A DNA stretch of 64,000 nt from Rufibacter latericius (GTDB lineage Bacteria; Bacteroidota; Bacteroidia; Cytophagales; Hymenobacteraceae). Shown in pieces: positions 1 through 64,000 of this stretch (positions are counted from its first letter, which is position 1; each line of letters starts with the position of its first letter). Position numbers and translations under genes: made by a program. The DNA is taken from NCBI RefSeq assembly GCF_003721515.1, contig NZ_RJJD01000004.1, positions 124,001 to 188,000 of the forward strand, in the 5' to 3' direction. The notes under the pieces are model-generated. The model was not told the origin of the DNA. It searched no databases and saw only the letters and a list, made by a program, of their open reading frames with translations.

Positions 1-212
1 TTTTCAGAGGTTTCTATCTTCTCCAGCAGGCTTTCTACCTTCTGTTTGAAGTTCTCGAAACGGTTTGCGAAGTATTGCAATGATTCTTCGGGGACCTCCT
101 TTACATCGCCTACCTGGCGAGCCGGAAAGTGCATAAATGGCTTCAACCACACTTGGTTACCCTCAATGTAGCCGTACTTATGGGCCTCCTCAGACAAATC
201 TTTGGTTTCCAT
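1..212 (-). CDS. DUF349-type protein, N-terminal fragment (cut by window edge)
   Basis: The minus strand opens with ATG at 212-210 and stays open for 70 codons to the window edge. The product starts METKDLSEEAHKYGYIEG and continues with VWLKPFMHFPARQVGDVKE. This resembles the conserved N-terminus of Bacteroidota DUF349-domain proteins, which have a KYGYIEGN...LKPF...FPxRQxGxVK pattern before the helical repeats. The residues after about position 45 look like a coiled coil (NRFENFKQKVESLLEKIE). The molecular role of DUF349 proteins is not settled. The gene is divergent from ettA, with a 253-bp shared upstream region. The family call comes from memory of the pattern and the C-terminal part is missing. 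Confidence 0.65.
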   Translation of the reverse strand, partial: METKDLSEEAHKYGYIEGNQVWLKPFMHFPARQVGDVKEVPEESLQYFANRFENFKQKVESLLEKIETSE

Positions 213-388
213 CAACTGGATAATTAACTGTAAAATTTAGAGTCTATTTTGGTACAAGTTTATGAATTAACGCCAATTATCATAACCCCGCCGTGCCAAA
301 ATTTACGATATTTGTACCCATTGGCAGAAAATAATCGAAACCTGGCGTTAGTTTGCATACTGATTTCCGGGCACAAGGTTATCTGTTT

Positions 389-426
389 CGGTTTGGGCCT
401 GGTTTAAAGAAAACACCGCCAAAACG
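389..426. repeat. intergenic palindrome, degenerate copy 1
   Basis: This is a 38-bp imperfect palindrome with the outline CGGTTTGGGCCTGG then TTTAAAGAAAA and CACCGCCAAAACG. It has the length and end signature (CG.TTT ... AAAACG) of the family repeated through the window. It lies 40 bp upstream of the ettA start. Confidence 0.45.
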
Positions 427-465
427 ATTCCTGCCGAGGAACGAACCTGAATCTAACTACTATTC

Positions 466-2133
466 ATGAGCAACGAAACCATCATCTTCTCCATGGCGGG
501 GGTGAATAAAATTTACCCCCCGCAGAAACAAGTTCTTAAGAACATCTATCTCTCCTTTTTCTACGGCGCCAAAATTGGCGTGTTGGGTCTCAACGGCTCT
601 GGTAAATCCTCTCTCCTGAAAGTGATTGCCGGCGTAGACAAGCAGTTCCAGGGCGAGGTGGCTTTCTCCCCGGGCTACTCTGTTGGGTACCTGGAGCAGG
701 AGCCGCAGCTGGACCCTTCCAAAACCGTAATGGAAATTGTGCAGGAAGGCGCCGCCGAGACCGTGGCCCTCTTAAAGGAATTCGAAGAAATCAACGAAGC
801 CTTCGCGGATGAAAACGCTGATTTTGACAAACTGATGGCCCGCCAAGGCGAAGTGCAGGAGAAACTGGACCACCTGGGTGCCTGGGACCTGGACAGCAAA
901 CTGGAGCGCGCCATGGATGCCCTGCGGACCCCTCCGGGAGACGCCGTAGTAGGCAACCTCTCCGGGGGTGAGAAACGCCGCGTAGCCCTGTGTCGCCTCT
1001 TATTGCAAGAGCCCGATGTGTTATTGCTGGATGAGCCTACCAACCACTTAGACGCTGAGTCTGTGCTGTGGCTGGAGCAACATTTGCAGCAATACAAAGG
1101 CACCGTGATTGCCGTAACCCACGACCGTTACTTCCTGGACAAAGTTGCCGGATGGATTCTGGAACTGGACCGTGGCGAAGGTATTCCGTGGAAAGGCAAT
1201 TACACCAGCTGGCTGGAGCAGAAAGCCGAGCGTTTAGCCAAAGAAGAGAAAACCGAAAGCAAGCGCCAGAAGACCTTACAGCGTGAATTAGAGTGGGCCC
1301 GCATGAGCCCGAAAGCGCGTCAGGCCAAGTCTAAAGCGCGTTTAGGCAACTACGAGAAAATGGCCTCCGAGGAAGCCAAAGAGAAAGAGCAGAAACTGGA
1401 GCTCTTCATTCCAGACGGCCCGCGCTTAGGTAACGTGGTAATTGAAGCCGAGGGACTGACCAAAGCCTTCGGGGACAAGCTCCTGTTTGAAGACTTGACG
1501 TTCAACTTGCCGCCTGCCGGAATCGTGGGAATTATAGGGCCGAACGGTGCGGGTAAGTCTACCTTGTTCCGCCTCATCACCGGCCGCGAAGCCGCCGATG
1601 CCGGAAACATCACCGTGGGACCAACCGTGGAAACCGCCTACGTAGACCAGCAGCACGAAAGCCTGGACCCGAACAAGTCTGTGTTCGAAACCATCTCCGG
1701 TGGTACTGAGACCATGCTGTTGGCCGGCCGCCAAGTGAACGCCCGCGCTTACGTGAGCAAGTTCAACTTCACCGGCGGTGACCAGGAGAAGAAGGTAGGC
1801 GTGCTGTCTGGGGGAGAGCGTAACCGCGTGCACCTGGCCATGACCCTGAAGCAAGGCGCCAACCTGCTGCTCTTAGATGAGCCTACCAACGACCTGGACG
1901 TAAACGCCATCCGTGCCCTGGAAGACGCCCTGGAGAACTTCGCTGGTTGCGCCGTGGTAATCAGCCACGACCGCTGGTTCCTGGACAGAATCGCCACCCA
2001 CATCCTGGCCTTCGAAGGCGACTCGCAGGTAGTTTGGTTTGAAGGAAACTTCTCAGACTACGAAGAAGCCAAAAAGAAACGCTTGGGTGACGTAGAACCG
2101 AAGCGTATCCGCTACAAAAAGCTGATGGACTAG
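466..2133 (+). CDS. ettA: energy-dependent translational throttle protein EttA (ABC-F ATPase)
   Basis: A soluble 555-residue ABC-F protein with two nucleotide-binding domains and no membrane segment. Family members bind the ribosomal E site and couple translation to the ATP/ADP ratio. Visible motifs are Walker [10 protein letters not shown] at about 41-49, signature LSGGEKRR at about 165, Walker B with [11 protein letters not shown] at about 186, second Walker A GPNGAGKS at about 358, signature LSGGERNR at about 447, and [11 protein letters not shown] at about 467. The interdomain linker at about 240-310 is rich in Lys, Arg and Glu, as expected of the P-site tRNA interaction motif. Length matches EttA (about 555) rather than the longer Uup or YheS. 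The gene is a single transcription unit followed at once by a terminator hairpin. Confidence 0.93.
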
Positions 2134-2156
2134 TCCGTTTAGCGCCTGATATTATG

Positions 2157-2192
2157 AAAAGAGCCCGGAAACGTAAGTTTCTGGGCTCTTTT
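2157..2192 (+). terminator. rho-independent terminator after ettA
   Basis: The arms AAAAGAGCCCGGAAAC (2157-2172) and GTTTCTGGGCTCTTTT (2177-2192) pair with one G-U wobble around a 4-nt loop. The hairpin ends in a T run 24 bp after the ettA stop. The left arm carries the AGCCCGGAAAC word seen in other terminators of this window. Confidence 0.85.
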
Positions 2193-2253
2193 CGTATTCA
2201 GATAAAAGGTGAATGGAGTCTTGCCTTTGGTGAGAAAACAATAGCTGAAGGGC

Positions 2254-2568
2254 TTATTCGTCGCAGTCCAGGTCTGAAGTCACGGCTACTAACGTCTCTT
2301 CTAATTCCTCCCGGGTTTCTGCATCTAGAATATCACATTCTCTGGCGGCCTCTAGGTAGTCTACCGTCGCCTTTTTGTAGGCTTGGCAATTTGCCTTGCT
2401 TTGATCTTTATAATAGGCATCTACTGCTTTTTCAAAAGCCTCAGTTTCATCTTTTAAACCACAGGGGTCCTCAGCCGGATCTTCTCCATCGTCATCGCTT
2501 GAGCAGGAGGTAAAACAAAGACTGCCAGAAGTGGCTACTAATAAGAGCAAAAGATGGATCTTCTTCAT
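2254..2568 (-). CDS. small hypothetical lipoprotein
   Basis: A 104-residue protein with a lipoprotein signal: MKKIHLLLLLVATSGSLCFTSC, with the acylated Cys at about 22, followed by an acidic SSDDDGEDPAEDP linker. The mature part is short, helical and acidic, with four further Cys (PCGLKD, ANCQAY, ARECDI, LDCDE) that could form two disulfides in the periplasm or on the cell surface. I do not recognise the family. It is convergent with ettA and has a long non-coding region behind it. Base composition is more AT-rich than in its neighbours. Confidence 0.8.
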   Translation of the reverse strand: MKKIHLLLLLVATSGSLCFTSCSSDDDGEDPAEDPCGLKDETEAFEKAVDAYYKDQSKANCQAYKKATVDYLEAARECDILDAETREELEETLVAVTSDLDCDE

Positions 2569-3297
2569 AAAACTGGGGTTAGTTTGTATATTGATTAAAT
2601 TTTATATTGACTAAAGAATTAGAAGCTAAAAGTATAGGTCTGGTTTTTTGTAATAGAATTGGTTTGGCATCATAGCTTCAGGCGTCGAACAAAGGCAAGT
2701 AACTTCTCGCTAAGTAGGAAGATCGTCAGGCGCTTTTAGGCATTTTCAGAAGTATAGACACAGAGAAATCTCTTTACCCCTAATCTGGCTGTCAGTTTTT
2801 CGCCTTCTTTTAGTTTTTAGGCCGGAAATAGGGAAGGAGGGCGGTTTTGCTTCTAAGCCACAACTTTGGCAGAATAGGTAGATTGCCAGCTTCGAAGGCG
2901 TGGTCCACTATCCAGAATGTGATTTCTTGAAAGGAGAAGGATAGAAAGTCAAGATCATCTTTGTCTTCAGTTTTATATAAAATCTTTGGTGCCCAGTACC
3001 GAGTGATCAGCAGGGCTCAGTCTAATAATAAACTTTCATCAGGCGGCAGTGTGCTACACCCGTTAATCCCTGAAGTTGTCTTAATAGGTCTGTTGAGATG
3101 ATCTCTGTTTTGTAGTTGATTTCGCAAAAACGACGCTAAAACAATAGCACAAGTAGGGGCTGGGGTAAAATCAGAATCTACCTGATCTGCCTCGTCATGT
3201 TTTTGTACTGAAAAACGTCCGTTTGTTTTTACTGTGATGCCAGAAAACAGTAGCTTTAGTTTTTATACATCCCCTAACCTTATAAGATAAACAGCAG
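2569..3297. other. 729-bp non-coding region
   Basis: I find no convincing gene in this AT-rich stretch between the divergent small lipoprotein and the first chitinase. Half-copies of the palindrome family may be present near 2731-2753 (CGCTTTTAGGCATTTTC). It should carry the promoters for both flanking genes. A weak candidate -7 box TAGCTTTA (3251-3258) precedes the chitinase by 40 bp, but its possible -33 TTTG at 3222 is 25 bp away, wider than usual. The low information content could also mean a decayed gene. Confidence 0.5.
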
Positions 3298-4530
3298 ATG
3301 GATAAGTTATTGAGAGCAGTGAAGCTGTTTTTCTTCTTCTTTTTTCTCGCTTGGCAGGCCCAGGCGCAAAACAAAGTGGTGGCGTACCTGCCCAACTGGT
3401 TAGACTACAATTCCATCGCCAGAAATATTGACTACGACAAGTTAACCCACATCAATATTGCCTTCGAGAATACAGATGCTGCCGGTAACCTGAGTTTCAC
3501 GGCCTCAAACAATACCTTGATACAGCTGGCGCACGCCAAAAAGGTGAAAGTACTGGTATCCATAGGAGGCGGGATGATTTCTTCCAACCCCAGCATGTAT
3601 GCGGTTTACTTTGATTTGATCAGTGATGCCAAACGGGCGGATTTCGTGCGCAAGATAGCGGCGTATCTAACATCACATAACCTGGACGGGATAGATGTAG
3701 ACCTGGAAGGATCTTCCATTAACAGCGATTACGGCAAGTTCATTGCTGATCTCTCTGCCGTTCTCAAGCCACAGGGCAAGTTGGTGACGGCGGCGCTGGC
3801 GCATACCAACGGCGGTGATTCCGTGACCAGCGATACCTTCCAGTATTTCGATTTCATCAATATCATGGCCTATGACGAAACTGGCCCGTGGGCTCCTAAT
3901 CGTCCGGGACAGCATTCTTCCTTTGAGTTTGCCAAAGCCTGTCTGGATAATTGGATAGGCCGCGGGCTCCCGAAAGAGAAAGCCGTGTTAGGGGTGCCTT
4001 TTTATGGCTACGGTTTCGGGGCCGATTTTAACCAGGGCATGGGTTTTGGGGAAATCATCAAACGCTATCCGGGTTCAGAAAACCAGGATCAGGTAGGAAA
4101 CACCATCTATTACAACGGCATCCCTACCATCAAGGCTAAAACCGAATATGTAGTGGAGCAGCAGTACGGCGGAATCATGATCTGGCAACTGGCCCAGGAC
4201 GCGACCGGAAACTATTCCTTGCTCAACACCATCCATCAGGTTTTAAGAAAAGTCACGGGTTCTGGCCCTCAGGATGCTGAGGCGATTAAGGTGCATATTT
4301 ACCCAAACCCTACCAAACTACCTGCCATAGGATACCTGGCTTTCCCAGCCGCCACAAACAAGATAAAAGTGGAGATCAGGGACATGAAGGGGGCGAAGGT
4401 ATTTGACAAGACCTTCAAGAATAAACAACGGCAGGATAGAATAGAACTGCCAGGCCTTTCTCAAGGCATGTATCTTATCCGGGTAAAAGCAGATGATCAG
4501 GTGTTTTCCAATAAATACCTGATAGAGTAA
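3298..4530 (+). CDS. secreted GH18 chitinase with type IX secretion sorting domain
   Basis: A 410-residue protein. An N-terminal signal peptide (LFFFFFFLAWQAQAQ) is followed by one glycoside hydrolase family 18 barrel at about 25-315. The catalytic motif DGIDVDLE is intact at residues 130-137, with E137 as the expected proton donor, and IMAYDE stands at about 190. From about 330 a small beta domain begins with YPNP and ends in SQGMYLIRVKADDQVFSNKYLIE; this is a Por-type sorting tail that directs export through the type IX system. It should cleave chitin or a related GlcNAc polymer outside the cell. It is the first gene of the chitin locus, 212 bp before susC. Endo-N-acetylglucosaminidase activity is an alternative within GH18. 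Confidence 0.88.
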   Translation: MDKLLRAVKLFFFFFFLAWQAQAQNKVVAYLPNWLDYNSIARNIDYDKLTHINIAFENTDAAGNLSFTASNNTLIQLAHAKKVKVLVSIGGGMISSNPSMYAVYFDLISDAKRADFVRKIAAYLTSHNLDGIDVDLEGSSINSDYGKFIADLSAVLKPQGKLVTAALAHTNGGDSVTSDTFQYFDFINIMAYDETGPWAPNRPGQHSSFEFAKACLDNWIGRGLPKEKAVLGVPFYGYGFGADFNQGMGFGEIIKRYPGSENQDQVGNTIYYNGIPTIKAKTEYVVEQQYGGIMIWQLAQDATGNYSLLNTIHQVLRKVTGSGPQDAEAIKVHIYPNPTKLPAIGYLAFPAATNKIKVEIRDMKGAKVFDKTFKNKQRQDRIELPGLSQGMYLIRVKADDQVFSNKYLIE

Positions 4531-4742
4531 CCATCTGATGAGATTGCCAAATTGCTACTGTTCTGGCAGGTTTGAATGAATTTATTTCAATAGTATTCTT
4601 GAATTGGTTCTATTCTTCTCTTTGGGTAGAGCCGGTAAAATGTATTCGTCCATTTCTTTCTGAATGGCTGCATTTTAAATTATATTAGAATCTTAGTAGC
4701 TCCTTTTCTCACCCCCTTCCATCTTGTAAAAACTCTCTATGT

Positions 4743-7700
4743 ATGAACAAAACTTTTACTTTTCCTAAGAAATGGATAACAGTCCTGCTAATGATGCTGA
4801 CTGTTGTCTTTTACCGGGCAGAAGCGCAAACGAACGTCATCACTGGCCAGTTGGTGTCTTCTGAAGATAATTCGCCCATTCCCGGGGCAACAGTCCTGCT
4901 CAAAGGGACTTCTACCGCCACTGCCACAGATGCCAGTGGCCGCTTCAGCATTCCGGCCCCGGTGGGTAGTGTGCTGGTGTTTTCCTTTATTGGCTATGTT
5001 CCGCAGGAAGTAACGGTGGGTACCCAGACCAACATCAACGTTACGTTAGCGCCAGACGTGACCGCCCTGTCTGAAGTAGTGGTAACGGCGCTTGGTATTA
5101 AAAGAGATGCGAAGGCGTTGGGTTACTCTATTTCACAGGTAGGAGGCAGCGAATTGGCCACCGCCAAAGAAATCAACGTGATCAACTCCCTTTCCGGCAA
5201 AGTGGCCGGGGTGGATATCTCTACCCCTACGGCAGGTCCATCCGGATCCTCAAGGGTAATCATTAGAGGGAACTCAGAGTTAAGTGGCAACAACCAGCCT
5301 CTGTATATCATTGACGGCGTGCCCATGGACAATACCACCGCTGGCGGTGCCGGACAGTGGGGCGGGTATGACCTGGGTGACGGTTTGTCAAGCCTTAATC
5401 CCGATGATATTGAATCAGTATCGGTGTTGAAGGGCGGAGCTGCGGCTGCGTTGTATGGCTCTCGGGCTTCCAACGGCGTTATCATGATTACTACTAAATC
5501 AGGGGCCAACCAAAAAGGGATTGGCGTAGAGTACACCAGCAATTATACCGCTGAAAGGGTGTTGTCTAAGTTTGATGATTACCAGAAAGTATACGGCCAA
5601 GGCCGGGACGGCTTATTGCCTATAGAGCCCAACGCCAACAATACCCAATCAGCGTGGGGGCCTCAGCTAGACCCAAACCTGAGACTGCAGATCTACAACG
5701 GGGAGACCAAACCCTATTCTTTGGTGAATGACAACATCCTGAGCTTTTTCCGAACGGGGTCAACCTTTACCAACACGTTGGCTTTTACCGGCGGAACAGA
5801 GAATGCCTCCGTTAGGGTCTCTGTTTCTGACATGCACAACAAAGACATCGTGCCCAAGACCGGTATGGCCCGCAATACCTTCCTGATCAACAGCACCATG
5901 AAGTTGGGCTCTAAAATCACCATCAACGGGAAGGTGAACTACATCACTGAAAAGGTTGATAACAGACCGGCTTTGTCAGATAACCCCAACAACGTGGGCC
6001 TGGCCATCATCGGGATTGCCCCTAACTTTGACCAGCGCTGGCTTTCTCAAGGCTATAAAGATGAGTTCGGCCGCTATCAGGACTGGAACGGGAACACCTA
6101 CCGCATCAACCCTTACTGGTCCATCAACGAGATGTCCAATACCTCCAGACGGAACCGGGTAATTGGCTATCTGCAGATGAACTATGACTTCACAAGTTGG
6201 CTAGGGCTGCAACTACGCGGCGGTACTGATTTCTATAATTTCCGCTATACCAACTTCTCGCCTAAAGGAACTCCGCTGTGGGAGACCGGTGCCCTGCAGG
6301 AGCAAAGCAATCACTTGGCGGAGAAAAACTACGAAGCCCTCCTGAAGTTTGACAAACAGTTCACCGATGACTTCTATGTTACGGCGTTTGCGGGTGGTAA
6401 CATCATGCACCGCCGAGCCGAAAACCAGATGAGCACCGGTTCTGGTATTGTACTGGAAGGCATTCAGGCCATTACCAACTTTACCACCCAGAGCAATGAT
6501 TATGGCTTGTTCCGGAAACAGATCAACTCTCTGTATGGAACCGTCCAGACCGGCTACAAAGACACTTACTTTCTAGACGTAACCGCCCGGAATGACTGGT
6601 CTTCTACCCTGAGCAAAGGCAATAACTCCTACTTCTACCCGTCCCTTTCCGGAAGTTTCGTGTTCACGAACCTATTGGATAGAAGCCCTATTCTTTCTTT
6701 CGGTAAACTGCGGGCTTCCGTAGCTGAAGTAGGTGGTGACACAGATCCTTACCAGTTAAGCTTAACGTACGGCTTGAAGAACTTTTCCCTGTTGGGCAAA
6801 CCGCTGGGCGAGATTTCCAATACCAGTGTTCCCAACCTGTCGCTTAAGCCAACCCAGACCTTCACTTATGAATTCGGGACCGATCTCCGGTTCCTGGAGA
6901 ACAGAGTGCAACTGGATTTAACCTATTACAGCAAGAAAACCACTGACCAGATTCTTCCTTTGATAATTCCGTCTAGCAGTGGCTATAATACCGCTATCAT
7001 CAATGCCGGTGAAATCACGAACAAGGGAGTGGAGCTTATGCTGAGAGGTGGTGTGGTTTCTACCCCTACTTTCTCCTGGGATGCGATCGTGAACTTTGCT
7101 CGCAATGTGAACCAGGTAGTGAGCTTGCATGAGCAGGTAAAAGAGTACACCCTTGCCAATGCCCGCTGGGCCGGAGCCGCCATCATGGCGCAGGAAGGGG
7201 AAACCTTCGGGACAATTGTAGGCAAGAAACTGATGCGCGACCCAGAAGGAAATGTGGTGCACAACGCCGCCGGTTTACCGGTGTTCGGTACGGAGCAGGA
7301 GGTATTAGGCAAAGGAACCTATGACTGGACCTCGGGTATCACCAATGTGCTGACCTTTAAAGGATTCAGATTGAGCGCCTTGGTAGATATCAAATCAGGC
7401 GCCGATGTGTACTCCATGAGCAGTGCCATTGCCCATACCAACGGTACCTCTGAAAACACCCTGGAAGGCCGTGCCGGATGGTATGCCTCAGAAGAAGCCA
7501 GATTAGCCGCTGGCGCAAGCCCAGCTGAATGGACGCCAACCGGCGGGTATGTGGGCAAAGGCGTGGTGAACGTAGGCACCACAGAAGCTCCTAACTATCA
7601 ACCCAACACCACTTATGTGAATCCGCAGAGTTATTGGGCTCAGTTCCTGTCTAATTCACCGGAGCCGTTTATCTATGACGCTACCTATGCCAAACTCAGA

Positions 7701-7922
7701 GAGTTGACCATTGGGTACACCCTTCCTAAAACCTTGTTCGGTAGATTACCTATTCAGGCGGCGTCTATCTCTTTCGTGGGTAGAAACCTGTTCATCTTGT
7801 ACAGCAACCTGCCTAACATAGACCCGGAGTCCAGCTACAACAACGGTAACGGTCAGGGCTTGGAATACGGTTCTATCCCGTCCAGAAGAAGCTTTGGGGC
7901 TAATTTATCAATCAGATTCTAG
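4743..7922 (+). CDS. SusC/RagA-type TonB-linked outer membrane transporter
   Basis: A 1059-residue SusC-like protein. It has a signal peptide ending RAEAQ, a carboxypeptidase regulatory-like domain at about 30-115 (VITGQLVSSEDNSPIPGATV, then SFIGYVPQEV), a TonB-box-like stretch SEVVVTALGI, a plug with LYIIDGVPMDN and VLKGGAAAALYGSRASNGVI, and a long beta-barrel ending in GANLSIRF with the terminal aromatic residue. With the SusD partner 17 bp downstream it should import oligosaccharides across the outer membrane using the TonB proton-motive machinery. Chitooligosaccharide as substrate is inferred from the three GH18-fold genes around it. Confidence 0.93.
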   Translation: MNKTFTFPKKWITVLLMMLTVVFYRAEAQTNVITGQLVSSEDNSPIPGATVLLKGTSTATATDASGRFSIPAPVGSVLVFSFIGYVPQEVTVGTQTNINVTLAPDVTALSEVVVTALGIKRDAKALGYSISQVGGSELATAKEINVINSLSGKVAGVDISTPTAGPSGSSRVIIRGNSELSGNNQPLYIIDGVPMDNTTAGGAGQWGGYDLGDGLSSLNPDDIESVSVLKGGAAAALYGSRASNGVIMITTKSGANQKGIGVEYTSNYTAERVLSKFDDYQKVYGQGRDGLLPIEPNANNTQSAWGPQLDPNLRLQIYNGETKPYSLVNDNILSFFRTGSTFTNTLAFTGGTENASVRVSVSDMHNKDIVPKTGMARNTFLINSTMKLGSKITINGKVNYITEKVDNRPALSDNPNNVGLAIIGIAPNFDQRWLSQGYKDEFGRYQDWNGNTYRINPYWSINEMSNTSRRNRVIGYLQMNYDFTSWLGLQLRGGTDFYNFRYTNFSPKGTPLWETGALQEQSNHLAEKNYEALLKFDKQFTDDFYVTAFAGGNIMHRRAENQMSTGSGIVLEGIQAITNFTTQSNDYGLFRKQINSLYGTVQTGYKDTYFLDVTARNDWSSTLSKGNNSYFYPSLSGSFVFTNLLDRSPILSFGKLRASVAEVGGDTDPYQLSLTYGLKNFSLLGKPLGEISNTSVPNLSLKPTQTFTYEFGTDLRFLENRVQLDLTYYSKKTTDQILPLIIPSSSGYNTAIINAGEITNKGVELMLRGGVVSTPTFSWDAIVNFARNVNQVVSLHEQVKEYTLANARWAGAAIMAQEGETFGTIVGKKLMRDPEGNVVHNAAGLPVFGTEQEVLGKGTYDWTSGITNVLTFKGFRLSALVDIKSGADVYSMSSAIAHTNGTSENTLEGRAGWYASEEARLAAGASPAEWTPTGGYVGKGVVNVGTTEAPNYQPNTTYVNPQSYWAQFLSNSPEPFIYDATYAKLRELTIGYTLPKTLFGRLPIQAASISFVGRNLFILYSNLPNIDPESSYNNGNGQGLEYGSIPSRRSFGANLSIRF

Positions 7923-7939
7923 CATTTACATCACATAGT

Positions 7940-9535
7940 ATGAAATCAATATATAAGAAAATAAGGCTTTTGCTGAGCGGTTTGCTTCTCCTGTCTTTGG
8001 GCAGTTGCGACAATTTCGAGGAGATGAACCAGAACCCAACCAAGTCCACGCAAATGGACCCTAACCTCATGCTGCCTACCATTCAGTTACAGCTGTCTGG
8101 TGGCATGTATGAGCAATGGCGGAACGGCTTCATTTACGGCGGCGACTGGATGCAGCAGTGGACGGGCGAATATGCTACTACTGAGTTTGGCGGAAAAGGC
8201 CAGAAAAACGACGGGTACATGAGCGCCCTTTGGGATACCCAATATCCTAGAGAAGTGAAGAACATAGCCGATATGGTGGCCCGCACAAACGGTGACCCGG
8301 CTCGGGTGAACATCAACGCCGTTTCCCGGATTATGAAGGTGTACATCTTCTCCCGGTTAACCGACTTGTACGGAGACATCCCTTACTTTGAAGCCGGAAA
8401 AGGGTATCATGAAGGAGTATTGACGCCTAAGTATGACGCCCAGCGCGATATCTACTATGACTTCTTCAAAGAGCTGGATGCCGCCACCAAGGCCTTGAAC
8501 CCCGCCGGAGACCCGGTTACACAGGACTTCTACTTCAACGGTGATGTGAACAAGTGGATAAAGTTTGGGAACTCCTTACGCCTTCGCTTAGCCATGCGCC
8601 TGGTGAAAGTGGAACCCGCCAAAGCCAAAGAAGAAGCAGAGGCTGCTATTGCCGCCGGTGTGATGGAAAGCAACAGTGACATGGCCGTGATGCAGCACAT
8701 CAACGTGCCTTTCGGGGGCGATGTGTTCGGTGGAAACGGGGTTTCCTACGTGTTGATGGCAGTATCACCTTCTGAGAGCGCCTTCCGGATGGTGAATACC
8801 TTTGCCAAATACCTGGAAGACACCTCTGACCCAAGACTAAGAATCTTTGGGGCTTCTTACCTGAAAGACGAAAACCGCACCGAAATCACCGACCAGGTAC
8901 GTGGCAAGTTAGGTAGCTATACCGCCATGTCGCTGCCGCCTAGTACCTTTTCTTATGAAGGAACCGGCCCCGCCATCAGCGTAGATGTAAACGGACAGGC
9001 TACTGAGGTTCCCCGCATCTTACAGGTTTTGCAGCCATCCAAATACATTTCGGCCATTGACGCTCCTTATATCATCATGAGCTACGCCGAGGTGGAGTTA
9101 TGGAGAGCAGAGGCCGCTGTCAGAGGCTGGAACTCTGGTGGAACAGCGCAAGACCATTTCAACAAGGCATTAGAAGCAGGTGTGAAGCAAATGACGGTGT
9201 ACAAAGCCCCTGAAGTACCGCAGGCCACCATCAATGCCTTTAAAGCAGCTAACCCCTTACTGCCCGGCCAGGAACTGGAACAAATCAATACCCAACTCTG
9301 GATCAATTTTGCCTTGAACCCGCAGGAAGGATACGCCAACTGGAGAAGAACCGGGCTGCCCAACCTGGCTTACCGCAACCGCGACCCCGGTGTAAACCAA
9401 TCGGGTGGTCAAATACCTAGAAGAATGCAGTACCCGGTAAATGAGTATCTGTTGAACGAAGCCAACGTGAAAGAAGCCGCAGGCAGAATCACCGGTGGCG
9501 ATGTTTGGACTGCTCGCGTTTGGTGGGATAAATAA
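7940..9535 (+). CDS. SusD/RagB-type nutrient-binding lipoprotein
   Basis: A 531-residue outer-membrane lipoprotein with lipobox LLLLSLGSC (Cys at about 23) followed by DNFEEMNQNPTKSTQMDPN, typical of the SusD-like family paired with SusC proteins. Helical TPR-like segments include SRIMKVYIFSRLTDLYGDIPYFEAG and YIIMSYAEVELWRAEAAV. The C-terminus GGDVWTARVWWDK is typical. It should form the lid of the SusC transporter and bind the incoming glycan at the cell surface. It lies 17 bp after susC and 30 bp before the pseudo-GH18 lipoprotein, so co-transcription is nearly certain. Confidence 0.92.
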   Translation: MKSIYKKIRLLLSGLLLLSLGSCDNFEEMNQNPTKSTQMDPNLMLPTIQLQLSGGMYEQWRNGFIYGGDWMQQWTGEYATTEFGGKGQKNDGYMSALWDTQYPREVKNIADMVARTNGDPARVNINAVSRIMKVYIFSRLTDLYGDIPYFEAGKGYHEGVLTPKYDAQRDIYYDFFKELDAATKALNPAGDPVTQDFYFNGDVNKWIKFGNSLRLRLAMRLVKVEPAKAKEEAEAAIAAGVMESNSDMAVMQHINVPFGGDVFGGNGVSYVLMAVSPSESAFRMVNTFAKYLEDTSDPRLRIFGASYLKDENRTEITDQVRGKLGSYTAMSLPPSTFSYEGTGPAISVDVNGQATEVPRILQVLQPSKYISAIDAPYIIMSYAEVELWRAEAAVRGWNSGGTAQDHFNKALEAGVKQMTVYKAPEVPQATINAFKAANPLLPGQELEQINTQLWINFALNPQEGYANWRRTGLPNLAYRNRDPGVNQSGGQIPRRMQYPVNEYLLNEANVKEAAGRITGGDVWTARVWWDK

Positions 9536-9565
9536 TAGAGGCTTAAACAAGAATTTAACCAGATA

Positions 9566-10915
9566 ATGATGAAAAATTATATAAATCTAATTCTAGGCTG
9601 TTTTCTCTGCCTTTTCTTTCTGACCAACTGTGAGGTGGAGGATGATGAAAACCCGGTTTTTGAAAGCACGGCAGTACCCCGCATTTTTGGGTGGTCCACG
9701 GCCAACACTTATACCACCGATATATCAGATTCACTTATCATTGACTTGCAGGTGTCGCCCGCCGAGGGCGCTACTTTCAAATGGTTTGTAGACGGGGTAG
9801 AAGTAGGCACCGGACTACGGTTCAAGTACCTTTTCCCGGAGGCGAAGGACTATACCCTTAAGTTTGAGGCCACCCGCAATGGCGTTACCAATTCCAGAGA
9901 GGCCGGGGTGATTGTCATCAAGCCTTTCGTGCCGAAAACCTACAACAAGAAAATGGTAGGTTTCCTGACGCAGAACGGTTCCATCAATGACGTCAACTTC
10001 GCCAACCTGACGCACTTGGTGATTTCCTCGGCCGTGGTAGGGGAAGTGGCTGGTCAAGCCTCGTTGGTAGACACTACCTTAGAAAACCTGAACATTCCGC
10101 TCATCATCAAAGCGGCGCATAACGCAGGCGTGTACGTGTTGCTGGACGTAACCGGCAACATGGTGACCTTAAACGGCGGCGGCTTATACGCCGATTACGG
10201 CTTCTTCAACGTGGTGAAAGACCCGGCCAAACAGGCCACGGCCATTGCCACCATCATGAAGTTTGCTTCCAACAATGGCTTTGACGGCATCAATGTGTAC
10301 CTCAACAACACCTCCGAAGGCGTTTTAGAGCCGGTTTCCAAAGTAGAGCAGTTTTTCAAGGCCATTCCGGCGGCATTACCTCCCGGACCGAACGGGAAAT
10401 TCTTCTACACCGCCTCGGTACCCGGCGGCTGGACCACCGGCGTGTTGAGCGCCATCGCGAAGGTTCCGGAAATCGATTGGGTGAACATTCAGCCCTACCG
10501 TTATGAGGATTTGGCGCCAACGGCCCATTCTCCTTACTGGGCGGCGACAGACCTGGTGAATACGTGGGTGAACTTCGGGATGCCGAAAGAAAAGATTGTA
10601 CTGGGTATTCCGGCATTCGGTCTGCATTACAAAATGCCCAAAGACGGTACGCAGGTAGGTTGGGGTAATCTATGGCAATACACCACCTATGAAAGCTTTA
10701 GAGACATCCTGCTGAAAGACCCAATGGCGCACACCAAAAATATGCTGAACGTGGATGACGGCATCTACTATGACGGACACCCCGTCATTCAACAGAAAGC
10801 CCAGTTTGTGAAAGACCAGGGATTGGGCGGCCTGATGATGTGGAGCCTGGAAAGCGATACTCCAGACCAGTCTAAGTCCTTGCTGAAAGCCGCCAACACC
10901 GCATTGGGTAACTAG
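9566..10915 (+). CDS. surface lipoprotein with catalytically dead GH18 domain (probable chitin-binding protein)
   Basis: A 449-residue lipoprotein with lipobox LCLFFLTNC (Cys at about 22), then an acidic EVEDDENP linker, a PKD-like beta domain at about 45-125 (VSPAEGATFKWFVDGVEVGTG) and a GH18 barrel from about 130. The barrel's active-site motif reads DGINVYLN at 240-247, so both catalytic Asp positions and the proton-donor Glu are replaced (N243, Y245, N247). The rest of the barrel is well kept, including FTASVPGGW, WVNIQPYRY and GLGGLMMWSLESD. A surface glycan-binding role beside SusD is inferred, comparable to SusE/SusF positions. It is the last gene before a strong hairpin. The remote alternative is a non-canonical hydrolase. 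Confidence 0.85.
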   Translation: MMKNYINLILGCFLCLFFLTNCEVEDDENPVFESTAVPRIFGWSTANTYTTDISDSLIIDLQVSPAEGATFKWFVDGVEVGTGLRFKYLFPEAKDYTLKFEATRNGVTNSREAGVIVIKPFVPKTYNKKMVGFLTQNGSINDVNFANLTHLVISSAVVGEVAGQASLVDTTLENLNIPLIIKAAHNAGVYVLLDVTGNMVTLNGGGLYADYGFFNVVKDPAKQATAIATIMKFASNNGFDGINVYLNNTSEGVLEPVSKVEQFFKAIPAALPPGPNGKFFYTASVPGGWTTGVLSAIAKVPEIDWVNIQPYRYEDLAPTAHSPYWAATDLVNTWVNFGMPKEKIVLGIPAFGLHYKMPKDGTQVGWGNLWQYTTYESFRDILLKDPMAHTKNMLNVDDGIYYDGHPVIQQKAQFVKDQGLGGLMMWSLESDTPDQSKSLLKAANTALGN

Positions 10916-10943
10916 AAGAACTCTAACATTGCTGTCATAAACC

Positions 10944-10995
10944 GTACTCCTGCTTTAAGGCTGTTTTACCCAAAACGACCTTAAAGCAGGAGTAC
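10944..10995 (+). terminator. long hairpin ending the chitin operon; palindrome family copy 2
   Basis: The arms GTACTCCTGCTTTAAGG (10944-10960) and CCTTAAAGCAGGAGTAC (10979-10995) are perfectly complementary. The inner part CTGTTTTACCCAAAACGA continues the stem with one mismatch and one wobble. A short T tract follows (TTTTG). The core CTGTTTT...AAAAC matches the dispersed palindrome family. It lies 29 bp after the pseudo-GH18 stop and probably separates the susCD unit from the next chitinase. Confidence 0.8.
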
Positions 10996-11155
10996 TTTTG
11001 AAAGCCCCAAATTACTTCCTGAAACTACGCTCTACCGGAAAATTGATTCAGGCCGGTTTTCTGAAAAGAAGGTCAGAAACAGATGTGGTATGCATTTTTG
11101 AGTTAGTTTCCGCTAAAGGAGCTTAAAACAAACCGAATTTTTCCTCCCATCCCTT

Positions 11156-12268
11156 ATGATAAAATCTACCAGAATCTTTCTGCTTCTTGCCTTCCTTTCA
11201 TTCACGGTAGCAGCGCAGAAAGCAACTTCGCAGCGCCCCGCTATCATCGCGTATTTCGCCGGAGATGCCGCGCAACTAGATACCTACAACGCCCAGCAAC
11301 TGACGCACATTATCTACTCCTTCGGGCTGCTGGACGGAAACAAACTGAAGCTACGTAACCCCTCAGATTCTGCCGTGCTCCAGAAGATGGTATTGCTCAA
11401 GCAGAAAAATCCGCAGCTGAAAGTGTTGGTGTCTTTAGGCGGATGGGGCGGTTGCGAAACCTGCTCAGATGTATTTTCCACCTCCGTCGGCCGGAAAGAG
11501 TTTGCCGCCTCGGTCAAGAAAATGAACCAGTACTTTGGGGCCGACGGCATTGACCTGGACTGGGAATATCCGGTGGTAGAAGGTTTCCCCGGCCACAAGT
11601 TTGCGCCAGAAGACAAAGACAACTTCACTTCCCTGGTGCAGGAACTGCGCCGCAGCCTGGGCAAGAAGGCCATTATCAGTTTCGCCGCCGGCGGATTCCA
11701 GAAGTTCCTGGACGAAGCAATTGACTGGAAGAAGGTGATGAAAAAAGTGGATTACGTGAACCTGATGACCTATGATTTAGTCAACGGCGGTTCAACTAAA
11801 ACAGGTCACCACACCGCCCTGTATTCCACCCCGCAACAGCCTGAGTCCACCGACAACGCCGTGCAGTACCTTTTGAAGAAAGGCGTGCCTTCAGAAAAGG
11901 TCATCATAGGCGCTGCGTTTTACGGCCGAATTTGGGAACAAGTGCCTAATGTGAACAACGGCCTTTACCAAATGGGGAAATTCAAAACTGCCGAAGCCTT
12001 CAAAGACTTCCCCACGCTTCTCTCTCAGCAACAGGGCTACACCTACCATTGGGACGAGCAAGCCCAGGCGCCTTACCTGTACAATGAAGCGCAAGGACTT
12101 TTCGTGACGTATGATGACCCCCGCTCCATGACCCTCAAGGTGAATTATGTGAAAACCCATAACTTGGGTGGCATCATGTTCTGGCAACTGGCTCAGGATT
12201 CCCCCTCCAACGGCTTGTTGAACGCCATCCATGGAACGGTGGAGGGTGTTTCCAATCCTGGCAAGTAA
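11156..12268 (+). CDS. GH18 chitinase, second copy
   Basis: A 370-residue protein with an N-terminal signal peptide (LLLAFLSFTVAAQ) and a single GH18 barrel from about 25 to 360. The catalytic motif is the classical chitinase form DGIDLDWEYP at 130-139, with E137 as acid, and LMTYDLVNG follows at about 203. There is no sorting tail and no lipobox Cys, so it is probably periplasmic, degrading imported chitooligosaccharides. This division of labour with the sorted GH18 at the locus start is inferred. It follows the operon hairpin and has a 160-bp upstream gap, so it may have its own promoter. Confidence 0.9.
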   Translation: MIKSTRIFLLLAFLSFTVAAQKATSQRPAIIAYFAGDAAQLDTYNAQQLTHIIYSFGLLDGNKLKLRNPSDSAVLQKMVLLKQKNPQLKVLVSLGGWGGCETCSDVFSTSVGRKEFAASVKKMNQYFGADGIDLDWEYPVVEGFPGHKFAPEDKDNFTSLVQELRRSLGKKAIISFAAGGFQKFLDEAIDWKKVMKKVDYVNLMTYDLVNGGSTKTGHHTALYSTPQQPESTDNAVQYLLKKGVPSEKVIIGAAFYGRIWEQVPNVNNGLYQMGKFKTAEAFKDFPTLLSQQQGYTYHWDEQAQAPYLYNEAQGLFVTYDDPRSMTLKVNYVKTHNLGGIMFWQLAQDSPSNGLLNAIHGTVEGVSNPGK

Positions 12269-12358
12269 GTATTACGGGAGACTAGAAAAGCACTGCCAAA
12301 GCCATAAAAGCCATTAGCTGATTTTCGCTCAGATAAATAACTTTAAGGAAATAAACCT

Positions 12359-13420
12359 ATGAACAAACTTCTCCAAGGCGCCTGCCTGCTGGTGTTGAGC
12401 CTTCTGTTTTCCTGCTCAAATCAGAAAAACAGCCCTGAAACAGTTACTGCTTCACCCAGCGAATACTTCGCCCCTGCCGAGCAAGGCGTGCAGGATGGCG
12501 GCGTGCAGATGGTACCCATCCAAACCGCTAAAGGTACCTTCAACGTCTGGACCAAACGCGTAGGCAACAACCCCAAGATGAAGCTGCTGTTGCTCAACGG
12601 AGGTCCCGGCGCCACGCACGAGTACTTTGAGTGCCTGGAGAACTTCCTGCCCGCCGAGGGCATTGAGTTTATCTACTATGACCAACTAGGCTGCGGCAAC
12701 TCAGACAATCCCAAAGACACTACAATGTGGGATTTGGCCCGCTATGTGGAAGAAGTGGAGCAAGTACGCAAAACCTTGAATTTGGGACCCGAGAACTTCT
12801 TTCTGTTAGGCCATTCCTGGGGAGGCATCTTGGCCATGGAGTACGCCTTAAAGTACCAGCAGAACATGAAAGGCCTTATTATCTCTAACATGATGTCCAG
12901 CGCCATTGACTACGGCAAGTACGCCGATGAAGTGCTAGCCAAACAGATGGATCCGCAGGTGCTGGCACAAGTACGCGATATTGAAGCCCGCAAAGATTAC
13001 CAGAACCCCAAGTACATGGAGTTGCTCATGCCGCACTTCTACGCCAAGCACGTGTTGCGCCTGCCCCTGGAAGAATGGCCTGAGCCCGTGAACCGCTCGT
13101 TCGCAAAAATGAACCAGTCGTTTTACGTGACCATGCAAGGCCCCAGCGAGTTCGGAATTTCCGGGAAACTGGAGAAGTGGGACCGCAAAGCCGACCTGAA
13201 GAACATTACCGTGCCTACCTTGTCTGTTGGTGCTGAGTTTGACACCATGGACCCGAAACACATGGAGTGGATGGCCACGCAGGTGCAGAACGGTTCTTAC
13301 CTGTATTGCCCCAAAGGCAGCCACATGGCTTTCTACGATGACCAGCAAACCTACATGAAAGGCCTCATCACCTTCTTGAAAGGCGTGAACGAAGGCAATA
13401 AAGAAGTCAAACTGCAATAA
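12359..13420 (+). CDS. proline iminopeptidase-like alpha/beta hydrolase, lipoprotein
   Basis: A 353-residue protein with lipobox LVLSLLFSC (Cys at about 19). The alpha/beta hydrolase fold follows the proline-specific peptidase pattern: oxyanion region LNGGPGATHE (Asn in place of the usual His of HGGP), YYDQLGCGNSD, nucleophile elbow GHSWGG with Ser153, late Asp in AEFDTMD and His in KGSHMAF. It should remove N-terminal proline or act on a related amide or ester, outside the inner membrane. It lies 91 bp after the chitinase and may or may not be part of that locus. A close terminator follows it. Substrate identity is uncertain within this family. Confidence 0.85.
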   Translation: MNKLLQGACLLVLSLLFSCSNQKNSPETVTASPSEYFAPAEQGVQDGGVQMVPIQTAKGTFNVWTKRVGNNPKMKLLLLNGGPGATHEYFECLENFLPAEGIEFIYYDQLGCGNSDNPKDTTMWDLARYVEEVEQVRKTLNLGPENFFLLGHSWGGILAMEYALKYQQNMKGLIISNMMSSAIDYGKYADEVLAKQMDPQVLAQVRDIEARKDYQNPKYMELLMPHFYAKHVLRLPLEEWPEPVNRSFAKMNQSFYVTMQGPSEFGISGKLEKWDRKADLKNITVPTLSVGAEFDTMDPKHMEWMATQVQNGSYLYCPKGSHMAFYDDQQTYMKGLITFLKGVNEGNKEVKLQ

Positions 13421-13440
13421 CTCACTTCAAACTTGATTTC

Positions 13441-13483
13441 ATGAAAAGAGCCCGGAAACAATTTGCTTCCGGGCTCTTTTCAT
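13441..13483. terminator. bidirectional terminator between convergent genes
   Basis: A perfect 17-bp stem, ATGAAAAGAGCCCGGAA (13441-13457) with TTCCGGGCTCTTTTCAT (13467-13483), and a 9-nt loop. A-rich and T-rich flanks make it usable from both sides, for the peptidase (+) and the FabF gene (-). It shares the word AAAAGAGCCCGGAAAC with the ettA terminator. Confidence 0.85.
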
Positions 13484-13511
13484 GAAAACGCTGTAAAAAC
13501 AGAGATAATCC

Positions 13512-14756
13512 TTACGCGGTAAACTTCTTGAAAATGGCCGTGGCAATGTGCCCTCCAAACCCGAAGGTATTGCTCATGGCGTAGTTCACTTCCTTTGAAA
13601 CTGCTTTGCCTAAAGTCAAGTCAAATTTCGCGCTGAGTTCAGGTTCCGGCTCGGTTACGTTAATGGTAGGCGGAATGATGTTCTCCTGCACGGCCTTGAT
13701 GCACGCAATAGCCTCAATGGCGCCGGCCGCTCCCAGTAGATGTCCCGTCATGGATTTGGTTGCGCTCAAATGCAGGTGCGTGTTGGTCCCGAACACCCGC
13801 TCTACGGCAATCAGCTCGCTCGCGTCTCCAATGGAAGTGGAGGTGGCGTGGCAGTTAAGGTAGTCAATGTCTTCCGGCAAAAGGTTTGCTTCTTTCAGAG
13901 CTTCCATCATGCCCAGGTAGGCGCCTTCGCCTTCGGGGTGAGTCCCAGTGAGGTGGTAGGCATCGGCGGCCATGCCTCCGCCTACTACCTCAGCCAGGAT
14001 GGTGGCGTTGCGTTGCATGGCGCTGTCGTAGCTTTCCAGGATGAGGGCACCGGCCCCTTCGCCCATCACAAAACCGTCACGTTTTACGTCGAAGGGGCGC
14101 GAAGCTGTGGCCGGGTCATCGTTGTGGGTAGACAAGGCCTTGAGCGCGCCAAAGCCGCCCATACCGGTCTCATTGATAGAAGCCTCAGAGCCGCCGGTAA
14201 TAATCATATCGGCTTTGCCCCACTTGATGTAGTTGAAGGCTTCCAGAATGGCGGTGTTGGAACTGGCGCAGGCGGAAACCGTGGCGAAGTTCACGCCCCG
14301 CAGGCCGTATTTCATGGAGATGACGCCCGCCGCGATGTCCACAATCATCTTGGGTACAAAGTACGGGTTGAACCGAGGCGTACCATCACCGGCGCCAAAC
14401 TCCAGAATTTGGTCCTGCAACGTGACAAGGCCGCCGTGGCCGGTGCCCCAGATCACCCCGATGCGGTTGCGGTTCAAGTTCTCAAAGTTGATGTTGGCCA
14501 TCTGCACGGCCTCGGCCACGGAGATGAGCGCATACTGCGTGTACAGGTCGTTCTTGCGGGCTTCGTTCTTGGGCATGAAGTCCAGCGGATTGAAGTTCTT
14601 CAGCTCGCAGGCGAAGCGGGTCTTGAACTTGGAGGCATCAAACCGCGTGATGGGTGCCGCGCCGCTCACCCCGTTTATTAAGGATTGCCAGTATTCTGGG
14701 ACTGTATTCCCGATGGGCGTTAAGGCACCCATGCCGGTGACTACTACTCGTTTCAT
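13512..14756 (-). CDS. fabF: beta-ketoacyl-ACP synthase II-like (FabF family)
   Basis: A 414-residue cytosolic thiolase-fold condensing enzyme. The Cys-His-His catalytic set is complete: C163 in VSACASSN, H303 in NCHATSTSIGD and H339 in KSMTGHLLGAAGAIEA, with K334 and the C-terminal NTFGFGGH loop. It extends acyl-ACP with malonyl-ACP. No acpP or other fab gene is adjacent, and the motif spellings (SACASSN, CHATST) differ from the most common FabF forms. It may therefore be a second FabF paralogue serving a special lipid or a pigment rather than the housekeeping copy. The start MKRVVVTGMG is canonical. Confidence 0.88.
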   Translation of the reverse strand: MKRVVVTGMGALTPIGNTVPEYWQSLINGVSGAAPITRFDASKFKTRFACELKNFNPLDFMPKNEARKNDLYTQYALISVAEAVQMANINFENLNRNRIGVIWGTGHGGLVTLQDQILEFGAGDGTPRFNPYFVPKMIVDIAAGVISMKYGLRGVNFATVSACASSNTAILEAFNYIKWGKADMIITGGSEASINETGMGGFGALKALSTHNDDPATASRPFDVKRDGFVMGEGAGALILESYDSAMQRNATILAEVVGGGMAADAYHLTGTHPEGEGAYLGMMEALKEANLLPEDIDYLNCHATSTSIGDASELIAVERVFGTNTHLHLSATKSMTGHLLGAAGAIEAIACIKAVQENIIPPTINVTEPEPELSAKFDLTLGKAVSKEVNYAMSNTFGFGGHIATAIFKKFTA

Positions 14757-14959
14757 TTCTTGTCTTTTGTAAAGCTGTTCTGCCGGTTGCGACTTCGTTC
14801 TATTCTCTATCTTTCATTCTTGGCAACCGGTTTTCTTTCTCCTGAAAGAGAAAGTATCGGCAAGATACTCGTTCAAAATGAAAAGCGGCACGTACCTTCA
14901 TTCTTCCAACCTGTTTGGTTGTCCTGTCATCCACATTTGAACGCTTGTTTACGCTCCCC

Positions 14960-15865
14960 ATGAAGTTCTTTCTGGCTTTTCTCATCTTCTGTTTTTTCTT
15001 TTGCACCGGTCCTGTTCACGCCCAAACGCAGCCGGCTAAGCTGATTACCTGGCAAGACCTCATGCAACTGCCTACGCCTGCTGCCGGAAAACGCATTGCC
15101 TATGGAACCGACTCGTTGCAGTTTGGAGAACTTCGGGTGCCAGAGGGAAAAGGACCATTCCCGGTGGTAGTGGTCATTCATGGCGGCTGCTGGCTTTCGC
15201 AGTACAATTACCAGTATATGAACCACGTGAGTGCCGCGCTCACCAAAGCCGGTTTTGCCACCTGGAACATTGAGTTCAGGCGCGTAGGAAACCCCGGCGG
15301 AGGCTATCCCGGCACTTTCCAGGATATCGCCCAAGCTACCGATTATGTGCGTGAGCTGGCCAAAGGCTATCCGGTCTCCAGCAAGGACGTGGTGGTGATG
15401 GGCCACTCCGCCGGAGGACATCTGGCCCTCTGGACCGCTGGCCGAAAAGATCTGCCCCTCAGCAGTCCGCTGTACACCAAAAATCCGCTGAAAGTAAAAG
15501 GTGTGGTTTCCTTGGCCGGAATCCCGGATTTAACCACGTACAGTACCGAGAAAGGAAGCTGCAATGCGGCCGTGGAAAAGCTGATGGCTGGTTTGCCTGC
15601 TGCCGTGCCCCAACGCTATGCAGAAACTACACCTTCGCCAGCCCTGGCCTTGAAAATACCCGTGCGAATGATACAGGGTGCCCGTGACCCGATTGTGCCA
15701 GTGAGTCAGGCGCAGAATTTTGTGAATCATTCCTCTTCCAGAAAGAACAATGCGAAGGTTGTGCTGTTGCCCCAGGCTGGGCACTTTGATTTGGTTGCCC
15801 CAATCTCGCCAGTTTGGCCAACCATTGAGCAGGCAGTAAGAGAACTGCTGATAAAACAGAAGTAG
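14960..15865 (+). CDS. secreted alpha/beta hydrolase (esterase/peptidase-like)
   Basis: A 301-residue protein when started at the ATG at 14960, which puts a clean signal peptide first (MKFFLAFLIFCFFFCTGPVHAQ). The longer frame from 14915 would bury it. The fold is the alpha/beta hydrolase of the BD-FAE/Hsl type: oxyanion HGGCW at about 74-78, nucleophile elbow GHSAGGH with Ser150, late Asp in GARDPIV and His in AGHFDLV. It is probably periplasmic or secreted. The natural ester or peptide substrate cannot be read from sequence. It is divergent from the FabF gene, with a 203-bp gap. Confidence 0.85.
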   Translation: MKFFLAFLIFCFFFCTGPVHAQTQPAKLITWQDLMQLPTPAAGKRIAYGTDSLQFGELRVPEGKGPFPVVVVIHGGCWLSQYNYQYMNHVSAALTKAGFATWNIEFRRVGNPGGGYPGTFQDIAQATDYVRELAKGYPVSSKDVVVMGHSAGGHLALWTAGRKDLPLSSPLYTKNPLKVKGVVSLAGIPDLTTYSTEKGSCNAAVEKLMAGLPAAVPQRYAETTPSPALALKIPVRMIQGARDPIVPVSQAQNFVNHSSSRKNNAKVVLLPQAGHFDLVAPISPVWPTIEQAVRELLIKQK

Positions 15866-15975
15866 GAGGGCAGTAGATAGGGAATGCCGTTTCTGAGGCT
15901 GTCGCCTTACTGATTTGCAAACTTCAGGTCATGGAAGGTCCAAGTTGAAAGCTTGAACCTTCATGCATTTTTGAA

Positions 15976-16030
15976 CTTGTGAGCGAACTAGAATGGCGTT
16001 GAATCAGCGGTATTCTAGTTCGCTCACAAG
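15976..16030. repeat. 19-bp perfect inverted repeat
   Basis: CTTGTGAGCGAACTAGAAT (15976-15994) is repeated exactly in reverse complement at 16012-16030, around a 17-nt spacer. There is no T tract at either end, so it is not a classical terminator. It sits 110 bp after the hydrolase stop, in the gap between convergent genes, and is unrelated to the other palindromes here. It could be a large operator, a transcript-end stabiliser or the remnant of a small mobile element. Confidence 0.8.
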
Positions 16031-16112
16031 GTCCATTCAGGATGACAAAGGAGGATAAAAGGAGCAATCATTCTGCCTTGTGCTTACATCACTTCTGAGC
16101 CTGTTTATACCA

Positions 16113-16150
16113 AAAGAGCCTGAAAACGTCTTGTCGTTTTCAAGCTCTTT
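16113..16150. terminator. terminator between convergent hydrolase and YceI genes
   Basis: The arms AAAGAGCCTGAAAACG and CGTTTTCAAGCTCTTT pair with one mismatch and a 6-nt loop. The A and T tracts allow termination from both directions. It lies 20 bp beyond the YceI stop on the minus strand. The left arm is a variant of the AGCCCGGAAAC word. Confidence 0.75.
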
Positions 16151-16170
16151 GCTTCAATGTAAGCAGGTGT

Positions 16171-16878
16171 TTATTGGACCGAAGCGGTGGCTGCTCCGCC
16201 TTGTTTTCTCGCTTCCAAGTCAAGTTCTATGTTCACGGTCTCGGAGATGAACTTGTCGCCCAGGGTTTTGTCGTTGCCGTAGTTCATCTGCCACTGGCGG
16301 CGGTCAATGTTGAAGTTGGCTTCGGCTTCCATGGTATTTTCATCTAGTTCAATGCGCGCCGGGAAGGTGATGTTCTTGGTCACGCCTTTCAACGTGAAGT
16401 TACCGCTCACGCTGAAGTTGGCGCCTTCTACCAGCGAGGTGTCTTTCCCGTCCGCTTTGTAGGGCTCTACTTTGGTTATCTCAAACTTGGCGGTGCCGAA
16501 TTTATCCACGTCAAAGAAATCGCCGCTCAGCAGGTGGGGCTTCAGTTTGGTCTGGAACATCTCCCCCTGCTCTTTCATGGTCAGGGATTTGATATTGATG
16601 GTAAACTCACCGCCGGTAATCTGGTTATCGGCCACTGCTACTGAACCGGAAGTCAACTTGAAGGTGCCCGGGTGGTTCTTGCCTACACCGTTACCGGTAA
16701 ACTCCACCAGGGAAGCGGCGGTGTCTACCGCAAACGTTTGTCCGCTAGCATCAGCCGCTGCTTTTTGGTCGGTAATGGTGGCTTTGTCGCCTTCTTTGGG
16801 AGCCTGGTTGCAGGAAGCTAAGGCCAAACCTGCTGCTAAGGCAAGTCCAGCCGTTCTAAGCGAAAGTGATTTTTTCAT
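16171..16878 (-). CDS. YceI-family lipoprotein
   Basis: A 235-residue protein started at the ATG at 16878, so that the signal MKKSLSLRTAGLALAAGLALASC leads. The frame open 14 codons further upstream would spoil it. The Cys lipobox is followed by a linker and a YceI lipocalin-like domain: FAVDTAASLVEFTGNGVGKNHPGTFKL, GNFTLKGVTKNITFP, DRRQWQMNYGND. YceI proteins bind isoprenoid-type lipids in the periplasm; here it is probably anchored to a membrane. The cargo is unknown. It is monocistronic, with a terminator behind it. Confidence 0.88.
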   Translation of the reverse strand: MKKSLSLRTAGLALAAGLALASCNQAPKEGDKATITDQKAAADASGQTFAVDTAASLVEFTGNGVGKNHPGTFKLTSGSVAVADNQITGGEFTINIKSLTMKEQGEMFQTKLKPHLLSGDFFDVDKFGTAKFEITKVEPYKADGKDTSLVEGANFSVSGNFTLKGVTKNITFPARIELDENTMEAEANFNIDRRQWQMNYGNDKTLGDKFISETVNIELDLEARKQGGAATASVQ

Positions 16879-17017
16879 AGTCGTAAATTGCTTTAGTTTA
16901 TGTAAATACATAAAGTACACTCTGAACGAGGAAAGTCAGTATTTGTTCTATTTCCGGAAAATGTGCCTGAAACGAAGGCAGCACTTTCCTGCCAACTGGT
17001 AAGGCTTAGCGGACGTG

Positions 17018-19618
17018 CTACTTCACCGGTTGCACCAACTTTTCTGCCCTGAACACACCATCGGCGGCTTGCAGAATCTTGCCTTTCAGTTTGGGATTAT
17101 AGTCTGGGTGCGCCTGCAAAAAAGAGCGTACGGTGTTGGCCGCTCCTGCGGTTTGGTAAGACCCAAAGGTGGCCGAAAGCCACGAGGTCGGGAAGAAAAT
17201 ATCCCCGGTAAGCTGAATCTCTTCCAGCAAATCAAGGCTCTCTTTGAGGTACTTCTCTGAGGTAGTAGCGCGCAACGGATGGTGCAGGTAACTCAACGCC
17301 GCCAACACCCAGGACTCCACCTCACGGTTCTCTTCTTTTTTCAACGAGGCGAAAAACGCATCCCGTTCCTGCACATTCCCTGACAAAGCAGGCAACATAA
17401 ACTGCAGGCGCTTCTTGCGGTCGGGGTTGGGAATGCGCTCCATCTGGCGCGCCAAGACTTGCGGAATGTTCTGGTAGTCGCGCACCGCCAAAGCCAATGC
17501 CAGCGAGGTGTAATCTTCCTCGGAGAGCTTCACCCCAGTGGGTGCCTGTTCTTTGTCCCAGATTTGGTATAAGCGGGCTTGTGCAGGAGAACTCAAAGTA
17601 ATGCTCTGGTAGGTTTTAAAAAGCAGCTTTTTCACGTTGCCGGAGGTGGCTTTCTCCATAGCCGTCCAGAGTTCCTGTTCCAGTTGCGGAGCCAGGGCGG
17701 GCCGCTGGGTTGCGGGCAGGAAGCGCCAGAAGATATCGCTCAGTTGGCCGGTGATCAGTTTTACGTTGAGCTCTTCTGGTTCTTTGGAAAGTCCGCTACG
17801 GTAGAAATCCAGTAATTGCTGCGGAGTGACGCCTCGGCCATTCTGCATGTTCTCATATAGGTTGATGTACGCCGAGGCTCTGGCCACCGGGCTCTTCAGG
17901 CTGTACAGCCCACCCAGCATCTGCGCATCTACCGGGAACACCCCGTACCCTTGCCCCGTCACATCAAACAGCACAAATAAAGGCTTGTCCTTGCCCACGG
18001 CTTCTTTCAACGTCACCTCAGCCTGGTTCATGTTCACCGTCATCTCCTGAATGCGGTCTGGGTACACCAGCGCTATCTCAAAAAACTGCGGCCAGAACCT
18101 GTTGGACCCGTCTTCACCTTTCTGTCGGATAATTAAACCAGAGATTTTGTTGCCTTCAGTATGCAGGCTATAGTCAAACTGCGGACGGCCAGCCTCATTC
18201 ACCCACACCTGGTTCCAAGCCTGCAGATCGGCGGGAGTGAGGTCGTCCAGAATCTGGATGAGGTCGGGCCAGGTGGCGTTGCCGTAGGCGTACTTTTTGA
18301 GGTACTGCTGCAAGCCTTTCCGGAACGCCTCTTCGCCCATGAGCCTTTCCAGTTGGCGCATCATCACTGGCGCTTTGTGGTAAATGATGTTGCCGTACAT
18401 GGAGCCCGCATCCTGCAGATTGTCCAGTTGCTGCCGGATGGGGTTGGCCCCGGCGGTTCTATCCACCCCGTACGCAGCCGGTAAATGGTCTACCACAAAC
18501 TTGAGGTCGTAGTTGGAGGTAGGCATAGCCACTTGTGTAATCTTATCGGCCATAAAATTGGCGAACACCTCCTTCATCCAGACATCGTTGAACCACTCCA
18601 TGGTCACCAAATCCCCAAACCACATGTGCGCCGTCTCATGCGAAATCAGACTGGAGCGGGAGATTTTCTGGTCCTGCGTGGCGCCCTCGTCCAGGAACAG
18701 AGTGGAGGCCTTGTACTGGATAGCGCCCACGTGCTCCATGCCGCCGTACTGGAAATCAGGGATAGACACGAAATCGAACTTTTGGAACGGGTACTTGATT
18801 CCGGTGTACTGCTCCATGAACTGCAGCGCATCGGCGTGAATCTGGAAAATAGGCAAGAGGCTTTGCTCCAGCTTTTCCTTATCGGTCTCGCGGTGCAGGA
18901 AGTGCATGGTTCTGCCGTTGGCAGTCTGCGCCAGATGGTCAAACTTTCCGGCCGCAAACGAGAACAGGTACGTGGGAATGATGTCGGATTTCTGGTAATG
19001 GTACGTCTTCTGCCCGGCACTCATGACAGAGTCTTGCAGCGGGCCGTTGGCAATGGCTTTCCACTCCTGCGGGATGGTTAGGATGAGCTTGAAGGTGGCT
19101 TTAAGGCTGGGCTGGTCAAAGCAGGGGAAAACCGTGCGGGCGCGGTCGGGTACTAGCAGCGTATACAGGAAATCCTGCTGCCGGTTCAAAGACAGGTTGC
19201 CCGCGATGAAGTCAATCGCCACTTGGTTCTCGCCTTTCTTCAGGTGCTGGGCCGGAATAACCAAATGCTCTTGCGTGTGCTCCACCGGCACCACTTTTCC
19301 GTTCACCTTCACCTGCTTCAGTTTATCGGAGCTTTCCTTGAAATCAAGCTGTACCGGCTGCCCTTTCTTTTTCAGGTGGAAAGAGATGATTTCAGAAGCT
19401 AAGACGGGTTCCTCTTTCCGGGCCGGAATCGTCAGGCGCAGGTCATAGTTGATCTTGCTCAGTTGAGAGATTCTGAAGTCTGCCAGGGCTTTAGAAACCC
19501 CGGGTACTACCGGAATTGCTGAGCTGGTGGGGGCAGCGGGCCTGGTGCAGGAGACTGCCGAAACCAGAGAGACAAGGAGAAGGCCTCTGAGGAAGGATGG
19601 AAGGGGCTTGTTTTTCAT
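17018..19618 (-). CDS. M1-family zinc aminopeptidase, lipoprotein
   Basis: An 866-residue protein with lipobox LVSAVSC (Cys24). The M1 catalytic domain has the exopeptidase motif GGMEHVGA at 292-299 (the usual GAMEN replaced by GGMEH) and zinc site H327-E328-xx-H331 with the third ligand E350 in WMKEVFANF. The C-terminal half (about 540-860) is helical, as in the ERAP1-like domain. It removes N-terminal residues from peptides, probably in the periplasm or at the surface for peptide nutrition. The gene stands alone, divergent from yjjX across 178 bp. The long minus-strand coding region produces several spurious plus-strand frames. Confidence 0.92.
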   Translation of the reverse strand: MKNKPLPSFLRGLLLVSLVSAVSCTRPAAPTSSAIPVVPGVSKALADFRISQLSKINYDLRLTIPARKEEPVLASEIISFHLKKKGQPVQLDFKESSDKLKQVKVNGKVVPVEHTQEHLVIPAQHLKKGENQVAIDFIAGNLSLNRQQDFLYTLLVPDRARTVFPCFDQPSLKATFKLILTIPQEWKAIANGPLQDSVMSAGQKTYHYQKSDIIPTYLFSFAAGKFDHLAQTANGRTMHFLHRETDKEKLEQSLLPIFQIHADALQFMEQYTGIKYPFQKFDFVSIPDFQYGGMEHVGAIQYKASTLFLDEGATQDQKISRSSLISHETAHMWFGDLVTMEWFNDVWMKEVFANFMADKITQVAMPTSNYDLKFVVDHLPAAYGVDRTAGANPIRQQLDNLQDAGSMYGNIIYHKAPVMMRQLERLMGEEAFRKGLQQYLKKYAYGNATWPDLIQILDDLTPADLQAWNQVWVNEAGRPQFDYSLHTEGNKISGLIIRQKGEDGSNRFWPQFFEIALVYPDRIQEMTVNMNQAEVTLKEAVGKDKPLFVLFDVTGQGYGVFPVDAQMLGGLYSLKSPVARASAYINLYENMQNGRGVTPQQLLDFYRSGLSKEPEELNVKLITGQLSDIFWRFLPATQRPALAPQLEQELWTAMEKATSGNVKKLLFKTYQSITLSSPAQARLYQIWDKEQAPTGVKLSEEDYTSLALALAVRDYQNIPQVLARQMERIPNPDRKKRLQFMLPALSGNVQERDAFFASLKKEENREVESWVLAALSYLHHPLRATTSEKYLKESLDLLEEIQLTGDIFFPTSWLSATFGSYQTAGAANTVRSFLQAHPDYNPKLKGKILQAADGVFRAEKLVQPVK

Positions 19619-19796
19619 TCTGGTTAAAATTACAATTTGTTCTCGATTTTGAGAGCCTCAGAGAAGCTTTTGTATTCTGTGGATATTCATTTATGTTCCT
19701 GTTTAATAAAAAAATACTCCAAAAAATTTATTGGCACCATTGTAGCTGTAAAATATAAGAATTTTACTTTACTTCGTACCCAAGAAAACATATCAG

Positions 19797-20345
19797 ATGA
19801 ATAAAGTAGTACAAAAAGTAGTGGTGGCTTCCACTAACCCTGTTAAACTGAAAGCGGTGCAAAGCGGGTTGCAAGCCATGTTCCCGGAGCAGGAATTTAC
19901 GGTAGAGGCGATATCGGTGCCGTCTGAGGTAGCCGACCAGCCCATGTCTGACACGGAGACCCTGACGGGAGCCTTCAACCGGGTGTGCAACGCGCTGGAC
20001 GCGTACCCCCAAGCCGATTACTGGGTAGGCATTGAGGGAGGCGTGCAAATGCTGCACGACGAACTTGCAGCCTTCGCCTGGATTGTGGTGCGCACCCCGC
20101 GTTTGGTTGGCAAAGCGCGTTCCGGCATGTTCTTCCTGCCCAAGGCCGTGGCCGAGTTGGTGCAGCAGGGCGTGGAATTGGGCGAAGCCGATGACCGGGT
20201 GTTTGGGCATTCTAACTCCAAGCAGAACGGCGGTGCCATCGGGTTGCTGACCGATAACGTGGTAGACCGGAAACAGCTTTATGAGCAGGCGGTGAAACTG
20301 GCCCTGGTGCCGTTCAAAAACGAATCGCTTTACCTGCGGGACTAG
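19797..20345 (+). CDS. yjjX: inosine/xanthosine triphosphatase (YjjX/non-canonical purine NTPase)
   Basis: A 182-residue cytosolic enzyme of the YjjX family. The N-terminus VVVASTNPVKLKAVQSGLQ and the core PSEVADQPMSDTETLTGAFNR, followed by YWVGIEGGVQ, match the ITPase-like pocket. FGHSNSKQNGGAIGLLTDNVVDR near the C-terminus is the family signature. It hydrolyses ITP and XTP to keep deaminated purines out of nucleic acid. Length is typical. It is followed by a degenerate palindrome and then the pxp operon; functional linkage with that operon is not evident. Confidence 0.9.
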   Translation: MNKVVQKVVVASTNPVKLKAVQSGLQAMFPEQEFTVEAISVPSEVADQPMSDTETLTGAFNRVCNALDAYPQADYWVGIEGGVQMLHDELAAFAWIVVRTPRLVGKARSGMFFLPKAVAELVQQGVELGEADDRVFGHSNSKQNGGAIGLLTDNVVDRKQLYEQAVKLALVPFKNESLYLRD

Positions 20346-20369
20346 CCCACCCCGCCGCCAGGAACAAGG

Positions 20370-20406
20370 CGTTTTAGCCTTATTTTTCTAACTTAAGCCC
20401 CAAAGC
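20370..20406. repeat. intergenic palindrome, degenerate copy 3
   Basis: CGTTTTAGCCTTATTTTTC followed by TAACTTAAGCCCCAAAGC. The ends and spacing follow the family outline, but the arms are only partly complementary. It is located between yjjX and pxpB. Confidence 0.45.
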
Positions 20407-20434
20407 CTATTGCAGAAAATCTACTAACTACTTT

Positions 20435-21166
20435 ATGCCCTTGCAACCCTCATCCGCCAGAATGTACCCCTTAGGGGATGCAGCCATTGTGCTGCAGTTA
20501 GGTGAGGAGATTGCAGAAGAGACCCATCAGAAGGTAAAAGCCGTTGCACAGTTCCTAGACCAGTACTCCTTTCCGGGGATGGTGGAATACGTGCCGGCTT
20601 TTGCTTCTTTAACCGTGTACTATGACCCCTGGCTGGTCAGCGGGCAGGGAAAGACTGACCCGTATGCGGCCGTACAAGAAAACCTCCGGCAGATGCTGGA
20701 CCAATTGGAATCCGTTTCATCCAACGTGCCTTCCTCCCTCAAGGAGATTCCGGTGGTATATGGCGGCCAATACGGCTCAGATCTGCCCTTTGTGGCCCGT
20801 CACACCAATTTATCCCCTCAAGAAGTTATTTCCCTGCACAGCCAAACCGAGTACCTGGTGTACATGATCGGGTTTGCGCCCGGTTTCCCGTATCTGGGCG
20901 GTATGGACAAACGTTTGACATCACCTCGCAAGGAAGTGCCCCGCAAGATCATTCCGGCCGGTTCGGTGGGCATTGCCGGTCCGCAAACGGGCGTGTACCC
21001 CATGGAGACGCCGGGCGGTTGGCAGCTGATCGGGCGTACGCCGCTCACCTTGTTTGATCCTGAGCGGGAGTCGCCCAGTTTGCTGCAGATGGGAGACCGG
21101 GTGCGTTTTGTGCCCATTTCTGAAGAAGAATACCTGAACTGGGAGGAGCCGATGCATGTGTATTAG
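20435..21166 (+). CDS. pxpB: 5-oxoprolinase subunit PxpB (KipI-like)
   Basis: A 243-residue cyclophilin-like protein of the KipI/PxpB family. The core YLVYMIGFAPGFPYLGGMDKRL, then PRKEVPRKIIPAGSVGIAG and GGWQLIGRTPLTLFDP, are the family's most conserved blocks. With PxpC and PxpA it hydrolyses 5-oxo-L-proline (pyroglutamate) to glutamate using ATP. The start at 20435 begins MPLQPSSARMYPLGDAAIVLQ; a second Met ten residues in is an alternative start. Its end overlaps the pxpC start by 11 bp, indicating translational coupling. Confidence 0.92.
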   Translation: MPLQPSSARMYPLGDAAIVLQLGEEIAEETHQKVKAVAQFLDQYSFPGMVEYVPAFASLTVYYDPWLVSGQGKTDPYAAVQENLRQMLDQLESVSSNVPSSLKEIPVVYGGQYGSDLPFVARHTNLSPQEVISLHSQTEYLVYMIGFAPGFPYLGGMDKRLTSPRKEVPRKIIPAGSVGIAGPQTGVYPMETPGGWQLIGRTPLTLFDPERESPSLLQMGDRVRFVPISEEEYLNWEEPMHVY

Positions 21167-22157
21167 CGTCGAAAAACCCGGTTTGCTTTCCCTAGTGCAG
21201 GATCTGGGCCGATTCGGGTATCAGAAACAGGGCATGGTGGTGAGTGGTGCCATGGATGCATTCGCGTTCCGTTTAGCCAACCTTTTGGTAGGGAACCCCG
21301 AAAACGCTCCCGCCTTGGAGCTAAACCTCTTCGGCCCCAGTCTGCGGTTTCAGGAAGATACCCTTTTTGCCTTGGCCGGTGCTAACCTCTCGCCAACCCT
21401 CAACGGAAAACCTGTGCCCCTCCATCGGCCCATCTTCGTCCGGAAGGGTGCCCTGCTGGAATTCGGGTCACCGGTACAAGGTGCCCGGACGTACCTGGCG
21501 GTGGCCGGAGGAGTTGTAGTGCCGCTGGTAATGGGCAGTGCTGCTACCTATGCGCGGGCTGGTTTGGGCGGATGGCAGGGCCGGGCGCTTCAGAAAGGCG
21601 ATGTTCTGCCCGTTCATTCCCTTTCCTCTGAGCAACTCCTATACTGGCAACAGAAGTGTGCTCCGCAAGAATCGTTTGTCGCGGCTAATTGGAGTGTCTC
21701 GCCTGATCTGCTGCCGCGGTATGAAGAACACCCCACGGTGCGGGTAATACCGGGACCCGAATACGGGCTGTTTTCTGAAAAAGCACAGGAAGCCTTCTGG
21801 CAAAGTGACTTCCTGGTGACGTCTGCCTCAGACCGCATGGGTTACCGGCTGGAAGTTCTGGCTTTGCAATTGCGCCAACCCGGAGAGTTGCTTTCCAGCG
21901 CGGTGACTTTTGGCACGGTGCAGGTGCCTGCCAACGGAAATCCTATTATCTTGATGGCCGAACACCAGACCACTGGCGGTTATCCCCGCATCGGGCAGGT
22001 GATCTCCGCCGATTTGCCGGTGCTGGCGCAGGTGCGTCCGGGCAAGGCCATCCGGTTCCGGCAGGTTTCCCTGGCGCAGGCGCAGGAGTTGTATTACCAG
22101 CAGCAAAAGACCCTGGAGCACCTGACACGTGTCCTTTACCTTCAAGCGAAAAGATGA
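21156..22157 (+). CDS. pxpC: 5-oxoprolinase subunit PxpC (KipA-like, biotin-dependent carboxyltransferase family)
   Basis: A 333-residue protein of the KipA/PxpC family, homologous to the allophanate hydrolase AHS2 domain. Recognisable blocks are [18 protein letters not shown] near the N-terminus, [29 protein letters not shown] and the [30 protein letters not shown] stretch close to the end. It is one of three subunits of the prokaryotic ATP-dependent 5-oxoprolinase. It overlaps pxpB by 11 bp and pxpA by 4 bp (ATGA), so the three are one translational unit. Confidence 0.92.
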
Positions 22158-22924
22158 ACGAAACCTTTACCGTTGATTTAAACTGTGATCTAGGCGAAAG
22201 CTTCGGGGCGTACAAAATGGGCAACGATGAAGCCATCCTGCCCCTGGTGACCTCGGCCAACATTGCCTGCGGGTTCCATGCCGGCGACCCATCGGTGATG
22301 AAGAAGACCGTGCGGATGGCGTTGCAACAAGATGTGGCGATAGGGGCGCACCCCGGATTTCAGGATTTAGTCGGGTTCGGGCGGCGCGACCTGGCCGTTT
22401 CTCCCGAGGAGGCGTTCGATTTGACTGTGTACCAGATGGGGGCGCTCTCCGGTTTCATCAAAGCTGAAGGCGGCAGGTTGCACCACGTAAAACCCCATGG
22501 CGCGTTGTATAACATGGCCGCCGTCAATCCGGCCCTGGCCGAAGCAATTGCCGAAGCTGTGTACAAAGTGAACCCAGAGGTGGTGCTGTATGGCCTGGCC
22601 GGGAGTGCGCTGGTACAAGCCGGCGAGAGACTAGGCCTGAAAACTGCCCACGAAGTCTTCGCTGACCGCACCTACCAGCAAGACGGCACCCTTACCTCCC
22701 GCAGATTACCCAACGCCCTTGTCACTAGTCAGCTCGAAGCGGTGCGGCAGGTGGTGCGCATGGTGAAAGAGGGGCAAGTATTGTCGCAGCAAGGGGTAGA
22801 CGTACCCATTAAAGCCGATACGGTTTGCATCCATGGCGATGGCGCCCACGCGGTGGAATTCGCCCGAATCATCCGGGAGGTGCTCACCCAAGAGAATATT
22901 TCCCTTCAGGCGCTTTCGCTCTAG
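22154..22924 (+). CDS. pxpA: 5-oxoprolinase subunit PxpA (LamB/YcsF family)
   Basis: A 256-residue cytosolic protein of the LamB/YcsF family. Signature blocks are [63 protein letters not shown] and [22 protein letters not shown]. It completes the PxpABC complex, which opens 5-oxoproline to glutamate at the cost of ATP. It overlaps pxpC by 4 bp and is followed within 5 bp by the NRAMP-type transporter. Confidence 0.93.
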
Positions 22925-22928
22925 TTTT

Positions 22929-24119
22929 ATGAAACAACCCAGAAACTGGAGCGTGCTGCTGGGCGCCGCTTTTTTGATGGCCACCTCGGCTGTTGGTCCC
23001 GGCTTTTTAACCCAGACTACGGTCTTTACCCAAAGCCTGGGCGCCAGTTTCGGGTTTGTCATCTTGCTCTCCATTTTGCTGGACATCGGGGTGCAGCTCA
23101 ACGTTTGGCGGGTGATAGCCATTTCTGAGAAGCGCGCCCAGGACATCGCCAATGCCGTGTTGCCCGGCTTGGGAGGGTTCATTGCTTTCCTGATTGTGCT
23201 GGGCGGTTTCGCCTTTAACATCGGGAACGTGGGCGGGGCTGGACTGGGCCTCAATGTGCTCACCGGTTTTTCCGTGGAAACGGGGGCGGTTATTTCGGCG
23301 GCCTTTGCCATCGGGATTTTCCTGGTGCGCGAGGCCGGGAAATGGATGGACCGGTTTGCCCAACTTCTGGGAGCGGTGATGATCGGGTTGATTGTGTACG
23401 TGGCCTGGATTTCCTCACCACCCTTGGCCGAGGCCGCCATCAGGACGTTTGCTCCGGAGCAAATCAGTTTCATTGCCATCATCACGCTGGTGGGCGGAAC
23501 GGTAGGCGGCTACATCACCTTCGCGGGTGGGCACCGGCTGCTGGATGCGGGCGTCAAGGGGAAAGAAGCCTTGGGGCAAGTGACCACAAGCGCCGTTTCT
23601 GGAATCTCGCTGGCCTCTATCATCCGTGTTTTTCTGTTTCTGGCAACTTTGGGCGTATTGCAACAAGGCAAGGTGTTGAACCCCGAGAATCCGCCGGCCT
23701 CGGTGTTTGAGTTGGCTGTGGGGAATCTGGGCTACAAGTTGTTCGGGGTCATGATGCTGGCGGCAGCGATTACCTCGGTGGTGGGTTCTGCCTACACCTC
23801 GGTTTCCTTTATCAAGTCCTTTCATCCGGGCATCGCCCGAAACGAGAATTGGTTCATCATCGGGTTCATTGTTATTTCCACGGTCATTTTCGTGTCCATC
23901 GGGAAACCCGTGTCTTTATTGGTGTGGGCCGGTTTGCTGAATGGCTTCGTGCTTCCCGTCACGCTGGCCACCATGCTCATTGCCGCGCATAAGAAAAGCC
24001 TGATGGGCGATTACCGCCACCCGTGGCTGTTGACGTTGTTCGGCGTGGTGGTGGTGCTCCTGATGACCTGGATGGCGGGAGATACGCTTTTGCAGCAATT
24101 GAAGAGTTTGATGGGGTAG
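22929..24119 (+). CDS. NRAMP-family membrane transporter linked to 5-oxoprolinase (YcsG-like)
   Basis: A 396-residue integral membrane protein with about 11 hydrophobic helices. I start it at the ATG at 22929, just after pxpA; the upstream frame from 22833 overlaps pxpA and adds an Arg-rich, non-membrane tail. The first helix VLLGAAFLMATSAVGPGFLTQTTVFTQ resembles helix 1 of NRAMP transporters, but the metal-binding DPGN is replaced by VGPGF, arguing against Mn2+/Fe2+ as substrate. Bacillus ycsG sits in the equivalent kipI-kipA-ycsF cluster. Import of 5-oxoproline, or an ion needed by the pathway, is an inference from position. Confidence 0.85.
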   Translation: MKQPRNWSVLLGAAFLMATSAVGPGFLTQTTVFTQSLGASFGFVILLSILLDIGVQLNVWRVIAISEKRAQDIANAVLPGLGGFIAFLIVLGGFAFNIGNVGGAGLGLNVLTGFSVETGAVISAAFAIGIFLVREAGKWMDRFAQLLGAVMIGLIVYVAWISSPPLAEAAIRTFAPEQISFIAIITLVGGTVGGYITFAGGHRLLDAGVKGKEALGQVTTSAVSGISLASIIRVFLFLATLGVLQQGKVLNPENPPASVFELAVGNLGYKLFGVMMLAAAITSVVGSAYTSVSFIKSFHPGIARNENWFIIGFIVISTVIFVSIGKPVSLLVWAGLLNGFVLPVTLATMLIAAHKKSLMGDYRHPWLLTLFGVVVVLLMTWMAGDTLLQQLKSLMG

Positions 24120-24163
24120 ACGGCGCTTCTTTTTAAGCAGCTTTCTTCCTTCTGTTGACAACC

Positions 24164-24199
24164 TGTTTTGTCCCTGTTTTGGGAAAATAGCCCTAAAGC
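24164..24199. repeat. intergenic palindrome, copy 4
   Basis: TGTTTTGTCCCTGTTTT followed by GGGAAAATAGCCCTAAAGC. This is the first of three copies packed in the 259-bp gap between the convergent transporter and M16 genes. Confidence 0.6.
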
Positions 24200-24210
24200 C
24201 AGTAGTAATC

Positions 24211-24248
24211 TGTTTTAAGTCTGTTTCCTGGAAAACACGCCGAAAACG
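24211..24248. repeat. intergenic palindrome, copy 5
   Basis: TGTTTTAAGTCTGTTTCCT followed by GGAAAACACGCCGAAAACG, exactly 38 bp. It is the second copy in the same gap, 11 bp after the first and in the same arrangement. Confidence 0.65.
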
Positions 24249-24267
24249 ATACCATCCTAAGTAATAT

Positions 24268-24299
24268 AAAGAAGCCCACCTACACAGATGGGCTTCTTT
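24268..24299. terminator. terminator between convergent transporter and M16 genes
   Basis: AAAGAAGCCCA (24268-24278) pairs perfectly with TGGGCTTCTTT (24289-24299) over a 10-nt loop, with A and T runs on both sides. It could serve both converging transcripts. Confidence 0.8.
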
Positions 24300-24320
24300 T
24301 TGTTCAGAAAAACTTCAGGA

Positions 24321-24357
24321 CGTTTTAAGGCTAATTTCCTCAAATTGGCTTCAAAGC
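24321..24357. repeat. intergenic palindrome, copy 6
   Basis: CGTTTTAAGGCTAATTTCC followed by TCAAATTGGCTTCAAAGC. It is the third copy in this gap, with a weaker right arm. It lies 22 bp from the M16 stop codon. Confidence 0.55.
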
Positions 24358-24378
24358 CTTGCTTTTAGACTTGTCAGG

Positions 24379-27369
24379 TTAGAAAGCGCGACCTTCTTTT
24401 CGGGCTTTGCGGCCTTTGGGTGGTTCTATTTTCTTGGGTTCTGCGGTCACCGCAGGTACATCTGCTTTGGCCAGGATGGGAGCGCCTTCTGTGTCTAGTT
24501 CCACCACGTCATAGCCTAGTTTCTCCAGGCCGGGTTTGATGGAGGCTTTGTCGCCCACCAGCATGATGCTCATTTTCTCTACCGGAAGGTATTTCTTAGC
24601 CAGTGCGTTGATCTCCTCTTTGGTAATGTTCTTCAGGATCTCGTTCTGTTTGGCCACATAATCGGCATCCAGGTTGTAGCGTAGCATGTTGTTGAGGAAG
24701 GAAGCTTTCTGGAACGAGGTCTCGTACTTACGGGCATCACTCTGCCCGATGGCGCTTTTCATGAAGGCCAGTTCCTCATCGGTGATTCCTTCTTCCCGGA
24801 AACGCTTGATCTCTTTCATGAACTCCACCACGGAACTGTCTGACACGTTGGACCGGACCCCAGCCTGGGCGGTGAAAGGTCCGGGGGCTTCGGTGCCTGA
24901 GAAATAAGACCAGGCACCATAGGTATAGCCTTTGTTTTCGCGCAGGTTCAGGTTGATGCGGCTGTTGAAGGACTCGCCCAGCACGTAGTTCATCAAAGAG
25001 GCCTTGTAGTATTCGCCGGTGGCGTCATAAGGCAGGGCCATGTACCCGATCCTTATCTCTGACTGCGCCGCCTTGTCTTTGTCTACCACGTAGATTTTGG
25101 TTTTGTCTATGTTGGGCACCTTCGGCTCTGCCGGAATATTCACCGGCTTGGGAGCCCATTTGTTCAGGAAAGCCAGCTTAGGCATGATCTGCGCCTTTTC
25201 CACATCGCCCACAATCACCAGGTTGGTCACGCTTGGCGAGAAGTAGTTGGTGTAGAACTGCTTCACATCGTCCAGGGTGATGCTTTCTACGGTGGCAGTG
25301 GTGCCCATGACCGGAACGGCTTTGATGTTGCCTTCGCCATAGAGCATTTTGTTGAAGACGTTGTTGGCCACCACGGTAGGTTGGGTGCTTTGGTTTTTGA
25401 TAGCTTCCAAACGCTGCTTTTTCAGGCGGTCAAAGTCGGCGGGATCAAAACGGGGGTGCATCATGCGCTCTTCCAGCAAGGCCAACGTGGCATCCAGGTT
25501 TTTCACCTGGCTCTGCACGGAAACCGTCATGTTTTCGGTACCGCTCCCGAAGTTAATGGAACTGCCCAGTTTCAGGAGTTGGGTAGAGATATCCTCGGCG
25601 GTGTATTTCTGCGATGATTCATTCAAGATGGCGGCGGTCAGGGACGCGATTCCCGCTTTGGACGGGTCGTGGGCTTCCAGTTTGTGGCCGCCTTGCAGCG
25701 TGAAGAGCATGGTCACAGTAGGTACCTCGTCGTTTTTGGCCCCGATCACCTTGATGCCGTTGGCCAGGTTGTCTTTCCAGAAAGGCGGTACTTTGATGAC
25801 AGGGTTGGCACCAGCGGCCGGGCGTTTGCTGCGGTCGAAATTATCTTTGGCTTTCACGTACTTGAGGCCGGCGTATTGGTCAGCGGGAGCCCGGTAGCCG
25901 TCTGGGTCTACCTTGAAGTTATCGGGTTTGGCCACCATCTCGGGTTTGCCTTTGGGCACCACGCTGAGCAGTACGGCTTTTTTGCCTTTGATGTACTGGT
26001 TGTACACCCGCAGGACATCGGCTTTGGTTACGGCACGGTGCGCTTTGAGTTGATTTACCAGGTAGTTGGGGTTGCCGGTGAAGGTCTGGTAGGAAGCCAG
26101 GGTAGATGTCTTGCCCGATACGCTGGACATGCTGTTGATGATGTTGGCTTCGTAAGACGCTTTAAACCGCTCCAGGTCATCGTCAGTGACGCCTCTCTTC
26201 TCGAACTCCACAAACGCGTTGCGCATCTCTTTTTCCATTTCGGCTAATGACTGTCCGGGAAGCGGAAGGGCGCTCAAGGTAAACTCACCGGCCAGTTCTG
26301 AACAAGGATGGCTGGCGTTGGCCTGCACGGCCTTCTGTTTCTTGGTTAGGTTCTGGTACAGGATAGAGTTCTTGCCCCCGCCTATGATCTCCGCGAGCAC
26401 ATCCAACGGCACCTCGTCTGGGTGATAGTTGGGCACGGTAGGGAAGGTCATCTGCAGCAAAGGAAACCGGATATTGTCTTCGTAGGAGATGTAGCGGTCC
26501 TGGGTAAGCACCGGGGCCGGCAACTTCATGTTCTTCACCTCGGGGCCGCGCGGAATGGAGCCGAAGTATTTCTCGGCCAGTTTCACCACTTGTGCCGGAG
26601 TTACGTCACCGCCTACAGTAAGGGTGGCGTTGTTGGGACCGTACCAGCGCAGAAAGAAGTTCTTGAGGTCGTTTACATCTACCCGGTTCAGGTCCTCAAT
26701 GTACCCGATGGTAGTCCAGGAATAGGGATGGCCGTAGGGGTAAAGGGCCTGGCCGTTTCGCTCATACACCCGGCCGTACGGCTGGTTGTCTACCCGCTGG
26801 CCGCGTTCGTTTTTCACGGTCTCGCGCTGCACCTCAAATTTGCGTTGGGTCACGGCATCCAGCAAAAAGCCCATGCGGTCGGCCTCCAGCCAAAGCGCTG
26901 TTTCTAATTGATTGGATGGAACGGTTTCAAAGTAGTTGGTTCGGTCGCGGTTGGTGGTTCCGTTCAGGTCACCGCCCGACTGCGAAACGATCTTGAAATG
27001 CTCTTCATCGGCTACGTTGTCCGATCCCTGGAACATCATGTGCTCAAAGAAGTGCGCGAACCCAGACTTGCCCACCTCTTCCCGCGCCGAGCCTACGTGG
27101 TAAGTCACGTCTACGTGCACGATTGGGTCTGAATGGTCTTCGTGCACCACCACAGTGAGGCCGTTGGGGAGGAGGTATTTTTCATATGGGATTACCAGTT
27201 CGCCACCCTTGCGGGTTACCTTTTCCACCAGTCTGGTTTGCCCCGATTTGCTTTGGCTAGCCATGGTAGTCGGTTTCTTGGCGGCGGTCCCCTTTTTTTG
27301 CGCCTGCGCTTGGGCTTGCCCTGAAAGAGCAACGGCAAAGCACAAAGCCATGATACTTTTCTTTGACAT
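24379..27369 (-). CDS. M16-family zinc metallopeptidase, tandem domain, exported
   Basis: A 996-residue protein with a signal peptide (MALCFAVALSGQAQAQ). The N-terminal M16 unit has the inverted zinc motif H106-FFE-H110 in FAHFFEHMMFQGSDN and the distal Glu region in VQRETVKNERGQ. A second M16 unit starts near 530 (DNLANGIKVIGAKNDEVPTVTM) and lacks an HxxEH motif, as is usual for the inactive half. The C-terminal tail is basic (PKKIEPPKGRKARKEGR). It probably degrades peptides in the periplasm. The gene is divergent from the TonB-receptor-like gene across 439 bp. Confidence 0.9.
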   Translation of the reverse strand: MSKKSIMALCFAVALSGQAQAQAQKKGTAAKKPTTMASQSKSGQTRLVEKVTRKGGELVIPYEKYLLPNGLTVVVHEDHSDPIVHVDVTYHVGSAREEVGKSGFAHFFEHMMFQGSDNVADEEHFKIVSQSGGDLNGTTNRDRTNYFETVPSNQLETALWLEADRMGFLLDAVTQRKFEVQRETVKNERGQRVDNQPYGRVYERNGQALYPYGHPYSWTTIGYIEDLNRVDVNDLKNFFLRWYGPNNATLTVGGDVTPAQVVKLAEKYFGSIPRGPEVKNMKLPAPVLTQDRYISYEDNIRFPLLQMTFPTVPNYHPDEVPLDVLAEIIGGGKNSILYQNLTKKQKAVQANASHPCSELAGEFTLSALPLPGQSLAEMEKEMRNAFVEFEKRGVTDDDLERFKASYEANIINSMSSVSGKTSTLASYQTFTGNPNYLVNQLKAHRAVTKADVLRVYNQYIKGKKAVLLSVVPKGKPEMVAKPDNFKVDPDGYRAPADQYAGLKYVKAKDNFDRSKRPAAGANPVIKVPPFWKDNLANGIKVIGAKNDEVPTVTMLFTLQGGHKLEAHDPSKAGIASLTAAILNESSQKYTAEDISTQLLKLGSSINFGSGTENMTVSVQSQVKNLDATLALLEERMMHPRFDPADFDRLKKQRLEAIKNQSTQPTVVANNVFNKMLYGEGNIKAVPVMGTTATVESITLDDVKQFYTNYFSPSVTNLVIVGDVEKAQIMPKLAFLNKWAPKPVNIPAEPKVPNIDKTKIYVVDKDKAAQSEIRIGYMALPYDATGEYYKASLMNYVLGESFNSRINLNLRENKGYTYGAWSYFSGTEAPGPFTAQAGVRSNVSDSSVVEFMKEIKRFREEGITDEELAFMKSAIGQSDARKYETSFQKASFLNNMLRYNLDADYVAKQNEILKNITKEEINALAKKYLPVEKMSIMLVGDKASIKPGLEKLGYDVVELDTEGAPILAKADVPAVTAEPKKIEPPKGRKARKEGRAF

Positions 27370-27565
27370 ACGCTTAGAAGTTAAAGGTGAGAATCATTAA
27401 AGTAAGTTACTAAATATTGTGTTATTTAAACATTAAATTGATTCTTTTTCCTTTTAGCGGATCGCCTATCTTTTTTTTAGACCACGTTGCGACTTTGGGG
27501 GGGAGTTGTGTCACTTACCGTTGAAAGCAGGTAATTCTAAAGAACAGGCTGAATTGCTGACCCAA

Positions 27566-27580
27566 TCACCATTATGGTGA
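27566..27580. promoter_or_regulatory. candidate operator, 15-bp palindrome
   Basis: TCACCATTATGGTGA is perfectly symmetric around a single central base. It lies in the divergent promoter region 243 bp before the receptor start. Symmetry and position suggest a dimeric regulator site, but no regulator is encoded nearby and a chance occurrence is possible. Confidence 0.35.
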
Positions 27581-27603
27581 GTCTGGCTTAGGAGAGCTTC
27601 TCA

Positions 27604-27641
27604 CGTTTTGCCCTTGATTTCCGGAAAACAGGGGCAAAACG
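27604..27641. repeat. intergenic palindrome, copy 7 (clean)
   Basis: CGTTTTGCCCTTGATTTCC followed by GGAAAACAGGGGCAAAACG, 38 bp. The outer arm reads TTTTGCCC/GGGCAAAA instead of the more common TTTTAGGC/GCCTAAAA, so both sides have changed together. It lies in a divergent promoter region, not at a gene end, which argues that the family is not only terminators. Confidence 0.8.
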
Positions 27642-27808
27642 AACGGGTTCTTTCACTTATCCAAACTAAGGCTGAATTGGCTAATTCAAATGTTAATGTT
27701 TGTTAAATGTTGAGGAGGCACTCAAAGGCTTCAGGTTTATTTCCTTAACATTATTCTCAGATGGTGCTGCTCTCTCAGGCCCTTGTTTCAACCTCAACCT
27801 AACCCCGC

Positions 27809-30607
27809 ATGAAATCACCCTTACTCTTTTGTTTGCTTTTCTTCCTGTTGATGGGTTTGCCCAAACGCTCCTTCGCCCAGAACCAGAAAGGGGAAGTGAA
27901 AGGAAAACTCTGGGATGTTACCCACAAAGAGGCGTTGTCTTATGCCACCATTGCGGTCTACACCGCACAGGACACCACGCTGGTCACCTTCAGGGTAAGC
28001 GATGAGAAAGGGAATTTCAGGGTTCCGTCACTGGCGCTGAACCAGCAACTCCGGATCGTGATTACCATGACCGGTTTCAAGGTGTTCCGGAAGGAATTCA
28101 CGCTGTCACCGGAGAACCGGGAACTGGATCTGGGCCAAATTGACATGACCCAGTCCGATAACCTGCTGGGCGAGGTGGTAATCGAGGCTGAGGCGCCGCC
28201 CATTGTGGTGCGCAAAGACACGCTGGAGTTCAACGCCAATTCGTTTAAAACCCTGCCTACGGCATTACTGGAAGACCTTCTGAAGAAACTGCCCGGCGTA
28301 ACGGTGGATAACTCCGGCAACATCGCGGTGAACGGAAAGTCAGTGAACAAGATCCTGGTGGACGGGAAGGAGTTTTTCGGGAATGATCCTAAGGTGGCTT
28401 CGCGCAACCTGCCCGCCGACATGATTGAGAAAGTGCAGGTGGTGAACGACCCCGATGCCCTGCGCAAAGACCCCGATCTGCCGGTCAACGAGATTCCGCA
28501 GGTCATCAACCTGAAACTGAAGAAGGGCATCAAGCAGGGGGCGTTCGGGAAAGTGTACGCGGGCACGGGCTCTGACCGTCGGTACGAAGGCGGCGGAATC
28601 CTGAACATTTTCCGGGATACCACGCAGGTCAGTTTGCTGGGCTATTCCAACAACCTGAACAAACCGGCCTTCGGTTTTGAGGACATTTCCAGAATCGGGG
28701 GCTTTAACCGGAGTGGTATGAACTCCATCATGGTGCGCAGTGACGGCGGATTTGCCGTGAACGGCATTTCCTTTGGCGGTACCGAAGACGGAATCCAGCG
28801 GTCTACCGGGGCGGGCGGAAACTTCAATACACTGCTAAAAGGCGGCCTGAAAGTGAACCTGCAGTACTTCTACGGCGGTATTGACGCCGATCTGAACCAA
28901 CTGGTGAACTCCACCCAGAACCTGCAGACCGATACGCTTATTTCGCGCCGTAACCGGGCTCAGGACAGCAACACCCAGAACCATCGCATCGGTGGGCGCC
29001 TGGACTGGAAGATCGATTCCCTGACCAACCTGAGTTTCTCGCCCAGCGTGGTGCTGGCGCAGAGTACGTCCAACCAAAGTCTGTTTACCAACACGTTCCG
29101 GAGTTTCTACGAGCCGCTCAACACCAGTGACAACCAGCAACTGCTTGAAAACAACACCACCACGTTCTCTGGAAACCTCTCGTTTGACCGGAACTCGCGC
29201 CGCAAGAAGGGCCGCCAATTCAACTTCTACGGTACCTACAACTTCAATGACGGCGACCAGGGCCAGTATTACTTAGTCAACACCTCCTACTTCAGCCCCA
29301 GCCCCTACAATGAAACCCTGGACCAACTGCGCGACAACGTAGTAACCAGCCAGGCCATCAACACCTCGTATTCCTATACCGAGCCTTTCAGCAAGAACCT
29401 GAGCGGCGTTTTAAGGCTGAATTCTGAATACTTCAAAGACAAGAACTACGTGAACACCTTTGATCTGACCGGCGAAGGACCTCAGGGGCAGGTTTTCCTT
29501 CCAGATTTGTCTGACGAGGTAGAAAGAAGCGGCTGGCGCAATTTCGTGACCACCAGCCTTAAGTGGAAAATCAAAGACCTTACCCTGCAGCCGGGCGTGC
29601 GGTTCACCCTGCTCAACATTGATAATGCTTTCCAGAAGATGGAGCCCATTAGGCAGGAGTATTTCTATGTATTTCCCTCGCTTACGGCCAATTGGAAGGA
29701 GTTTAACTTCAGCTACAACGTGAACGTGAAAGAGCCCTCGGCCGCCGATTTGCAACCCGTCACTGATCAGTCTAACCCTTTGTTCATCCAGTTTGGGAAT
29801 CCGGCCCTGAAACCCACCATCTCCAATTCGGTGAACCTGCACTTCCGGAAATTTGACACCAAACGGTCTATCAACTATTGGGCGTACCTCTCGGGGAGCA
29901 TCAGCAAAGATGCGGTGACCCGGGCCAGAACCCTGGATGAGACCAGCGGCCAGCAGACCACCCGGCCCGTGAACACAGACGGCAACTGGCAACTGAACGG
30001 AAACGCCGACATCTCCAAAGACTGGAAGTTTGACGGCAAAAAGCAGTTCTCTCTGACGGCTTCGGTGTGGATGAACTACGTGAAAACGCTCATCATCCTG
30101 AACGAGCTGCGCAGCTACGGCCAGAATTTCTCCGTGAACCCCAGCCTGAACGCGCGGGTGAACCTGAATGACAAGTTTGAGTTCAATGAGTCTTTGACCT
30201 TGGGCCACCGCCGCAGCGTGTATGAAGACCAAGCGTTCAAGGACATCAGCTTTATCACCAGAACCTCGCGCACGGGGGTGGTGGTGCGGGTGCCCAAGCG
30301 CATTGTCTGGGAAGCCAACTTTGACTACACCTACAATTCCAACGTGGCGCCGGGCCTCCGGAAAGACGTGAGCCGCCTCAATGCCGGGGTTACGTTCCTG
30401 TTCATGAAAAACGACCGTGCCCAGTTGAAACTGTCTGTGTATGACTTGCTGGACCAGAACATCAGTGCGTACCGCAGCATCCGGGAGAACTTTGTGGAGG
30501 ACTTCCAGACGCAGGTGCTTACCCGCTATGTGCTGCTCACCTTCACCTACAACATCCGCAATTTCGGGGGCAAAGTAGGCGGTACCAACACCTTCTTCCG
30601 GTTTTAG
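27809..30607 (+). CDS. TonB-dependent receptor-like outer membrane beta-barrel protein
   Basis: A 932-residue protein: signal peptide ending RSFAQ, a carboxypeptidase regulatory-like domain at about 28-110 (GEVKGKLWDVTHKEALSYATI), a plug-like region (VVIEAEAPPIVVRKDTLEFNANSFKT, KLPGVTVDNSGNIAVNGKSVNKILVDGKEFFGNDP), then a large beta-barrel ending GGTNTFFRF. The plug wording is typical of the Bacteroidota outer membrane beta-barrel family (OMP_b-brl type) that lacks a SusD partner. Substrate unknown; siderophore, peptide or protein-related roles are all possible. It is monocistronic with a terminator 80 bp downstream. Confidence 0.88.
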   Translation: MKSPLLFCLLFFLLMGLPKRSFAQNQKGEVKGKLWDVTHKEALSYATIAVYTAQDTTLVTFRVSDEKGNFRVPSLALNQQLRIVITMTGFKVFRKEFTLSPENRELDLGQIDMTQSDNLLGEVVIEAEAPPIVVRKDTLEFNANSFKTLPTALLEDLLKKLPGVTVDNSGNIAVNGKSVNKILVDGKEFFGNDPKVASRNLPADMIEKVQVVNDPDALRKDPDLPVNEIPQVINLKLKKGIKQGAFGKVYAGTGSDRRYEGGGILNIFRDTTQVSLLGYSNNLNKPAFGFEDISRIGGFNRSGMNSIMVRSDGGFAVNGISFGGTEDGIQRSTGAGGNFNTLLKGGLKVNLQYFYGGIDADLNQLVNSTQNLQTDTLISRRNRAQDSNTQNHRIGGRLDWKIDSLTNLSFSPSVVLAQSTSNQSLFTNTFRSFYEPLNTSDNQQLLENNTTTFSGNLSFDRNSRRKKGRQFNFYGTYNFNDGDQGQYYLVNTSYFSPSPYNETLDQLRDNVVTSQAINTSYSYTEPFSKNLSGVLRLNSEYFKDKNYVNTFDLTGEGPQGQVFLPDLSDEVERSGWRNFVTTSLKWKIKDLTLQPGVRFTLLNIDNAFQKMEPIRQEYFYVFPSLTANWKEFNFSYNVNVKEPSAADLQPVTDQSNPLFIQFGNPALKPTISNSVNLHFRKFDTKRSINYWAYLSGSISKDAVTRARTLDETSGQQTTRPVNTDGNWQLNGNADISKDWKFDGKKQFSLTASVWMNYVKTLIILNELRSYGQNFSVNPSLNARVNLNDKFEFNESLTLGHRRSVYEDQAFKDISFITRTSRTGVVVRVPKRIVWEANFDYTYNSNVAPGLRKDVSRLNAGVTFLFMKNDRAQLKLSVYDLLDQNISAYRSIRENFVEDFQTQVLTRYVLLTFTYNIRNFGGKVGGTNTFFRF

Positions 30608-30687
30608 GCCTCTTTTTGCCAAAATCTGCCTCTTTTGCCCGGGAGAGATGTTGCGGGCAGGCGTAACTATTTTAGCTTTGTTTCTGT

Positions 30688-30718
30688 AAAAGGAGCCTTA
30701 AAACACGGGGCTCCTTTT
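30688..30718 (+). terminator. terminator after the receptor gene
   Basis: AAAAGGAGCC (30688-30697) pairs with GGCTCCTTTT (30709-30718), with TTAAAACACGG in the loop, and further T residues follow. It is 80 bp after the stop. Confidence 0.8.
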
Positions 30719-30809
30719 CCTTTTGCCAGGAACTACCAGGCTCACTGCCGCTGAAATTCGCCCTATTTGGGGGTGATGCGTATTTCCGGCGGCTGCCGTA
30801 TAAAGGAGT

Positions 30810-30817
30810 TATCTTTG
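30810..30817 (+). promoter_or_regulatory. candidate Bacteroidota -7 promoter box for the histidine kinase
   Basis: TATCTTTG matches the Bacteroidota -7 consensus TAnnTTTG exactly. A good -33 TTTG at the usual spacing is not present. If used, transcription would begin near 30823, which leaves the GTG at 30831 almost leaderless and favours the ATG at 30864 as the kinase start. Confidence 0.35.
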
Positions 30818-30863
30818 GTTTTACCTAAGCGTGGGAAAGAAAAACGCCCCTTACTGCTCCTTT

Positions 30864-32984
30864 ATGCCAGAGACCTACAAAGATGATGTAAGCACAGATA
30901 CCTTCAACGTTTTTCAGAGCGGCGGAGAGATGGGTGCTTTGATGCGGGCATATAACTGGGAGGAGCATCCGCTGGGAAGCCCCAAACACTGGCCTCAGAG
31001 CCTGAAAGCCAACATCCGGCTACTGCTTAACTCGGGGTTTCCCATGTTCATCTGGTGGTCTGAGGGGCTGTACGCCTTCCACAACGACGCCTACCTGCCG
31101 GCCCTGGGCAAAAAACACCCGAGTGCCCTGGGAACCTCGGCACGGGAGATCTGGTCCGAAATCTGGGGAGACATTGGAGGCGTTGCGGAGCGCATTCTGG
31201 CTGGCGGCGAGCCCTTCTATGCCGATGGCCTGCGGTTGGAACTGGCCCGCAAGGGTTTCCGGGAAGAAACCTACTGGACCTTCTCCTATAGCCCCGTGTT
31301 TGATGATGCCGGAAAAGTCTTTGGGGTGTTTTGCGCCTGTTTTGAGGAAACCAGCACCATTCTGGGCCAGCGGCGGCTGAAAACCTTGAAAGACATCGCC
31401 GATGAGCTGCCCCGCATCCAGACGCTGGAACAAGCCTGCCAAACCACCTGTGACATCCTGGCCCAAAACGAGGAGGACATTCCCTTCAGCCAGATTTACC
31501 TCCTGAACCAGACCGAAACCGAAGTGACCTTGTTAGGAGAATCGGGCAAGACGGTGCCTCAGGTGTCTTCTGCGGTGCTGCTGCAGGAGCAGGAAACATC
31601 AAACGCCTGGCCTTTTTCTGAGGTGCTGCAATCTAAAAAGAGCCTGGTGCTGGATGATCTGAAGGCTTTTTCCGTGCCCTTGGAAAATGCCGGAGGGCAG
31701 ACCCTGCCCGAAAGAGCCGTTATCCTGCCTATCTTCCGGCCGGGGCAAGACCATCTGATTGGGTTCTTTGTCTCCGGCATCAGCCCGAAACTGGAGTATG
31801 ACACCGATTACCAGAACTTCTTCGATCTGTTGTCTGGCCAGATGGCCACATCCATCTCCAGCGTGAAGGTAAGGGAAGAGGCGACCCGGAAGCAGAACGA
31901 GCTGAACGAATTGTTTCAGCAGGCTCCGGTGGCCATCTGCATCCTGCGGGGCCCAGACCATGTGGTGGAACTGGCCAACCCCGGCATTTTGGAGCTATGG
32001 GGCAAGCGGAGGGAAGATGTGATGCGCAAACCGGTTCTGGAAGCCCTGCCCGAGTTAGCCGACCAAGGCATCAAGGAGTTGCTGGACGGGGTATACCGCA
32101 CCGGTATTCCGTACGTGAACAATGAGTTGCCCTTGCTGCTGGAACGCAACGGGAGGCTGGAGCCCATGTATTTCAACTTTGTGTACCAGCCCATGCGTGA
32201 TGCCTTAGGGGGTATCTCAGGGGTGATGGCCATCGCCATCGGGATCAATGAGCAGGTAGAGGCCCGCCGCCAGATTGAAGCCAAAAACCGCGAACTGCTG
32301 GCCATCAACGCTGACCTGGACAACTTTGTGTACTCGGCCTCGCATGACCTAAAAGCGCCTATCTCCAACATTGAAGGCCTGGTGGAAACCCTGGTAGAGC
32401 ATTTGCCCGCGCCCGTGCGGGAGCAGGAAATAGTGCAGCGGGTGCTCACCCTCATGGGAGCCTCCATCAGCCGGTTCAAACGCGCCGTGGCAGATTTAAC
32501 CGAAGTGGCCAAGATTCAGCGGGCCGGCAATGAAGACGTGGCAACCATTGACTTAGCCGAGGTGATCGCCGATGTACGCCTGGATTTCGAGCACATGATC
32601 AAAGGAGCCGGAGCCCGCATCAAAACGCAACTCGCCTCAGACTCTACCGTTAGTTTCTCGGCTAAGAACGTGCGCAGTATTGTGTATAACCTGCTGAGCA
32701 ATGCCCTGAAATACCGGTCAAAAGACCGCCCTTTGGAGATTTCTATCAGCACCCATCATGTTCCAGGCTTTACCGTGCTATCTGTCTCTGATAACGGCTT
32801 GGGCATGAAACCAGAAGACCGCGACAAGATCTTTACCATGTTCAAGCGCCTGCATGACCACGTAGAAGGAACCGGAATCGGCCTCTACATTGTGAAACGC
32901 ATCCTGGAGAATGCCGGCGGCCATATTGAGGTGGAAAGCGAGAAAGGCGAAGGAGCCACGTTCAGAGTGTTTTTCAAGGATTGA
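30864..32984 (+). CDS. PAS-domain sensor histidine kinase, orphan
   Basis: A soluble 706-residue kinase without membrane helices. An N-terminal PAS-like segment (YNWEEHPLGSPKHWPQSLKA, then MFIWWSEGLYAFHND) is followed by a GAF-like region at about 170-340, a second PAS at about 355-480, a HisKA region with phospho-acceptor His494 in YSASHDLKAPISN, and the ATPase domain with NLLSNALKY, SDNGLGM and GTGIGLYIVKRI. Light, redox or small-molecule sensing is possible; no chromophore Cys can be assigned. No response regulator lies next to it. An in-frame GTG at 30831 would add 11 residues. Confidence 0.88.
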   Translation: MPETYKDDVSTDTFNVFQSGGEMGALMRAYNWEEHPLGSPKHWPQSLKANIRLLLNSGFPMFIWWSEGLYAFHNDAYLPALGKKHPSALGTSAREIWSEIWGDIGGVAERILAGGEPFYADGLRLELARKGFREETYWTFSYSPVFDDAGKVFGVFCACFEETSTILGQRRLKTLKDIADELPRIQTLEQACQTTCDILAQNEEDIPFSQIYLLNQTETEVTLLGESGKTVPQVSSAVLLQEQETSNAWPFSEVLQSKKSLVLDDLKAFSVPLENAGGQTLPERAVILPIFRPGQDHLIGFFVSGISPKLEYDTDYQNFFDLLSGQMATSISSVKVREEATRKQNELNELFQQAPVAICILRGPDHVVELANPGILELWGKRREDVMRKPVLEALPELADQGIKELLDGVYRTGIPYVNNELPLLLERNGRLEPMYFNFVYQPMRDALGGISGVMAIAIGINEQVEARRQIEAKNRELLAINADLDNFVYSASHDLKAPISNIEGLVETLVEHLPAPVREQEIVQRVLTLMGASISRFKRAVADLTEVAKIQRAGNEDVATIDLAEVIADVRLDFEHMIKGAGARIKTQLASDSTVSFSAKNVRSIVYNLLSNALKYRSKDRPLEISISTHHVPGFTVLSVSDNGLGMKPEDRDKIFTMFKRLHDHVEGTGIGLYIVKRILENAGGHIEVESEKGEGATFRVFFKD

Positions 32985-33009
32985 TGCCATAAGGCTTTTC
33001 CCGAGAACC

Positions 33010-33048
33010 CTGTTTTCTGCCTGTTTCCAGAAAAAAAGCCCGGAAACG
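33010..33048. repeat. intergenic palindrome, degenerate copy 8, overlapping a terminator
   Basis: CTGTTTTCTGCCTGTTTCC followed by AGAAAAAAAGCCCGGAAACG. Its right half is also the left arm of the terminator at 33037-33057, so two alternative hairpins compete for the same bases. Confidence 0.5.
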
Positions 33049-33057
33049 TTCCGGGCT
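33037..33057 (+). terminator. terminator after the histidine kinase
   Basis: AGCCCGGAA (33037-33045) pairs with TTCCGGGCT (33049-33057) over a 3-nt loop, preceded by seven A and followed by CTTATTT. It uses the AGCCCGGAAACG word shared with terminators at 2157 and 13441. Confidence 0.75.
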
Positions 33058-33423
33058 CTTATTTAGAATGCAAGGGCCGAGCAGGAATGCACGGCGTCTC
33101 ACAATGAACAAACTCTTTTGTGGCTTAAAGCCAAACTAGAAACGTTGTCTGCCACGGTTTATTGGGTATCCTTCCTCCCCAAAAATGCTTTTACGAACAA
33201 GTGCCTGATCTGCGCACAGAAAGCTTGGTTTTGCTGGTGAAATCAGGAAAATTCCTCGGAAACAAGGCTTGTTTTAGAAAATTGGCGCAGAAACGCCTCT
33301 TCGTAGCTTCTGCCAATCACGATGTCAATTCTTAGGAGAAATGGTATTGTCTCGCCTACCTTCTACGTGTTTAAAGGGCATCAACCAAGGAATTGCACCC
33401 GTGCAAGAAAGATCCGGGTAAAA

Positions 33424-33465
33424 TCAACCCGCCCTGGCTTGATTACGCAAGGCAGGGCGGGTTGA
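33424..33465 (-). terminator. strong hairpin terminator for the minus-strand lipoprotein
   Basis: TCAACCCGCCCTG (33424-33436) pairs with CAGGGCGGGTTGA (33453-33465). After one mismatch the stem continues with CTTG/CAAG around a 6-nt loop. On the minus strand it is followed by TTTTACCC, the expected T tract, 37 bp after the lipoprotein stop. Confidence 0.8.
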
Positions 33466-33502
33466 CAGGCAATACAGGTTTTGTTTGCGTTTGTGAAAAG
33501 GG

Positions 33503-34561
33503 CTAGTGTGAATCTTTGTAGGTGAGGAGATCTTTCTCGTCTTTGACGAAGACGCCGGAGAGGGTGGTAATGTAGACTTTATGCCCAAACAGGGCCACTG
33601 AAGTGATTTTGTTTCCTTTGAGGCCTTCGTTCTGCAGTTCCAGCATGTTAATGGAGGTTGGTTTTATTCTAAGCTGAAACACCTGGTCGTTGAAGGTGCC
33701 TAGAAGCAGGGTGTCATGCAGGCTGGTATAGGAAAGCAGGTTAAGGGTACTGATATCGGCTTTGAAATTCCAGGTCTTGCCGTCCGGAGAGTGGTGCAGG
33801 CCATCGTTGAAAAGACCGTAGACGTTCTGTTTGTAGGTGAAAACGTTCAGGAGGCCGCTGTCGCGGAGTTTCTGCAGGTTGCCGTCTGGAGAGAGCAGGT
33901 AAGAGGCTCCGCCGGTGGCCACGTAGAACCCCTCTGGGTGCAGACCCATGTACTGGATGGGCACCAAAGAAGAAGAAATCAACACAACCTTGGTACCCGT
34001 GATTCTCACCTGGTCATATAAACCGGTTGTGCTGGGCGTGACCTCCAGGGAAACCAGCAACACCTTCATGCCATCAGAAGCCCGATATGGTACGGCCAGT
34101 ACCTTGCCCGGAGAGATCTTCATGCACTCGCCCTGGTTGGCATTCACAAAATCAAACGCCTGGAATGCCGGATCCAGGTTGGTCATGAGAATCCCTTTAC
34201 CTGATTGGAGAGACGGGTAGTGGGTGGGGTAGCAGATAAGGGTTGATTCATTGAACACCACCGCCGTGAGGGCAGACGAGATAGGGTACTTGTACTGCGT
34301 GGGGTTCCGGACACCTTCCAGAAGGCTGCGGCTGGTGACTTCCTTTCCGTTGTCTTGGGTAACCTTGATGAGGCTGTTCAAACCCATGAGGTACAGGCTG
34401 GCGCCATCGGAGTAGCTGTTGGTCTGCACCTTGGTATCAAACAAGAATCGCTCGTCTTCCTGCCAGGCCACCGTTGGCGGAACCGGCGTAACCGCTGCCT
34501 CCTCGTCTTCATGGCAACCTACCGAAAGCAGGACCAGCCAACAGATCAATAGTTTCTTCAT
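33503..34561 (-). CDS. hypothetical lipoprotein, beta-propeller-like
   Basis: A 352-residue protein started at the ATG at 34561, which gives the signal MKKLLICWLVLLSVGC; the frame open seven codons further upstream is less likely. An acidic linker (HEDEEAAVTPVPP) precedes about eight short beta repeats such as SYSDGASLYLMG, SPDGKTWNFKADIS, SYTSLHDTLLLGTF and KITSVALFGHKVYITTLSGVFV. The pattern of short strands ending in a small turn suggests a beta-propeller sensor or binding protein at the cell envelope. I do not recognise a named family. It is a single gene with its own terminator. Confidence 0.75.
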   Translation of the reverse strand: MKKLLICWLVLLSVGCHEDEEAAVTPVPPTVAWQEDERFLFDTKVQTNSYSDGASLYLMGLNSLIKVTQDNGKEVTSRSLLEGVRNPTQYKYPISSALTAVVFNESTLICYPTHYPSLQSGKGILMTNLDPAFQAFDFVNANQGECMKISPGKVLAVPYRASDGMKVLLVSLEVTPSTTGLYDQVRITGTKVVLISSSLVPIQYMGLHPEGFYVATGGASYLLSPDGNLQKLRDSGLLNVFTYKQNVYGLFNDGLHHSPDGKTWNFKADISTLNLLSYTSLHDTLLLGTFNDQVFQLRIKPTSINMLELQNEGLKGNKITSVALFGHKVYITTLSGVFVKDEKDLLTYKDSH

Positions 34562-34832
34562 GGGTGAGTTTTGACCAAACAAATGGTTTGGCTTCTACAA
34601 AGGAAGACAGCCAAAACGTAGTTTCCCCTAAGTAGACGCAGCTTTTTGTGCAGATGGAATGTTAGAAAAGCAGGGATTCTGCAAAAGAAGTGGCTTTGCT
34701 TTAACTGTCTTTTCTGAAAGAAGGCAAAAATGTAGGGGTGGTAATAGGGGACTGGTGGAAGTTGTATGTCTCTGGTAGAAAGCGGTATAGCTGACTTGTT
34801 AGTGTCTGTCTACAAGAAACCACCTTTTTCCC

Positions 34833-35711
34833 ATGGTTAAGAAAATTCTGAAATGGACCGGCCTGGTTCTGGGTTCCCTCGTCTTGATAGGCGTGCTTTT
34901 CTACTTTTACGCATCTCACTCCGTGGAGCAGCGGATAAAGAAAAAGTACTCCTTCGTGCCAGAGAAAATCAACGTCACGCAAGACAGTGTCCTGATAAGC
35001 AAAGGCGCGCACCTAGCCGCCATTAAGGGCTGTACCGGTTGCCACGGAGATAACATGGCGGGGAAAGTGATGATAGATGATGCTCCCCTCGGCCGGTTGG
35101 TTTCCTCAAACCTCACCAAAGGCAAAGGAGGTCTGCCGGCCAGTTACACCACTGAGGATTGGGTGCGGGCGCTCCGCCATGGGGTGGGACAGGATGGGCT
35201 TCCGCTGCTGCTTATGCCTTCCCACGAAACCACCTTGCTTTCTGAGGATGACCTGACGGCTCTTATCGCGTATTGCCAAAGCCTGAAGCCGGTTGACAAA
35301 GTCTTGCCTGGTTCTGACCTGGGGCCAGTGGTAAAAGTGATGACGCATTTAGGCAAGATGCCGCTGTTGCCGGTAGAGCAAATTGACCATGCCAAACCTA
35401 TGATGGCCAGCGTGGCGAACCTGGAAGGAGCCGCTTATGGGAAGTACCTGGCTATCTCCTGCACCGGTTGCCACCATGCTGACCTGAAAGGCGGTGAACC
35501 TGTTGCCCCTGGCCTGCCGCAGGTGGCCAATATCACCCGTTCGGGCAACGTAGGGAAATGGACCCAGGCCCAGTTCATCCAGACCCTGCGCACGGGCAAA
35601 ACCCCCGAGGGAAAAGTGCTGGACAATGAAGAAATGCCCTGGAAAATGACCGCCCAGTACACAGACAAAGAACTAGCCGCCATTTACGAATACTGCCAAT
35701 CCCTTAAGTAA
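34833..35711 (+). CDS. membrane-anchored dihaem cytochrome c
   Basis: A 292-residue protein with an uncleaved N-terminal anchor (WTGLVLGSLVLIGVLFYFYA) and two class I cytochrome c domains. The haem sites are C67-TG-C70-H71 (GCTGCHGDN) and C210-TG-C213-H214 (SCTGCHHAD). Candidate axial Met residues stand in LLLMPSHE and NEEMPWKM. The layout resembles dihaem cytochromes that pass electrons from periplasmic dehydrogenases to the respiratory chain. The cupin gene starts 2 bp after its stop, so the two are co-transcribed. The electron donor is not in the window. Confidence 0.9.
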   Translation: MVKKILKWTGLVLGSLVLIGVLFYFYASHSVEQRIKKKYSFVPEKINVTQDSVLISKGAHLAAIKGCTGCHGDNMAGKVMIDDAPLGRLVSSNLTKGKGGLPASYTTEDWVRALRHGVGQDGLPLLLMPSHETTLLSEDDLTALIAYCQSLKPVDKVLPGSDLGPVVKVMTHLGKMPLLPVEQIDHAKPMMASVANLEGAAYGKYLAISCTGCHHADLKGGEPVAPGLPQVANITRSGNVGKWTQAQFIQTLRTGKTPEGKVLDNEEMPWKMTAQYTDKELAAIYEYCQSLK

Positions 35712-35713
35712 TC

Positions 35714-36283
35714 ATGCCTGTCGTTTCTTCTTTGCCCAGAACCCTTGTCAATCCGCTTATCAAGGATAAGGTCACTTTTCTGAAAACCGCCGCCGAAACA
35801 AACGGAGCCTATACTTTGGTGGAAGTGGAACTGGCGCCGGGCGGTGGCAACAACCTGCACTACCACGTTGATTACATTGAGGTTTTTGAGGTAGTAGAAG
35901 GTACGCTGGGCGTCCAGTGCGGGAAAGAGAATTTCCACCTGCAACCCGGTGAAACCGCCACGGTACCCAGAAAAGCCGTGCATCGGTTCTACAACCCCAG
36001 CCAACAGGAACGGGTTATCTTCCACGTAACCATTAAGCCGGCACGCCAGTTTGAGGAGCTGCTCCGGATTGGCTACGGCCTGGCTACTGACGGAAAGACG
36101 AACCAGAAGGGCGTTCCCAATATCTGGTACCTGGCGCTTATGTTTGAAAAAGGCGAAACGTATTTCCCCAGCATTCCTTTTTGGCTGCAACGGGGCCTGG
36201 TAAAGGTCTTCGCCAAGATTGCTCGCTTCCTAGGCATGGACCAGCACTTGCACAAGTACTACCTGGAGCGTTCTCACAACTAA
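35714..36283 (+). CDS. cupin-domain protein
   Basis: A 189-residue protein with one conserved barrel cupin. The first motif is in NLHYHVDYIEVFEVVEGTLGV, giving His-x-His and Glu ligands, and the second in GETATVPRKAVHRFYN. The C-terminal part (about 130-189) is amphipathic, with FPSIPFWLQRGLVKVFAKIARFLG resembling a membrane-associating helix. It probably binds a metal and acts as a small oxygenase, isomerase or binding protein; substrate unknown. It is co-transcribed with the cytochrome c 2 bp upstream and convergent with the reductase gene downstream. Confidence 0.85.
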   Translation: MPVVSSLPRTLVNPLIKDKVTFLKTAAETNGAYTLVEVELAPGGGNNLHYHVDYIEVFEVVEGTLGVQCGKENFHLQPGETATVPRKAVHRFYNPSQQERVIFHVTIKPARQFEELLRIGYGLATDGKTNQKGVPNIWYLALMFEKGETYFPSIPFWLQRGLVKVFAKIARFLGMDQHLHKYYLERSHN

Positions 36284-36311
36284 GGTTTAGATACCTGGCC
36301 GGGTTTGCTTT

Positions 36312-36848
36312 CTAGGCGTTATGACGGCAATCATACCACAGCTGCACCAGCCCAGACGGGTAGGTGATGCTGTTGGTAAGGGTGATTTGTTCTTCTGGCC
36401 GGCCGTCCTTGAAAAGCCGGATGCCGCTGCCCAGCAGATGCGGAATCACCGATACAATCATCTTGTCAATGAGGTGCTCATTGAGCAGAGCGGCCACCAC
36501 TTCGCCACCGCCATCGCAATAGATGTTTTTGCCGGGCTGCTGCTTCAACGTAGAAACCAGGTCTTTGAGGTCGCCGCCGTAAAACTCCACGTTCTCGTCA
36601 TGCCCGGTCCTGCTTCTGGAGAGCACGTAGCACTTCTTGTCTTTGTGCATAAATTCGGGCATGTTCATGGATAGAACCTTGTCATAGGTGCGGCGGCCCC
36701 AGATTAAGGTGTCTACCGTCTGTTGAAACGCCGCGTAGCCGTAGTCCTCGCCGGGTCGTTCCACTTGGCTCAGGAAATCAATGTTGTCGTCTTCTTTGGC
36801 AATGTAGCCGTCAAGGCTCATAGCAATGTAAAGGACTACTTGTCTCAT
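36312..36848 (-). CDS. dihydrofolate reductase-family protein (RibD C-terminal type)
   Basis: A 178-residue protein starting RQVVLYIAMSLDGYIAKED, the hallmark of the RibD C-terminal/DHFR-like fold, with NIDFLSQ, LIWGRRTYDKVLSM, YVLSRSR and YCDGGGEVVAALLNEHLIDKMIVSVIPHLLGSGIRLF following. It should bind NADPH. These stand-alone proteins (YwjB/YyaP type) usually have unknown substrates and are not the essential DHFR. It lies among several small stress-type families (DUF1801, YciI, VOC) on the same strand. Confidence 0.87.
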   Translation of the reverse strand: MRQVVLYIAMSLDGYIAKEDDNIDFLSQVERPGEDYGYAAFQQTVDTLIWGRRTYDKVLSMNMPEFMHKDKKCYVLSRSRTGHDENVEFYGGDLKDLVSTLKQQPGKNIYCDGGGEVVAALLNEHLIDKMIVSVIPHLLGSGIRLFKDGRPEEQITLTNSITYPSGLVQLWYDCRHNA

Positions 36849-36905
36849 GGATTTTCGGGGTTTATGGGTGGGAAAGGAAGGTGTTCAGGGAAAAAGAAAC
36901 ACAGC

Positions 36906-36943
36906 CGTTTACAAACCGATTTTCAGGAAACAGCCTCTAAACG
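36906..36943. repeat. intergenic palindrome, copy 9
   Basis: CGTTTACAAACCGATTTTC followed by AGGAAACAGCCTCTAAACG, 38 bp, located between two minus-strand genes. Outer ends and centre fit the family; the variable arms are only partly complementary. Confidence 0.55.
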
Positions 36944-36976
36944 CCAGAGTTGCCTTCGAGGCAAAGGCGGCCTATA

Positions 36977-37438
36977 TTATTTTTTTCTGAACGCGGTCTC
37001 GTAAAGCTCTATCCATTGTTGCGGGGTCATTTTGGAGGCCAGTTCTCCCAGAAGCGCCAACGGAATCTGGTCGGGTTTCTTGAACCGGATGCAGCTTTTG
37101 CCCATGTCCAGCTTGGTTTTGCTGTGCTTGGGGTATTCAGAAGTAAACCAATTCAGAAGTTCCGGGTCGGCGTAAAGGCCCATGTGGTAGACGGCAATGA
37201 AGTTCTTCTGAGACGCGATGCTCAGAAACGGCAAAGGCAGCTTAGGGTCACAGTGATAGCCTGCCGGGTACAGAGAATGCGGCACCACGTACCCAATCAT
37301 GCCGTAACTCATCTCCTCCGAAAAACCGCTCGGAAGGTTTGCCTGCAAGGTCTCGCGCAGAGCGTTCATGGCTTGTTTGCGGTCTTCGGGAAGCGTTTCA
37401 AGGTAGTCTTGCGGGCTGAGCGCGGTGGTGGTAGGCAT
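36977..37438 (-). CDS. DUF1801-domain protein
   Basis: A 153-residue protein begun at the ATG at 37438; the 15 extra upstream codons of the open frame are not family-like. It reads YLETLPEDRKQAMNALRETLQANLPSGFSEEMSYGMIGYVVPHSLYP, the typical DUF1801 start, and later FLSIASQKNFIAVYHMGLYADPE and MGKSCIRFKKPDQIPLALLGELAS. The fold is that of the YdhG/Fra-like SRPBCC-related proteins; biochemical role unknown. A second, shorter DUF1801 gene lies 4 kb away on the same strand, but they are different subtypes. Confidence 0.85.
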   Translation of the reverse strand: MPTTTALSPQDYLETLPEDRKQAMNALRETLQANLPSGFSEEMSYGMIGYVVPHSLYPAGYHCDPKLPLPFLSIASQKNFIAVYHMGLYADPELLNWFTSEYPKHSKTKLDMGKSCIRFKKPDQIPLALLGELASKMTPQQWIELYETAFRKK

Positions 37439-37585
37439 ATCGGTCAATTTAAGGGTAGTTTGATGAAAAAGCATCAGAAACACCTCCGCCGGAAGTTTTC
37501 AAAAGAAGCTTCCTGGAGGTGCTGGCTATTCAAATTTACCAGAATTTACCCGAGCGCAAAACCCGAGAGGCAGATTTAAAGGAGG

Positions 37586-37625
37586 ATTCTTTTACCCCCG
37601 TTTTCAGGAAAATGCCCCTAAAGAA
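37586..37625. repeat. intergenic palindrome, degenerate copy 10
   Basis: ATTCTTTTACCCCCGTTTTC followed by AGGAAAATGCCCCTAAAGAAT. Outer ATTCTTT/AAAGAAT pairs. The inner variable arms read CCCCC against GCCCC, so this copy has one arm of the opposite sense and would form a broken stem. Confidence 0.5.
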
Positions 37626-37729
37626 TGCGGCTCAAAACTTACAAACACCAGATACGGACACCACCTAAGAATGCAGCCTACTTCGCCTAGAATAGGCATC
37701 TTTCCGTCCAGTTTCCCGTTGGTAGGCCT

Positions 37730-38650
37730 ATGGGAATGATAGCATTTATAGGAGTGGTACTGGTGGTGTGCGTGGTCTTTTACCGATGGGCCACCCGCAA
37801 GACCCGCCGGCGGAAGAAAGTGATGGCGCAGGAGTTTCCGGCCGAATGGCGCAGGATTCTTACCGACCGCGTAGGCTTCTACCACACCCTGAAAACCGAC
37901 GAGGAAAAGAACCGCTTCGAGAAGATGGTGCAGTTGTTCCTGTCTGAGAAACGCATCACAGGCATTGAGACCGTCATTGATGATACCACCAAAGTGTTGG
38001 TGGCCGCCAGTGCCATCATCCCCACCTTCGGGTTGCAGGATTGGGAGTACACGAACCTGGGTGAGGTGCTGGTGTTCCCCGGTAGTTTGCAGCGGTTCAA
38101 AGACGAAGACAGCGAGGCCGTCTCAGAGGTGCTGGGCCGCGTGAACCCCTTCCAGAACGACCATTATGTGACCCTCTCCAAACCCGCCCTGGAACGCGGC
38201 TTCAACGACATGGCCGACCGCCAGAACGTGGGCATCCATGAGTTCGCGCACATGCTGGACCAGGCCGATGGCGAAATCAACGGCACGCCCGGCGCTTATC
38301 TTCCCGAGGAGATGGTTTTGCCCTGGCAGGAACTGGTAGACCGTAAAATCAAGGAAATCAAGAAGGGAGAATCAGACATCAATCCGTACGCGGCTACCAA
38401 CGAGGCCGAGTTCTTCGCCGTTTCCACGGAGTACTTCTTTGAGAAACCGGGCCAGATGGCCGAGAAGCACCCGCGGCTGTACGCCATGCTCACCCGCATC
38501 TTCCGCCAGAACCCCAAACGCCGTTTCGGAATCAATTTCCGGGAACTGCTTAACCCTTACGGAAAGCGGTTGGGCCGCAATGAACCTTGTCCCTGCCGAA
38601 GCGGGCAGAAGTACAAGAACTGTTGTTTGCCCAAGAGATCAGCCGCCTGA
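37730..38650 (+). CDS. MtfA-like zinc-dependent peptidase with C-terminal SEC-C motif
   Basis: A 306-residue protein of the M90 MtfA family. An N-terminal hydrophobic segment (MIAFIGVVLVVCVVFYRWA) probably anchors it. The zinc motif is H170-EFA-H174 in VGIHEFAHMLDQADGEING, with the downstream Glu in EFFAVSTEYFF as the likely third ligand. Residues about 283-302, RNEPCPCRSGQKYKNCC, form a SEC-C zinc motif of the kind found at the end of SecA. E. coli MtfA regulates ptsG through Mlc and lacks both the anchor and this tail. The architecture suggests a membrane quality-control or regulatory role, which is inference. Confidence 0.88.
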   Translation: MGMIAFIGVVLVVCVVFYRWATRKTRRRKKVMAQEFPAEWRRILTDRVGFYHTLKTDEEKNRFEKMVQLFLSEKRITGIETVIDDTTKVLVAASAIIPTFGLQDWEYTNLGEVLVFPGSLQRFKDEDSEAVSEVLGRVNPFQNDHYVTLSKPALERGFNDMADRQNVGIHEFAHMLDQADGEINGTPGAYLPEEMVLPWQELVDRKIKEIKKGESDINPYAATNEAEFFAVSTEYFFEKPGQMAEKHPRLYAMLTRIFRQNPKRRFGINFRELLNPYGKRLGRNEPCPCRSGQKYKNCCLPKRSAA

Positions 38651-38680
38651 TTCCTTGGCGTTTTAGGGGCACTATTATTT

Positions 38681-39217
38681 TCAGTATTGCAGATAAGGGA
38701 GTTTTTCTTTAGCAATCCGTTTTAGATCTGAAAGAGCGTCTACTCCTATTTCATCCTTTGAAAAAGACCAGGTTGCATTAACTTGTTCCATCAACAGATA
38801 GATAGTATCTACCTCTGCCAAATAAGCTCTAAAATAGCCCCATTTGAGTTCTGTACTTGTTTTGTCAGTTGTAAATTTTACGAACTCCTCATTGAACTCT
38901 AAAAAATAGTCTTCGTCCGGGTTAAACTTTTCCTCAGATGTCTTTTTCAACGATTCTTTCTTTACATGAAAACTCTTCATCTTTAATAAGAACCTGGTTA
39001 GGAAAATTAACCAAGTTCCTAGCATGACTATATAGAATCCTATCAAGAAATCGAGATCCGAAAAGAAAGAAAACCCAATTAAAATTGCAGTAAGTACAAG
39101 AAGCGTGATAAAATTCTTTTTTATACCTTTTAGCTCAAATCCCCTGATCAATTTATGTAAAAATAGAACCTGGCGGATTTCTTCTTCTAAAGTTCTGTTT
39201 ACTTTTATTGGTCCCAT
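38681..39217 (-). CDS. YcxB-like small membrane protein
   Basis: A 178-residue protein with two adjacent membrane helices (about 35-75: NFITLLVLTAILIGFSFF and LIGFYIVMLGTWLIFLTRFLL) and a soluble C-terminal part reading FLEFNEEFVKFTTDKTSTELKWGYFRAYLAEVDTIYLLM, which fits the YcxB-like C-terminal domain (PH-like beta domain). Function unknown. Its codons are clearly more AT-rich than neighbouring genes, suggesting later acquisition or weak expression. Its stop is only 30 bp from the convergent MtfA-like gene's stop, with a half palindrome (GCGTTTTAGGGGC) between them. Confidence 0.8.
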   Translation of the reverse strand: MGPIKVNRTLEEEIRQVLFLHKLIRGFELKGIKKNFITLLVLTAILIGFSFFSDLDFLIGFYIVMLGTWLIFLTRFLLKMKSFHVKKESLKKTSEEKFNPDEDYFLEFNEEFVKFTTDKTSTELKWGYFRAYLAEVDTIYLLMEQVNATWSFSKDEIGVDALSDLKRIAKEKLPYLQY

Positions 39218-39316
39218 AGTGGTCCCAATTTAGGAGGATATTCCATAACTAATGATACCGAACTGGCGAGGGAAAAAGTCATTTCAGGATATCGGAAATC
39301 CCGTTTTAGACCCGGT

Positions 39317-40237
39317 TTAGTTAAAAGAGTGCCTAAACTCCAGCGGCGACAGGTTGGTTTTGCTCTTGAACAGTTTGCTGAACGACTGCGGATATTCAAA
39401 GCCCAATTGGTAGGCAATCTCGCTTACTGTCAAAGACGTGGTACTGAGGCTTTCCTTGGCTTTCTCAATCAGTTTGTGCTGGATGTGCTGCTGCGTGCTT
39501 TGCCCGGTGAGGCTGCGCAGCATGTCGCTGAGGTAATTGGGCGAGAGGTTCAGTTTCTCGGAGACATAGTGCACCGTGGGTAGCCCATTCTCCTGCACCT
39601 GGCCGCTCTGGAAATACTCGTTCAGCACCGTTTCCAGTTTCGCCAACAAATCATGGTGGGTGTTTTTGCGGGTAAGGAACTGGCGGTTATAAAACCGATT
39701 GGCGTAATTGAGCAGCACTTCCATGTGCGACACCATCACATCCTGGCTGAAGCTATCAATGGCCGAGGTGTATTCCTGCGCAATGTTATTCTTGATGTTC
39801 TCCAGCACCGCCTCCTCTTTTTCTGACAGGTGCAGCGCCTCGTTCACGGCATACGAAAAGAACCCGTACTCTTTTATTTTCTTCCCTAGCGGATAGCTCT
39901 GGATAAAATCGGGGTGGAAAACCAGCCACCAGCCAGAGAGCGAGATTTCATCCGAGGCATCGGTGGAGATGACCTGTCCGGGCGAGAAGAACGTCATCAC
40001 GCCTTCATCAAAATCATAGTAGTTCTGTCCGTATTTCAGTTTTCCCTGGAAGTCTTTCTTAATGCAGACGGAGTAAAAATTATACACAAAGCTGCCCAGC
40101 ATGATCTTGCAGGCCTCCCTCAGATCGCTTAGGTTGATCATGCTCACTAGAGGATGTTCTGGCTGGGGAATACCCAACAACCGGTGCAGTTCAGAGATGG
40201 AGCGGATGGTATACGGGCTACTGGTTTGCTTTTTCAT
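39317..40237 (-). CDS. AraC-family transcriptional regulator
   Basis: A 306-residue protein. The N-terminal part (about 1-190) is a cupin-like sensing domain including MTFFSPGQVISTDASDEISLSGWWLVFHPDF. The C-terminal double helix-turn-helix spans about 205-300: VHYVSEKLNLSPNYLSDMLRSLTGQS, then LTVSEIAYQLGFEYPQSFSKLFKSKTNLSPLEFR, the AraC signature. It lies 66 bp downstream of the aldo/keto reductase on the same strand, a frequent pairing, and probably controls that gene. The inducer is unknown. Confidence 0.92.
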   Translation of the reverse strand: MKKQTSSPYTIRSISELHRLLGIPQPEHPLVSMINLSDLREACKIMLGSFVYNFYSVCIKKDFQGKLKYGQNYYDFDEGVMTFFSPGQVISTDASDEISLSGWWLVFHPDFIQSYPLGKKIKEYGFFSYAVNEALHLSEKEEAVLENIKNNIAQEYTSAIDSFSQDVMVSHMEVLLNYANRFYNRQFLTRKNTHHDLLAKLETVLNEYFQSGQVQENGLPTVHYVSEKLNLSPNYLSDMLRSLTGQSTQQHIQHKLIEKAKESLSTTSLTVSEIAYQLGFEYPQSFSKLFKSKTNLSPLEFRHSFN

Positions 40238-40303
40238 ACGCCAGAGAATTAGGAAGAAAAGGTACGGGAAGTTTTTGGATATGCTTCCCGTACCGTCTTG
40301 TTT

Positions 40304-41314
40304 TTAGCTGTTGATCATGCTCATGGAAACGGCATCATAACGCGCCCCGGTGGAAGTCCCCAGCGGAACAATTTCCTCCAGCCGGGCCATGTCTTGGGGC
40401 GTTAAGGTGAGGTGCGTGGCCGCGATGTTTTCCTCCAGATACTTCACCCGTTTGGTCCCCGGAATGGGCACAAAACCTTTGGACAGAATCCAGGCCAGCG
40501 CCAGTTGGGCAGACGTGATCTCTTTTTCATCGGCCAGTGTTTTGATGGCCTGCACCAGCTCAATGTTCCTGTAAAACTGCTCGCCCTGAAAACGCGGCAT
40601 GCTTCTCCTGAAATCATCGGCGGGGAAATCATCCGGGCTTTTGATGTCACCAGAAATGAAGCCTCGGCCCAAAGGTGAGTACGGCACAAACCCGATGCCC
40701 AACTCCGCCAGCGTTTCCAGAATACCGGCTTCCTCCACATCCCGCTCAAACAGCGAGTACTCGGTCTGCACGGCGGTTAACGGGTGCACGGCGTGCGCTT
40801 TCCTGATGGTCTGAGAGGAAACCTCGGAAAGCCCGATGTAGCCAACCTTGCCTTCCTTCACCAAATTGGCCATGGCGCCTACGGTGTCCTCGATGGGAGT
40901 TTGGGGGTCCAGGCGATGGAGGTAATACAGGTCTATGTAATCAGTACCCAGGTTCTGAAGGGAGCGTTCCACCGCTTTCCGCACGTAGTCAGGGCGGCCG
41001 TTGATCTGCCAGGTCATTTGTCCCTGGTCGTCAATCTCAAACCCAAACTTGGTTGCGATGATGTACTGGGTCCGGTTTCCTTTGATGGCCCGGGCAATCA
41101 GCCGTTCGTTCTCCAATGGGCCGTACAGATCGGCGGTATCCAGGAAATTTCCGCCCAGTTCCAGCGACCGGTGAATGGTTTTGATAGATTCTGCTTCATC
41201 GGCAGCGCCGTATATATCAGCGCCGGCAATCTTGCTCATGCCCATGCAGCCCAGCCCTAGCACCGGCACTACCAAGCCTTGGCTTCCTAAATTCGTTTTT
41301 CGTAAGCTTTCCAT
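40304..41314 (-). CDS. aldo/keto reductase
   Basis: A 336-residue cytosolic TIM-barrel oxidoreductase. The catalytic tetrad is visible: Asp and Tyr in [16 protein letters not shown], Lys in IIATKFGF and His in YYLHRLDPQ. The NADPH site is in [19 protein letters not shown]. The [12 protein letters not shown] start and the [19 protein letters not shown] stretch put it in the YakC/AKR13-like group, which reduces aldehydes and ketones. It is followed by the AraC gene after 66 bp, so both are probably one transcription unit. Confidence 0.92.
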
Positions 41315-41501
41315 TTTTTACCTTTTAAATGAATTTCTTCTTTGAGTAAGACAAAGGTGAGAAAACGCCTAGGCTGGAAAGTAGCCCAATCTCTTTAGGT
41401 TGTATCCAAACAAAGGAATTTAGCGGAAGAAGTGTCAGGAAAGCCTACACGGCGAGGTGACAGGAGAGGTTTTAAAAATAAAAGTGGCCGTTGCGGCAGG
41501 T

Positions 41502-41885
41502 TCAGGTGGACTTCTTTAGATCGGCTTTCTTCTCCACGATTTCGCTCTTCCTGAATTCCACAATGCTGGTGATCAGCTCTAGAGGCAGCGGTTTGTTCAG
41601 GGGAAGCTGAACGGTACCTTTGCCGGTTTTGTACCCTGCAAACGCTTCTTTGAAGGCGGGGTTTTCTACCGGGGCTGGGTAAAACCCGATGTGGTGTTTG
41701 AATGCGGCGAAGTACACCAGAGGCCGGTTCGCGAGCTTGAACGTGGGAATGGCGTAACTGATGGTCTCTTCTGCTTCCGGCGAAATTTCTTTCACCATCG
41801 CCCTGATTTGCTCCAGTAACTTTTGCGTTTCTTCCGGAAAACCAGCGATGTAGTGGTCAATGGAGGTAGGGGTGGCCTTGGTCAT
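41502..41885 (-). CDS. DUF1801-domain protein (YdhG/iron chaperone-like)
   Basis: A 127-residue protein. SIDHYIAGFPEETQKLLEQIRAMVKEISPEAEETISYAIPTFKL is the signature of the short DUF1801 group related to YdhG (often annotated iron chaperone), followed by YFAAFKHHIGFYPAP and GTVQLPLNKPLPLELITSIVEFR. The fold resembles frataxin-like alpha-beta proteins, but an iron role is not established here. It is on the same strand as the AKR/AraC genes but 187 bp upstream of them, with no clear link. Confidence 0.87.
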   Translation of the reverse strand: MTKATPTSIDHYIAGFPEETQKLLEQIRAMVKEISPEAEETISYAIPTFKLANRPLVYFAAFKHHIGFYPAPVENPAFKEAFAGYKTGKGTVQLPLNKPLPLELITSIVEFRKSEIVEKKADLKKST

Positions 41886-41963
41886 GGAAATAGGGTTAAG
41901 TTGAATGATTGAAGCTCTTTACAAGTTACCAATGCTTCCTGAAAAAGCCTCCCTTTCAGATGC

Positions 41964-42003
41964 TTGTTTCAGGGCTGTTTTACTAAAAACAGCCCTGAAA
42001 CAA
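41964..42003. repeat. intergenic palindrome, copy 11 (perfect stem)
   Basis: TTGTTTCAGGGCTGTTTT (41964-41981) pairs perfectly over 18 bp with AAAACAGCCCTGAAACAA (41986-42003) around a 4-nt loop ACTA. It is one of the best-formed members of the dispersed family. It lies 22 bp after the stop of the small minus-strand lipoprotein and may terminate it. Confidence 0.85.
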
Positions 42004-42024
42004 AACAGTAGCGTCTATTAAGGA

Positions 42025-42375
42025 TTACTGTTTTTTATACCCCATGGAGAGGCCCAGATCACCGGTTACTTTCAGGTTCACGGCGGCCGTGTCATTAGAG
42101 GCATTGCTGATGACCACCGCGGTGTTTTTGTCCACTTTGAGGCTAGCCCTTTGATTGGGTTTCACATTCAAGGTAGAATGCTTGCCGCCGTTGACAGGTG
42201 CCTGGTGAATGGAAAGGTTGGTGTTGGAGGCATTCTGCAGATTGACCTTGAAGCCCCCGTGTTCATTGTTGCCTAAGACAAAGCTGTTATTAGGTTGTAT
42301 GTAGGTAGTGGAGTTGAGACCAGCACAGGACATCATGCCTAGAAGTGCGACCAAGGTGACATAAATAGCTTTCAT
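42025..42375 (-). CDS. small hypothetical lipoprotein
   Basis: A 116-residue protein with a lipobox (MKAIYVTLVALLGMMSC). The mature part is Asn- and Thr-rich with beta-strand character: NNSFVLGNNEHGGFKVNLQNASNTNLSIHQAPVNGGKHSTLNVKPNQRASLKVDKNTAVVISNASNDTAAVNLKV. The alternation of Asn-rich turns and short strands suggests a small beta-sandwich on the cell surface or in the periplasm. I do not recognise a family. It is a single gene downstream of a serine hydrolase on the same strand, with a perfect palindrome after its stop. Confidence 0.75.
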   Translation of the reverse strand: MKAIYVTLVALLGMMSCAGLNSTTYIQPNNSFVLGNNEHGGFKVNLQNASNTNLSIHQAPVNGGKHSTLNVKPNQRASLKVDKNTAVVISNASNDTAAVNLKVTGDLGLSMGYKKQ

Positions 42376-42453
42376 ATAGGAAATGGTTTATAGGTGGTTT
42401 CTTGATTTTAAGCTTTAAACCGAAGGAAGATTTTGCCTGCTTCTGAGCACCAG

Positions 42454-43527
42454 TTAGCGGGGTGCTTTGCCTAATTCCATCAGCAGGGCTTCCCGCAGGT
42501 TTTCCTTGTCGCCGTAAGAATCTGGGTTGAATTGATCTGTGTTGCTCAAGATGATGATGGTCTTGTTGAGGTCCAGCATTCTCACCAGCGCCGAGTTGGA
42601 GCCTAGAATGCCGCCTCTTCGTTCCATTATCAAAGGCTTGGTATCCGCGAAGGGGTACTGGTACGTCCAGCCGCTATACCCGGTGTAGTTGTATTGGGGG
42701 TAGGAGGTGTAGAGCAGGGCTTTGCTTTTCTCGCTGAGCAGAGTGTTTCCATACAGCGCTTTGTCTAGCAGGAACAAGTCTGCGGCGTTGGAGTACATGC
42801 ACCCCGCGGCGTAGTAATTTTCCAAGTAAAGATCAGAGTCCCGGGCCAGGTTGCCGTTTTTGGTTACGGAGTAAGGCAGGACAAAATTGGTGGGGTATTT
42901 CCCTTTCGCCAGAAAACCGGTGTTGGTCATCGGGAGCTTATCTATGATTCGAGTTTTGATTGCTGCTTGCCAGGTGGTGCCGGTCTTGGCTTCTATGATC
43001 AAACCCAGTAGCACATAATCCAGGTTGTTGTAGTGGAACTGATCAAACTTCCCGGAATTGGCTCCTGTGGCTAATACCTTCTGAGTAAAGGCCTGGGGTG
43101 TGAGAGGTGCATCATACAGGGAGTCTTCTTCGCGGAGAAGTCCCGAAATATGCAGCAGCAAATGGTGCACGGTGAGCTTGTCCTGGTGTGGGAACTTGAA
43201 CGTGGGCAAGAGTTCGCTCACCCGGTCCTGGAGCGATAGTTTGCCTTCCTCCACTAACTGCAGAATGACAATGGCCGTGAGCATTTTGGTGATAGATGCA
43301 ATGCCAAATTTGGTCTGGTGGTCTATGCGTGCCTGAGTAGCTTGGTCTGTCAACCCGTAAGAGGATTGATGCACGATTCTGCCCTGATCCGCCAGCAGAA
43401 TGGTGCCCGAGAAGCGCTGCTGGGCAGCCTGTTTCTGGATGATCTCCCGAATCCGCGCCGTGTCTACCTGAGCAAAGCACAGGTGCGCAGACAATGTGAG
43501 AAGCAGGCTAAGGTAGATTCGGTTCAT
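42454..43527 (-). CDS. serine hydrolase, class C beta-lactamase family, exported (I)
   Basis: A 357-residue protein with a signal peptide (LSLLLTLSAHLCFAQ) and a beta-lactamase/transpeptidase-like domain. The nucleophile motif S78-IT-K81 stands in FGIASITKMLTAIV. The second motif is YNN in FHYNNLDYVLLGLII at about 164. The third KTG-like motif is weak (MERRGGILGSNS). Such enzymes may be esterases, D-amino-acid peptidases or peptidoglycan enzymes rather than true beta-lactamases. It is 65 bp downstream of another serine hydrolase on the same strand, suggesting a two-gene unit. Confidence 0.87.
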   Translation of the reverse strand: MNRIYLSLLLTLSAHLCFAQVDTARIREIIQKQAAQQRFSGTILLADQGRIVHQSSYGLTDQATQARIDHQTKFGIASITKMLTAIVILQLVEEGKLSLQDRVSELLPTFKFPHQDKLTVHHLLLHISGLLREEDSLYDAPLTPQAFTQKVLATGANSGKFDQFHYNNLDYVLLGLIIEAKTGTTWQAAIKTRIIDKLPMTNTGFLAKGKYPTNFVLPYSVTKNGNLARDSDLYLENYYAAGCMYSNAADLFLLDKALYGNTLLSEKSKALLYTSYPQYNYTGYSGWTYQYPFADTKPLIMERRGGILGSNSALVRMLDLNKTIIILSNTDQFNPDSYGDKENLREALLMELGKAPR

Positions 43528-43592
43528 GGTTTTGGGCGATTGTTCTAAGGAGGTTAATTTCTAAATGGGCGGGCAGCTTGGCATTTTAGAAT

Positions 43593-45410
43593 TTATGGTT
43601 CTTGCTTCAGCTGGCTCAGTTTCTCTTTGGCTTGGAGATCAGAAGGGTCCAGTTCCAGGGCTTTGGTGTAGGAGCGGATGGCGTTGGGTTTATCGTTCAT
43701 TTTAGCGAAATAGTCTCCGAAACGGGCCTGCACCATTGCCGAGGTGGGGTGTTGTTCCAGCGCTACTTCCAGAATGGCTTTGGCCGCCGCTAAAGCTGGT
43801 GTAGGCTTATTTAACAGTTCGTAGGCCAGATACGTGAGTTGGGATTCATTCATTTTCAACTGCCGGAAACCCTCTTTGGCTTCGGTAAACCGTTGTGCTT
43901 TCAGGAGTTCGCTAGGGGTGAATTCATCGTCTCGCATGCGCGGCATGGGTTTGTCTTGCCAGGCAGTTTGCAGGGAAATAACCTTGCCTTGCGCATCGCG
44001 GCGCACAAATCCTTTGATGTTGAAATCGGTGAAAACGAGGGTGTCTTTGGCAATCGGGAAGGTGTAAATGTCTGGCCCATCATTGACGTTTTCTACCAGG
44101 TAGTTCTTCTCCCGGCGCAGATACACCACTTCATCGGGGCCGCGTCGGTAGCGGCCGGTGAACTGGTCCAACTCGGTTGGGCTTAAAGAGAGCGGCGTAA
44201 TTGCCTCGGGAAGAAAGTTGTGCCAACCGTAGGTCTTCGCCACAGCTCGTCTTATTTCTTTGCCCAACCCGTTCACATCATCGCCGGAGTTGAGCATGAT
44301 GATTGCGCCGTAGCCTTCGGTTAAGTTCGCGATGCCATAGGCTAGGAACCCGGCGTTAACTCCGGTAAACTCAAAGTAGATGCCCTTGTTTTCCTGGTTG
44401 TCGGTGCGCTGCAGCAGGAACGGACCGAGGCCCATCTGTTCCTTATAAAACCCTTCGGACACTGTCACCTGCGGTGTGGACATCTGTTGGGCCAGCGCCT
44501 GTTGCAGAATCTTTCCTTTCCCGCGGTATGCGTTCTGGAGGTCGAGGAAGAATTTGGCTAAATCAGTGGGAGTGGAATATAACCCAGCGGCAGGCTGTTG
44601 AGGATACACGTACGGCATGCCTTTAAACCAAGGCGCTGCCGAATACGCCCAAGCGGCTTTGGCGGCAAATTCAGATGGCAGTGGTTGCGCGAAAGTGGAA
44701 TTCTGCATGCCTAGCGGGTCAAACACCGTCTTTTTCACCAAAGGCGCGAAATCCATCTTAGCCACATCCATCAAGGCCAACTGCGCGATCATGCTGCCTC
44801 CTCCAGAGTAGCGGAATTCCTTAACTGGTTCACTGTTCACCACCACAGGTCTGCTCTCGGCCACGGCCGTTCCGCTCAGAATATCCACGATGGTGGGCAG
44901 CGGTTTCTTGTCTGGCGTAAACCCGAAGTAAGAAGATGGGGTGGTGCCCCCCGTATGGCTCAGCAGCATCCTGAACGTGATGGGGGTTTTGCGGGTGAAG
45001 TCGTTCTCCGGAATTTTCCAGGAGGTGAGATACTGGTTAATGGGCGCATCCAGCGATAGTTTGCCGTCCTGCACCAGGCGCAAGGCCGCGGCCGCCATCA
45101 CCAGCTTGCTGATGGAACCTGCCGAGAACATGGTTTGGGTAGTGACGGGCGTTTTCTTGAGCGTATCAGCTAAGCCGTAGCCTTTCGCCCAGGCAATTTT
45201 GAAGTCTTTGATCACCGCAATGCTGAGGCCGGGCACGCGGTAGTACTTCATCCGTTCATGGATGTTCCACCCCGGAAAGCCGTTGACCGGCACAAACGGA
45301 ATCAGGTTGTTTTCAACCTGTCGGATCTCTTTTGCAGGAGGAGCCGGTTGGGCATGTAATCCCCAACAATAGCAGAACAGAAACGCCAGTGTTAAAAGCT
45401 TTTTGTCCAT
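43593..45410 (-). CDS. serine hydrolase with C-terminal TPR repeats, exported (II)
   Basis: A 605-residue protein with signal MDKKLLTLAFLFCYCWGLHAQ. The beta-lactamase-fold domain has S99-IS-K102 in FSAGSISKLVMAA, YSGGG in FRYSGGGSMIAQ as second motif, and a later beta domain at about 395-480. The final 110 residues are helical TPR units (FTEAKEGFRQLKMNESQLTYLAYELL, PTSAMVQARFGDYFAKMNDKPNAIRSYTKALELDPSDLQAKEKL). The TPR tail suggests a protein partner. Substrate unknown. It lies directly upstream of hydrolase I. Confidence 0.88.
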   Translation of the reverse strand: MDKKLLTLAFLFCYCWGLHAQPAPPAKEIRQVENNLIPFVPVNGFPGWNIHERMKYYRVPGLSIAVIKDFKIAWAKGYGLADTLKKTPVTTQTMFSAGSISKLVMAAAALRLVQDGKLSLDAPINQYLTSWKIPENDFTRKTPITFRMLLSHTGGTTPSSYFGFTPDKKPLPTIVDILSGTAVAESRPVVVNSEPVKEFRYSGGGSMIAQLALMDVAKMDFAPLVKKTVFDPLGMQNSTFAQPLPSEFAAKAAWAYSAAPWFKGMPYVYPQQPAAGLYSTPTDLAKFFLDLQNAYRGKGKILQQALAQQMSTPQVTVSEGFYKEQMGLGPFLLQRTDNQENKGIYFEFTGVNAGFLAYGIANLTEGYGAIIMLNSGDDVNGLGKEIRRAVAKTYGWHNFLPEAITPLSLSPTELDQFTGRYRRGPDEVVYLRREKNYLVENVNDGPDIYTFPIAKDTLVFTDFNIKGFVRRDAQGKVISLQTAWQDKPMPRMRDDEFTPSELLKAQRFTEAKEGFRQLKMNESQLTYLAYELLNKPTPALAAAKAILEVALEQHPTSAMVQARFGDYFAKMNDKPNAIRSYTKALELDPSDLQAKEKLSQLKQEP

Positions 45411-45494
45411 GATGTAACCTCGGTAAGTGGTACTCTAGAAGCGTACTTGGCGGGGGAGGTTCAGACAAAAAGCGTCTGGCAGGGGGCATGGTTC

Positions 45495-46856
45495 TTACCG
45501 GGGGAGTTGGTGGGGCGAGTTTACCGGCAGAAGTACTAAAACGAAGTCGCTTCCTCTGCCTGCAGACCAGGGGGTAAAGGTGGGTTGATCGGTGCGGTTG
45601 TATTCTCCTATCTTCTTCCACTGCCCATCTCTAGGGTTAAACCAGTACGCCTCCCATTTGTTTTCTGCCAGTTTAGAAAGATCCAGCTTCAAAGCCTTAC
45701 CCATGGGCGTGTAGGCCAGCAGGAAATCTTTCTGCTCGCCCATAGCTGCTACCTGGTGCGCTTCTCCAATGGGATTATCATTCAAAATCAAAGCTTGGTC
45801 GTTGCGTAGTTGCTGCCACGGAAAAGAAGAGAGCAGCTTTTTCAGGTGCAGGAGGTGGGTTGCGCCGGGGAGATCTAGAGACGCTTTCCAGTTGGTTCTG
45901 GCCCAACTGACGGGGCTTCGGTTGACCTGGTACATCTGCCAGATACCGTGCGCGCCGTAGGTATAGCCTGCCGCTCCGGAGAGCATGGTCCAATAGGCAG
46001 AGGAACGAACATCAGAGGCATCCAGCCAGCCAAACTCCTCAGGCTTGAAGCGGTCGGGGTGGTCTTCGTAGCGGGGTTCGCCGTTGATCACGGGCCGGGT
46101 TGGGGTTGCTTTCCGGCTGTCTCGCACATACTTGAAATCATAGCTCTGCCGGCTGTGCCCCGCCTGGAACATGTCCAGGTCCAGCCAGTCTTCATTGAAG
46201 AAATCAGTGGCTTTCTTCTCGCCGCTGGGGTGGAAGGTGATGAGGTGCTGCTGGTCCACGCTCCTAATGCCCCGAGCCATGGCTCGGATGATCTGCTTGT
46301 CTTCCTCGTTTTCGGGCCAGCGGTCGCCGCCCAGAATCCAGATAAGGTTGGGGTGTTTTGCGTATCTTTTTGCCAAAAGCTGGCCGAACTGTCTTGCATT
46401 GTCAGGCGTGAAAATTTCAGGACCCACGCCCCACGCTTTGTGGAATTTATCGCCCCAGGTAGGAAGCAAGCCAATGTAAAGCCCCAACTTCTCGGCCCGC
46501 TTGAGCACGTAATCTACGTGTTCAAAGTATTTTTCATTCAGTTGCGTAGGGTCTTGGTTGTATAGGGGAAGGTGTCCGTACGCGTTGGGAGTTTTCAAGC
46601 CATCCAGCTCTGCCAGAACCACCGTCTGGATGACGGTAAAGCCTTTGCTGGCTCGGTCTTTAAGGTAAAGATCCGTTTCCTCTCGGTTTAGCCGATGGAT
46701 CAACTCCCAGGCAGTGTCACCAAGCCAAAAGAACGGCTTGTCCGTTTGGGTTTCCAAGTACCGCTTGTCTGCGCTGACCTTCAGAGGAGGCGTTTTCTGT
46801 CCATAAACACAAAAAGAGCTTAAAACAAGAAGTATAGGGAGAAGGAGGCTTCGCAT
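45495..46856 (-). CDS. glycoside hydrolase, GH140-like (DUF4038), exported
   Basis: A 453-residue protein started at the ATG at 46856 for the signal MRSLLLPILLVLSSFCVYGQ; the ten codons upstream belong to the previous gene's end. The TIM-barrel domain opens with FFWLGDTAWELIHRLNREETDLYLKDRASKGFTVIQTV, typical of DUF4038/GH140. Candidate catalytic acids are Asp in WILGGDRWPE and Glu in VINGEPRYED. The C-terminal part (about 365-445) is the small beta domain usual for the family. Characterised members are apiosidases acting on rhamnogalacturonan II, but other glycans are possible. It overlaps nothing and follows the YciI gene by 7 bp. Confidence 0.85.
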   Translation of the reverse strand: MRSLLLPILLVLSSFCVYGQKTPPLKVSADKRYLETQTDKPFFWLGDTAWELIHRLNREETDLYLKDRASKGFTVIQTVVLAELDGLKTPNAYGHLPLYNQDPTQLNEKYFEHVDYVLKRAEKLGLYIGLLPTWGDKFHKAWGVGPEIFTPDNARQFGQLLAKRYAKHPNLIWILGGDRWPENEEDKQIIRAMARGIRSVDQQHLITFHPSGEKKATDFFNEDWLDLDMFQAGHSRQSYDFKYVRDSRKATPTRPVINGEPRYEDHPDRFKPEEFGWLDASDVRSSAYWTMLSGAAGYTYGAHGIWQMYQVNRSPVSWARTNWKASLDLPGATHLLHLKKLLSSFPWQQLRNDQALILNDNPIGEAHQVAAMGEQKDFLLAYTPMGKALKLDLSKLAENKWEAYWFNPRDGQWKKIGEYNRTDQPTFTPWSAGRGSDFVLVLLPVNSPHQLPR

Positions 46857-46863
46857 GAGGGCC

Positions 46864-47220
46864 TTAAAGATTTCCGGGTATGGCAATCTCGCGCACCTCT
46901 ATGCTGGTGTTTTCGCCTTGTAATATAGGGCATTCACCTGCCAGAACACAAGCCGCTTCCAGATCCTGGGCAAACACCAGAAGGTACCCGGCCACGGATT
47001 GCCGCTGTGCTACATAAGGACCATCCGTGACTTCGTTATTTGGCCTGAGTACCTTGCCTTCCCGGGATAAATGGTTTCCGCCGGGTGCCAGTAGCTCTTG
47101 GTTAGACAGTTTACTTACCCAGGTGCTCCATTGCGCCATATAGATCTGCATCACCTCAGGAGAAGGCTGTGCATCTTCTGAGGTGATGTCCATTCTGAAA
47201 AGTAAGGCAAATTCTTTCAT
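46864..47220 (-). CDS. YciI-like protein (DGPF family)
   Basis: A 118-residue protein: EFALLFRMDI, MAQWSTWVSKL, EVTDGPYVAQRQSVAGYLLVFAQDLEAACVLAGECPIL. The DGPY motif and the A-x-x-LA-x-x-CP pattern define the YciI-like/DGPF group often linked to ECF sigma factors. No such sigma factor lies in the window. It probably binds a small molecule or acts as a minor hydrolase or cyclase. The GH140-like gene begins 7 bp downstream, so they are co-transcribed, which is an odd partnership. Confidence 0.87.
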   Translation of the reverse strand: MKEFALLFRMDITSEDAQPSPEVMQIYMAQWSTWVSKLSNQELLAPGGNHLSREGKVLRPNNEVTDGPYVAQRQSVAGYLLVFAQDLEAACVLAGECPILQGENTSIEVREIAIPGNL

Positions 47221-47307
47221 GCAGCTGGTGGGCTCTAAAGGTGAGGGTTGTTACCAATATCGGAAATACGAAGTACCTTGCAAGTTATCGCCAAATCCTT
47301 CTGGAAA

Positions 47308-47343
47308 GCTTTAAGGCTCTTTTCCGAAAAACAGCCTTAAAGC
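47308..47343. repeat. intergenic palindrome, copy 12
   Basis: GCTTTAAGGCT (47308-47318) pairs with AGCCTTAAAGC (47333-47343) perfectly. The inner CTTTTCC/GAAAAAC part continues the stem with one mismatch. It sits 26 bp after the MATE gene stop on the minus strand. Confidence 0.75.
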
Positions 47344-47368
47344 GGAAAATATAGAAGGGTTTTCAACT

Positions 47369-48763
47369 TTACACCTGCACCGTTTTCCAACGGCCTCTCC
47401 GGAAGAGCCACCAACTGATGAGCGCGTGCAGGGAGTGGCAGAACGCGATGGTCACAAAGATGCCGGTTTGCGCATAGCCCAGGTAAATGGCCAGCAGATA
47501 CGCCAGCGGGACCTCGAAAAGCCAGAGCACCAGAATGTTAATGAACGCGGGGGTTCTGGTATCGCCGGCGCCGTTGAAGGCCTGCACCATCACCATGCCC
47601 AGACCAAAAAAGATGTAGCCTAAGGTAATGATCTTAAGCCCCGAGGAGGCAATGGAAATCACTTCGGGTACCTGGGTGAAAAGACCCGCCAGGTGATCAC
47701 CGAAGAAAAAGAAACCCGCCGTCACCAGCCCCAGGAAGATCATGTTGTAGCGCGCCGTGAGCCAAACGGAGAGCTCGGCCCGACGGGGTTTCCCGGCTCC
47801 CAGGTTCTGGCCCACCAAGGTGGTCGCTGCCGAAGACAGACCCCAGGCAGGCAGCAGCGTGAACATGATCACCCGGAAGGCAATGGTATACCCCGCAATG
47901 GCATTGCTCCCGAACTCGGCCACAATGCGGGTCAGGAAAATCCAGCTAGCCGATTCAATAAGGAACTGGCCCATTCCCCCCACCGATACTTTCAGAATCC
48001 GGAGGATGACTTTATAACTCAGTTCCAGGTTGTCGCGGGTGATCTTGAGCAGGTGCTTTCCGTTGAGCAAATGGTACAACTGGTACAAAACCCCAATCCC
48101 CCGGCTGATGCTGGTGGCCCAGGCCGCCCCTTCCAGTCCCATCGCCGGAACAGGCCCTAACCCGAAGATGAAAAGCGGCGCCAGCAGAATATTTGCGCCG
48201 TTGGCCAGCCACAGCGTGCGCATGGGCAGGTGCGGCAAACCGGCCCCTCTAAAAGCCCCGTTGATAAGGAACAGCAGGATGATGATAAGGTTGCTCCCGA
48301 AGATGATGCGCGTATAACCCACGCCTTTGGTAATCACCTCTGCATCGGCGCCCATCAGTTGAAGGATTTCCGGGGCAAAGGCAAACGTAACGGCACTGGT
48401 GAGCAGCGCCAGAACCCCCCCGGTTACCAGCAACTGGTACGTGATGGTGCCTGCCTTGGCATAGTTCTTTTCCCCAACCCGGCGCGCAACCATGGCTGTA
48501 CCCGCCATACTCAGGCCCATGCCCACGGAGTACACAATCATCAGGATAGACTCGGTAAGGCCCACGGTGGCCAGGGCATACGGACCCAGCCTGCCTACCA
48601 GGAAAATGTCTACCACCGCAAACAAAGACTCCATGAGCATCTCCAGGATCATGGGCGTGGCCAGCAGCAGGATAGACTTCTTCAGACCCAGGCGGGTGTA
48701 GTCCTGTTCCTGGCCTTTCACGGCCGCCCAGATAAGCTGGAAAAACTCCTTGCGCGAATTCAT
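47369..48763 (-). CDS. MATE-family multidrug/Na+ efflux transporter
   Basis: A protein of 464 residues from ATG 48763 (476 if ATG 48799 is used). Twelve hydrophobic helices with two MATE halves: ILLLATPMILEMLMESLFAVVDIFLVGRLGPYALATVGL in the first and IASSGLKIITLGYIFFGLGMVMVQAFNGAGDTRTP in the second. The GAGDTRTP loop is a MATE hallmark. It exports cationic compounds in exchange for Na+ or H+. I prefer the inner start because upstream codons are not family-like. The gene is followed by a palindrome and has no partner. Confidence 0.92.
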   Translation of the reverse strand: MNSRKEFFQLIWAAVKGQEQDYTRLGLKKSILLLATPMILEMLMESLFAVVDIFLVGRLGPYALATVGLTESILMIVYSVGMGLSMAGTAMVARRVGEKNYAKAGTITYQLLVTGGVLALLTSAVTFAFAPEILQLMGADAEVITKGVGYTRIIFGSNLIIILLFLINGAFRGAGLPHLPMRTLWLANGANILLAPLFIFGLGPVPAMGLEGAAWATSISRGIGVLYQLYHLLNGKHLLKITRDNLELSYKVILRILKVSVGGMGQFLIESASWIFLTRIVAEFGSNAIAGYTIAFRVIMFTLLPAWGLSSAATTLVGQNLGAGKPRRAELSVWLTARYNMIFLGLVTAGFFFFGDHLAGLFTQVPEVISIASSGLKIITLGYIFFGLGMVMVQAFNGAGDTRTPAFINILVLWLFEVPLAYLLAIYLGYAQTGIFVTIAFCHSLHALISWWLFRRGRWKTVQV

Positions 48764-48911
48764 GGGGGAAGATACTATTTCCAGCATTGTCAGATGCATT
48801 TTTTAGCACCCTGCTTCCCGGTGGGCGGTGCTTTCCCGGCGCAGAAGAACCCCTGAAGCGCCTACCAGGAACAAGCCTGGGCTTCAAAGGTTTGACCGGG
48901 AAGGATGAAAA

Positions 48912-49415
48912 TCAAACGGTTACGGCTTCGTCAAACGCCCGCTGGAGCGTGGCAATGTCTATCTTCTCCATCTGGAGCATGGCCTGCATCACCCGCCCCG
49001 ATTTGTCAGCACGTTGCCCGTGCAGCAACTCGCCCAGAATGGTAGGGATGATTTGCCACGACACCCCAAATCTATCCTGGAGCCAGCCGCAGCGGTTCGT
49101 AGAGCCACCCTCAGAAAGTTTTTCCCAGAAATAGTCTACTTCCTGCTGCGTGTCACAGTTCACGAAAAGCGAGATGGCGGGCGTGAACGTGTACGCCGGC
49201 CCACCGTTGAGCGCCATGAATTCCTGTCCGTCCAGAATAAAGCTGCCCGTCATCACGGCTCCCTTGGGACCCGGACCAGCGTCTCCGTAGCGCGAGATGA
49301 ACTTAATGCTGGAATTCTGGAACACTGAGGTGTAAAAGTTCATGGCCTCTTCGGCATTGTCATTGAACCACAGGAACGGCGTGATTTTCTGCTGATAGTT
49401 TTTTTCCTCTTTCAT
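48912..49415 (-). CDS. VOC-family protein (PhnB/3-demethylubiquinone methyltransferase-like)
   Basis: A 167-residue protein with the PhnB-like VOC fold: ITPFLWFNDNAEEAMNFYTSVFQNSSI, VMTGSFILDGQEFMALNGGP, ISLFVNCDTQQEVDYFWEKLSEGGS, CGWLQDRFGVSWQIIPTIL. This group is annotated after a methyltransferase but is a glyoxalase-superfamily metal-binding protein without a methyltransferase motif. Function is unknown, perhaps detoxification or resistance. It follows the MATE gene's start by about 150 bp on the same strand. Confidence 0.88.
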   Translation of the reverse strand: MKEEKNYQQKITPFLWFNDNAEEAMNFYTSVFQNSSIKFISRYGDAGPGPKGAVMTGSFILDGQEFMALNGGPAYTFTPAISLFVNCDTQQEVDYFWEKLSEGGSTNRCGWLQDRFGVSWQIIPTILGELLHGQRADKSGRVMQAMLQMEKIDIATLQRAFDEAVTV

Positions 49416-49547
49416 AACGGTTACTGATTAGGGTATGACGAATACAAACATACTCTTTTCCCGCGCCCGCAAGAGGGTGCAAACACGACATTAAAGGGGC
49501 GTTTTGCGACAGAATCTGCTATCGGTTGCCTTTTGGAGTGGTTACCC

Positions 49548-49582
49548 GTTTTAGAGGCGATTTCCTGAAAATAGGGCTAAAA
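49548..49582. repeat. intergenic palindrome, copy 13
   Basis: GTTTTAGAGGCGATTTCC followed by TGAAAATAGGGCTAAAAC, 35 bp. Outer GTTTTAG/CTAAAAC pairs perfectly. It lies 31 bp after the stop of the serine hydrolase on the minus strand. Confidence 0.65.
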
Positions 49583-49612
49583 CCTTTCCTCTTGAAAGAA
49601 TTGGGCAAAAGG

Positions 49613-50812
49613 CTATTTGTCGGCCTTTTTCTGGTTGTAGGGAAGATAGTTCTCCCAGTACCAGGGCGTGTAGGTATCGCCTATGGCGAAAGCCAGCAGT
49701 TCCTTGAAGATACTTTCGGCGTTGTCGCTGTTGCTCATGAGCAGGATGCCGGTGCCGGTCTCAGGAAACAGGATGGAATAATGTTGGAAGCCGTCGCCGT
49801 GTCCTTCTTTGAACGCGCCCGTGCCGTAAGGTGATTTCAGCAAAACCCAGCCCAGGCCGTAACTTAAGTTGATGCCGTCATTGTCTGCGGTCTCCTGAAA
49901 CCGCAATGGGCCATGCTGTTGCTTCGTTCTAATTCTGATCTGGGGCGAGAACATGGCCTTGGTGGTGGCCGGTTTCAGGAGGCGGTTCTGCAGCACGGCC
50001 TCCATGAAGAGGGTATAATCCTGAAGGTTGGTTTCCAGGGTGCTGGCAGAGCGGGCCTCGTTGTCTTTGTCTTTCTCGTACAGCGTTCCATTGCTCCGGT
50101 GGCCCAGGCTGTAGTCGTGCTCAAACCGGGGCTGCCAGGTATAGGAGGAGTTCACCATGCCCATCGGCCCGAAAATTCGTTCCTTCATCATTTGTTCCAG
50201 CGGCATGCCCAGCATCTTTTCCAGCACGGTCTGTAGGTACACCATGCCTTCGCCGGAGTAGCCGTACTGACTGCCCGGCTTAAACAAAACCCGCAGTTTT
50301 TCATCGGGTAGGTCCCAGCGCCAGTTAGGAAAGCCCGAGGTATGGGCCAGGCACATGCGGGCGGTGATTTTCTGGTAGAGCGTGTCTTGTTTCAGGTCTT
50401 GGTAGTGGTCCTGCCATTTGGTTAGGGGTGCGTACTCATAGATGGGCTTGGGTAGGTAGCTTTGCAGGGATTTGTCCAGGTCCAGTTTTCCTTCCTCCAC
50501 CAGTTGCATCACCAGCACGGCAAACACGGCTTTGCTTAACGAGGCTCCGTAGATATTGGTCGTGGGTTTCAGGGGTTCTTTGGTCACGGCATTCTTGTAC
50601 CCAAAGGTCTTTTGGAACACCGCTTTGTTTTGGTTGAACACAGCCACTGCCAATCCCTGTACCTGTGCCGCCTGCATGAGCTGCTGAATTTTGGCATGCA
50701 GTGCCTTGGCGGTGATGGTGCTTTTGTCTAACCGGGTAATGGTTTGCGCCTGCGTAAACAGCGAAAACCAGAAATAGCAGCAGAATGCGAGAAAGGTAGG
50801 TTTTACGCTCAT
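49613..50812 (-). CDS. serine hydrolase, class C beta-lactamase family, exported (III)
   Basis: A 399-residue protein with signal peptide LAFCCYFWFSLFTQAQ. The beta-lactamase-fold domain has S91-LS-K94 in IYGASLSKAVFAVL, second motif Y-x-x in YGYSGEGMVYLQTVLEK at about 184-192, and GHGDGF at about 352 as the third-motif position (His-Gly instead of KTG, common in esterase-like members). It is the third such hydrolase within 9 kb but only distantly similar to the other two. Substrate unknown. It lies 63 bp after the small lipoprotein gene on the same strand. Confidence 0.87.
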   Translation of the reverse strand: MSVKPTFLAFCCYFWFSLFTQAQTITRLDKSTITAKALHAKIQQLMQAAQVQGLAVAVFNQNKAVFQKTFGYKNAVTKEPLKPTTNIYGASLSKAVFAVLVMQLVEEGKLDLDKSLQSYLPKPIYEYAPLTKWQDHYQDLKQDTLYQKITARMCLAHTSGFPNWRWDLPDEKLRVLFKPGSQYGYSGEGMVYLQTVLEKMLGMPLEQMMKERIFGPMGMVNSSYTWQPRFEHDYSLGHRSNGTLYEKDKDNEARSASTLETNLQDYTLFMEAVLQNRLLKPATTKAMFSPQIRIRTKQQHGPLRFQETADNDGINLSYGLGWVLLKSPYGTGAFKEGHGDGFQHYSILFPETGTGILLMSNSDNAESIFKELLAFAIGDTYTPWYWENYLPYNQKKADK

Positions 50813-50875
50813 AACCAGGGTTTAAGTAAAAGAATATAGAGGAAAACCGCTTTCCGGAGACCACAAAAGGCCGTT

Positions 50876-51496
50876 CTAGTTTCCCATCATGTGCACATTC
50901 ACCCGCTTGGAAACCTCTACCCGTAAGGCCTGCTGATAGGCTTCAGACACAGCTTTGCCGGTGCTGTCTTTGTAGTGAAGTGCCACCAGTACTGAAAGAT
51001 CTTCCTTCAGGGCTTTGTCAATGGACAAGTGGTAATTGGTGTGGCCAGCGTTTTGGTATTGAAGCCGGTGTGCGGGTTTTATTTCTTTGGGATAGTTATC
51101 CAACCGGTGGCTTCCCTGCCCTATGAGGTTCTTGCCCGGATCAAACAACCGGTAGGTGATGGAATCCAGGTTAAGAGTATGACCTGTGTTCGGCTTAACC
51201 CAGAAGTGGAGGGCATAGTGCTTCTTGTTTATCGCCAGCACCAGAAAAGGCAGGGGCACCATACGTTGGTTTCTAAGAACCTCTACGTGCATCTCGGGTT
51301 TTCTGGTGGCTTCCTGCTCCGGAGCGATGGGTGCTTTCGTGCTGGCCGCTGTTTTCCACTTCGGGTTTTTCCCAATGCCTACGAATACACAGCTTTGCAG
51401 CATCATTGCCATCACCAGAAAGCCCAAGATGGTGCAGGAAAAATAGTGGGTGGCATGCTTAAAGAGTCCTTTCACGCGAAAAGTAGAGATTTCCAT
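50876..51496 (-). CDS. hypothetical lipoprotein
   Basis: A 206-residue protein if begun at the ATG at 51496 (an upstream in-frame ATG at 51538 is possible). A hydrophobic stretch TILGFLVMAMMLQSC sits 15-30 residues in and contains a lipobox-like LQSC, so it may be a lipoprotein with a long n-region. The mature part has LPFLVLAINKKHYALHFWVKPNTGHTLNLDSITYRLFDPG and VLVALHYKDSTGKAVSEAYQQALRVEVSKRVNV, mixed alpha-beta, without a family I can name. It is upstream of serine hydrolase III and may be co-transcribed. Confidence 0.65.
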   Translation of the reverse strand: MEISTFRVKGLFKHATHYFSCTILGFLVMAMMLQSCVFVGIGKNPKWKTAASTKAPIAPEQEATRKPEMHVEVLRNQRMVPLPFLVLAINKKHYALHFWVKPNTGHTLNLDSITYRLFDPGKNLIGQGSHRLDNYPKEIKPAHRLQYQNAGHTNYHLSIDKALKEDLSVLVALHYKDSTGKAVSEAYQQALRVEVSKRVNVHMMGN

Positions 51497-51559
51497 AGAG
51501 ACGTTGTAGAGCATAAGGCACTGTGTGGAAGAAACCACTCTTAAGAGATCCGTTCAGGG

Positions 51560-51596
51560 CGTTTTACCCCTATTTTAGGGAAAACAGGCAAAAAAC
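51560..51596. repeat. intergenic palindrome, degenerate copy 14
   Basis: CGTTTTACCCCTATTTTAG followed by GGAAAACAGGCAAAAAAC. The CCCC/GGCA arms are no longer complementary, as at 37586. It is located between two minus-strand lipoprotein genes. Confidence 0.5.
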
Positions 51597-51651
51597 ACCT
51601 CGGCAGAAACCGGGAGCCCGCGCTCAGGTACAATATGGCAAATCAGTTTCT

Positions 51652-52251
51652 TTATTCCACTTTCTCGTACACTACCGTGATGTTCAATTCTCGCCAGCCG
51701 TTTATCTGAAAATCATAGTAGTCTTTGGTGACCTTGGCGGTTAATTGGTTTGTGCCCAGAACGGTGAGGCTGTTTAGTCTGCCCCATTCGGCTTCGGTCT
51801 GCGCATGGTTGGCGGGCCGCACAATCCCTATGGCTTTTGTTTTTTCATCATAGGTATACGTGTAGCCGGTTCCGTTAAGGGAGTTGGTCGTGTGTAAAAC
51901 AATCGCCTGAGAGTTTATATCAGTATAAGGGGTGAGATTAGGATGGGGAAAGGAGATGTCAAGGAGCTTATGGTTTTCCGTGTTGTACTTGGTAGGCCTT
52001 AATTCCAGCTTGGCAAACGGGTAGTTAAAGTCATAGTCCTCTATCTCTTGCATTAAGTTGGTGGAGGCTACTCCGTCTTTGTTCAGGTCAACCGCGGTTG
52101 CCGATGTAACCGATACAAATTGGTAGAAGCCGGCAATACTGGGGCGGGCGTCTTGTTCCTCATCATCTGAGCAGGAGGGAAAAGCCAGGAAAGAAATCAA
52201 AGCCGAGAAGAGGAGGAGGCGGGGCGAGGTGCTTATGAGATTCCTTTTCAT
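51652..52251 (-). CDS. hypothetical lipoprotein, lipocalin-like
   Basis: A 199-residue protein: signal with lipobox LLFSALISFLAFPSC, acidic linker SDDEEQDARPS, then IAGFYQFVSVTSATAVDLNKDGVASTNLMQEI, a pattern (G-x-Y/W at the first strand, DLNKDG loop) common to Bacteroidota lipocalin-like envelope lipoproteins. The DLNKDG loop resembles a Ca2+-binding loop. It ends ELNITVVYEKVE. Function unknown. It is divergent from the Ca2+/H+ antiporter across 176 bp, an interesting but unproven pairing. Confidence 0.75.
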   Translation of the reverse strand: MKRNLISTSPRLLLFSALISFLAFPSCSDDEEQDARPSIAGFYQFVSVTSATAVDLNKDGVASTNLMQEIEDYDFNYPFAKLELRPTKYNTENHKLLDISFPHPNLTPYTDINSQAIVLHTTNSLNGTGYTYTYDEKTKAIGIVRPANHAQTEAEWGRLNSLTVLGTNQLTAKVTKDYYDFQINGWRELNITVVYEKVE

Positions 52252-52427
52252 CTGAGTATAAGATTTGGTATGCCTAAGGTTTATTTCTTCTTTTTAGGAT
52301 TAGTCGCTGTTGCGTGCCTGGTTATTTCATTTAAAGGTAAATTATTGATAATAAAAGTGTTATTTGGTGCTGGAGGGCGTAAAAAGAATTGAAAACAAGT
52401 AGCTTATTAATCATCTAAAATCAGAAA

Positions 52428-53504
52428 ATGAGACGATTACTACAGTGGACGATCATCATTCCGGTACTAGCCTGGGTTCTCTTTTTTACAGGCCTGGTTT
52501 ATGACAGCAGCTTCTTTCAGATTGTGGCCAGCGTGCTGCTTATCCTTAGTGTGATGTCAGCGGTGCATCATTCTGAGGTCATCGCAGAGAGAGTAGGGGA
52601 ACCTTTCGGGACCATTATCCTAGCTATCTCCATCACCGTGATTGAGGTTTCTATTGTTGTATCGTTGATGATGTCTGAAGGCGCAGCGGCTGCTTCCCTG
52701 GCCCGGGATACGGTTTATGCGGCAACCATGCTTATTCTCAACGGCATCATTGGCCTGTGTCTTTTTATAGGCGGGCTGAAACATTATGAACAGAATTTCT
52801 CGGCTTCGTCCGTCACCATTGCCTTGGTCTCCCTGGTCTCCATTATCGTATTCACCCTCGTCTTCCCTACGTTCACAGAGAGTGTCCGAGGGTCTTATTA
52901 TTCTACCCCCCAGCTTGTTTTTGCCTCCGTTGCCTGCCTGATTATTTATTCTTCCTTCCTGTTCGCGCAGACAAGAAGGTACCGGCAATATTTTCTAACA
53001 GTAGGAGACGATGAGAATGAAGAAGCAGTGGAGCCCATCGTGATCAATAACCGGGACTTTATCATAAGCCTTGTTTGCCTTATTGTAAGCCTAGGGATTG
53101 TGGTATTACTGGCAAAAACTCTTACGCCAACTATTGAAAGCATCATTGTCAATTACAGCCTGCCGAAAACACTGGTGGGCGTCATCATCGCGGCCATCAT
53201 TTTACTGCCCGAAGCAATTGCCGCCATCATAGCTGCCAGAAAAAACAGACTACAAACCAGTATAAACTTGTCTCTGGGTTCGGCTTTGGCAAGCATTGGG
53301 TTAACCATTCCTTGTGTTGCCGTAGCCTGTATCATGATAGACATGCCCATTCTTCTGGGGCTAGACATTAAATCTATTGTTCTGTTAGGGTTGTCAGTGT
53401 TTATCGTGATGCTGTCATTAAGCAGCGGGAAGTCAAACATTGTGTACGGGGTGGTTCTACTGGTCAATCTATTCGCCTTCATTTTCCTGATGATCTATCC
53501 CTGA
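52428..53504 (+). CDS. Ca2+/H+ antiporter (ChaA/CaCA family)
   Basis: A 358-residue membrane protein with about 11 helices. The two CaCA alpha repeats are visible as VSAVHHSEVIAERVGEPFGTIILAISITVIEVSIVVSLM and LVGVIIAAIILLPEAIAAIIAARKNRLQTSINLSLGSALASIGLTIP; the repeats carry the acidic residues expected to bind Ca2+ (Glu in GEPFGT and LLPEAIAA). It exports Ca2+ (or Na+) in exchange for protons. ATG 52428 directly precedes MRRLLQWTIIIPV. The gene stands alone. Confidence 0.9.
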   Translation: MRRLLQWTIIIPVLAWVLFFTGLVYDSSFFQIVASVLLILSVMSAVHHSEVIAERVGEPFGTIILAISITVIEVSIVVSLMMSEGAAAASLARDTVYAATMLILNGIIGLCLFIGGLKHYEQNFSASSVTIALVSLVSIIVFTLVFPTFTESVRGSYYSTPQLVFASVACLIIYSSFLFAQTRRYRQYFLTVGDDENEEAVEPIVINNRDFIISLVCLIVSLGIVVLLAKTLTPTIESIIVNYSLPKTLVGVIIAAIILLPEAIAAIIAARKNRLQTSINLSLGSALASIGLTIPCVAVACIMIDMPILLGLDIKSIVLLGLSVFIVMLSLSSGKSNIVYGVVLLVNLFAFIFLMIYP

Positions 53505-53829
53505 GGTGAACACAACCATCTCTTAGCCTTCTCAAAAGACCGCCTGAACAGAAAAAAGCAAGTGTTCTAGCACCTAGTGGATTTTAGTGCTGCCAGCGAA
53601 CCGCTACAACATCACCGCTACACTTGTATTGGCCATGAAGGGTTAGGCGCTGGTTTCAGCAGGAAAGGGTTTTGGTTTTAGGGCTCTTTTGGGGAAATCA
53701 GGGCCAGAACAGAACTTCTGGTTTGGGCAGAAATCAACCCGATAACCGAACACTTACAAGGCATTGGCAGTATTTACACTGCTGGCCTTTCAATTTTCTT
53801 TAGGCAGCGTGTCTTCTATCCTTGCCTGA
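53505..53829. other. 325-bp non-coding region
   Basis: No gene is present between the antiporter and the GH15 gene. It includes one dispersed palindrome (53675-53710), and the GH15 promoter should lie in its last 100 bp. I find no clear -33/-7 pair. Confidence 0.5.
53675..53710. repeat. intergenic palindrome, copy 15
   Basis: GGTTTTAGGGCTCTTTTGG followed by GGAAATCAGGGCCAGAAC, 36 bp. The left half is close to consensus, the right half is weaker. Confidence 0.55.
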
Positions 53830-55638
53830 ATGAGTTATCAGCCCATAGAAAATTACGGAATCATTGGAGACTTGAACACCGTGGCGCTGGTGTGCCTGAA
53901 TGGGTCCATTGATTTCATGTGTTTCCCAAACTTTGATTCGCCCAGTGTTTTCGCCGCGTTGCTGGATGACGAGAAAGGCGGCTGTTTCCAGATTGAGCCG
54001 CTGTTCAAAGAAAGGAAAACCAAGCAACTTTACCTTCCCGATACCAACGTGCTCCTGACCCGCTTTCTGTCGCCGGAAGGGGTGGGCGAGATCACTGATT
54101 TCATGCCCGTAGAAGAACTGTTCAGCGGCAAGGAACTGGTGCGGCGGGTTACCACCATCAGGGGAGAGGTGAAGTACCAGATAAAATGCATGCCCCGGTT
54201 CAACTATGGCCGAAGCGAGCATACCGTAGAGCAGGTCTCTGACCAGGAGGTGCTGTTTGCCAGTAAAGACGAAAACGCCACGGTGTTACGCCTGTTGAGC
54301 TCCGTGCCCTTGCAGGTGATTGGTACTGATGTGCTCACCGAATTCACCTTAGGCCAGGGCCAAACCGCCGATTTCATTCTGGAACACGTAGACCAGGAAC
54401 ACGCCAAAGGCAGAGACCTGGAAGCCTTCGTTACGCAGAGTTTGTTTGAGACGGTCAACTACTGGAAGAACTGGATTGCCCAGTCTACCTACACCGGCCG
54501 CTGGCTGGACATGGTGAACCGGTCAGCGCTGGTCTTGAAACTGCTGACCTCGCACAAGCACGGCTCCATTGTGGCCTCGCCCACCTTCAGCCTGCCCGAG
54601 AGCATCGGCGGAGCCCGAAACTTCGACTACCGTTTCACCTGGATCAGAGACGCCTCTTTCTCTATGTACGCCTTGATTCGGTTGGGCTACACCAAAGAAG
54701 CGGGCAACTTCATGCATTGGGTAGAAGCCGTGTGCCAGGACATGAAAGCCGAAGACCGCCTGGGTATCATGTACTCCCTGGATGGGCACCGGCAGCTGGA
54801 GGAAAAGGAATTGCCGCATCTGGAAGGCTACCTGAAATCTTCGCCCGTGCGCATAGGCAACGATGCCTACGGCCAGTTACAGCTGGACATCTACGGCGAG
54901 CTGCTGGACTCAGTGTACCTCTCAGACAAGTACGGTGACCCGATTTCGTACGATTTCTGGAAAAGCCTTGAAAAACACCTGGACTGGCTTACCCGCAACT
55001 GGAACCAACCCGACGAAGGCATCTGGGAAGTTAGAGGCGGCCGGAAAGATTTCCTGTACTCGCGCCTGCTCTGCTGGGTGGCCTTTGACCGCGCCATCAG
55101 GATAGGCACCAGCCGATCTTTTCCTTTAAAGCAAGAGTGGCGCACCGAGCGCGACAAGATCTTCAACAGCATCTTCACCGATTTCTGGGACGAAGAAAAA
55201 CAGGCCTTCATGCAGTTTCCCGGTTCTCAGACCGTAGATGCCTCCACGCTGCTGATGCCGCTGGTTAGGTTTATCAGCCCCAAAGACCCCCGCTGGCTTT
55301 CCACCCTCAAACGCATTGAAGAAGAACTGGTCTCTGACTCACTGGTCTACCGCTACCGGCAGGATGTAGCGGCGCCAGACGGCTTTATGAGCCACGAGGG
55401 TACCTTCTCTATGTGCTCGTTCTGGTACGTAGAATGCCTGTCCAGATCGGGGCAGGTAGAGAAAGCCCGGTTCTACTTCGAGAAGATGCTGGGGTACGCC
55501 AACCACCTGGGCTTGTATGCCGAGCAATTAGGTTTCCAGGGCGAGCATCTGGGCAATTTCCCGCAGGCCTTCACGCACCTGGGCCTCATCAGTGCCGCCT
55601 ACAACCTTGATCGGCAGCTAAATAAACATAGAACCTAA
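53830..55638 (+). CDS. GH15-family glucoamylase/trehalase-like hydrolase
   Basis: A 602-residue cytosolic protein with no signal peptide. An N-terminal beta domain starts YQPIENYGIIGDLNTVALVCLNGSIDFMCFPNFDSPSVFAALLDDEKGG, typical of bacterial GH15/trehalase-like enzymes. The (alpha/alpha)6 barrel follows with GGARNFDYRFTWIRDASF, catalytic acid in DEGIWEVRGG and catalytic base in HEGTFSMCSFWYVECL. It should release glucose from alpha-glucans or trehalose. The SDR gene 26 bp downstream (glucose-dehydrogenase-like) suggests that the product is oxidised to gluconolactone; this is inference. Confidence 0.9.
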   Translation: MSYQPIENYGIIGDLNTVALVCLNGSIDFMCFPNFDSPSVFAALLDDEKGGCFQIEPLFKERKTKQLYLPDTNVLLTRFLSPEGVGEITDFMPVEELFSGKELVRRVTTIRGEVKYQIKCMPRFNYGRSEHTVEQVSDQEVLFASKDENATVLRLLSSVPLQVIGTDVLTEFTLGQGQTADFILEHVDQEHAKGRDLEAFVTQSLFETVNYWKNWIAQSTYTGRWLDMVNRSALVLKLLTSHKHGSIVASPTFSLPESIGGARNFDYRFTWIRDASFSMYALIRLGYTKEAGNFMHWVEAVCQDMKAEDRLGIMYSLDGHRQLEEKELPHLEGYLKSSPVRIGNDAYGQLQLDIYGELLDSVYLSDKYGDPISYDFWKSLEKHLDWLTRNWNQPDEGIWEVRGGRKDFLYSRLLCWVAFDRAIRIGTSRSFPLKQEWRTERDKIFNSIFTDFWDEEKQAFMQFPGSQTVDASTLLMPLVRFISPKDPRWLSTLKRIEEELVSDSLVYRYRQDVAAPDGFMSHEGTFSMCSFWYVECLSRSGQVEKARFYFEKMLGYANHLGLYAEQLGFQGEHLGNFPQAFTHLGLISAAYNLDRQLNKHRT

Positions 55639-55664
55639 GAGAACGTTCCTCCACTATAAACACC

Positions 55665-56471
55665 ATGACCATGTCAACACAGACCACACAAACCGTATTA
55701 GTCACCGGGGCCAGTTCGGGCATCGGGCAGGGAATTGCCATCGCTTTCGGGCAGCAGGGCGCCAACGTCATCATCAATTACCACAGCGATGAAGAAGAGG
55801 CCCGCGAGACCCTGAAACAGGTAGAACAAGGCGGCGGCAAAGGTATTGTCTGCAAAGCCGATGTAGGCAAAGAAGAAGACGTCACCCGCATGTTCCAGGA
55901 AGCCATTGACGCTTTCGGTACCGTAGATGTGCTCGTGAGCAATGCCGGTATCCAGAAAGACAATGCCTTCGCTGAGATGACGCTGGAGGAATGGAACAAG
56001 GTGATGACCACCAACCTCACCGGCTATTTTCTCTGCGCTCGCGAAGCCATCAAAATCTTCGACAAGAAACCCACGCCTTCCCCCGAGGACAAAGCCAAAG
56101 GCAACATCATCTTCATGAGCTCGGTGCACGACATCATTCCCTGGGCCGGGCACGTGAACTACGCCTCGTCCAAAGGCGGCATTCTCATGCTCATGAAATC
56201 ACTGGCGCTGGAAGTAGCCCCAAAAAAGATACGCGTGAACGGTATTTCGCCAGGCGCCATCGCCACCGATATCAACGCCGATGTGTGGCAAGACGAGGAA
56301 AAGAAAAAAGAACTCATGAAGCTGATTCCCTACAAGCGCATCGGGGTGCCCGAGGACATTGCCAAAGTAGCTGTGTGGCTTGCCTCCCCCGAGAGCGACT
56401 ACATCACCGGCACCACCATCTACGTAGACGGCGGCATGACCCTGTATCCCGGTTTTGTGGACAACGGCTGA
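55665..56471 (+). CDS. SDR-family oxidoreductase (glucose 1-dehydrogenase-like)
   Basis: A 268-residue classical short-chain dehydrogenase. The NAD(P) site is TGASSGIGQGIA at about 14-25, then VSNAGIQKDN; the catalytic Ser lies in FMSSVHDIIPW and Tyr-x-x-x-Lys in VNYASSKGG. The C-terminus GTTIYVDGGMTLYPGF closes the fold. The sequence resembles bacterial glucose 1-dehydrogenases, but sugar specificity cannot be read. A second Met at codon 3 is an alternative start. It follows the GH15 gene by 26 bp as the second gene of one operon, with a terminator 30 bp on. Confidence 0.9.
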   Translation: MTMSTQTTQTVLVTGASSGIGQGIAIAFGQQGANVIINYHSDEEEARETLKQVEQGGGKGIVCKADVGKEEDVTRMFQEAIDAFGTVDVLVSNAGIQKDNAFAEMTLEEWNKVMTTNLTGYFLCAREAIKIFDKKPTPSPEDKAKGNIIFMSSVHDIIPWAGHVNYASSKGGILMLMKSLALEVAPKKIRVNGISPGAIATDINADVWQDEEKKKELMKLIPYKRIGVPEDIAKVAVWLASPESDYITGTTIYVDGGMTLYPGFVDNG

Positions 56472-56475
56472 TCTT

Positions 56476-56511
56476 GTTTTCAAGCCGATTTCTCAAAAGA
56501 AAGCCCAAAGC
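56476..56511. repeat. intergenic palindrome, degenerate copy 16, merging into a terminator
   Basis: GTTTTCAAGCCGATTTCTC followed by AAAAGAAAGCCCAAAGC. As at 33010, its right half is also the left arm of a terminator (56501-56517). Confidence 0.45.
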
Positions 56512-56547
56512 GCCTCACCAGTACTCCTGATGAGGCGCTTTGGGCTT
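56501..56547. terminator. 17-bp perfect hairpin after the GH15-SDR operon
   Basis: AAGCCCAAAGCGCCTCA (56501-56517) pairs perfectly with TGAGGCGCTTTGGGCTT (56531-56547) around a 13-nt loop. It lies 30 bp after the SDR stop; T tract is short (TT). It overlaps a degenerate palindrome copy on its left. Confidence 0.8.
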
Positions 56548-56668
56548 AAAGCAGGAGATAAGGGTTTCCCGCTTTCTTTTAGGAAACTAACCTAAAAACA
56601 ACAGGTGGCGGCAAATAGATTTAAAATGGAAATGTACAGCTATGGTTTTCAACAACATTGTATAGCCG

Positions 56669-56717
56669 CAGGCCTCTATTTTCAGCCTTTTTCAAAAAAG
56701 CTGAAAATAGAGGCCTG
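56669..56717. terminator. 49-bp near-perfect palindrome between convergent genes
   Basis: CAGGCCTCTATTTTCAGC (56669-56686) is the exact reverse complement of GCTGAAAATAGAGGCCTG (56700-56717). The 13-nt middle CTTTTTCAAAAAA folds too, so nearly the whole 49 bp is one stem. It contains the family core (AAAGCTGAAAA) in altered order. It lies between the GH15-SDR operon and the minus-strand lipoprotein, 76 bp after the latter's stop, and may stop transcripts from both sides. Confidence 0.75.
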
Positions 56718-56793
56718 ATAAATTGGTCTACTTGCCAGTTTCTAGTGCAGATTTAGTACACCCATTCCTTCCCTTTCCAAGGAAAGGAATTTT

Positions 56794-57606
56794 CTATTCG
56801 CAATTGTAGGAATAGAAGGCCTGGGTTTTTACCCAACCATCTTGGGTTTTCATGGATTCTATTGGATAGCCTTGTTCATTGTACTTGTAGGTAGCCGTAT
56901 AATTAGTAGAGCCACCTCCATTCGGGCTTTCTCTTTTGAAGGTGAACCTGATTACATTGCCTGAAAACAAAATAGGGGTCTGTTTTTCATCATATCCATT
57001 TGCAAAATAATTTTCGAAGGTCATTATAGGCAGAGATGGAAGGGGGTTCTTTTTACCGTCAAAAACGTAGGTATAAGTGTCTTTAGTTTCTCGCCACGAA
57101 TCTGGTACAGAACCATCAAAACCACCATACGCGTACGTGTTTTTTACAATAGAAGAAAGAACTCCATTGGTATAAGAATACGTGGATAAAGACAGTCTCT
57201 TATTAGGTTCCTTGGATAAATGAGAGATGGTCTGGGTACGTTGCCCAGCACTATTGTAGCTGTGTAGATAGACGATTGGGTCTACCCCGGGACTGACGGT
57301 AGAATACAGGGTTTGCTGTATCAGTTGATCTTGGGCATTGTAACTATTTTCCCAGAGTTCTTCTCTAGCGGTTTCCCTCACCAGACGGCCTTTCGCATCA
57401 TACTTTAGATCAATTTGATAGGAAGAGGTATTGGAAGTTTTAACTGTGATGGTGGTTAGTTGATTCTGAGCATTGTACTGAAAGGCGTAAGTTGGATCTA
57501 TAGATACGATTCGACACAGTTTTTCGGTTTCGGGTGCTGGATCAGTTTCATTTTTACAACCTAAAAGCGAAAGGGCAATCGAAATGGAAAGTAAAAGTTT
57601 TTTCAT
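56794..57606 (-). CDS. hypothetical lipoprotein with YD-like repeats
   Basis: A 270-residue protein with lipobox LLLSISIALSLLGC, then about six RHS/YD-type repeats: FQYNAQNQLTTITV, LKYDAKGRLVRETA, NSYNAQDQLIQQTL, HSYNSAGQRTQTIS, YSYTNGVLSSIV and YKYNEQGYPIESMK. These short Y-N/D-x-x-G/N-x-L units form beta-hairpins that can bind carbohydrate or build a shell. Bacteroidota often carry such small lipoproteins of unknown role. Its codons are much more AT-rich than neighbouring genes. It has no partner except another orphan lipoprotein 208 bp upstream. Confidence 0.8.
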   Translation of the reverse strand: MKKLLLSISIALSLLGCKNETDPAPETEKLCRIVSIDPTYAFQYNAQNQLTTITVKTSNTSSYQIDLKYDAKGRLVRETAREELWENSYNAQDQLIQQTLYSTVSPGVDPIVYLHSYNSAGQRTQTISHLSKEPNKRLSLSTYSYTNGVLSSIVKNTYAYGGFDGSVPDSWRETKDTYTYVFDGKKNPLPSLPIMTFENYFANGYDEKQTPILFSGNVIRFTFKRESPNGGGSTNYTATYKYNEQGYPIESMKTQDGWVKTQAFYSYNCE

Positions 57607-57814
57607 TTAAGGATATTGAATTAATAGCTTTTGTGCACCTGAAGATATTCATTGGTTTTTTGTTAGCAAGAAAACCGTAAAAAGAAACTAATAATGATAA
57701 GAAAATATATTTCATGATAGTGCACCTAAGGTCTGGCACAAACAAAGGCTGGCGTGAGATGAGGCAAGTTGCCCGATTATGAACTATAAGGGCGTTCTCC
57801 TTAGGAAAAGAATT

Positions 57815-58531
57815 CTATTGATTTACACGTAACTGCATACGAAGATACCCGTTCTCCACTCTTCTCTGAGATGCTATGGCATTCCAGTCATATCTGGTAG
57901 GGACGTTGCTTAATAAATTGGCGGAAAAACGTGCCTCTAATAGATAGTTGCCATTGCGTAACTTTGAAAACCGGGTGATTTCAAATTTGGAATTATTCTG
58001 ATAGTCAAGTCCCAGAGTGGTGGGGTAGCGTCTGTTTCCGGGAAGATAGGATTGTAAGAAACCGTCTGTGCTGTTTTGGATGTCTATAGCTATTCCGTTT
58101 TGTGTGTTGAATCTGTTGTAATCCACCGCGTACCTGTGTTCGCCGACGGCATACAACTCCTTTTCATTTTCAGGTGCATTAAACCACGCTACTTTGGTCA
58201 ATTCTTTTTTGGGGTATTTTTTTGAAAACCTGATAGTGATAAGAGAATTGTCACTGCTTCTGAATTCAAAAGAATTGGAATAAAAAATAGAGTCAGGATG
58301 TCCCTTGTCTGTGACGCTGTCTAAATTAACCTGAGCAAATCTTCTTTCTGGCCCTAAGACCCTTACATGGGTATGTAATTTGTCATACAAGGTGTAAGAG
58401 CAAGAGTCTGAAAGCTTCTCCAAGGAAACTCTGGAGCCTTGTACGGGCGGTTCAGTCTCCGTCATTGGGTCTTCACAGGAACTAAGGGTTAGAAAACAAG
58501 AGGCAAGAAAAAGAATGGGAAAATACTTCAT
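57815..58531 (-). CDS. hypothetical lipoprotein, orphan
   Basis: A 238-residue protein with lipobox LASCFLTLSSC. The mature part is beta-rich with many Asn, Ser and Phe: VSLEKLSDSCSYTLYDKLHTHVRVLG, YSNSFEFRSSDNSLITIRFSKKYPKKELTK, HRYAVDYNRFNTQNGIAIDI, SKFEITRFSKLRNGNYLLEARFSANL. I recognise no family. AT-rich codon use, like the YD-repeat lipoprotein next to it, marks both as a possibly transferred pair. Its stop faces a 208-bp gap with no clear terminator. Confidence 0.75.
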   Translation of the reverse strand: MKYFPILFLASCFLTLSSCEDPMTETEPPVQGSRVSLEKLSDSCSYTLYDKLHTHVRVLGPERRFAQVNLDSVTDKGHPDSIFYSNSFEFRSSDNSLITIRFSKKYPKKELTKVAWFNAPENEKELYAVGEHRYAVDYNRFNTQNGIAIDIQNSTDGFLQSYLPGNRRYPTTLGLDYQNNSKFEITRFSKLRNGNYLLEARFSANLLSNVPTRYDWNAIASQRRVENGYLRMQLRVNQ

Positions 58532-58730
58532 ACGGGGATTAAATTTTGAATAACTATTGGAATAGGAAGTACCTTAGATGATAGGCATCTAAGGTACCTA
58601 TAGATAGGTGAGTTTGTCTTTTATTTTTTTGAATTTTATCCTCCTCTTTCCTCCAACCAAAACTGGTATCTGAAAACGAAGTGCTCCTAGAGTCTCGTTT
58701 TTTCGAAAGGATGGAGCCCGGAAGTAGAGA

Positions 58731-61610
58731 CTACTCTACCGATGGCCGGGAAGTGGTGGACGTGGTCTTTACTTTCAATACGGCTGGTTTTACGCCGCTG
58801 CCAGAGGCTTTCAGGGTGATCTCCCCGGCTTCCTTGGTGGTTTGGATGATGATCTGGGCCAGGCCGTTGAACAGCTTCCGTTTCCAGGGAGCCGCCGGCG
58901 TGAACACCTGGATGGTGCCCGGATTGGTGTTCACGTTATCCCAATCGTTCTTCTTAGGGATGGGTGTGGCCACGATATCTACCGTGTTAGCACCCGCTTT
59001 GAGTAAGGATGGATGTAACTTGAAGACATTCCCCTCGGGGCTTTCTTTCAGGTCTTTTGCCAGTTCTTTGCCGTTCACATAAATGGTTTGCTCCCTACCG
59101 ATGCTCTTGTAAAAGAAGGTGACCTCTGAGCCCGCAAAATCAGCGGGAAGTTCGAAGGTGCCTCGGTGCAGATAGGCCGGGCTTAGGTTTTTGTAGTCCC
59201 TGGAAGCGAAAGCGTCTTTCCAGGTGGCATCTGCAGGACCAGAAACAGCTTGCTTCCCATTCTCTAGGTTAGCCACTGGCATTTCTTTCAGGTTGGTGAT
59301 GCTGATAGCCTGTATCTCTTCTATGAACTTGTCTTTCTCCAGCGAGGTAGGGTCTCCGTTGCCCACACCTATGATCTTGCCGGGGCCAGTGAGCGTAAAG
59401 GTAATCTCGTTTCCGGCGGTAGGTACGGCTAATCGGTTTTTGTCTTCTACTGAGACGGTAATCACGGCCAGGTCTTCACCGTTGGCGAAAAGGGAGGTTT
59501 TGTGCGGAGTGAGTTTCACCGAGGCCGGTGCCCCCGTGGTTTTTACATTTTCGGTGAGTACTTTTTTGCCGTTCTTGTAGCCAATGGCTTCTAGGGTACC
59601 GGGAGCGTACGGTACTTTCCACTCCAGGTGCGAGTTGACCTTCATTTGTTTGCGACCCAGGCTTTTTTTGTTTAGGAACAGCTCCACCTCCTCACAGTTG
59701 CTGTACGCCCACACGTCCATCTCTTTGCCTTCCTGACCCTGCCAGTTCCAGTGGGGCAGCAGGTGTAAGGTGGGTTGGTCTGACCACCACGACCGGAGGT
59801 AATACACGTTGTCCTTCGGGAAACCACAGTTGTCCATCATCCCAAAATAGGAAGTCACCGACGGCCAGCCGTGCGGCGTGGGTTCACCACGGTAGTCGAA
59901 ACCCGTCCAGATGAACATGCCGGCGAGCCACGGGCGGTTGGCGTAAAAGGTCCAGCCTTCTTCTATAGAGTAAAAGCTGGGGCGAGGTTTCCGGTCATAG
60001 GCGGCCTGGTAATGCTTCTCCTGATCGGTGACGTACACGCCCCGGGTAGCGAAGGTGGAGCCCTCCTCGGTGCCCATGCCGGGCTGGTTCGGGAAGCGTT
60101 GGTAGTGCGCCTCAATGTTGCCGTTGCCCAGGTAATTGTAGCCCATTACCTCCAGCACATCAGAGATGCCGCTGCCAAAGCCCCCGCTGATGCCCGCCGA
60201 GACAGCCCGGGTAGAATCGAGGCTCTTCACATACTGTTGCATGGTGGTGGCAATGCGCGCGCCAATGATGCTGTTTTCAATGGCCCATTCCTCGTTCCCG
60301 ATGGACCAACTGATGATGCTGGGGTGGTTGCGATCCCGCAGGATCAGGTTCTTAAGGTCATACTGCATCTGGAAGTTGGTACCCATCAGGCGGTTCTCGT
60401 CTATTACCAACATGCCCAGGCGGTCGCAGGCTTCCAGCAATTCTGGGGTAGGAGGGTGGTGCGAGCAGCGGTAGGCATTAGAGCCCATGGCTTTCAGTTG
60501 TTTGATGCGCCAGTATTGCAGTTCATCGGGGAGGGCGGTGCCCACGCCGGCGTGGTCCTGGTGGTTGTTGGTGCCTTTCAGTTTCACGTGTTTGCCGTTC
60601 AGGAAGAAGCCTTCCTTGGCATCGAACCGGATAGTCCTGATCCCGAAGTTGGTTTCGTAGCGATCTACTTCCTGGTTTCCTTCTACCACGGTGGTCACCA
60701 GTTTATACAGGTACGGGTTCTCCAAATTCCAAAGCTTAGCGTTGGTCACCGGCAGTTCTATCGGAATCTCCTGGGTTTGGGAAGGGGCCAGTTTTAGGTT
60801 CTCCTGCCGTTTGGTAGTAATGGTTTTGCCCCCCGCGTCTACAATGGTCTGCACCAGCGCGAAAGATTTGGCCGCCTTGCCTTCGTTTATGATAGAGGTC
60901 TTTGTGGTCACATTGGCATTGGCGTTGTTTACCTGGCTCGTCACGAAAGTACCGTTGGGGGCTACGTGCAAGGGCTCTGTTTTGGAAAGCCACACGTGCC
61001 GGTAAATACCGGCTCCCTCGTAGTACCAACCTTCTTCCATGGTGGCGTCTACCCGAACGGCCACTACGTTGTTGCCGCCATAGTTGAGGATATCAGAGAG
61101 GTCGTAGCGGATGCCGTTGTACCCGCTGGGCTCCTGACCCAGGTAATGGCCGTTTACCCAAACCTGCGCGTTCCGGAAAACGCCGTCAAATTCTATGGCG
61201 ATTCTGCGGCCCAAATCGGTGGCAGGAACGGTGAAGGATTTCCGGTACCAGCCCACGCTTTTATCTGGGAAGTTGCGCCCAATGGCCTTGAACCCGTGGC
61301 TGAAGCTGGCCTGCGGACTGAAATCCTGTTCCACAGCCCAGTCATGCGGCAGGTCTAGTTTCCGCCAGGCACGGTCATCGAATTTGGCATCAGCGGGGCC
61401 GTCTCCGTAGCCCGCTTTGGCCAGGTAAGAAAAGTAGCTGGTGCCGTGGTTGAAGTCTTTTTTGGCGTCAGAAGGATGCCCAAACGAGAAGCGCCAGTTG
61501 AAGTCCATCAGCAGCCGTTCCCGCTTTCCCGGGGTGCGGTCCTGGGCTTGCGCCACTAGTTGCAGAAGGCATAAGATACTTACCAGAAGATGTCTCTTGA
61601 AGAAATGCAT
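58731..61610 (-). CDS. GH2 beta-galactosidase-like hydrolase, exported
   Basis: A 959-residue protein begun at the ATG at 61610 for the signal HLLVSILCLLQLVAQAQ. Domain order: jelly-roll sugar-binding domain at about 45-200 (DFNWRFSFGHPSDAKKDF, DLPHDWAVEQDF), immunoglobulin-like domain, TIM-barrel at about 305-580 with acid/base Glu in ISWSIGNEEWAIE and nucleophile Glu in FDYRGEPTPHGW, then DUF4982-type and further beta domains. It cleaves beta-galactosides or related plant or algal glycans in the periplasm. No PUL partners lie next to it, so the substrate is open. Confidence 0.9.
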   Translation of the reverse strand: MHFFKRHLLVSILCLLQLVAQAQDRTPGKRERLLMDFNWRFSFGHPSDAKKDFNHGTSYFSYLAKAGYGDGPADAKFDDRAWRKLDLPHDWAVEQDFSPQASFSHGFKAIGRNFPDKSVGWYRKSFTVPATDLGRRIAIEFDGVFRNAQVWVNGHYLGQEPSGYNGIRYDLSDILNYGGNNVVAVRVDATMEEGWYYEGAGIYRHVWLSKTEPLHVAPNGTFVTSQVNNANANVTTKTSIINEGKAAKSFALVQTIVDAGGKTITTKRQENLKLAPSQTQEIPIELPVTNAKLWNLENPYLYKLVTTVVEGNQEVDRYETNFGIRTIRFDAKEGFFLNGKHVKLKGTNNHQDHAGVGTALPDELQYWRIKQLKAMGSNAYRCSHHPPTPELLEACDRLGMLVIDENRLMGTNFQMQYDLKNLILRDRNHPSIISWSIGNEEWAIENSIIGARIATTMQQYVKSLDSTRAVSAGISGGFGSGISDVLEVMGYNYLGNGNIEAHYQRFPNQPGMGTEEGSTFATRGVYVTDQEKHYQAAYDRKPRPSFYSIEEGWTFYANRPWLAGMFIWTGFDYRGEPTPHGWPSVTSYFGMMDNCGFPKDNVYYLRSWWSDQPTLHLLPHWNWQGQEGKEMDVWAYSNCEEVELFLNKKSLGRKQMKVNSHLEWKVPYAPGTLEAIGYKNGKKVLTENVKTTGAPASVKLTPHKTSLFANGEDLAVITVSVEDKNRLAVPTAGNEITFTLTGPGKIIGVGNGDPTSLEKDKFIEEIQAISITNLKEMPVANLENGKQAVSGPADATWKDAFASRDYKNLSPAYLHRGTFELPADFAGSEVTFFYKSIGREQTIYVNGKELAKDLKESPEGNVFKLHPSLLKAGANTVDIVATPIPKKNDWDNVNTNPGTIQVFTPAAPWKRKLFNGLAQIIIQTTKEAGEITLKASGSGVKPAVLKVKTTSTTSRPSVE

Positions 61611-61973
61611 ACCGTGATTCAATTCTGTTTCGGGTAGAGGAATGAAGTAAAAAGGAACAGGTGAAGGTATGCAGTTCCACCCACTTCTTTTCCGCTTATT
61701 TTAACAGACTTTAGTCGATTCTTAACAGACTTCCAGAAAGCAGGCCTAAAACGGATGTTCGAAACTCTTGCCTAAAACTTAAAATTCCCTTCTCTATGAT
61801 TTGCCCAATCGATGGTTTGAAGGGATGAGCAAAGCTTCTAAAGGTTAAAAAGCCTCCATCCGCTTTCGGCCTGGTTTGGGAAAAACAGGCCGAAAGCGGA
61901 TGGAGGCTTGAATTGGTAAAACTGTAAACTTGGGGACCAGTCTTAATTCTTCTAATCTAAAGGCTGTTTGTTA
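61611..61973. other. 363-bp non-coding region with a very long hairpin
   Basis: There is no gene here. It contains the GH2 promoter side (minus strand), a degenerate half-copy of the dispersed palindrome at about 61720-61753 (ACAGACTTCC then AGAAAGCAGGCCTAAAACGG) and the 24-bp perfect hairpin at 61850-61909. Confidence 0.55.
61850..61909 (-). terminator. 24-bp perfect hairpin, terminator of the NADP oxidoreductase gene; palindrome family copy 17
   Basis: The 24-base arms at 61850-61873 and 61886-61909 are exact reverse complements with a 12-nt loop GTTTGGGAAAAA. The inner part (TTCGGCCTGGTTT...AAACAGGCCGAA) matches the dispersed palindrome family, while the outer 10 bp (AGCCTCCATC) extend it. 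On the minus strand it is followed by TTTTTAACC, a proper T tract, 65 bp after the oxidoreductase stop. Confidence 0.85.
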
Positions 61974-62573
61974 TTACTTTAACTGAATCAGGTTTAGCCC
62001 AGGTAACGAACCGCCAGGAAACTGCTGCAGTTTGGCAGCTTCAGCAAGAGTACCCAAGTCAACCCCGGCAAAACCAAGCCGGGTAATGAGCTCCAGCACA
62101 GTTCCCTTAGCGCCTTGATCATCTCCGGAATAGAAAACCACCCGGTTCCCGTCTGCTTCCTGGGGGCTAGCGGCAAGTAAAGAATGCAGAATGGTATTGA
62201 AGGCTTTCACCACCCTGGCCCCGGGTACTAAATTGGCTACCACCTGGCTGGAGGGCTGTCCGTTTAAAGGAGCGGGAACAAAGCCCGGCAATACCGGATT
62301 GGTAGCGTCTATCACCAGTTTGCCCTCCCAGGTAGGAACTGTTGAAACGGCTTTTTCTATCTGCGGCCAGGTCACTGATAAAAACACGATGTCAGCCGCA
62401 GCAGCTTCTTGGACTGTGCCGGCTTTGATGCCGTGGCCAATCTCCTCCACCGCTGCCTGTAAGGTCTCTGGCCCGCGACTGTTGCTGATGATTGTGTCAT
62501 ACCCGGCTCTGGCAGCGTGCTGCGCGAAGGCTAACCCTATTTTACCTGCTCCTATAATTCCTATGCTTGCCAT
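61974..62573 (-). CDS. NADPH-dependent F420-reductase-like oxidoreductase
   Basis: A 199-residue Rossmann-fold protein: SIGIIGAGKIGLAFAQHAARAGYDTIISNSRGPETL gives the dinucleotide-binding start, followed by ADIVFLSVTWPQIEKAV, GKLVIDATNPVLPGF and GARVVKAFNTILHSLLAAS. The family is related to F420-dependent NADP reductases, but most non-archaeal members do not use F420. It should bind NADPH; the substrate is unknown. It is a single gene with a strong hairpin after it. Upstream 239 bp hold palindrome copy 18 and the promoter. Confidence 0.88.
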   Translation of the reverse strand: MASIGIIGAGKIGLAFAQHAARAGYDTIISNSRGPETLQAAVEEIGHGIKAGTVQEAAAADIVFLSVTWPQIEKAVSTVPTWEGKLVIDATNPVLPGFVPAPLNGQPSSQVVANLVPGARVVKAFNTILHSLLAASPQEADGNRVVFYSGDDQGAKGTVLELITRLGFAGVDLGTLAEAAKLQQFPGGSLPGLNLIQLK

Positions 62574-62618
62574 GGTTTCTGGTTTTATTGGTTGACGGTT
62601 TTAATAGTTGAATGAAGG

Positions 62619-62655
62619 GTTTTTGAAGCTGTTTTCCTGAAAATGGTTAAAAAGC
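62619..62655. repeat. intergenic palindrome, degenerate copy 18
   Basis: GTTTTTGAAGCTGTTTTCC followed by TGAAAATGGTTAAAAAGC. The core CTGTTTTCCTGAAAA is close to consensus. It is located between two minus-strand genes, upstream of the oxidoreductase. Confidence 0.5.
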
Positions 62656-62812
62656 AATTCTCAGCATAAGCGTTTCCCTGGACAGATTCTCCCTTCAAGA
62701 AAAGAATCCGTGTTAATCAACTGTATTGCCATTTACCCAAAAGGTCCTTCCAGGAGCACAAAAAGGTTAGGTGATTATGGAATAATGCCGGGGAAAGGCC
62801 TGTGTCTTTCGC

Positions 62813-63688
62813 TTAATCAGGATACACAATCTGGCCGTACTTGCCGTTGAAGAAATCACGGTAGGCTTCGGCGATCTCGGCTTTGCTGTTCATCACGAAC
62901 GGACCTTCGGCCACAATGGGTTCCTGGTAGTGTTCGCCCCCGAAAAGGATAACGTCAATGGCTTCGGCGGAAGGGTTGGTCAGTTCAATGATGCCTTCCT
63001 GGCGGTCAAATTCCAGGAACTCACCGGCGTGGTAAGGCGTGTCATTGAGCACTGAGTTACTTTCCAGTAAGAAGGCGGCGTACTCCTGTGCGGGTGTGGT
63101 GTCCAAGGAAAACGTTTGGCCAGCTTCCAGGTGCAGGTGGTAGATGAACTGCTCTGAATAGCTCGGGATTTGGGAAACCATTTCACCGTACTTTCCGGCA
63201 ATCACTTTGATCCAGCCTCGGTTCTGGTCCAGCGCTTTCTGCGGCACGTCTTCGGCCTGGATGGCCAAATATTCCGGGGCTTCGACTTTGTTTCTGGACG
63301 GAAGGTTCACCCAGAACTGCAGGCTGTGCGTGGTGCGGCTATCTTCCTGCGGATCGGGGTTCAGGTTCTCGTCATGGATGATGCCGTTTCCTGCTTTCAT
63401 CCACTGGATTCCGCCCGAGGTGACCTTGGCGTGGTGTCCGGCGCTGTCAAAGTGCTCGTCTTCGCCCTGCAGCAAATAGGTAAGCGTGGCAATGCCTCTG
63501 TGCGGGTGGGCGCCGGTGCCGGTTTTCATGCGAGGGGCATCTTCATCGTGGACCTTTGGGGCAATGTGGTCCAGGAACACGAACGGACCCACGGCCTGAG
63601 CGTAACGGTTAGGCAGAATGCGGTAGATGGTTAAATCCCCGATATCGGCGCGTTGGCCTCTGGTAGAGAAACTCACTTGCTTTTTCAT
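62813..63688 (-). CDS. pirin-family protein
   Basis: A 291-residue bicupin pirin. The metal-site motifs are HPHRGIATLTYLLQGEDEHFDS (His, His, His) and SGGIQWMKAGNGIIHDE (Glu), as in bacterial pirins. The N-terminus STRGQRADIGDLTIYRILPN is typical. Pirins bind iron; some are quercetin dioxygenases or redox-sensitive regulators, and the role here is open. It lies 151 bp from the truncated Crp/Fnr-type gene on the same strand, a common neighbour of stress-type genes. Confidence 0.92.
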   Translation of the reverse strand: MKKQVSFSTRGQRADIGDLTIYRILPNRYAQAVGPFVFLDHIAPKVHDEDAPRMKTGTGAHPHRGIATLTYLLQGEDEHFDSAGHHAKVTSGGIQWMKAGNGIIHDENLNPDPQEDSRTTHSLQFWVNLPSRNKVEAPEYLAIQAEDVPQKALDQNRGWIKVIAGKYGEMVSQIPSYSEQFIYHLHLEAGQTFSLDTTPAQEYAAFLLESNSVLNDTPYHAGEFLEFDRQEGIIELTNPSAEAIDVILFGGEHYQEPIVAEGPFVMNSKAEIAEAYRDFFNGKYGQIVYPD

Positions 63689-63839
63689 GGCGGTATCGTT
63701 TTTAGAGTTTTAGAAGGGCTTTTCATTTCCCCCTTCGGAACAATACAAAGGTGCAGCAAACACCCTCCTCTCAACGATGATGTAGGATAAAATAAACCGT
63801 TGACAAATGTCAACAATCCTAGGACAGGGGCGTGCTGCC

Positions 63840-64000
63840 TTACAGCGCCTGCTGTTTCCGGATGCGGCTCAGGGTTTCTTTGGTGATGCCCAGGTACGAG
63901 GCAATGAGGTGCTGCGGAAAGCGCTGCAGAAACTCGGGATAGCAGTCCACGAACTCGGCGTACCGTTTCTCGGCGGAGAAGCTGATAGCAGCGTTGATTC
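63840..64000 (-). CDS. Crp/Fnr-type transcriptional regulator, C-terminal fragment (cut by window edge)
   Basis: The last 53 codons of a minus-strand gene, ending at TAA 63842-63840. They read SFSAEKRYAEFVDCYPEFLQ, then RFPQHLIASYLGITKETLSRIRKQQAL. The helix-turn-helix QHLIASYLGITKETLSRIR and the preceding SAEKRYxEF are those of Bacteroidota Crp/Fnr-like regulators with an N-terminal cyclic-nucleotide-binding-type domain. That domain lies outside the window. It may regulate the pirin gene downstream on the same strand (151-bp gap), but this is a guess. Confidence 0.85.
   Translation of the reverse strand, partial: INAAISFSAEKRYAEFVDCYPEFLQRFPQHLIASYLGITKETLSRIRKQQAL

What the first reader, a model, noticed from the sequence alone, without database searches (positions are those of the whole stretch)
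389..62655. A dispersed family of about 18-19 intergenic palindromes, perhaps undescribed
Almost every larger gap contains a 36-40 bp imperfect palindrome with outline CGTTTT-variable-CTGTTTT-centre(CCGG/CCTG)-AAAACAG-variable-AAAACG. Copies: 389-426, 10944-10995, 20370-20406, 24164-24199, 24211-24248, 24321-24357, 27604-27641, 33010-33048, 36906-36943, 37586-37625, 41964-42003, 47308-47343, 49548-49582, 51560-51596, 53675-53710, 56476-56511, 61850-61909 core, 62619-62655, with a rearranged relative at 56669-56717. All are outside genes. The variable arm differs between copies (AGGGC, AAGGC, GCCCT, CGGCC), but in the better copies both sides change together, which suggests selection on the folded form. 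One clean copy (27604) is in a divergent promoter region, so the family is not simply transcription terminators. It could be a REP-type mobile palindrome, a RNA processing site or a nucleoid-protein site.
Basis: partly seen in the sequence, partly recalled or inferred. Interest (0 to 1): 0.75.

Follow-up and report, generated by a model that had tools for sequence, protein, structure and literature searches.

The report
Genus-wide DNA-bending sites after genes
About half of the gene ends examined in Rufibacter bacteria carry a 36-letter mirror-symmetric DNA site that is missing from the sampled relatives; it looks like the docking site of an unknown protein that bends and wraps DNA.

Summary
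The palindromes are real, far above chance and mostly between genes, but the folded-RNA/mobile-REP reading fits only a minority. Their skeleton is GTTT-N9-TTT-N4-AAA-N9-AAAC. Exact copies: 573 in this genome, 186-1,561 in each of 16 Rufibacter genomes, 0-3 in every other genome sampled from its family and class; backwards control 0-2 in Rufibacter. TT/AA positions are 95-98% identical between two species, intergenic DNA outside elements 62%. Arms pair on average as column composition predicts, G-T and A-C mismatches are equal, and double changes show no excess compensation; yet a near-perfect-hairpin subset exceeds chance (8% of 524 copies, 27-28% in G004 and G005). Copies stay in place between species (35 of 38 gaps), lack target duplications and do not depend on RAYTs; one genome, G004, shows a possibly copied subfamily. 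They cluster 0-100 bp after stop codons. The T/A tracts are helically phased (predicted bend 65 degrees, shuffled 21), and flank A+T oscillates with a ~10 bp period to about 45 bp. Best reading: site of a DNA-bending/wrapping protein at transcription-unit ends; gyrase is one candidate. The protein is not identified.

The parts
390..425 (.). element, 1 mismatch, divergent gap
   Evidence: a copy (score >=21) in the orthologous gap of 6 of 6 relatives available
2137..2172 (.). element, 1 mismatch, not listed by reader; its right arm is the 5' half of the terminator-like hairpin 2153-2196
3107..3142 (.). element, exact skeleton, not listed by reader
10952..10987 (.). element core inside a longer palindrome 10944-10995, 2 mismatches
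11045..11080 (.). element, 1 mismatch, not listed by reader
   Evidence: ortholog in G003
11094..11129 (.). element, 2 mismatches, not listed by reader
13424..13459 (.). element, 2 mismatches, not listed by reader; right arm pairs with the left arm of the next element to form the terminator-like hairpin 13437-13487
13465..13500 (.). element, 1 mismatch, not listed by reader
19689..19724 (.). element, 2 mismatches, not listed by reader, divergent gap
20371..20406 (.). element, 3 mismatches
24165..24200 (.). element, 2 mismatches, convergent gap
24212..24247 (.). element, 1 mismatch, convergent gap
24322..24357 (.). element, 1 mismatch, convergent gap
27605..27640 (.). element, exact skeleton, divergent gap
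   Evidence: a copy (score >=21) in the orthologous gap of 4 of 6 relatives available
30669..30704 (.). element, 2 mismatches, not listed by reader
33012..33047 (.). element, 1 mismatch; right arm is the 5' half of the terminator-like hairpin 33031-33063
33228..33263 (.). element, 2 mismatches, not listed by reader
36907..36942 (.). element, 1 mismatch
37446..37481 (.). element-like, 2 mismatches, not listed by reader (gene start here is uncertain)
37589..37624 (.). element, 3 mismatches
41966..42001 (.). element, exact skeleton, perfect palindrome; orthologs in G014 and G003 with paired arm changes
47308..47343 (.). element, 2 mismatches
49548..49583 (.). element, exact skeleton
51561..51596 (.). 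element, exact skeleton
53675..53710 (.). element, 1 mismatch
56476..56511 (.). element, 1 mismatch
56564..56599 (.). element, exact skeleton, not listed by reader
56669..56717 (.). long palindrome, 4 mismatches to the skeleton; membership doubtful
61717..61752 (.). element, 2 mismatches, not listed by reader
61862..61897 (.). element core inside a 28-bp-arm palindrome 61850-61909, 2 mismatches
62619..62654 (.). element, 2 mismatches

Best explanation
Each palindrome is a double-stranded DNA site with two-fold symmetry: four T/A tracts, placed about one helical turn apart on one face, around a 4-bp centre. A protein (unidentified) binds it and bends or wraps roughly 90-100 bp, including flanks whose A+T content follows the helix. 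The sites spread through Rufibacter after it separated from its sister genera and are kept by purifying selection, mostly within 100 bp after a stop codon and most densely between convergent genes. There the complex probably acts on DNA topology or as a boundary between transcription units. DNA gyrase is one candidate binder, because the E. coli gyrase motif has the same plan; a nucleoid protein of unknown family is the other. Shown: presence, geometry, conservation, position, genus restriction in the sample, flank periodicity. Inferred: protein binding, wrapping, function and the identity of the protein.
For: In 524 copies selected by skeleton alone, arm pairing equals column expectation at most positions and oriented G-T versus A-C mismatches in the arms are 300 versus 312; 42/48, 81/76 and 22/16 in G004, G005, G001. 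Column identity G014/G003 0.95-0.98 at j=3,4,14,15, 0.80-0.86 at j=2,16,17, intergenic background 0.62. Of 54 arm pairs with both sides changed 29 stayed paired, 26.2 expected. 16 of 16 Rufibacter genomes; 0-3 exact copies in 188 other genomes of the family and in 394 non-Rufibacter genomes of a class sample that overlaps the family. Predicted bend 64.7 degrees versus 21.0 shuffled and 21.6 with inner tracts moved half a turn. Flank A+T periodicity in 965 copies, peaks near 21, 30 and 41 bp; power at 10.5 bp 0.0101, null maximum 0.0009; similar phase (44-64 degrees) in four sets; kept in 711 copies with little flank pairing. Position: 217 of 308 tandem copies 0-100 bp after the stop, 72 of 103 in G004 and 62 of 98 in G005; density 2.65/kb convergent, 2.04 tandem, 1.30 divergent. 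Retention: 83 of 98 ortholog comparisons, 35 of 38 gaps. Gyrase motif plan (36-bp centre, 4-bp stagger, 10.75-bp periodic flanks): PMC6379681, passages and section 23 read.
Against: No binding data and no candidate protein: numbers of type II topoisomerase A, HU and Lrp/AsnC matches are alike in Rufibacter and sister genera, so an ordinary gyrase would need a changed preference in one genus. PMC6379681 says gyrase attraction downstream of genes in E. coli does not seem hard-wired. A near-perfect-hairpin subset exceeds chance everywhere tested (42 of 524, 3.7 expected; 48 of 179 versus 19.6, 44 of 158 versus 11.6, 13 of 43 versus 5.5), G005 has 5.86 arm pairs per copy against 5.34 expected, and 46 of 524 copies sit in longer stems, so folding matters for some. 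Excess pairing at j=11-12 and 18-22; near stops the flanks show G-T 244 versus A-C 207, though G004 and G005 flanks do not (48/55, 51/70). G004 has a subfamily with coupled arms and centre. The terminator association may mean a role in termination. The bend model uses wedge parameters recalled from memory.
Confidence: 0.58

Rival explanations
1. REP/BIME-like mobile palindrome spread by a RAYT or other transposase, later retained.
For: Short, dispersed, intergenic, high copy, 3'-end preference like REPs in PMC3733652 (passages); RAYT genes in 15 of 16 Rufibacter genomes; G004 subfamily with TCCA centre in 64 of 191 copies and arm-centre coupling.
Against: No GTAG, GTGG or CGTC excess at the ends and no target duplication of 4 bp or more; arm-identical copies in G005 share neither centre nor far flanks beyond background; RAYT absent in G006 (607 copies), RAYT 79-83% identical in G021/G022 with 0 exact copies; 35 of 38 gaps shared between two species at 85% identity; conservation lies in the TT/AA skeleton, not the hairpin.
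Confidence: 0.12
2. Transcription terminators or 3'-end RNA hairpins specific to this genus.
For: Clustered just after stop codons; terminator-like signals enriched at element-bearing ends, 72 of 110 versus 280 of 595, odds ratio 2.1; hairpin-perfect subset above chance; 46 of 524 copies in long stems, several with a T-run after the stem; three terminator-like hairpins in the window use an element arm.
Against: On average arms not kept complementary, no wobble excess in the arms, no excess compensation; only a weak T rise (0.33) 10-20 nt downstream; also present between divergent genes at about half the density; terminator stability does not explain invariant TT/AA positions or phased flanks.
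Confidence: 0.2
3. DNA uptake or sorting signal read by a competence-type receptor, kept as inverted pairs.
For: Genus-restricted, ~10^3 copies; inverted pairs at gene ends are known for uptake sequences (recalled; PMC1852404 seen only as listing and abstract start).
Against: Single half-sites show little excess inside genes (GTTTN9TTT 58 genic, other spacings 36-50); phased bend and flank periodicity have no role in that model.
Confidence: 0.04
4. Sites that matter only as intrinsically curved DNA, without a dedicated protein.
For: Phased tracts and flanks.
Against: Conserved G at the outer end, fixed 4-bp centre and base preferences in the arms go beyond curvature; strict genus restriction in the sample.
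Confidence: 0.06

Closest known systems
E. coli DNA gyrase binding motif (Topo-Seq, PMC6379681; passages and section 23 read)
   Same: Symmetric about a 4-bp centre; central part of about 36 bp; flanks with ~10-11 bp periodic G+C/A+T; gyrase enriched downstream of transcribed units.
   Different: The E. coli motif is degenerate and, by that paper, does not seem hard-wired downstream of genes; here there is a fixed T/A skeleton, flank periodicity fades after about 45 bp, and cleavage is unknown.
REP / BIME palindromes (PMC3733652, passages; PMC2817692 listing and abstract start only)
   Same: 20-40 bp, up to thousands of copies, intergenic, near 3' ends, more between convergent and tandem genes.
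   Different: No GTAG/CGTC tag, no stem conservation in most copies, no RAYT dependence, positions largely conserved between species.
DNA uptake sequences arranged as inverted pairs (recalled)
   Same: Genus-restricted, high copy, inverted pairs near gene ends, sometimes inside terminators.
   Different: Half-sites are not clearly enriched inside genes; 36-bp fixed geometry with helical phasing.
Nucleoid proteins that bind or wrap phased A-tract DNA, such as Lrp-type octamers (recalled)
   Same: Phased A/T tracts and flank periodicity fit wrapping.
   Different: No genus-specific increase of Lrp/AsnC or HU (PF00216) matches found; I know of no member with this site.

Membership tests
REP (GTAG/CGTC-tagged palindrome) | GTAG or CGTC tag at one end | tested here: not met
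   GTAG 66 (other orientation 50), CGTC 18 (27) of 965, at or below nearby control windows (80-102 and 28-42)
REP (GTAG/CGTC-tagged palindrome) | conserved complementary stem | tested here: not met
   met in a subset of 8% (524-copy set) to 27-30% (G004, G005, G001), above expectation
REP (GTAG/CGTC-tagged palindrome) | association with a RAYT transposase | tested here: not met
   absent in G006, present in element-free sister genera, no consistent flanking position
REP (GTAG/CGTC-tagged palindrome) | dispersed, mostly intergenic, high copy | tested here: met
MITE / insertion element | target-site duplication | tested here: not met
   no direct repeat of 4 bp or more clearly above shuffled flanks; a 2-bp excess (105 versus 66.5) is 84 times GC, that is flank pairing; non-self-complementary 2-bp matches 20 versus 19.1
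MITE / insertion element | copies identical as whole units | tested here: inconclusive
   not in G005 or G000; G001 too few arm-identical pairs; partly in G004
Intrinsic terminator | G+C-rich stem followed by a T-run | tested here: not met
   met for a minority nested in or abutting terminator-like hairpins
DNA gyrase site | two-fold symmetry around a 4-bp centre | tested here: met
   of 128 copies 111 have a 4-base centre, 14 have 3, 3 have 5
DNA gyrase site | periodic A+T/G+C flanks outside a ~36-bp centre | tested here: met
   period near 10 bp, to about +/-45 bp
DNA gyrase site | gyrase binding and cleavage in vivo | not testable with these tools
   needs Topo-Seq
Uptake signal sequence | single motif enriched inside genes as well | tested here: not met
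   genic half-sites 58 at the preferred spacing, 36-50 at others

The most novel reading that the evidence does not exclude
Rufibacter has a hard-wired, sequence-encoded topology system: some 2,000-3,000 DNA-wrapping sites per genome (extrapolated from samples), bound by gyrase or by an unknown genus-specific architectural protein, placed after about half of the genes with room for one, where positive supercoils gather or transcription units must be separated.
Probability: 0.35. Interest if true: 0.88.

Novelty: new variant of a known kind. Interest (0 to 1): 0.75.

Why it matters
If the site is occupied by a wrapping protein, Rufibacter offers a natural genome in which DNA wrapping at gene ends is written in sequence. 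One could then ask directly what such sites do to supercoiling, termination and gene insulation, a question long argued for REP/BIME elements. It also shows how thousands of sites can arise and be kept in one genus while its sampled relatives have none.

Tried and rejected
RNA-fold selection: mean pairing, arm wobble and compensation tests negative; a hairpin-perfect subset remains. Rfam: no credible match in the window (8 weak matches, all below gathering scores). RAYT-driven REP: rejected as the main account; the RAYT locus of this genome (L022) carries another repeat (CAAGTTTGAGCG type). In one search the open frame around the RAYT match was read only in the forward orientation, so frames for loci where the gene is not forward are meaningless and were not used. 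Gyrase, HU and Lrp match counts as a clue to the binder: no difference between genera; other DNA-binding families were not searched. Literature: searches listed nothing on this family; several listings were partial (for example 20 of 51, 8 of 47).

Limits: my gene caller is simple; ortholog alignments dropped gapped copies (12 of 45 in G014/G003); ortholog rows take the closest matching copy; cross-species comparisons share genomes and are not independent; the terminator detector is strict (110 of 705 ends); the class densities use hits before overlaps were removed; the 965 copies and the 217 include copies in genes; the bend test used the copies with <=1 mismatch. Samples only: 448 kb of this 5.67 Mb genome, 58-160 kb of eight relatives, 400 kb each of G004 and G005.
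Full report
WHAT IS THERE. The window lies in a 5.67 Mb genome whose closest named relatives are Rufibacter (Hymenobacter and Pontibacter follow further down the list). All 18 are real; 12 unlisted intergenic copies also occur in the window. A template scan of 448 kb gave 119 hits at score >=22 versus none in one Markov-1 shuffle. Counting TTT-Nx-TTT-Ny-AAA-Nx-AAA over all spacings shows a sharp peak near x=8-9, y=4-5 in intergenic DNA, which fixes the geometry. The skeleton is GTTT-N9-TTT-N4-AAA-N9-AAAC.

TAXONOMIC RANGE. Exact skeleton counts are 573 here and 186-1,561 in the 15 other Rufibacter genomes; the backwards control is 0-2. 188 other genomes of the same family have 0-3, and 394 non-Rufibacter genomes in a sample of the class (a few from the same family) have 0-3. 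In the sample the family belongs to one genus. Extrapolating 217 copies (<=2 mismatches, genic ones included) in 448 kb gives about 2,700 in this genome, of which roughly 120 would be chance at the control rate; G004 and G005 give about 2,300 and 2,000 in the same way.

DNA SITE MORE THAN RNA FOLD. I selected copies by skeleton alone, so arms and flanks were free. In 524 intergenic copies (of 554 with <=2 mismatches, overlapping ones removed) arm pairing matches column expectation at most positions (j=5 0.45 versus 0.46, j=9 0.40 versus 0.40), with excess at j=11-12 and at flank positions 18-22. On the transcribed strand G-T and A-C mismatches in the arms are equal (300 and 312 in 308 tandem copies; 422 and 414 in 411 copies near stops; 42/48, 81/76, 22/16 in G004, G005, G001); selection for an RNA stem should favour G-T. 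In the flanks near stops G-T is somewhat commoner (244 versus 207), not so in G004 and G005 (48/55, 51/70). In orthologs, 29 of 54 arm pairs with both sides changed stayed paired, 26.2 expected. A minority is truly palindromic: 42 of 524 have 8-9 of 9 arm pairs (3.7 expected) and 46 have 5-6 of 6 flank pairs (5.1 expected). That minority is larger where the consensus is stronger: 48 of 179 in G004 (19.6 expected), 44 of 158 in G005 (11.6), 13 of 43 in G001 (5.5), while mean pairing stays near expectation (5.36/5.38, 5.86/5.34, 6.05/5.99). So folding may matter for a subset.

SELECTION AND STABILITY. Between G014 and G003 (85% nucleotide identity in aligned DNA) the TT/AA positions are 95-98% identical, j=2, 16 and 17 80-86%, the arms 59-85%, the near flanks 61-77%, and intergenic DNA outside elements 62% (33 of 45 copies with gapless alignment, 12 dropped). 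35 of 38 element-bearing gaps carry one in both species; of the three exceptions two are threshold effects (3 mismatches) and one a clear gain or loss. From this genome to eight relatives, 83 of 98 comparisons keep a copy with <=2 mismatches and 96 with <=4 (the closest copy in the gap was taken, which favours retention). With the stricter template scan, 53 of 62 gap comparisons with a copy here have one in the relative, and 27 of 108 without a copy here do.

POSITION. Density is 2.65/kb between convergent, 2.04 between tandem and 1.30 between divergent genes (before removing overlaps). In tandem gaps 217 of 308 centres lie 0-100 bp after the stop codon, and only 7 in the next 25 bp; G004 72 of 103 and G005 62 of 98 within 100 bp. 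342 of 705 gene ends with at least 60 bp of space have an element within 110 bp. Sampling a single-contig genome every 240 kb gave 5-12 copies per 20 kb, without an obvious gap. Terminator-like hairpins are commoner at element-bearing ends (72 of 110 versus 280 of 595), and many of these elements either abut the hairpin or form its loop.

SHAPE. The four tracts are spaced 11, 8 and 11 bp, so they face nearly the same side of the helix. A wedge model (parameters recalled) predicts a bend of 64.7 degrees for copies with <=1 mismatch, against 21.0 for shuffled elements and 21.6 if the inner tracts move by half a turn. Outside the element, A+T content oscillates with peaks near 21, 30 and 41 bp from the centre and troughs near 25, 34 and 45. 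The power at 10.5 bp is 0.0101 in 965 copies, against a maximum of 0.0009 in 200 flank shuffles; beyond 60 bp it is 0.0003. All four sets exceed the largest of their shuffles, three by a factor of 2.4 or more and the own set narrowly (0.0055 versus 0.0041), with similar phase (44-64 degrees). 711 copies with at most 3 of 8 flank pairs show the same. At the 30-bp peak A and T are both raised, which points to bendability rather than letters. This is what DNA wrapped on a protein shows, and it resembles the E. coli gyrase motif in plan.

NOT A STANDARD REP. There is no tag excess at the ends and no target duplication of 4 bp or more; a 2-bp excess is nearly all GC and reflects flank pairing. In G005, copies with identical arms share the centre and far flanks hardly more than others do, and the same holds for the few similar pairs in this genome. 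RAYT genes exist in 15 of 16 Rufibacter genomes, but G006 has none by either search and 607 elements, and two sister-genus genomes without exact copies carry RAYTs 79-83% identical to one of them. The exception that speaks for copying is G004, where 64 of 191 copies share the centre TCCA and centre identity rises with arm identity.

THE BINDER IS UNKNOWN. Two type II topoisomerase A matches, one or two HU (PF00216) matches and one or two Lrp/AsnC matches occur in every Rufibacter genome, much as in sister genera. So the binder is either one of these with a changed preference or a protein I did not look for.

LITERATURE. Eight searches of the held library listed no report of this family. I read passages of PMC3733652, PMC12306157 and PMC6379681 and section 23 of the last; other papers were seen as listings with the start of the abstract. 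Most subscription papers are not in that library.

Noticed in passing
window 13424-13500, 2137-2196, 33012-33063: Terminator-like hairpins are built from the right arm of one element and a following T-rich arm, in one case the left arm of the next element; the same arm could pair either way.
   Followed up: partly
L022 about 1316-2470 and window 15973-16033: A different inverted-repeat family (CAAGTTTGAGCG type) flanks the RAYT gene of this genome, and a similar palindrome lies in the window; only 4 pattern hits in 448 kb.
   Followed up: partly
G000:C17:380770-381309: The only RAYT gene found in this genome has an internal stop.
   Followed up: no
G004 (L161-L180): A homogeneous element subfamily with centre TCCA suggests recent local amplification.
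   Followed up: partly
G001 and G004 element centres: The two central bases avoid being self-complementary (7% and 6% against 27% and 32% expected).
   Followed up: partly
G008, G015: Copy number of the exact skeleton varies eightfold between species (186 in G008, 269 in G015, 1,561 in G001) without an explanation.
   Followed up: no
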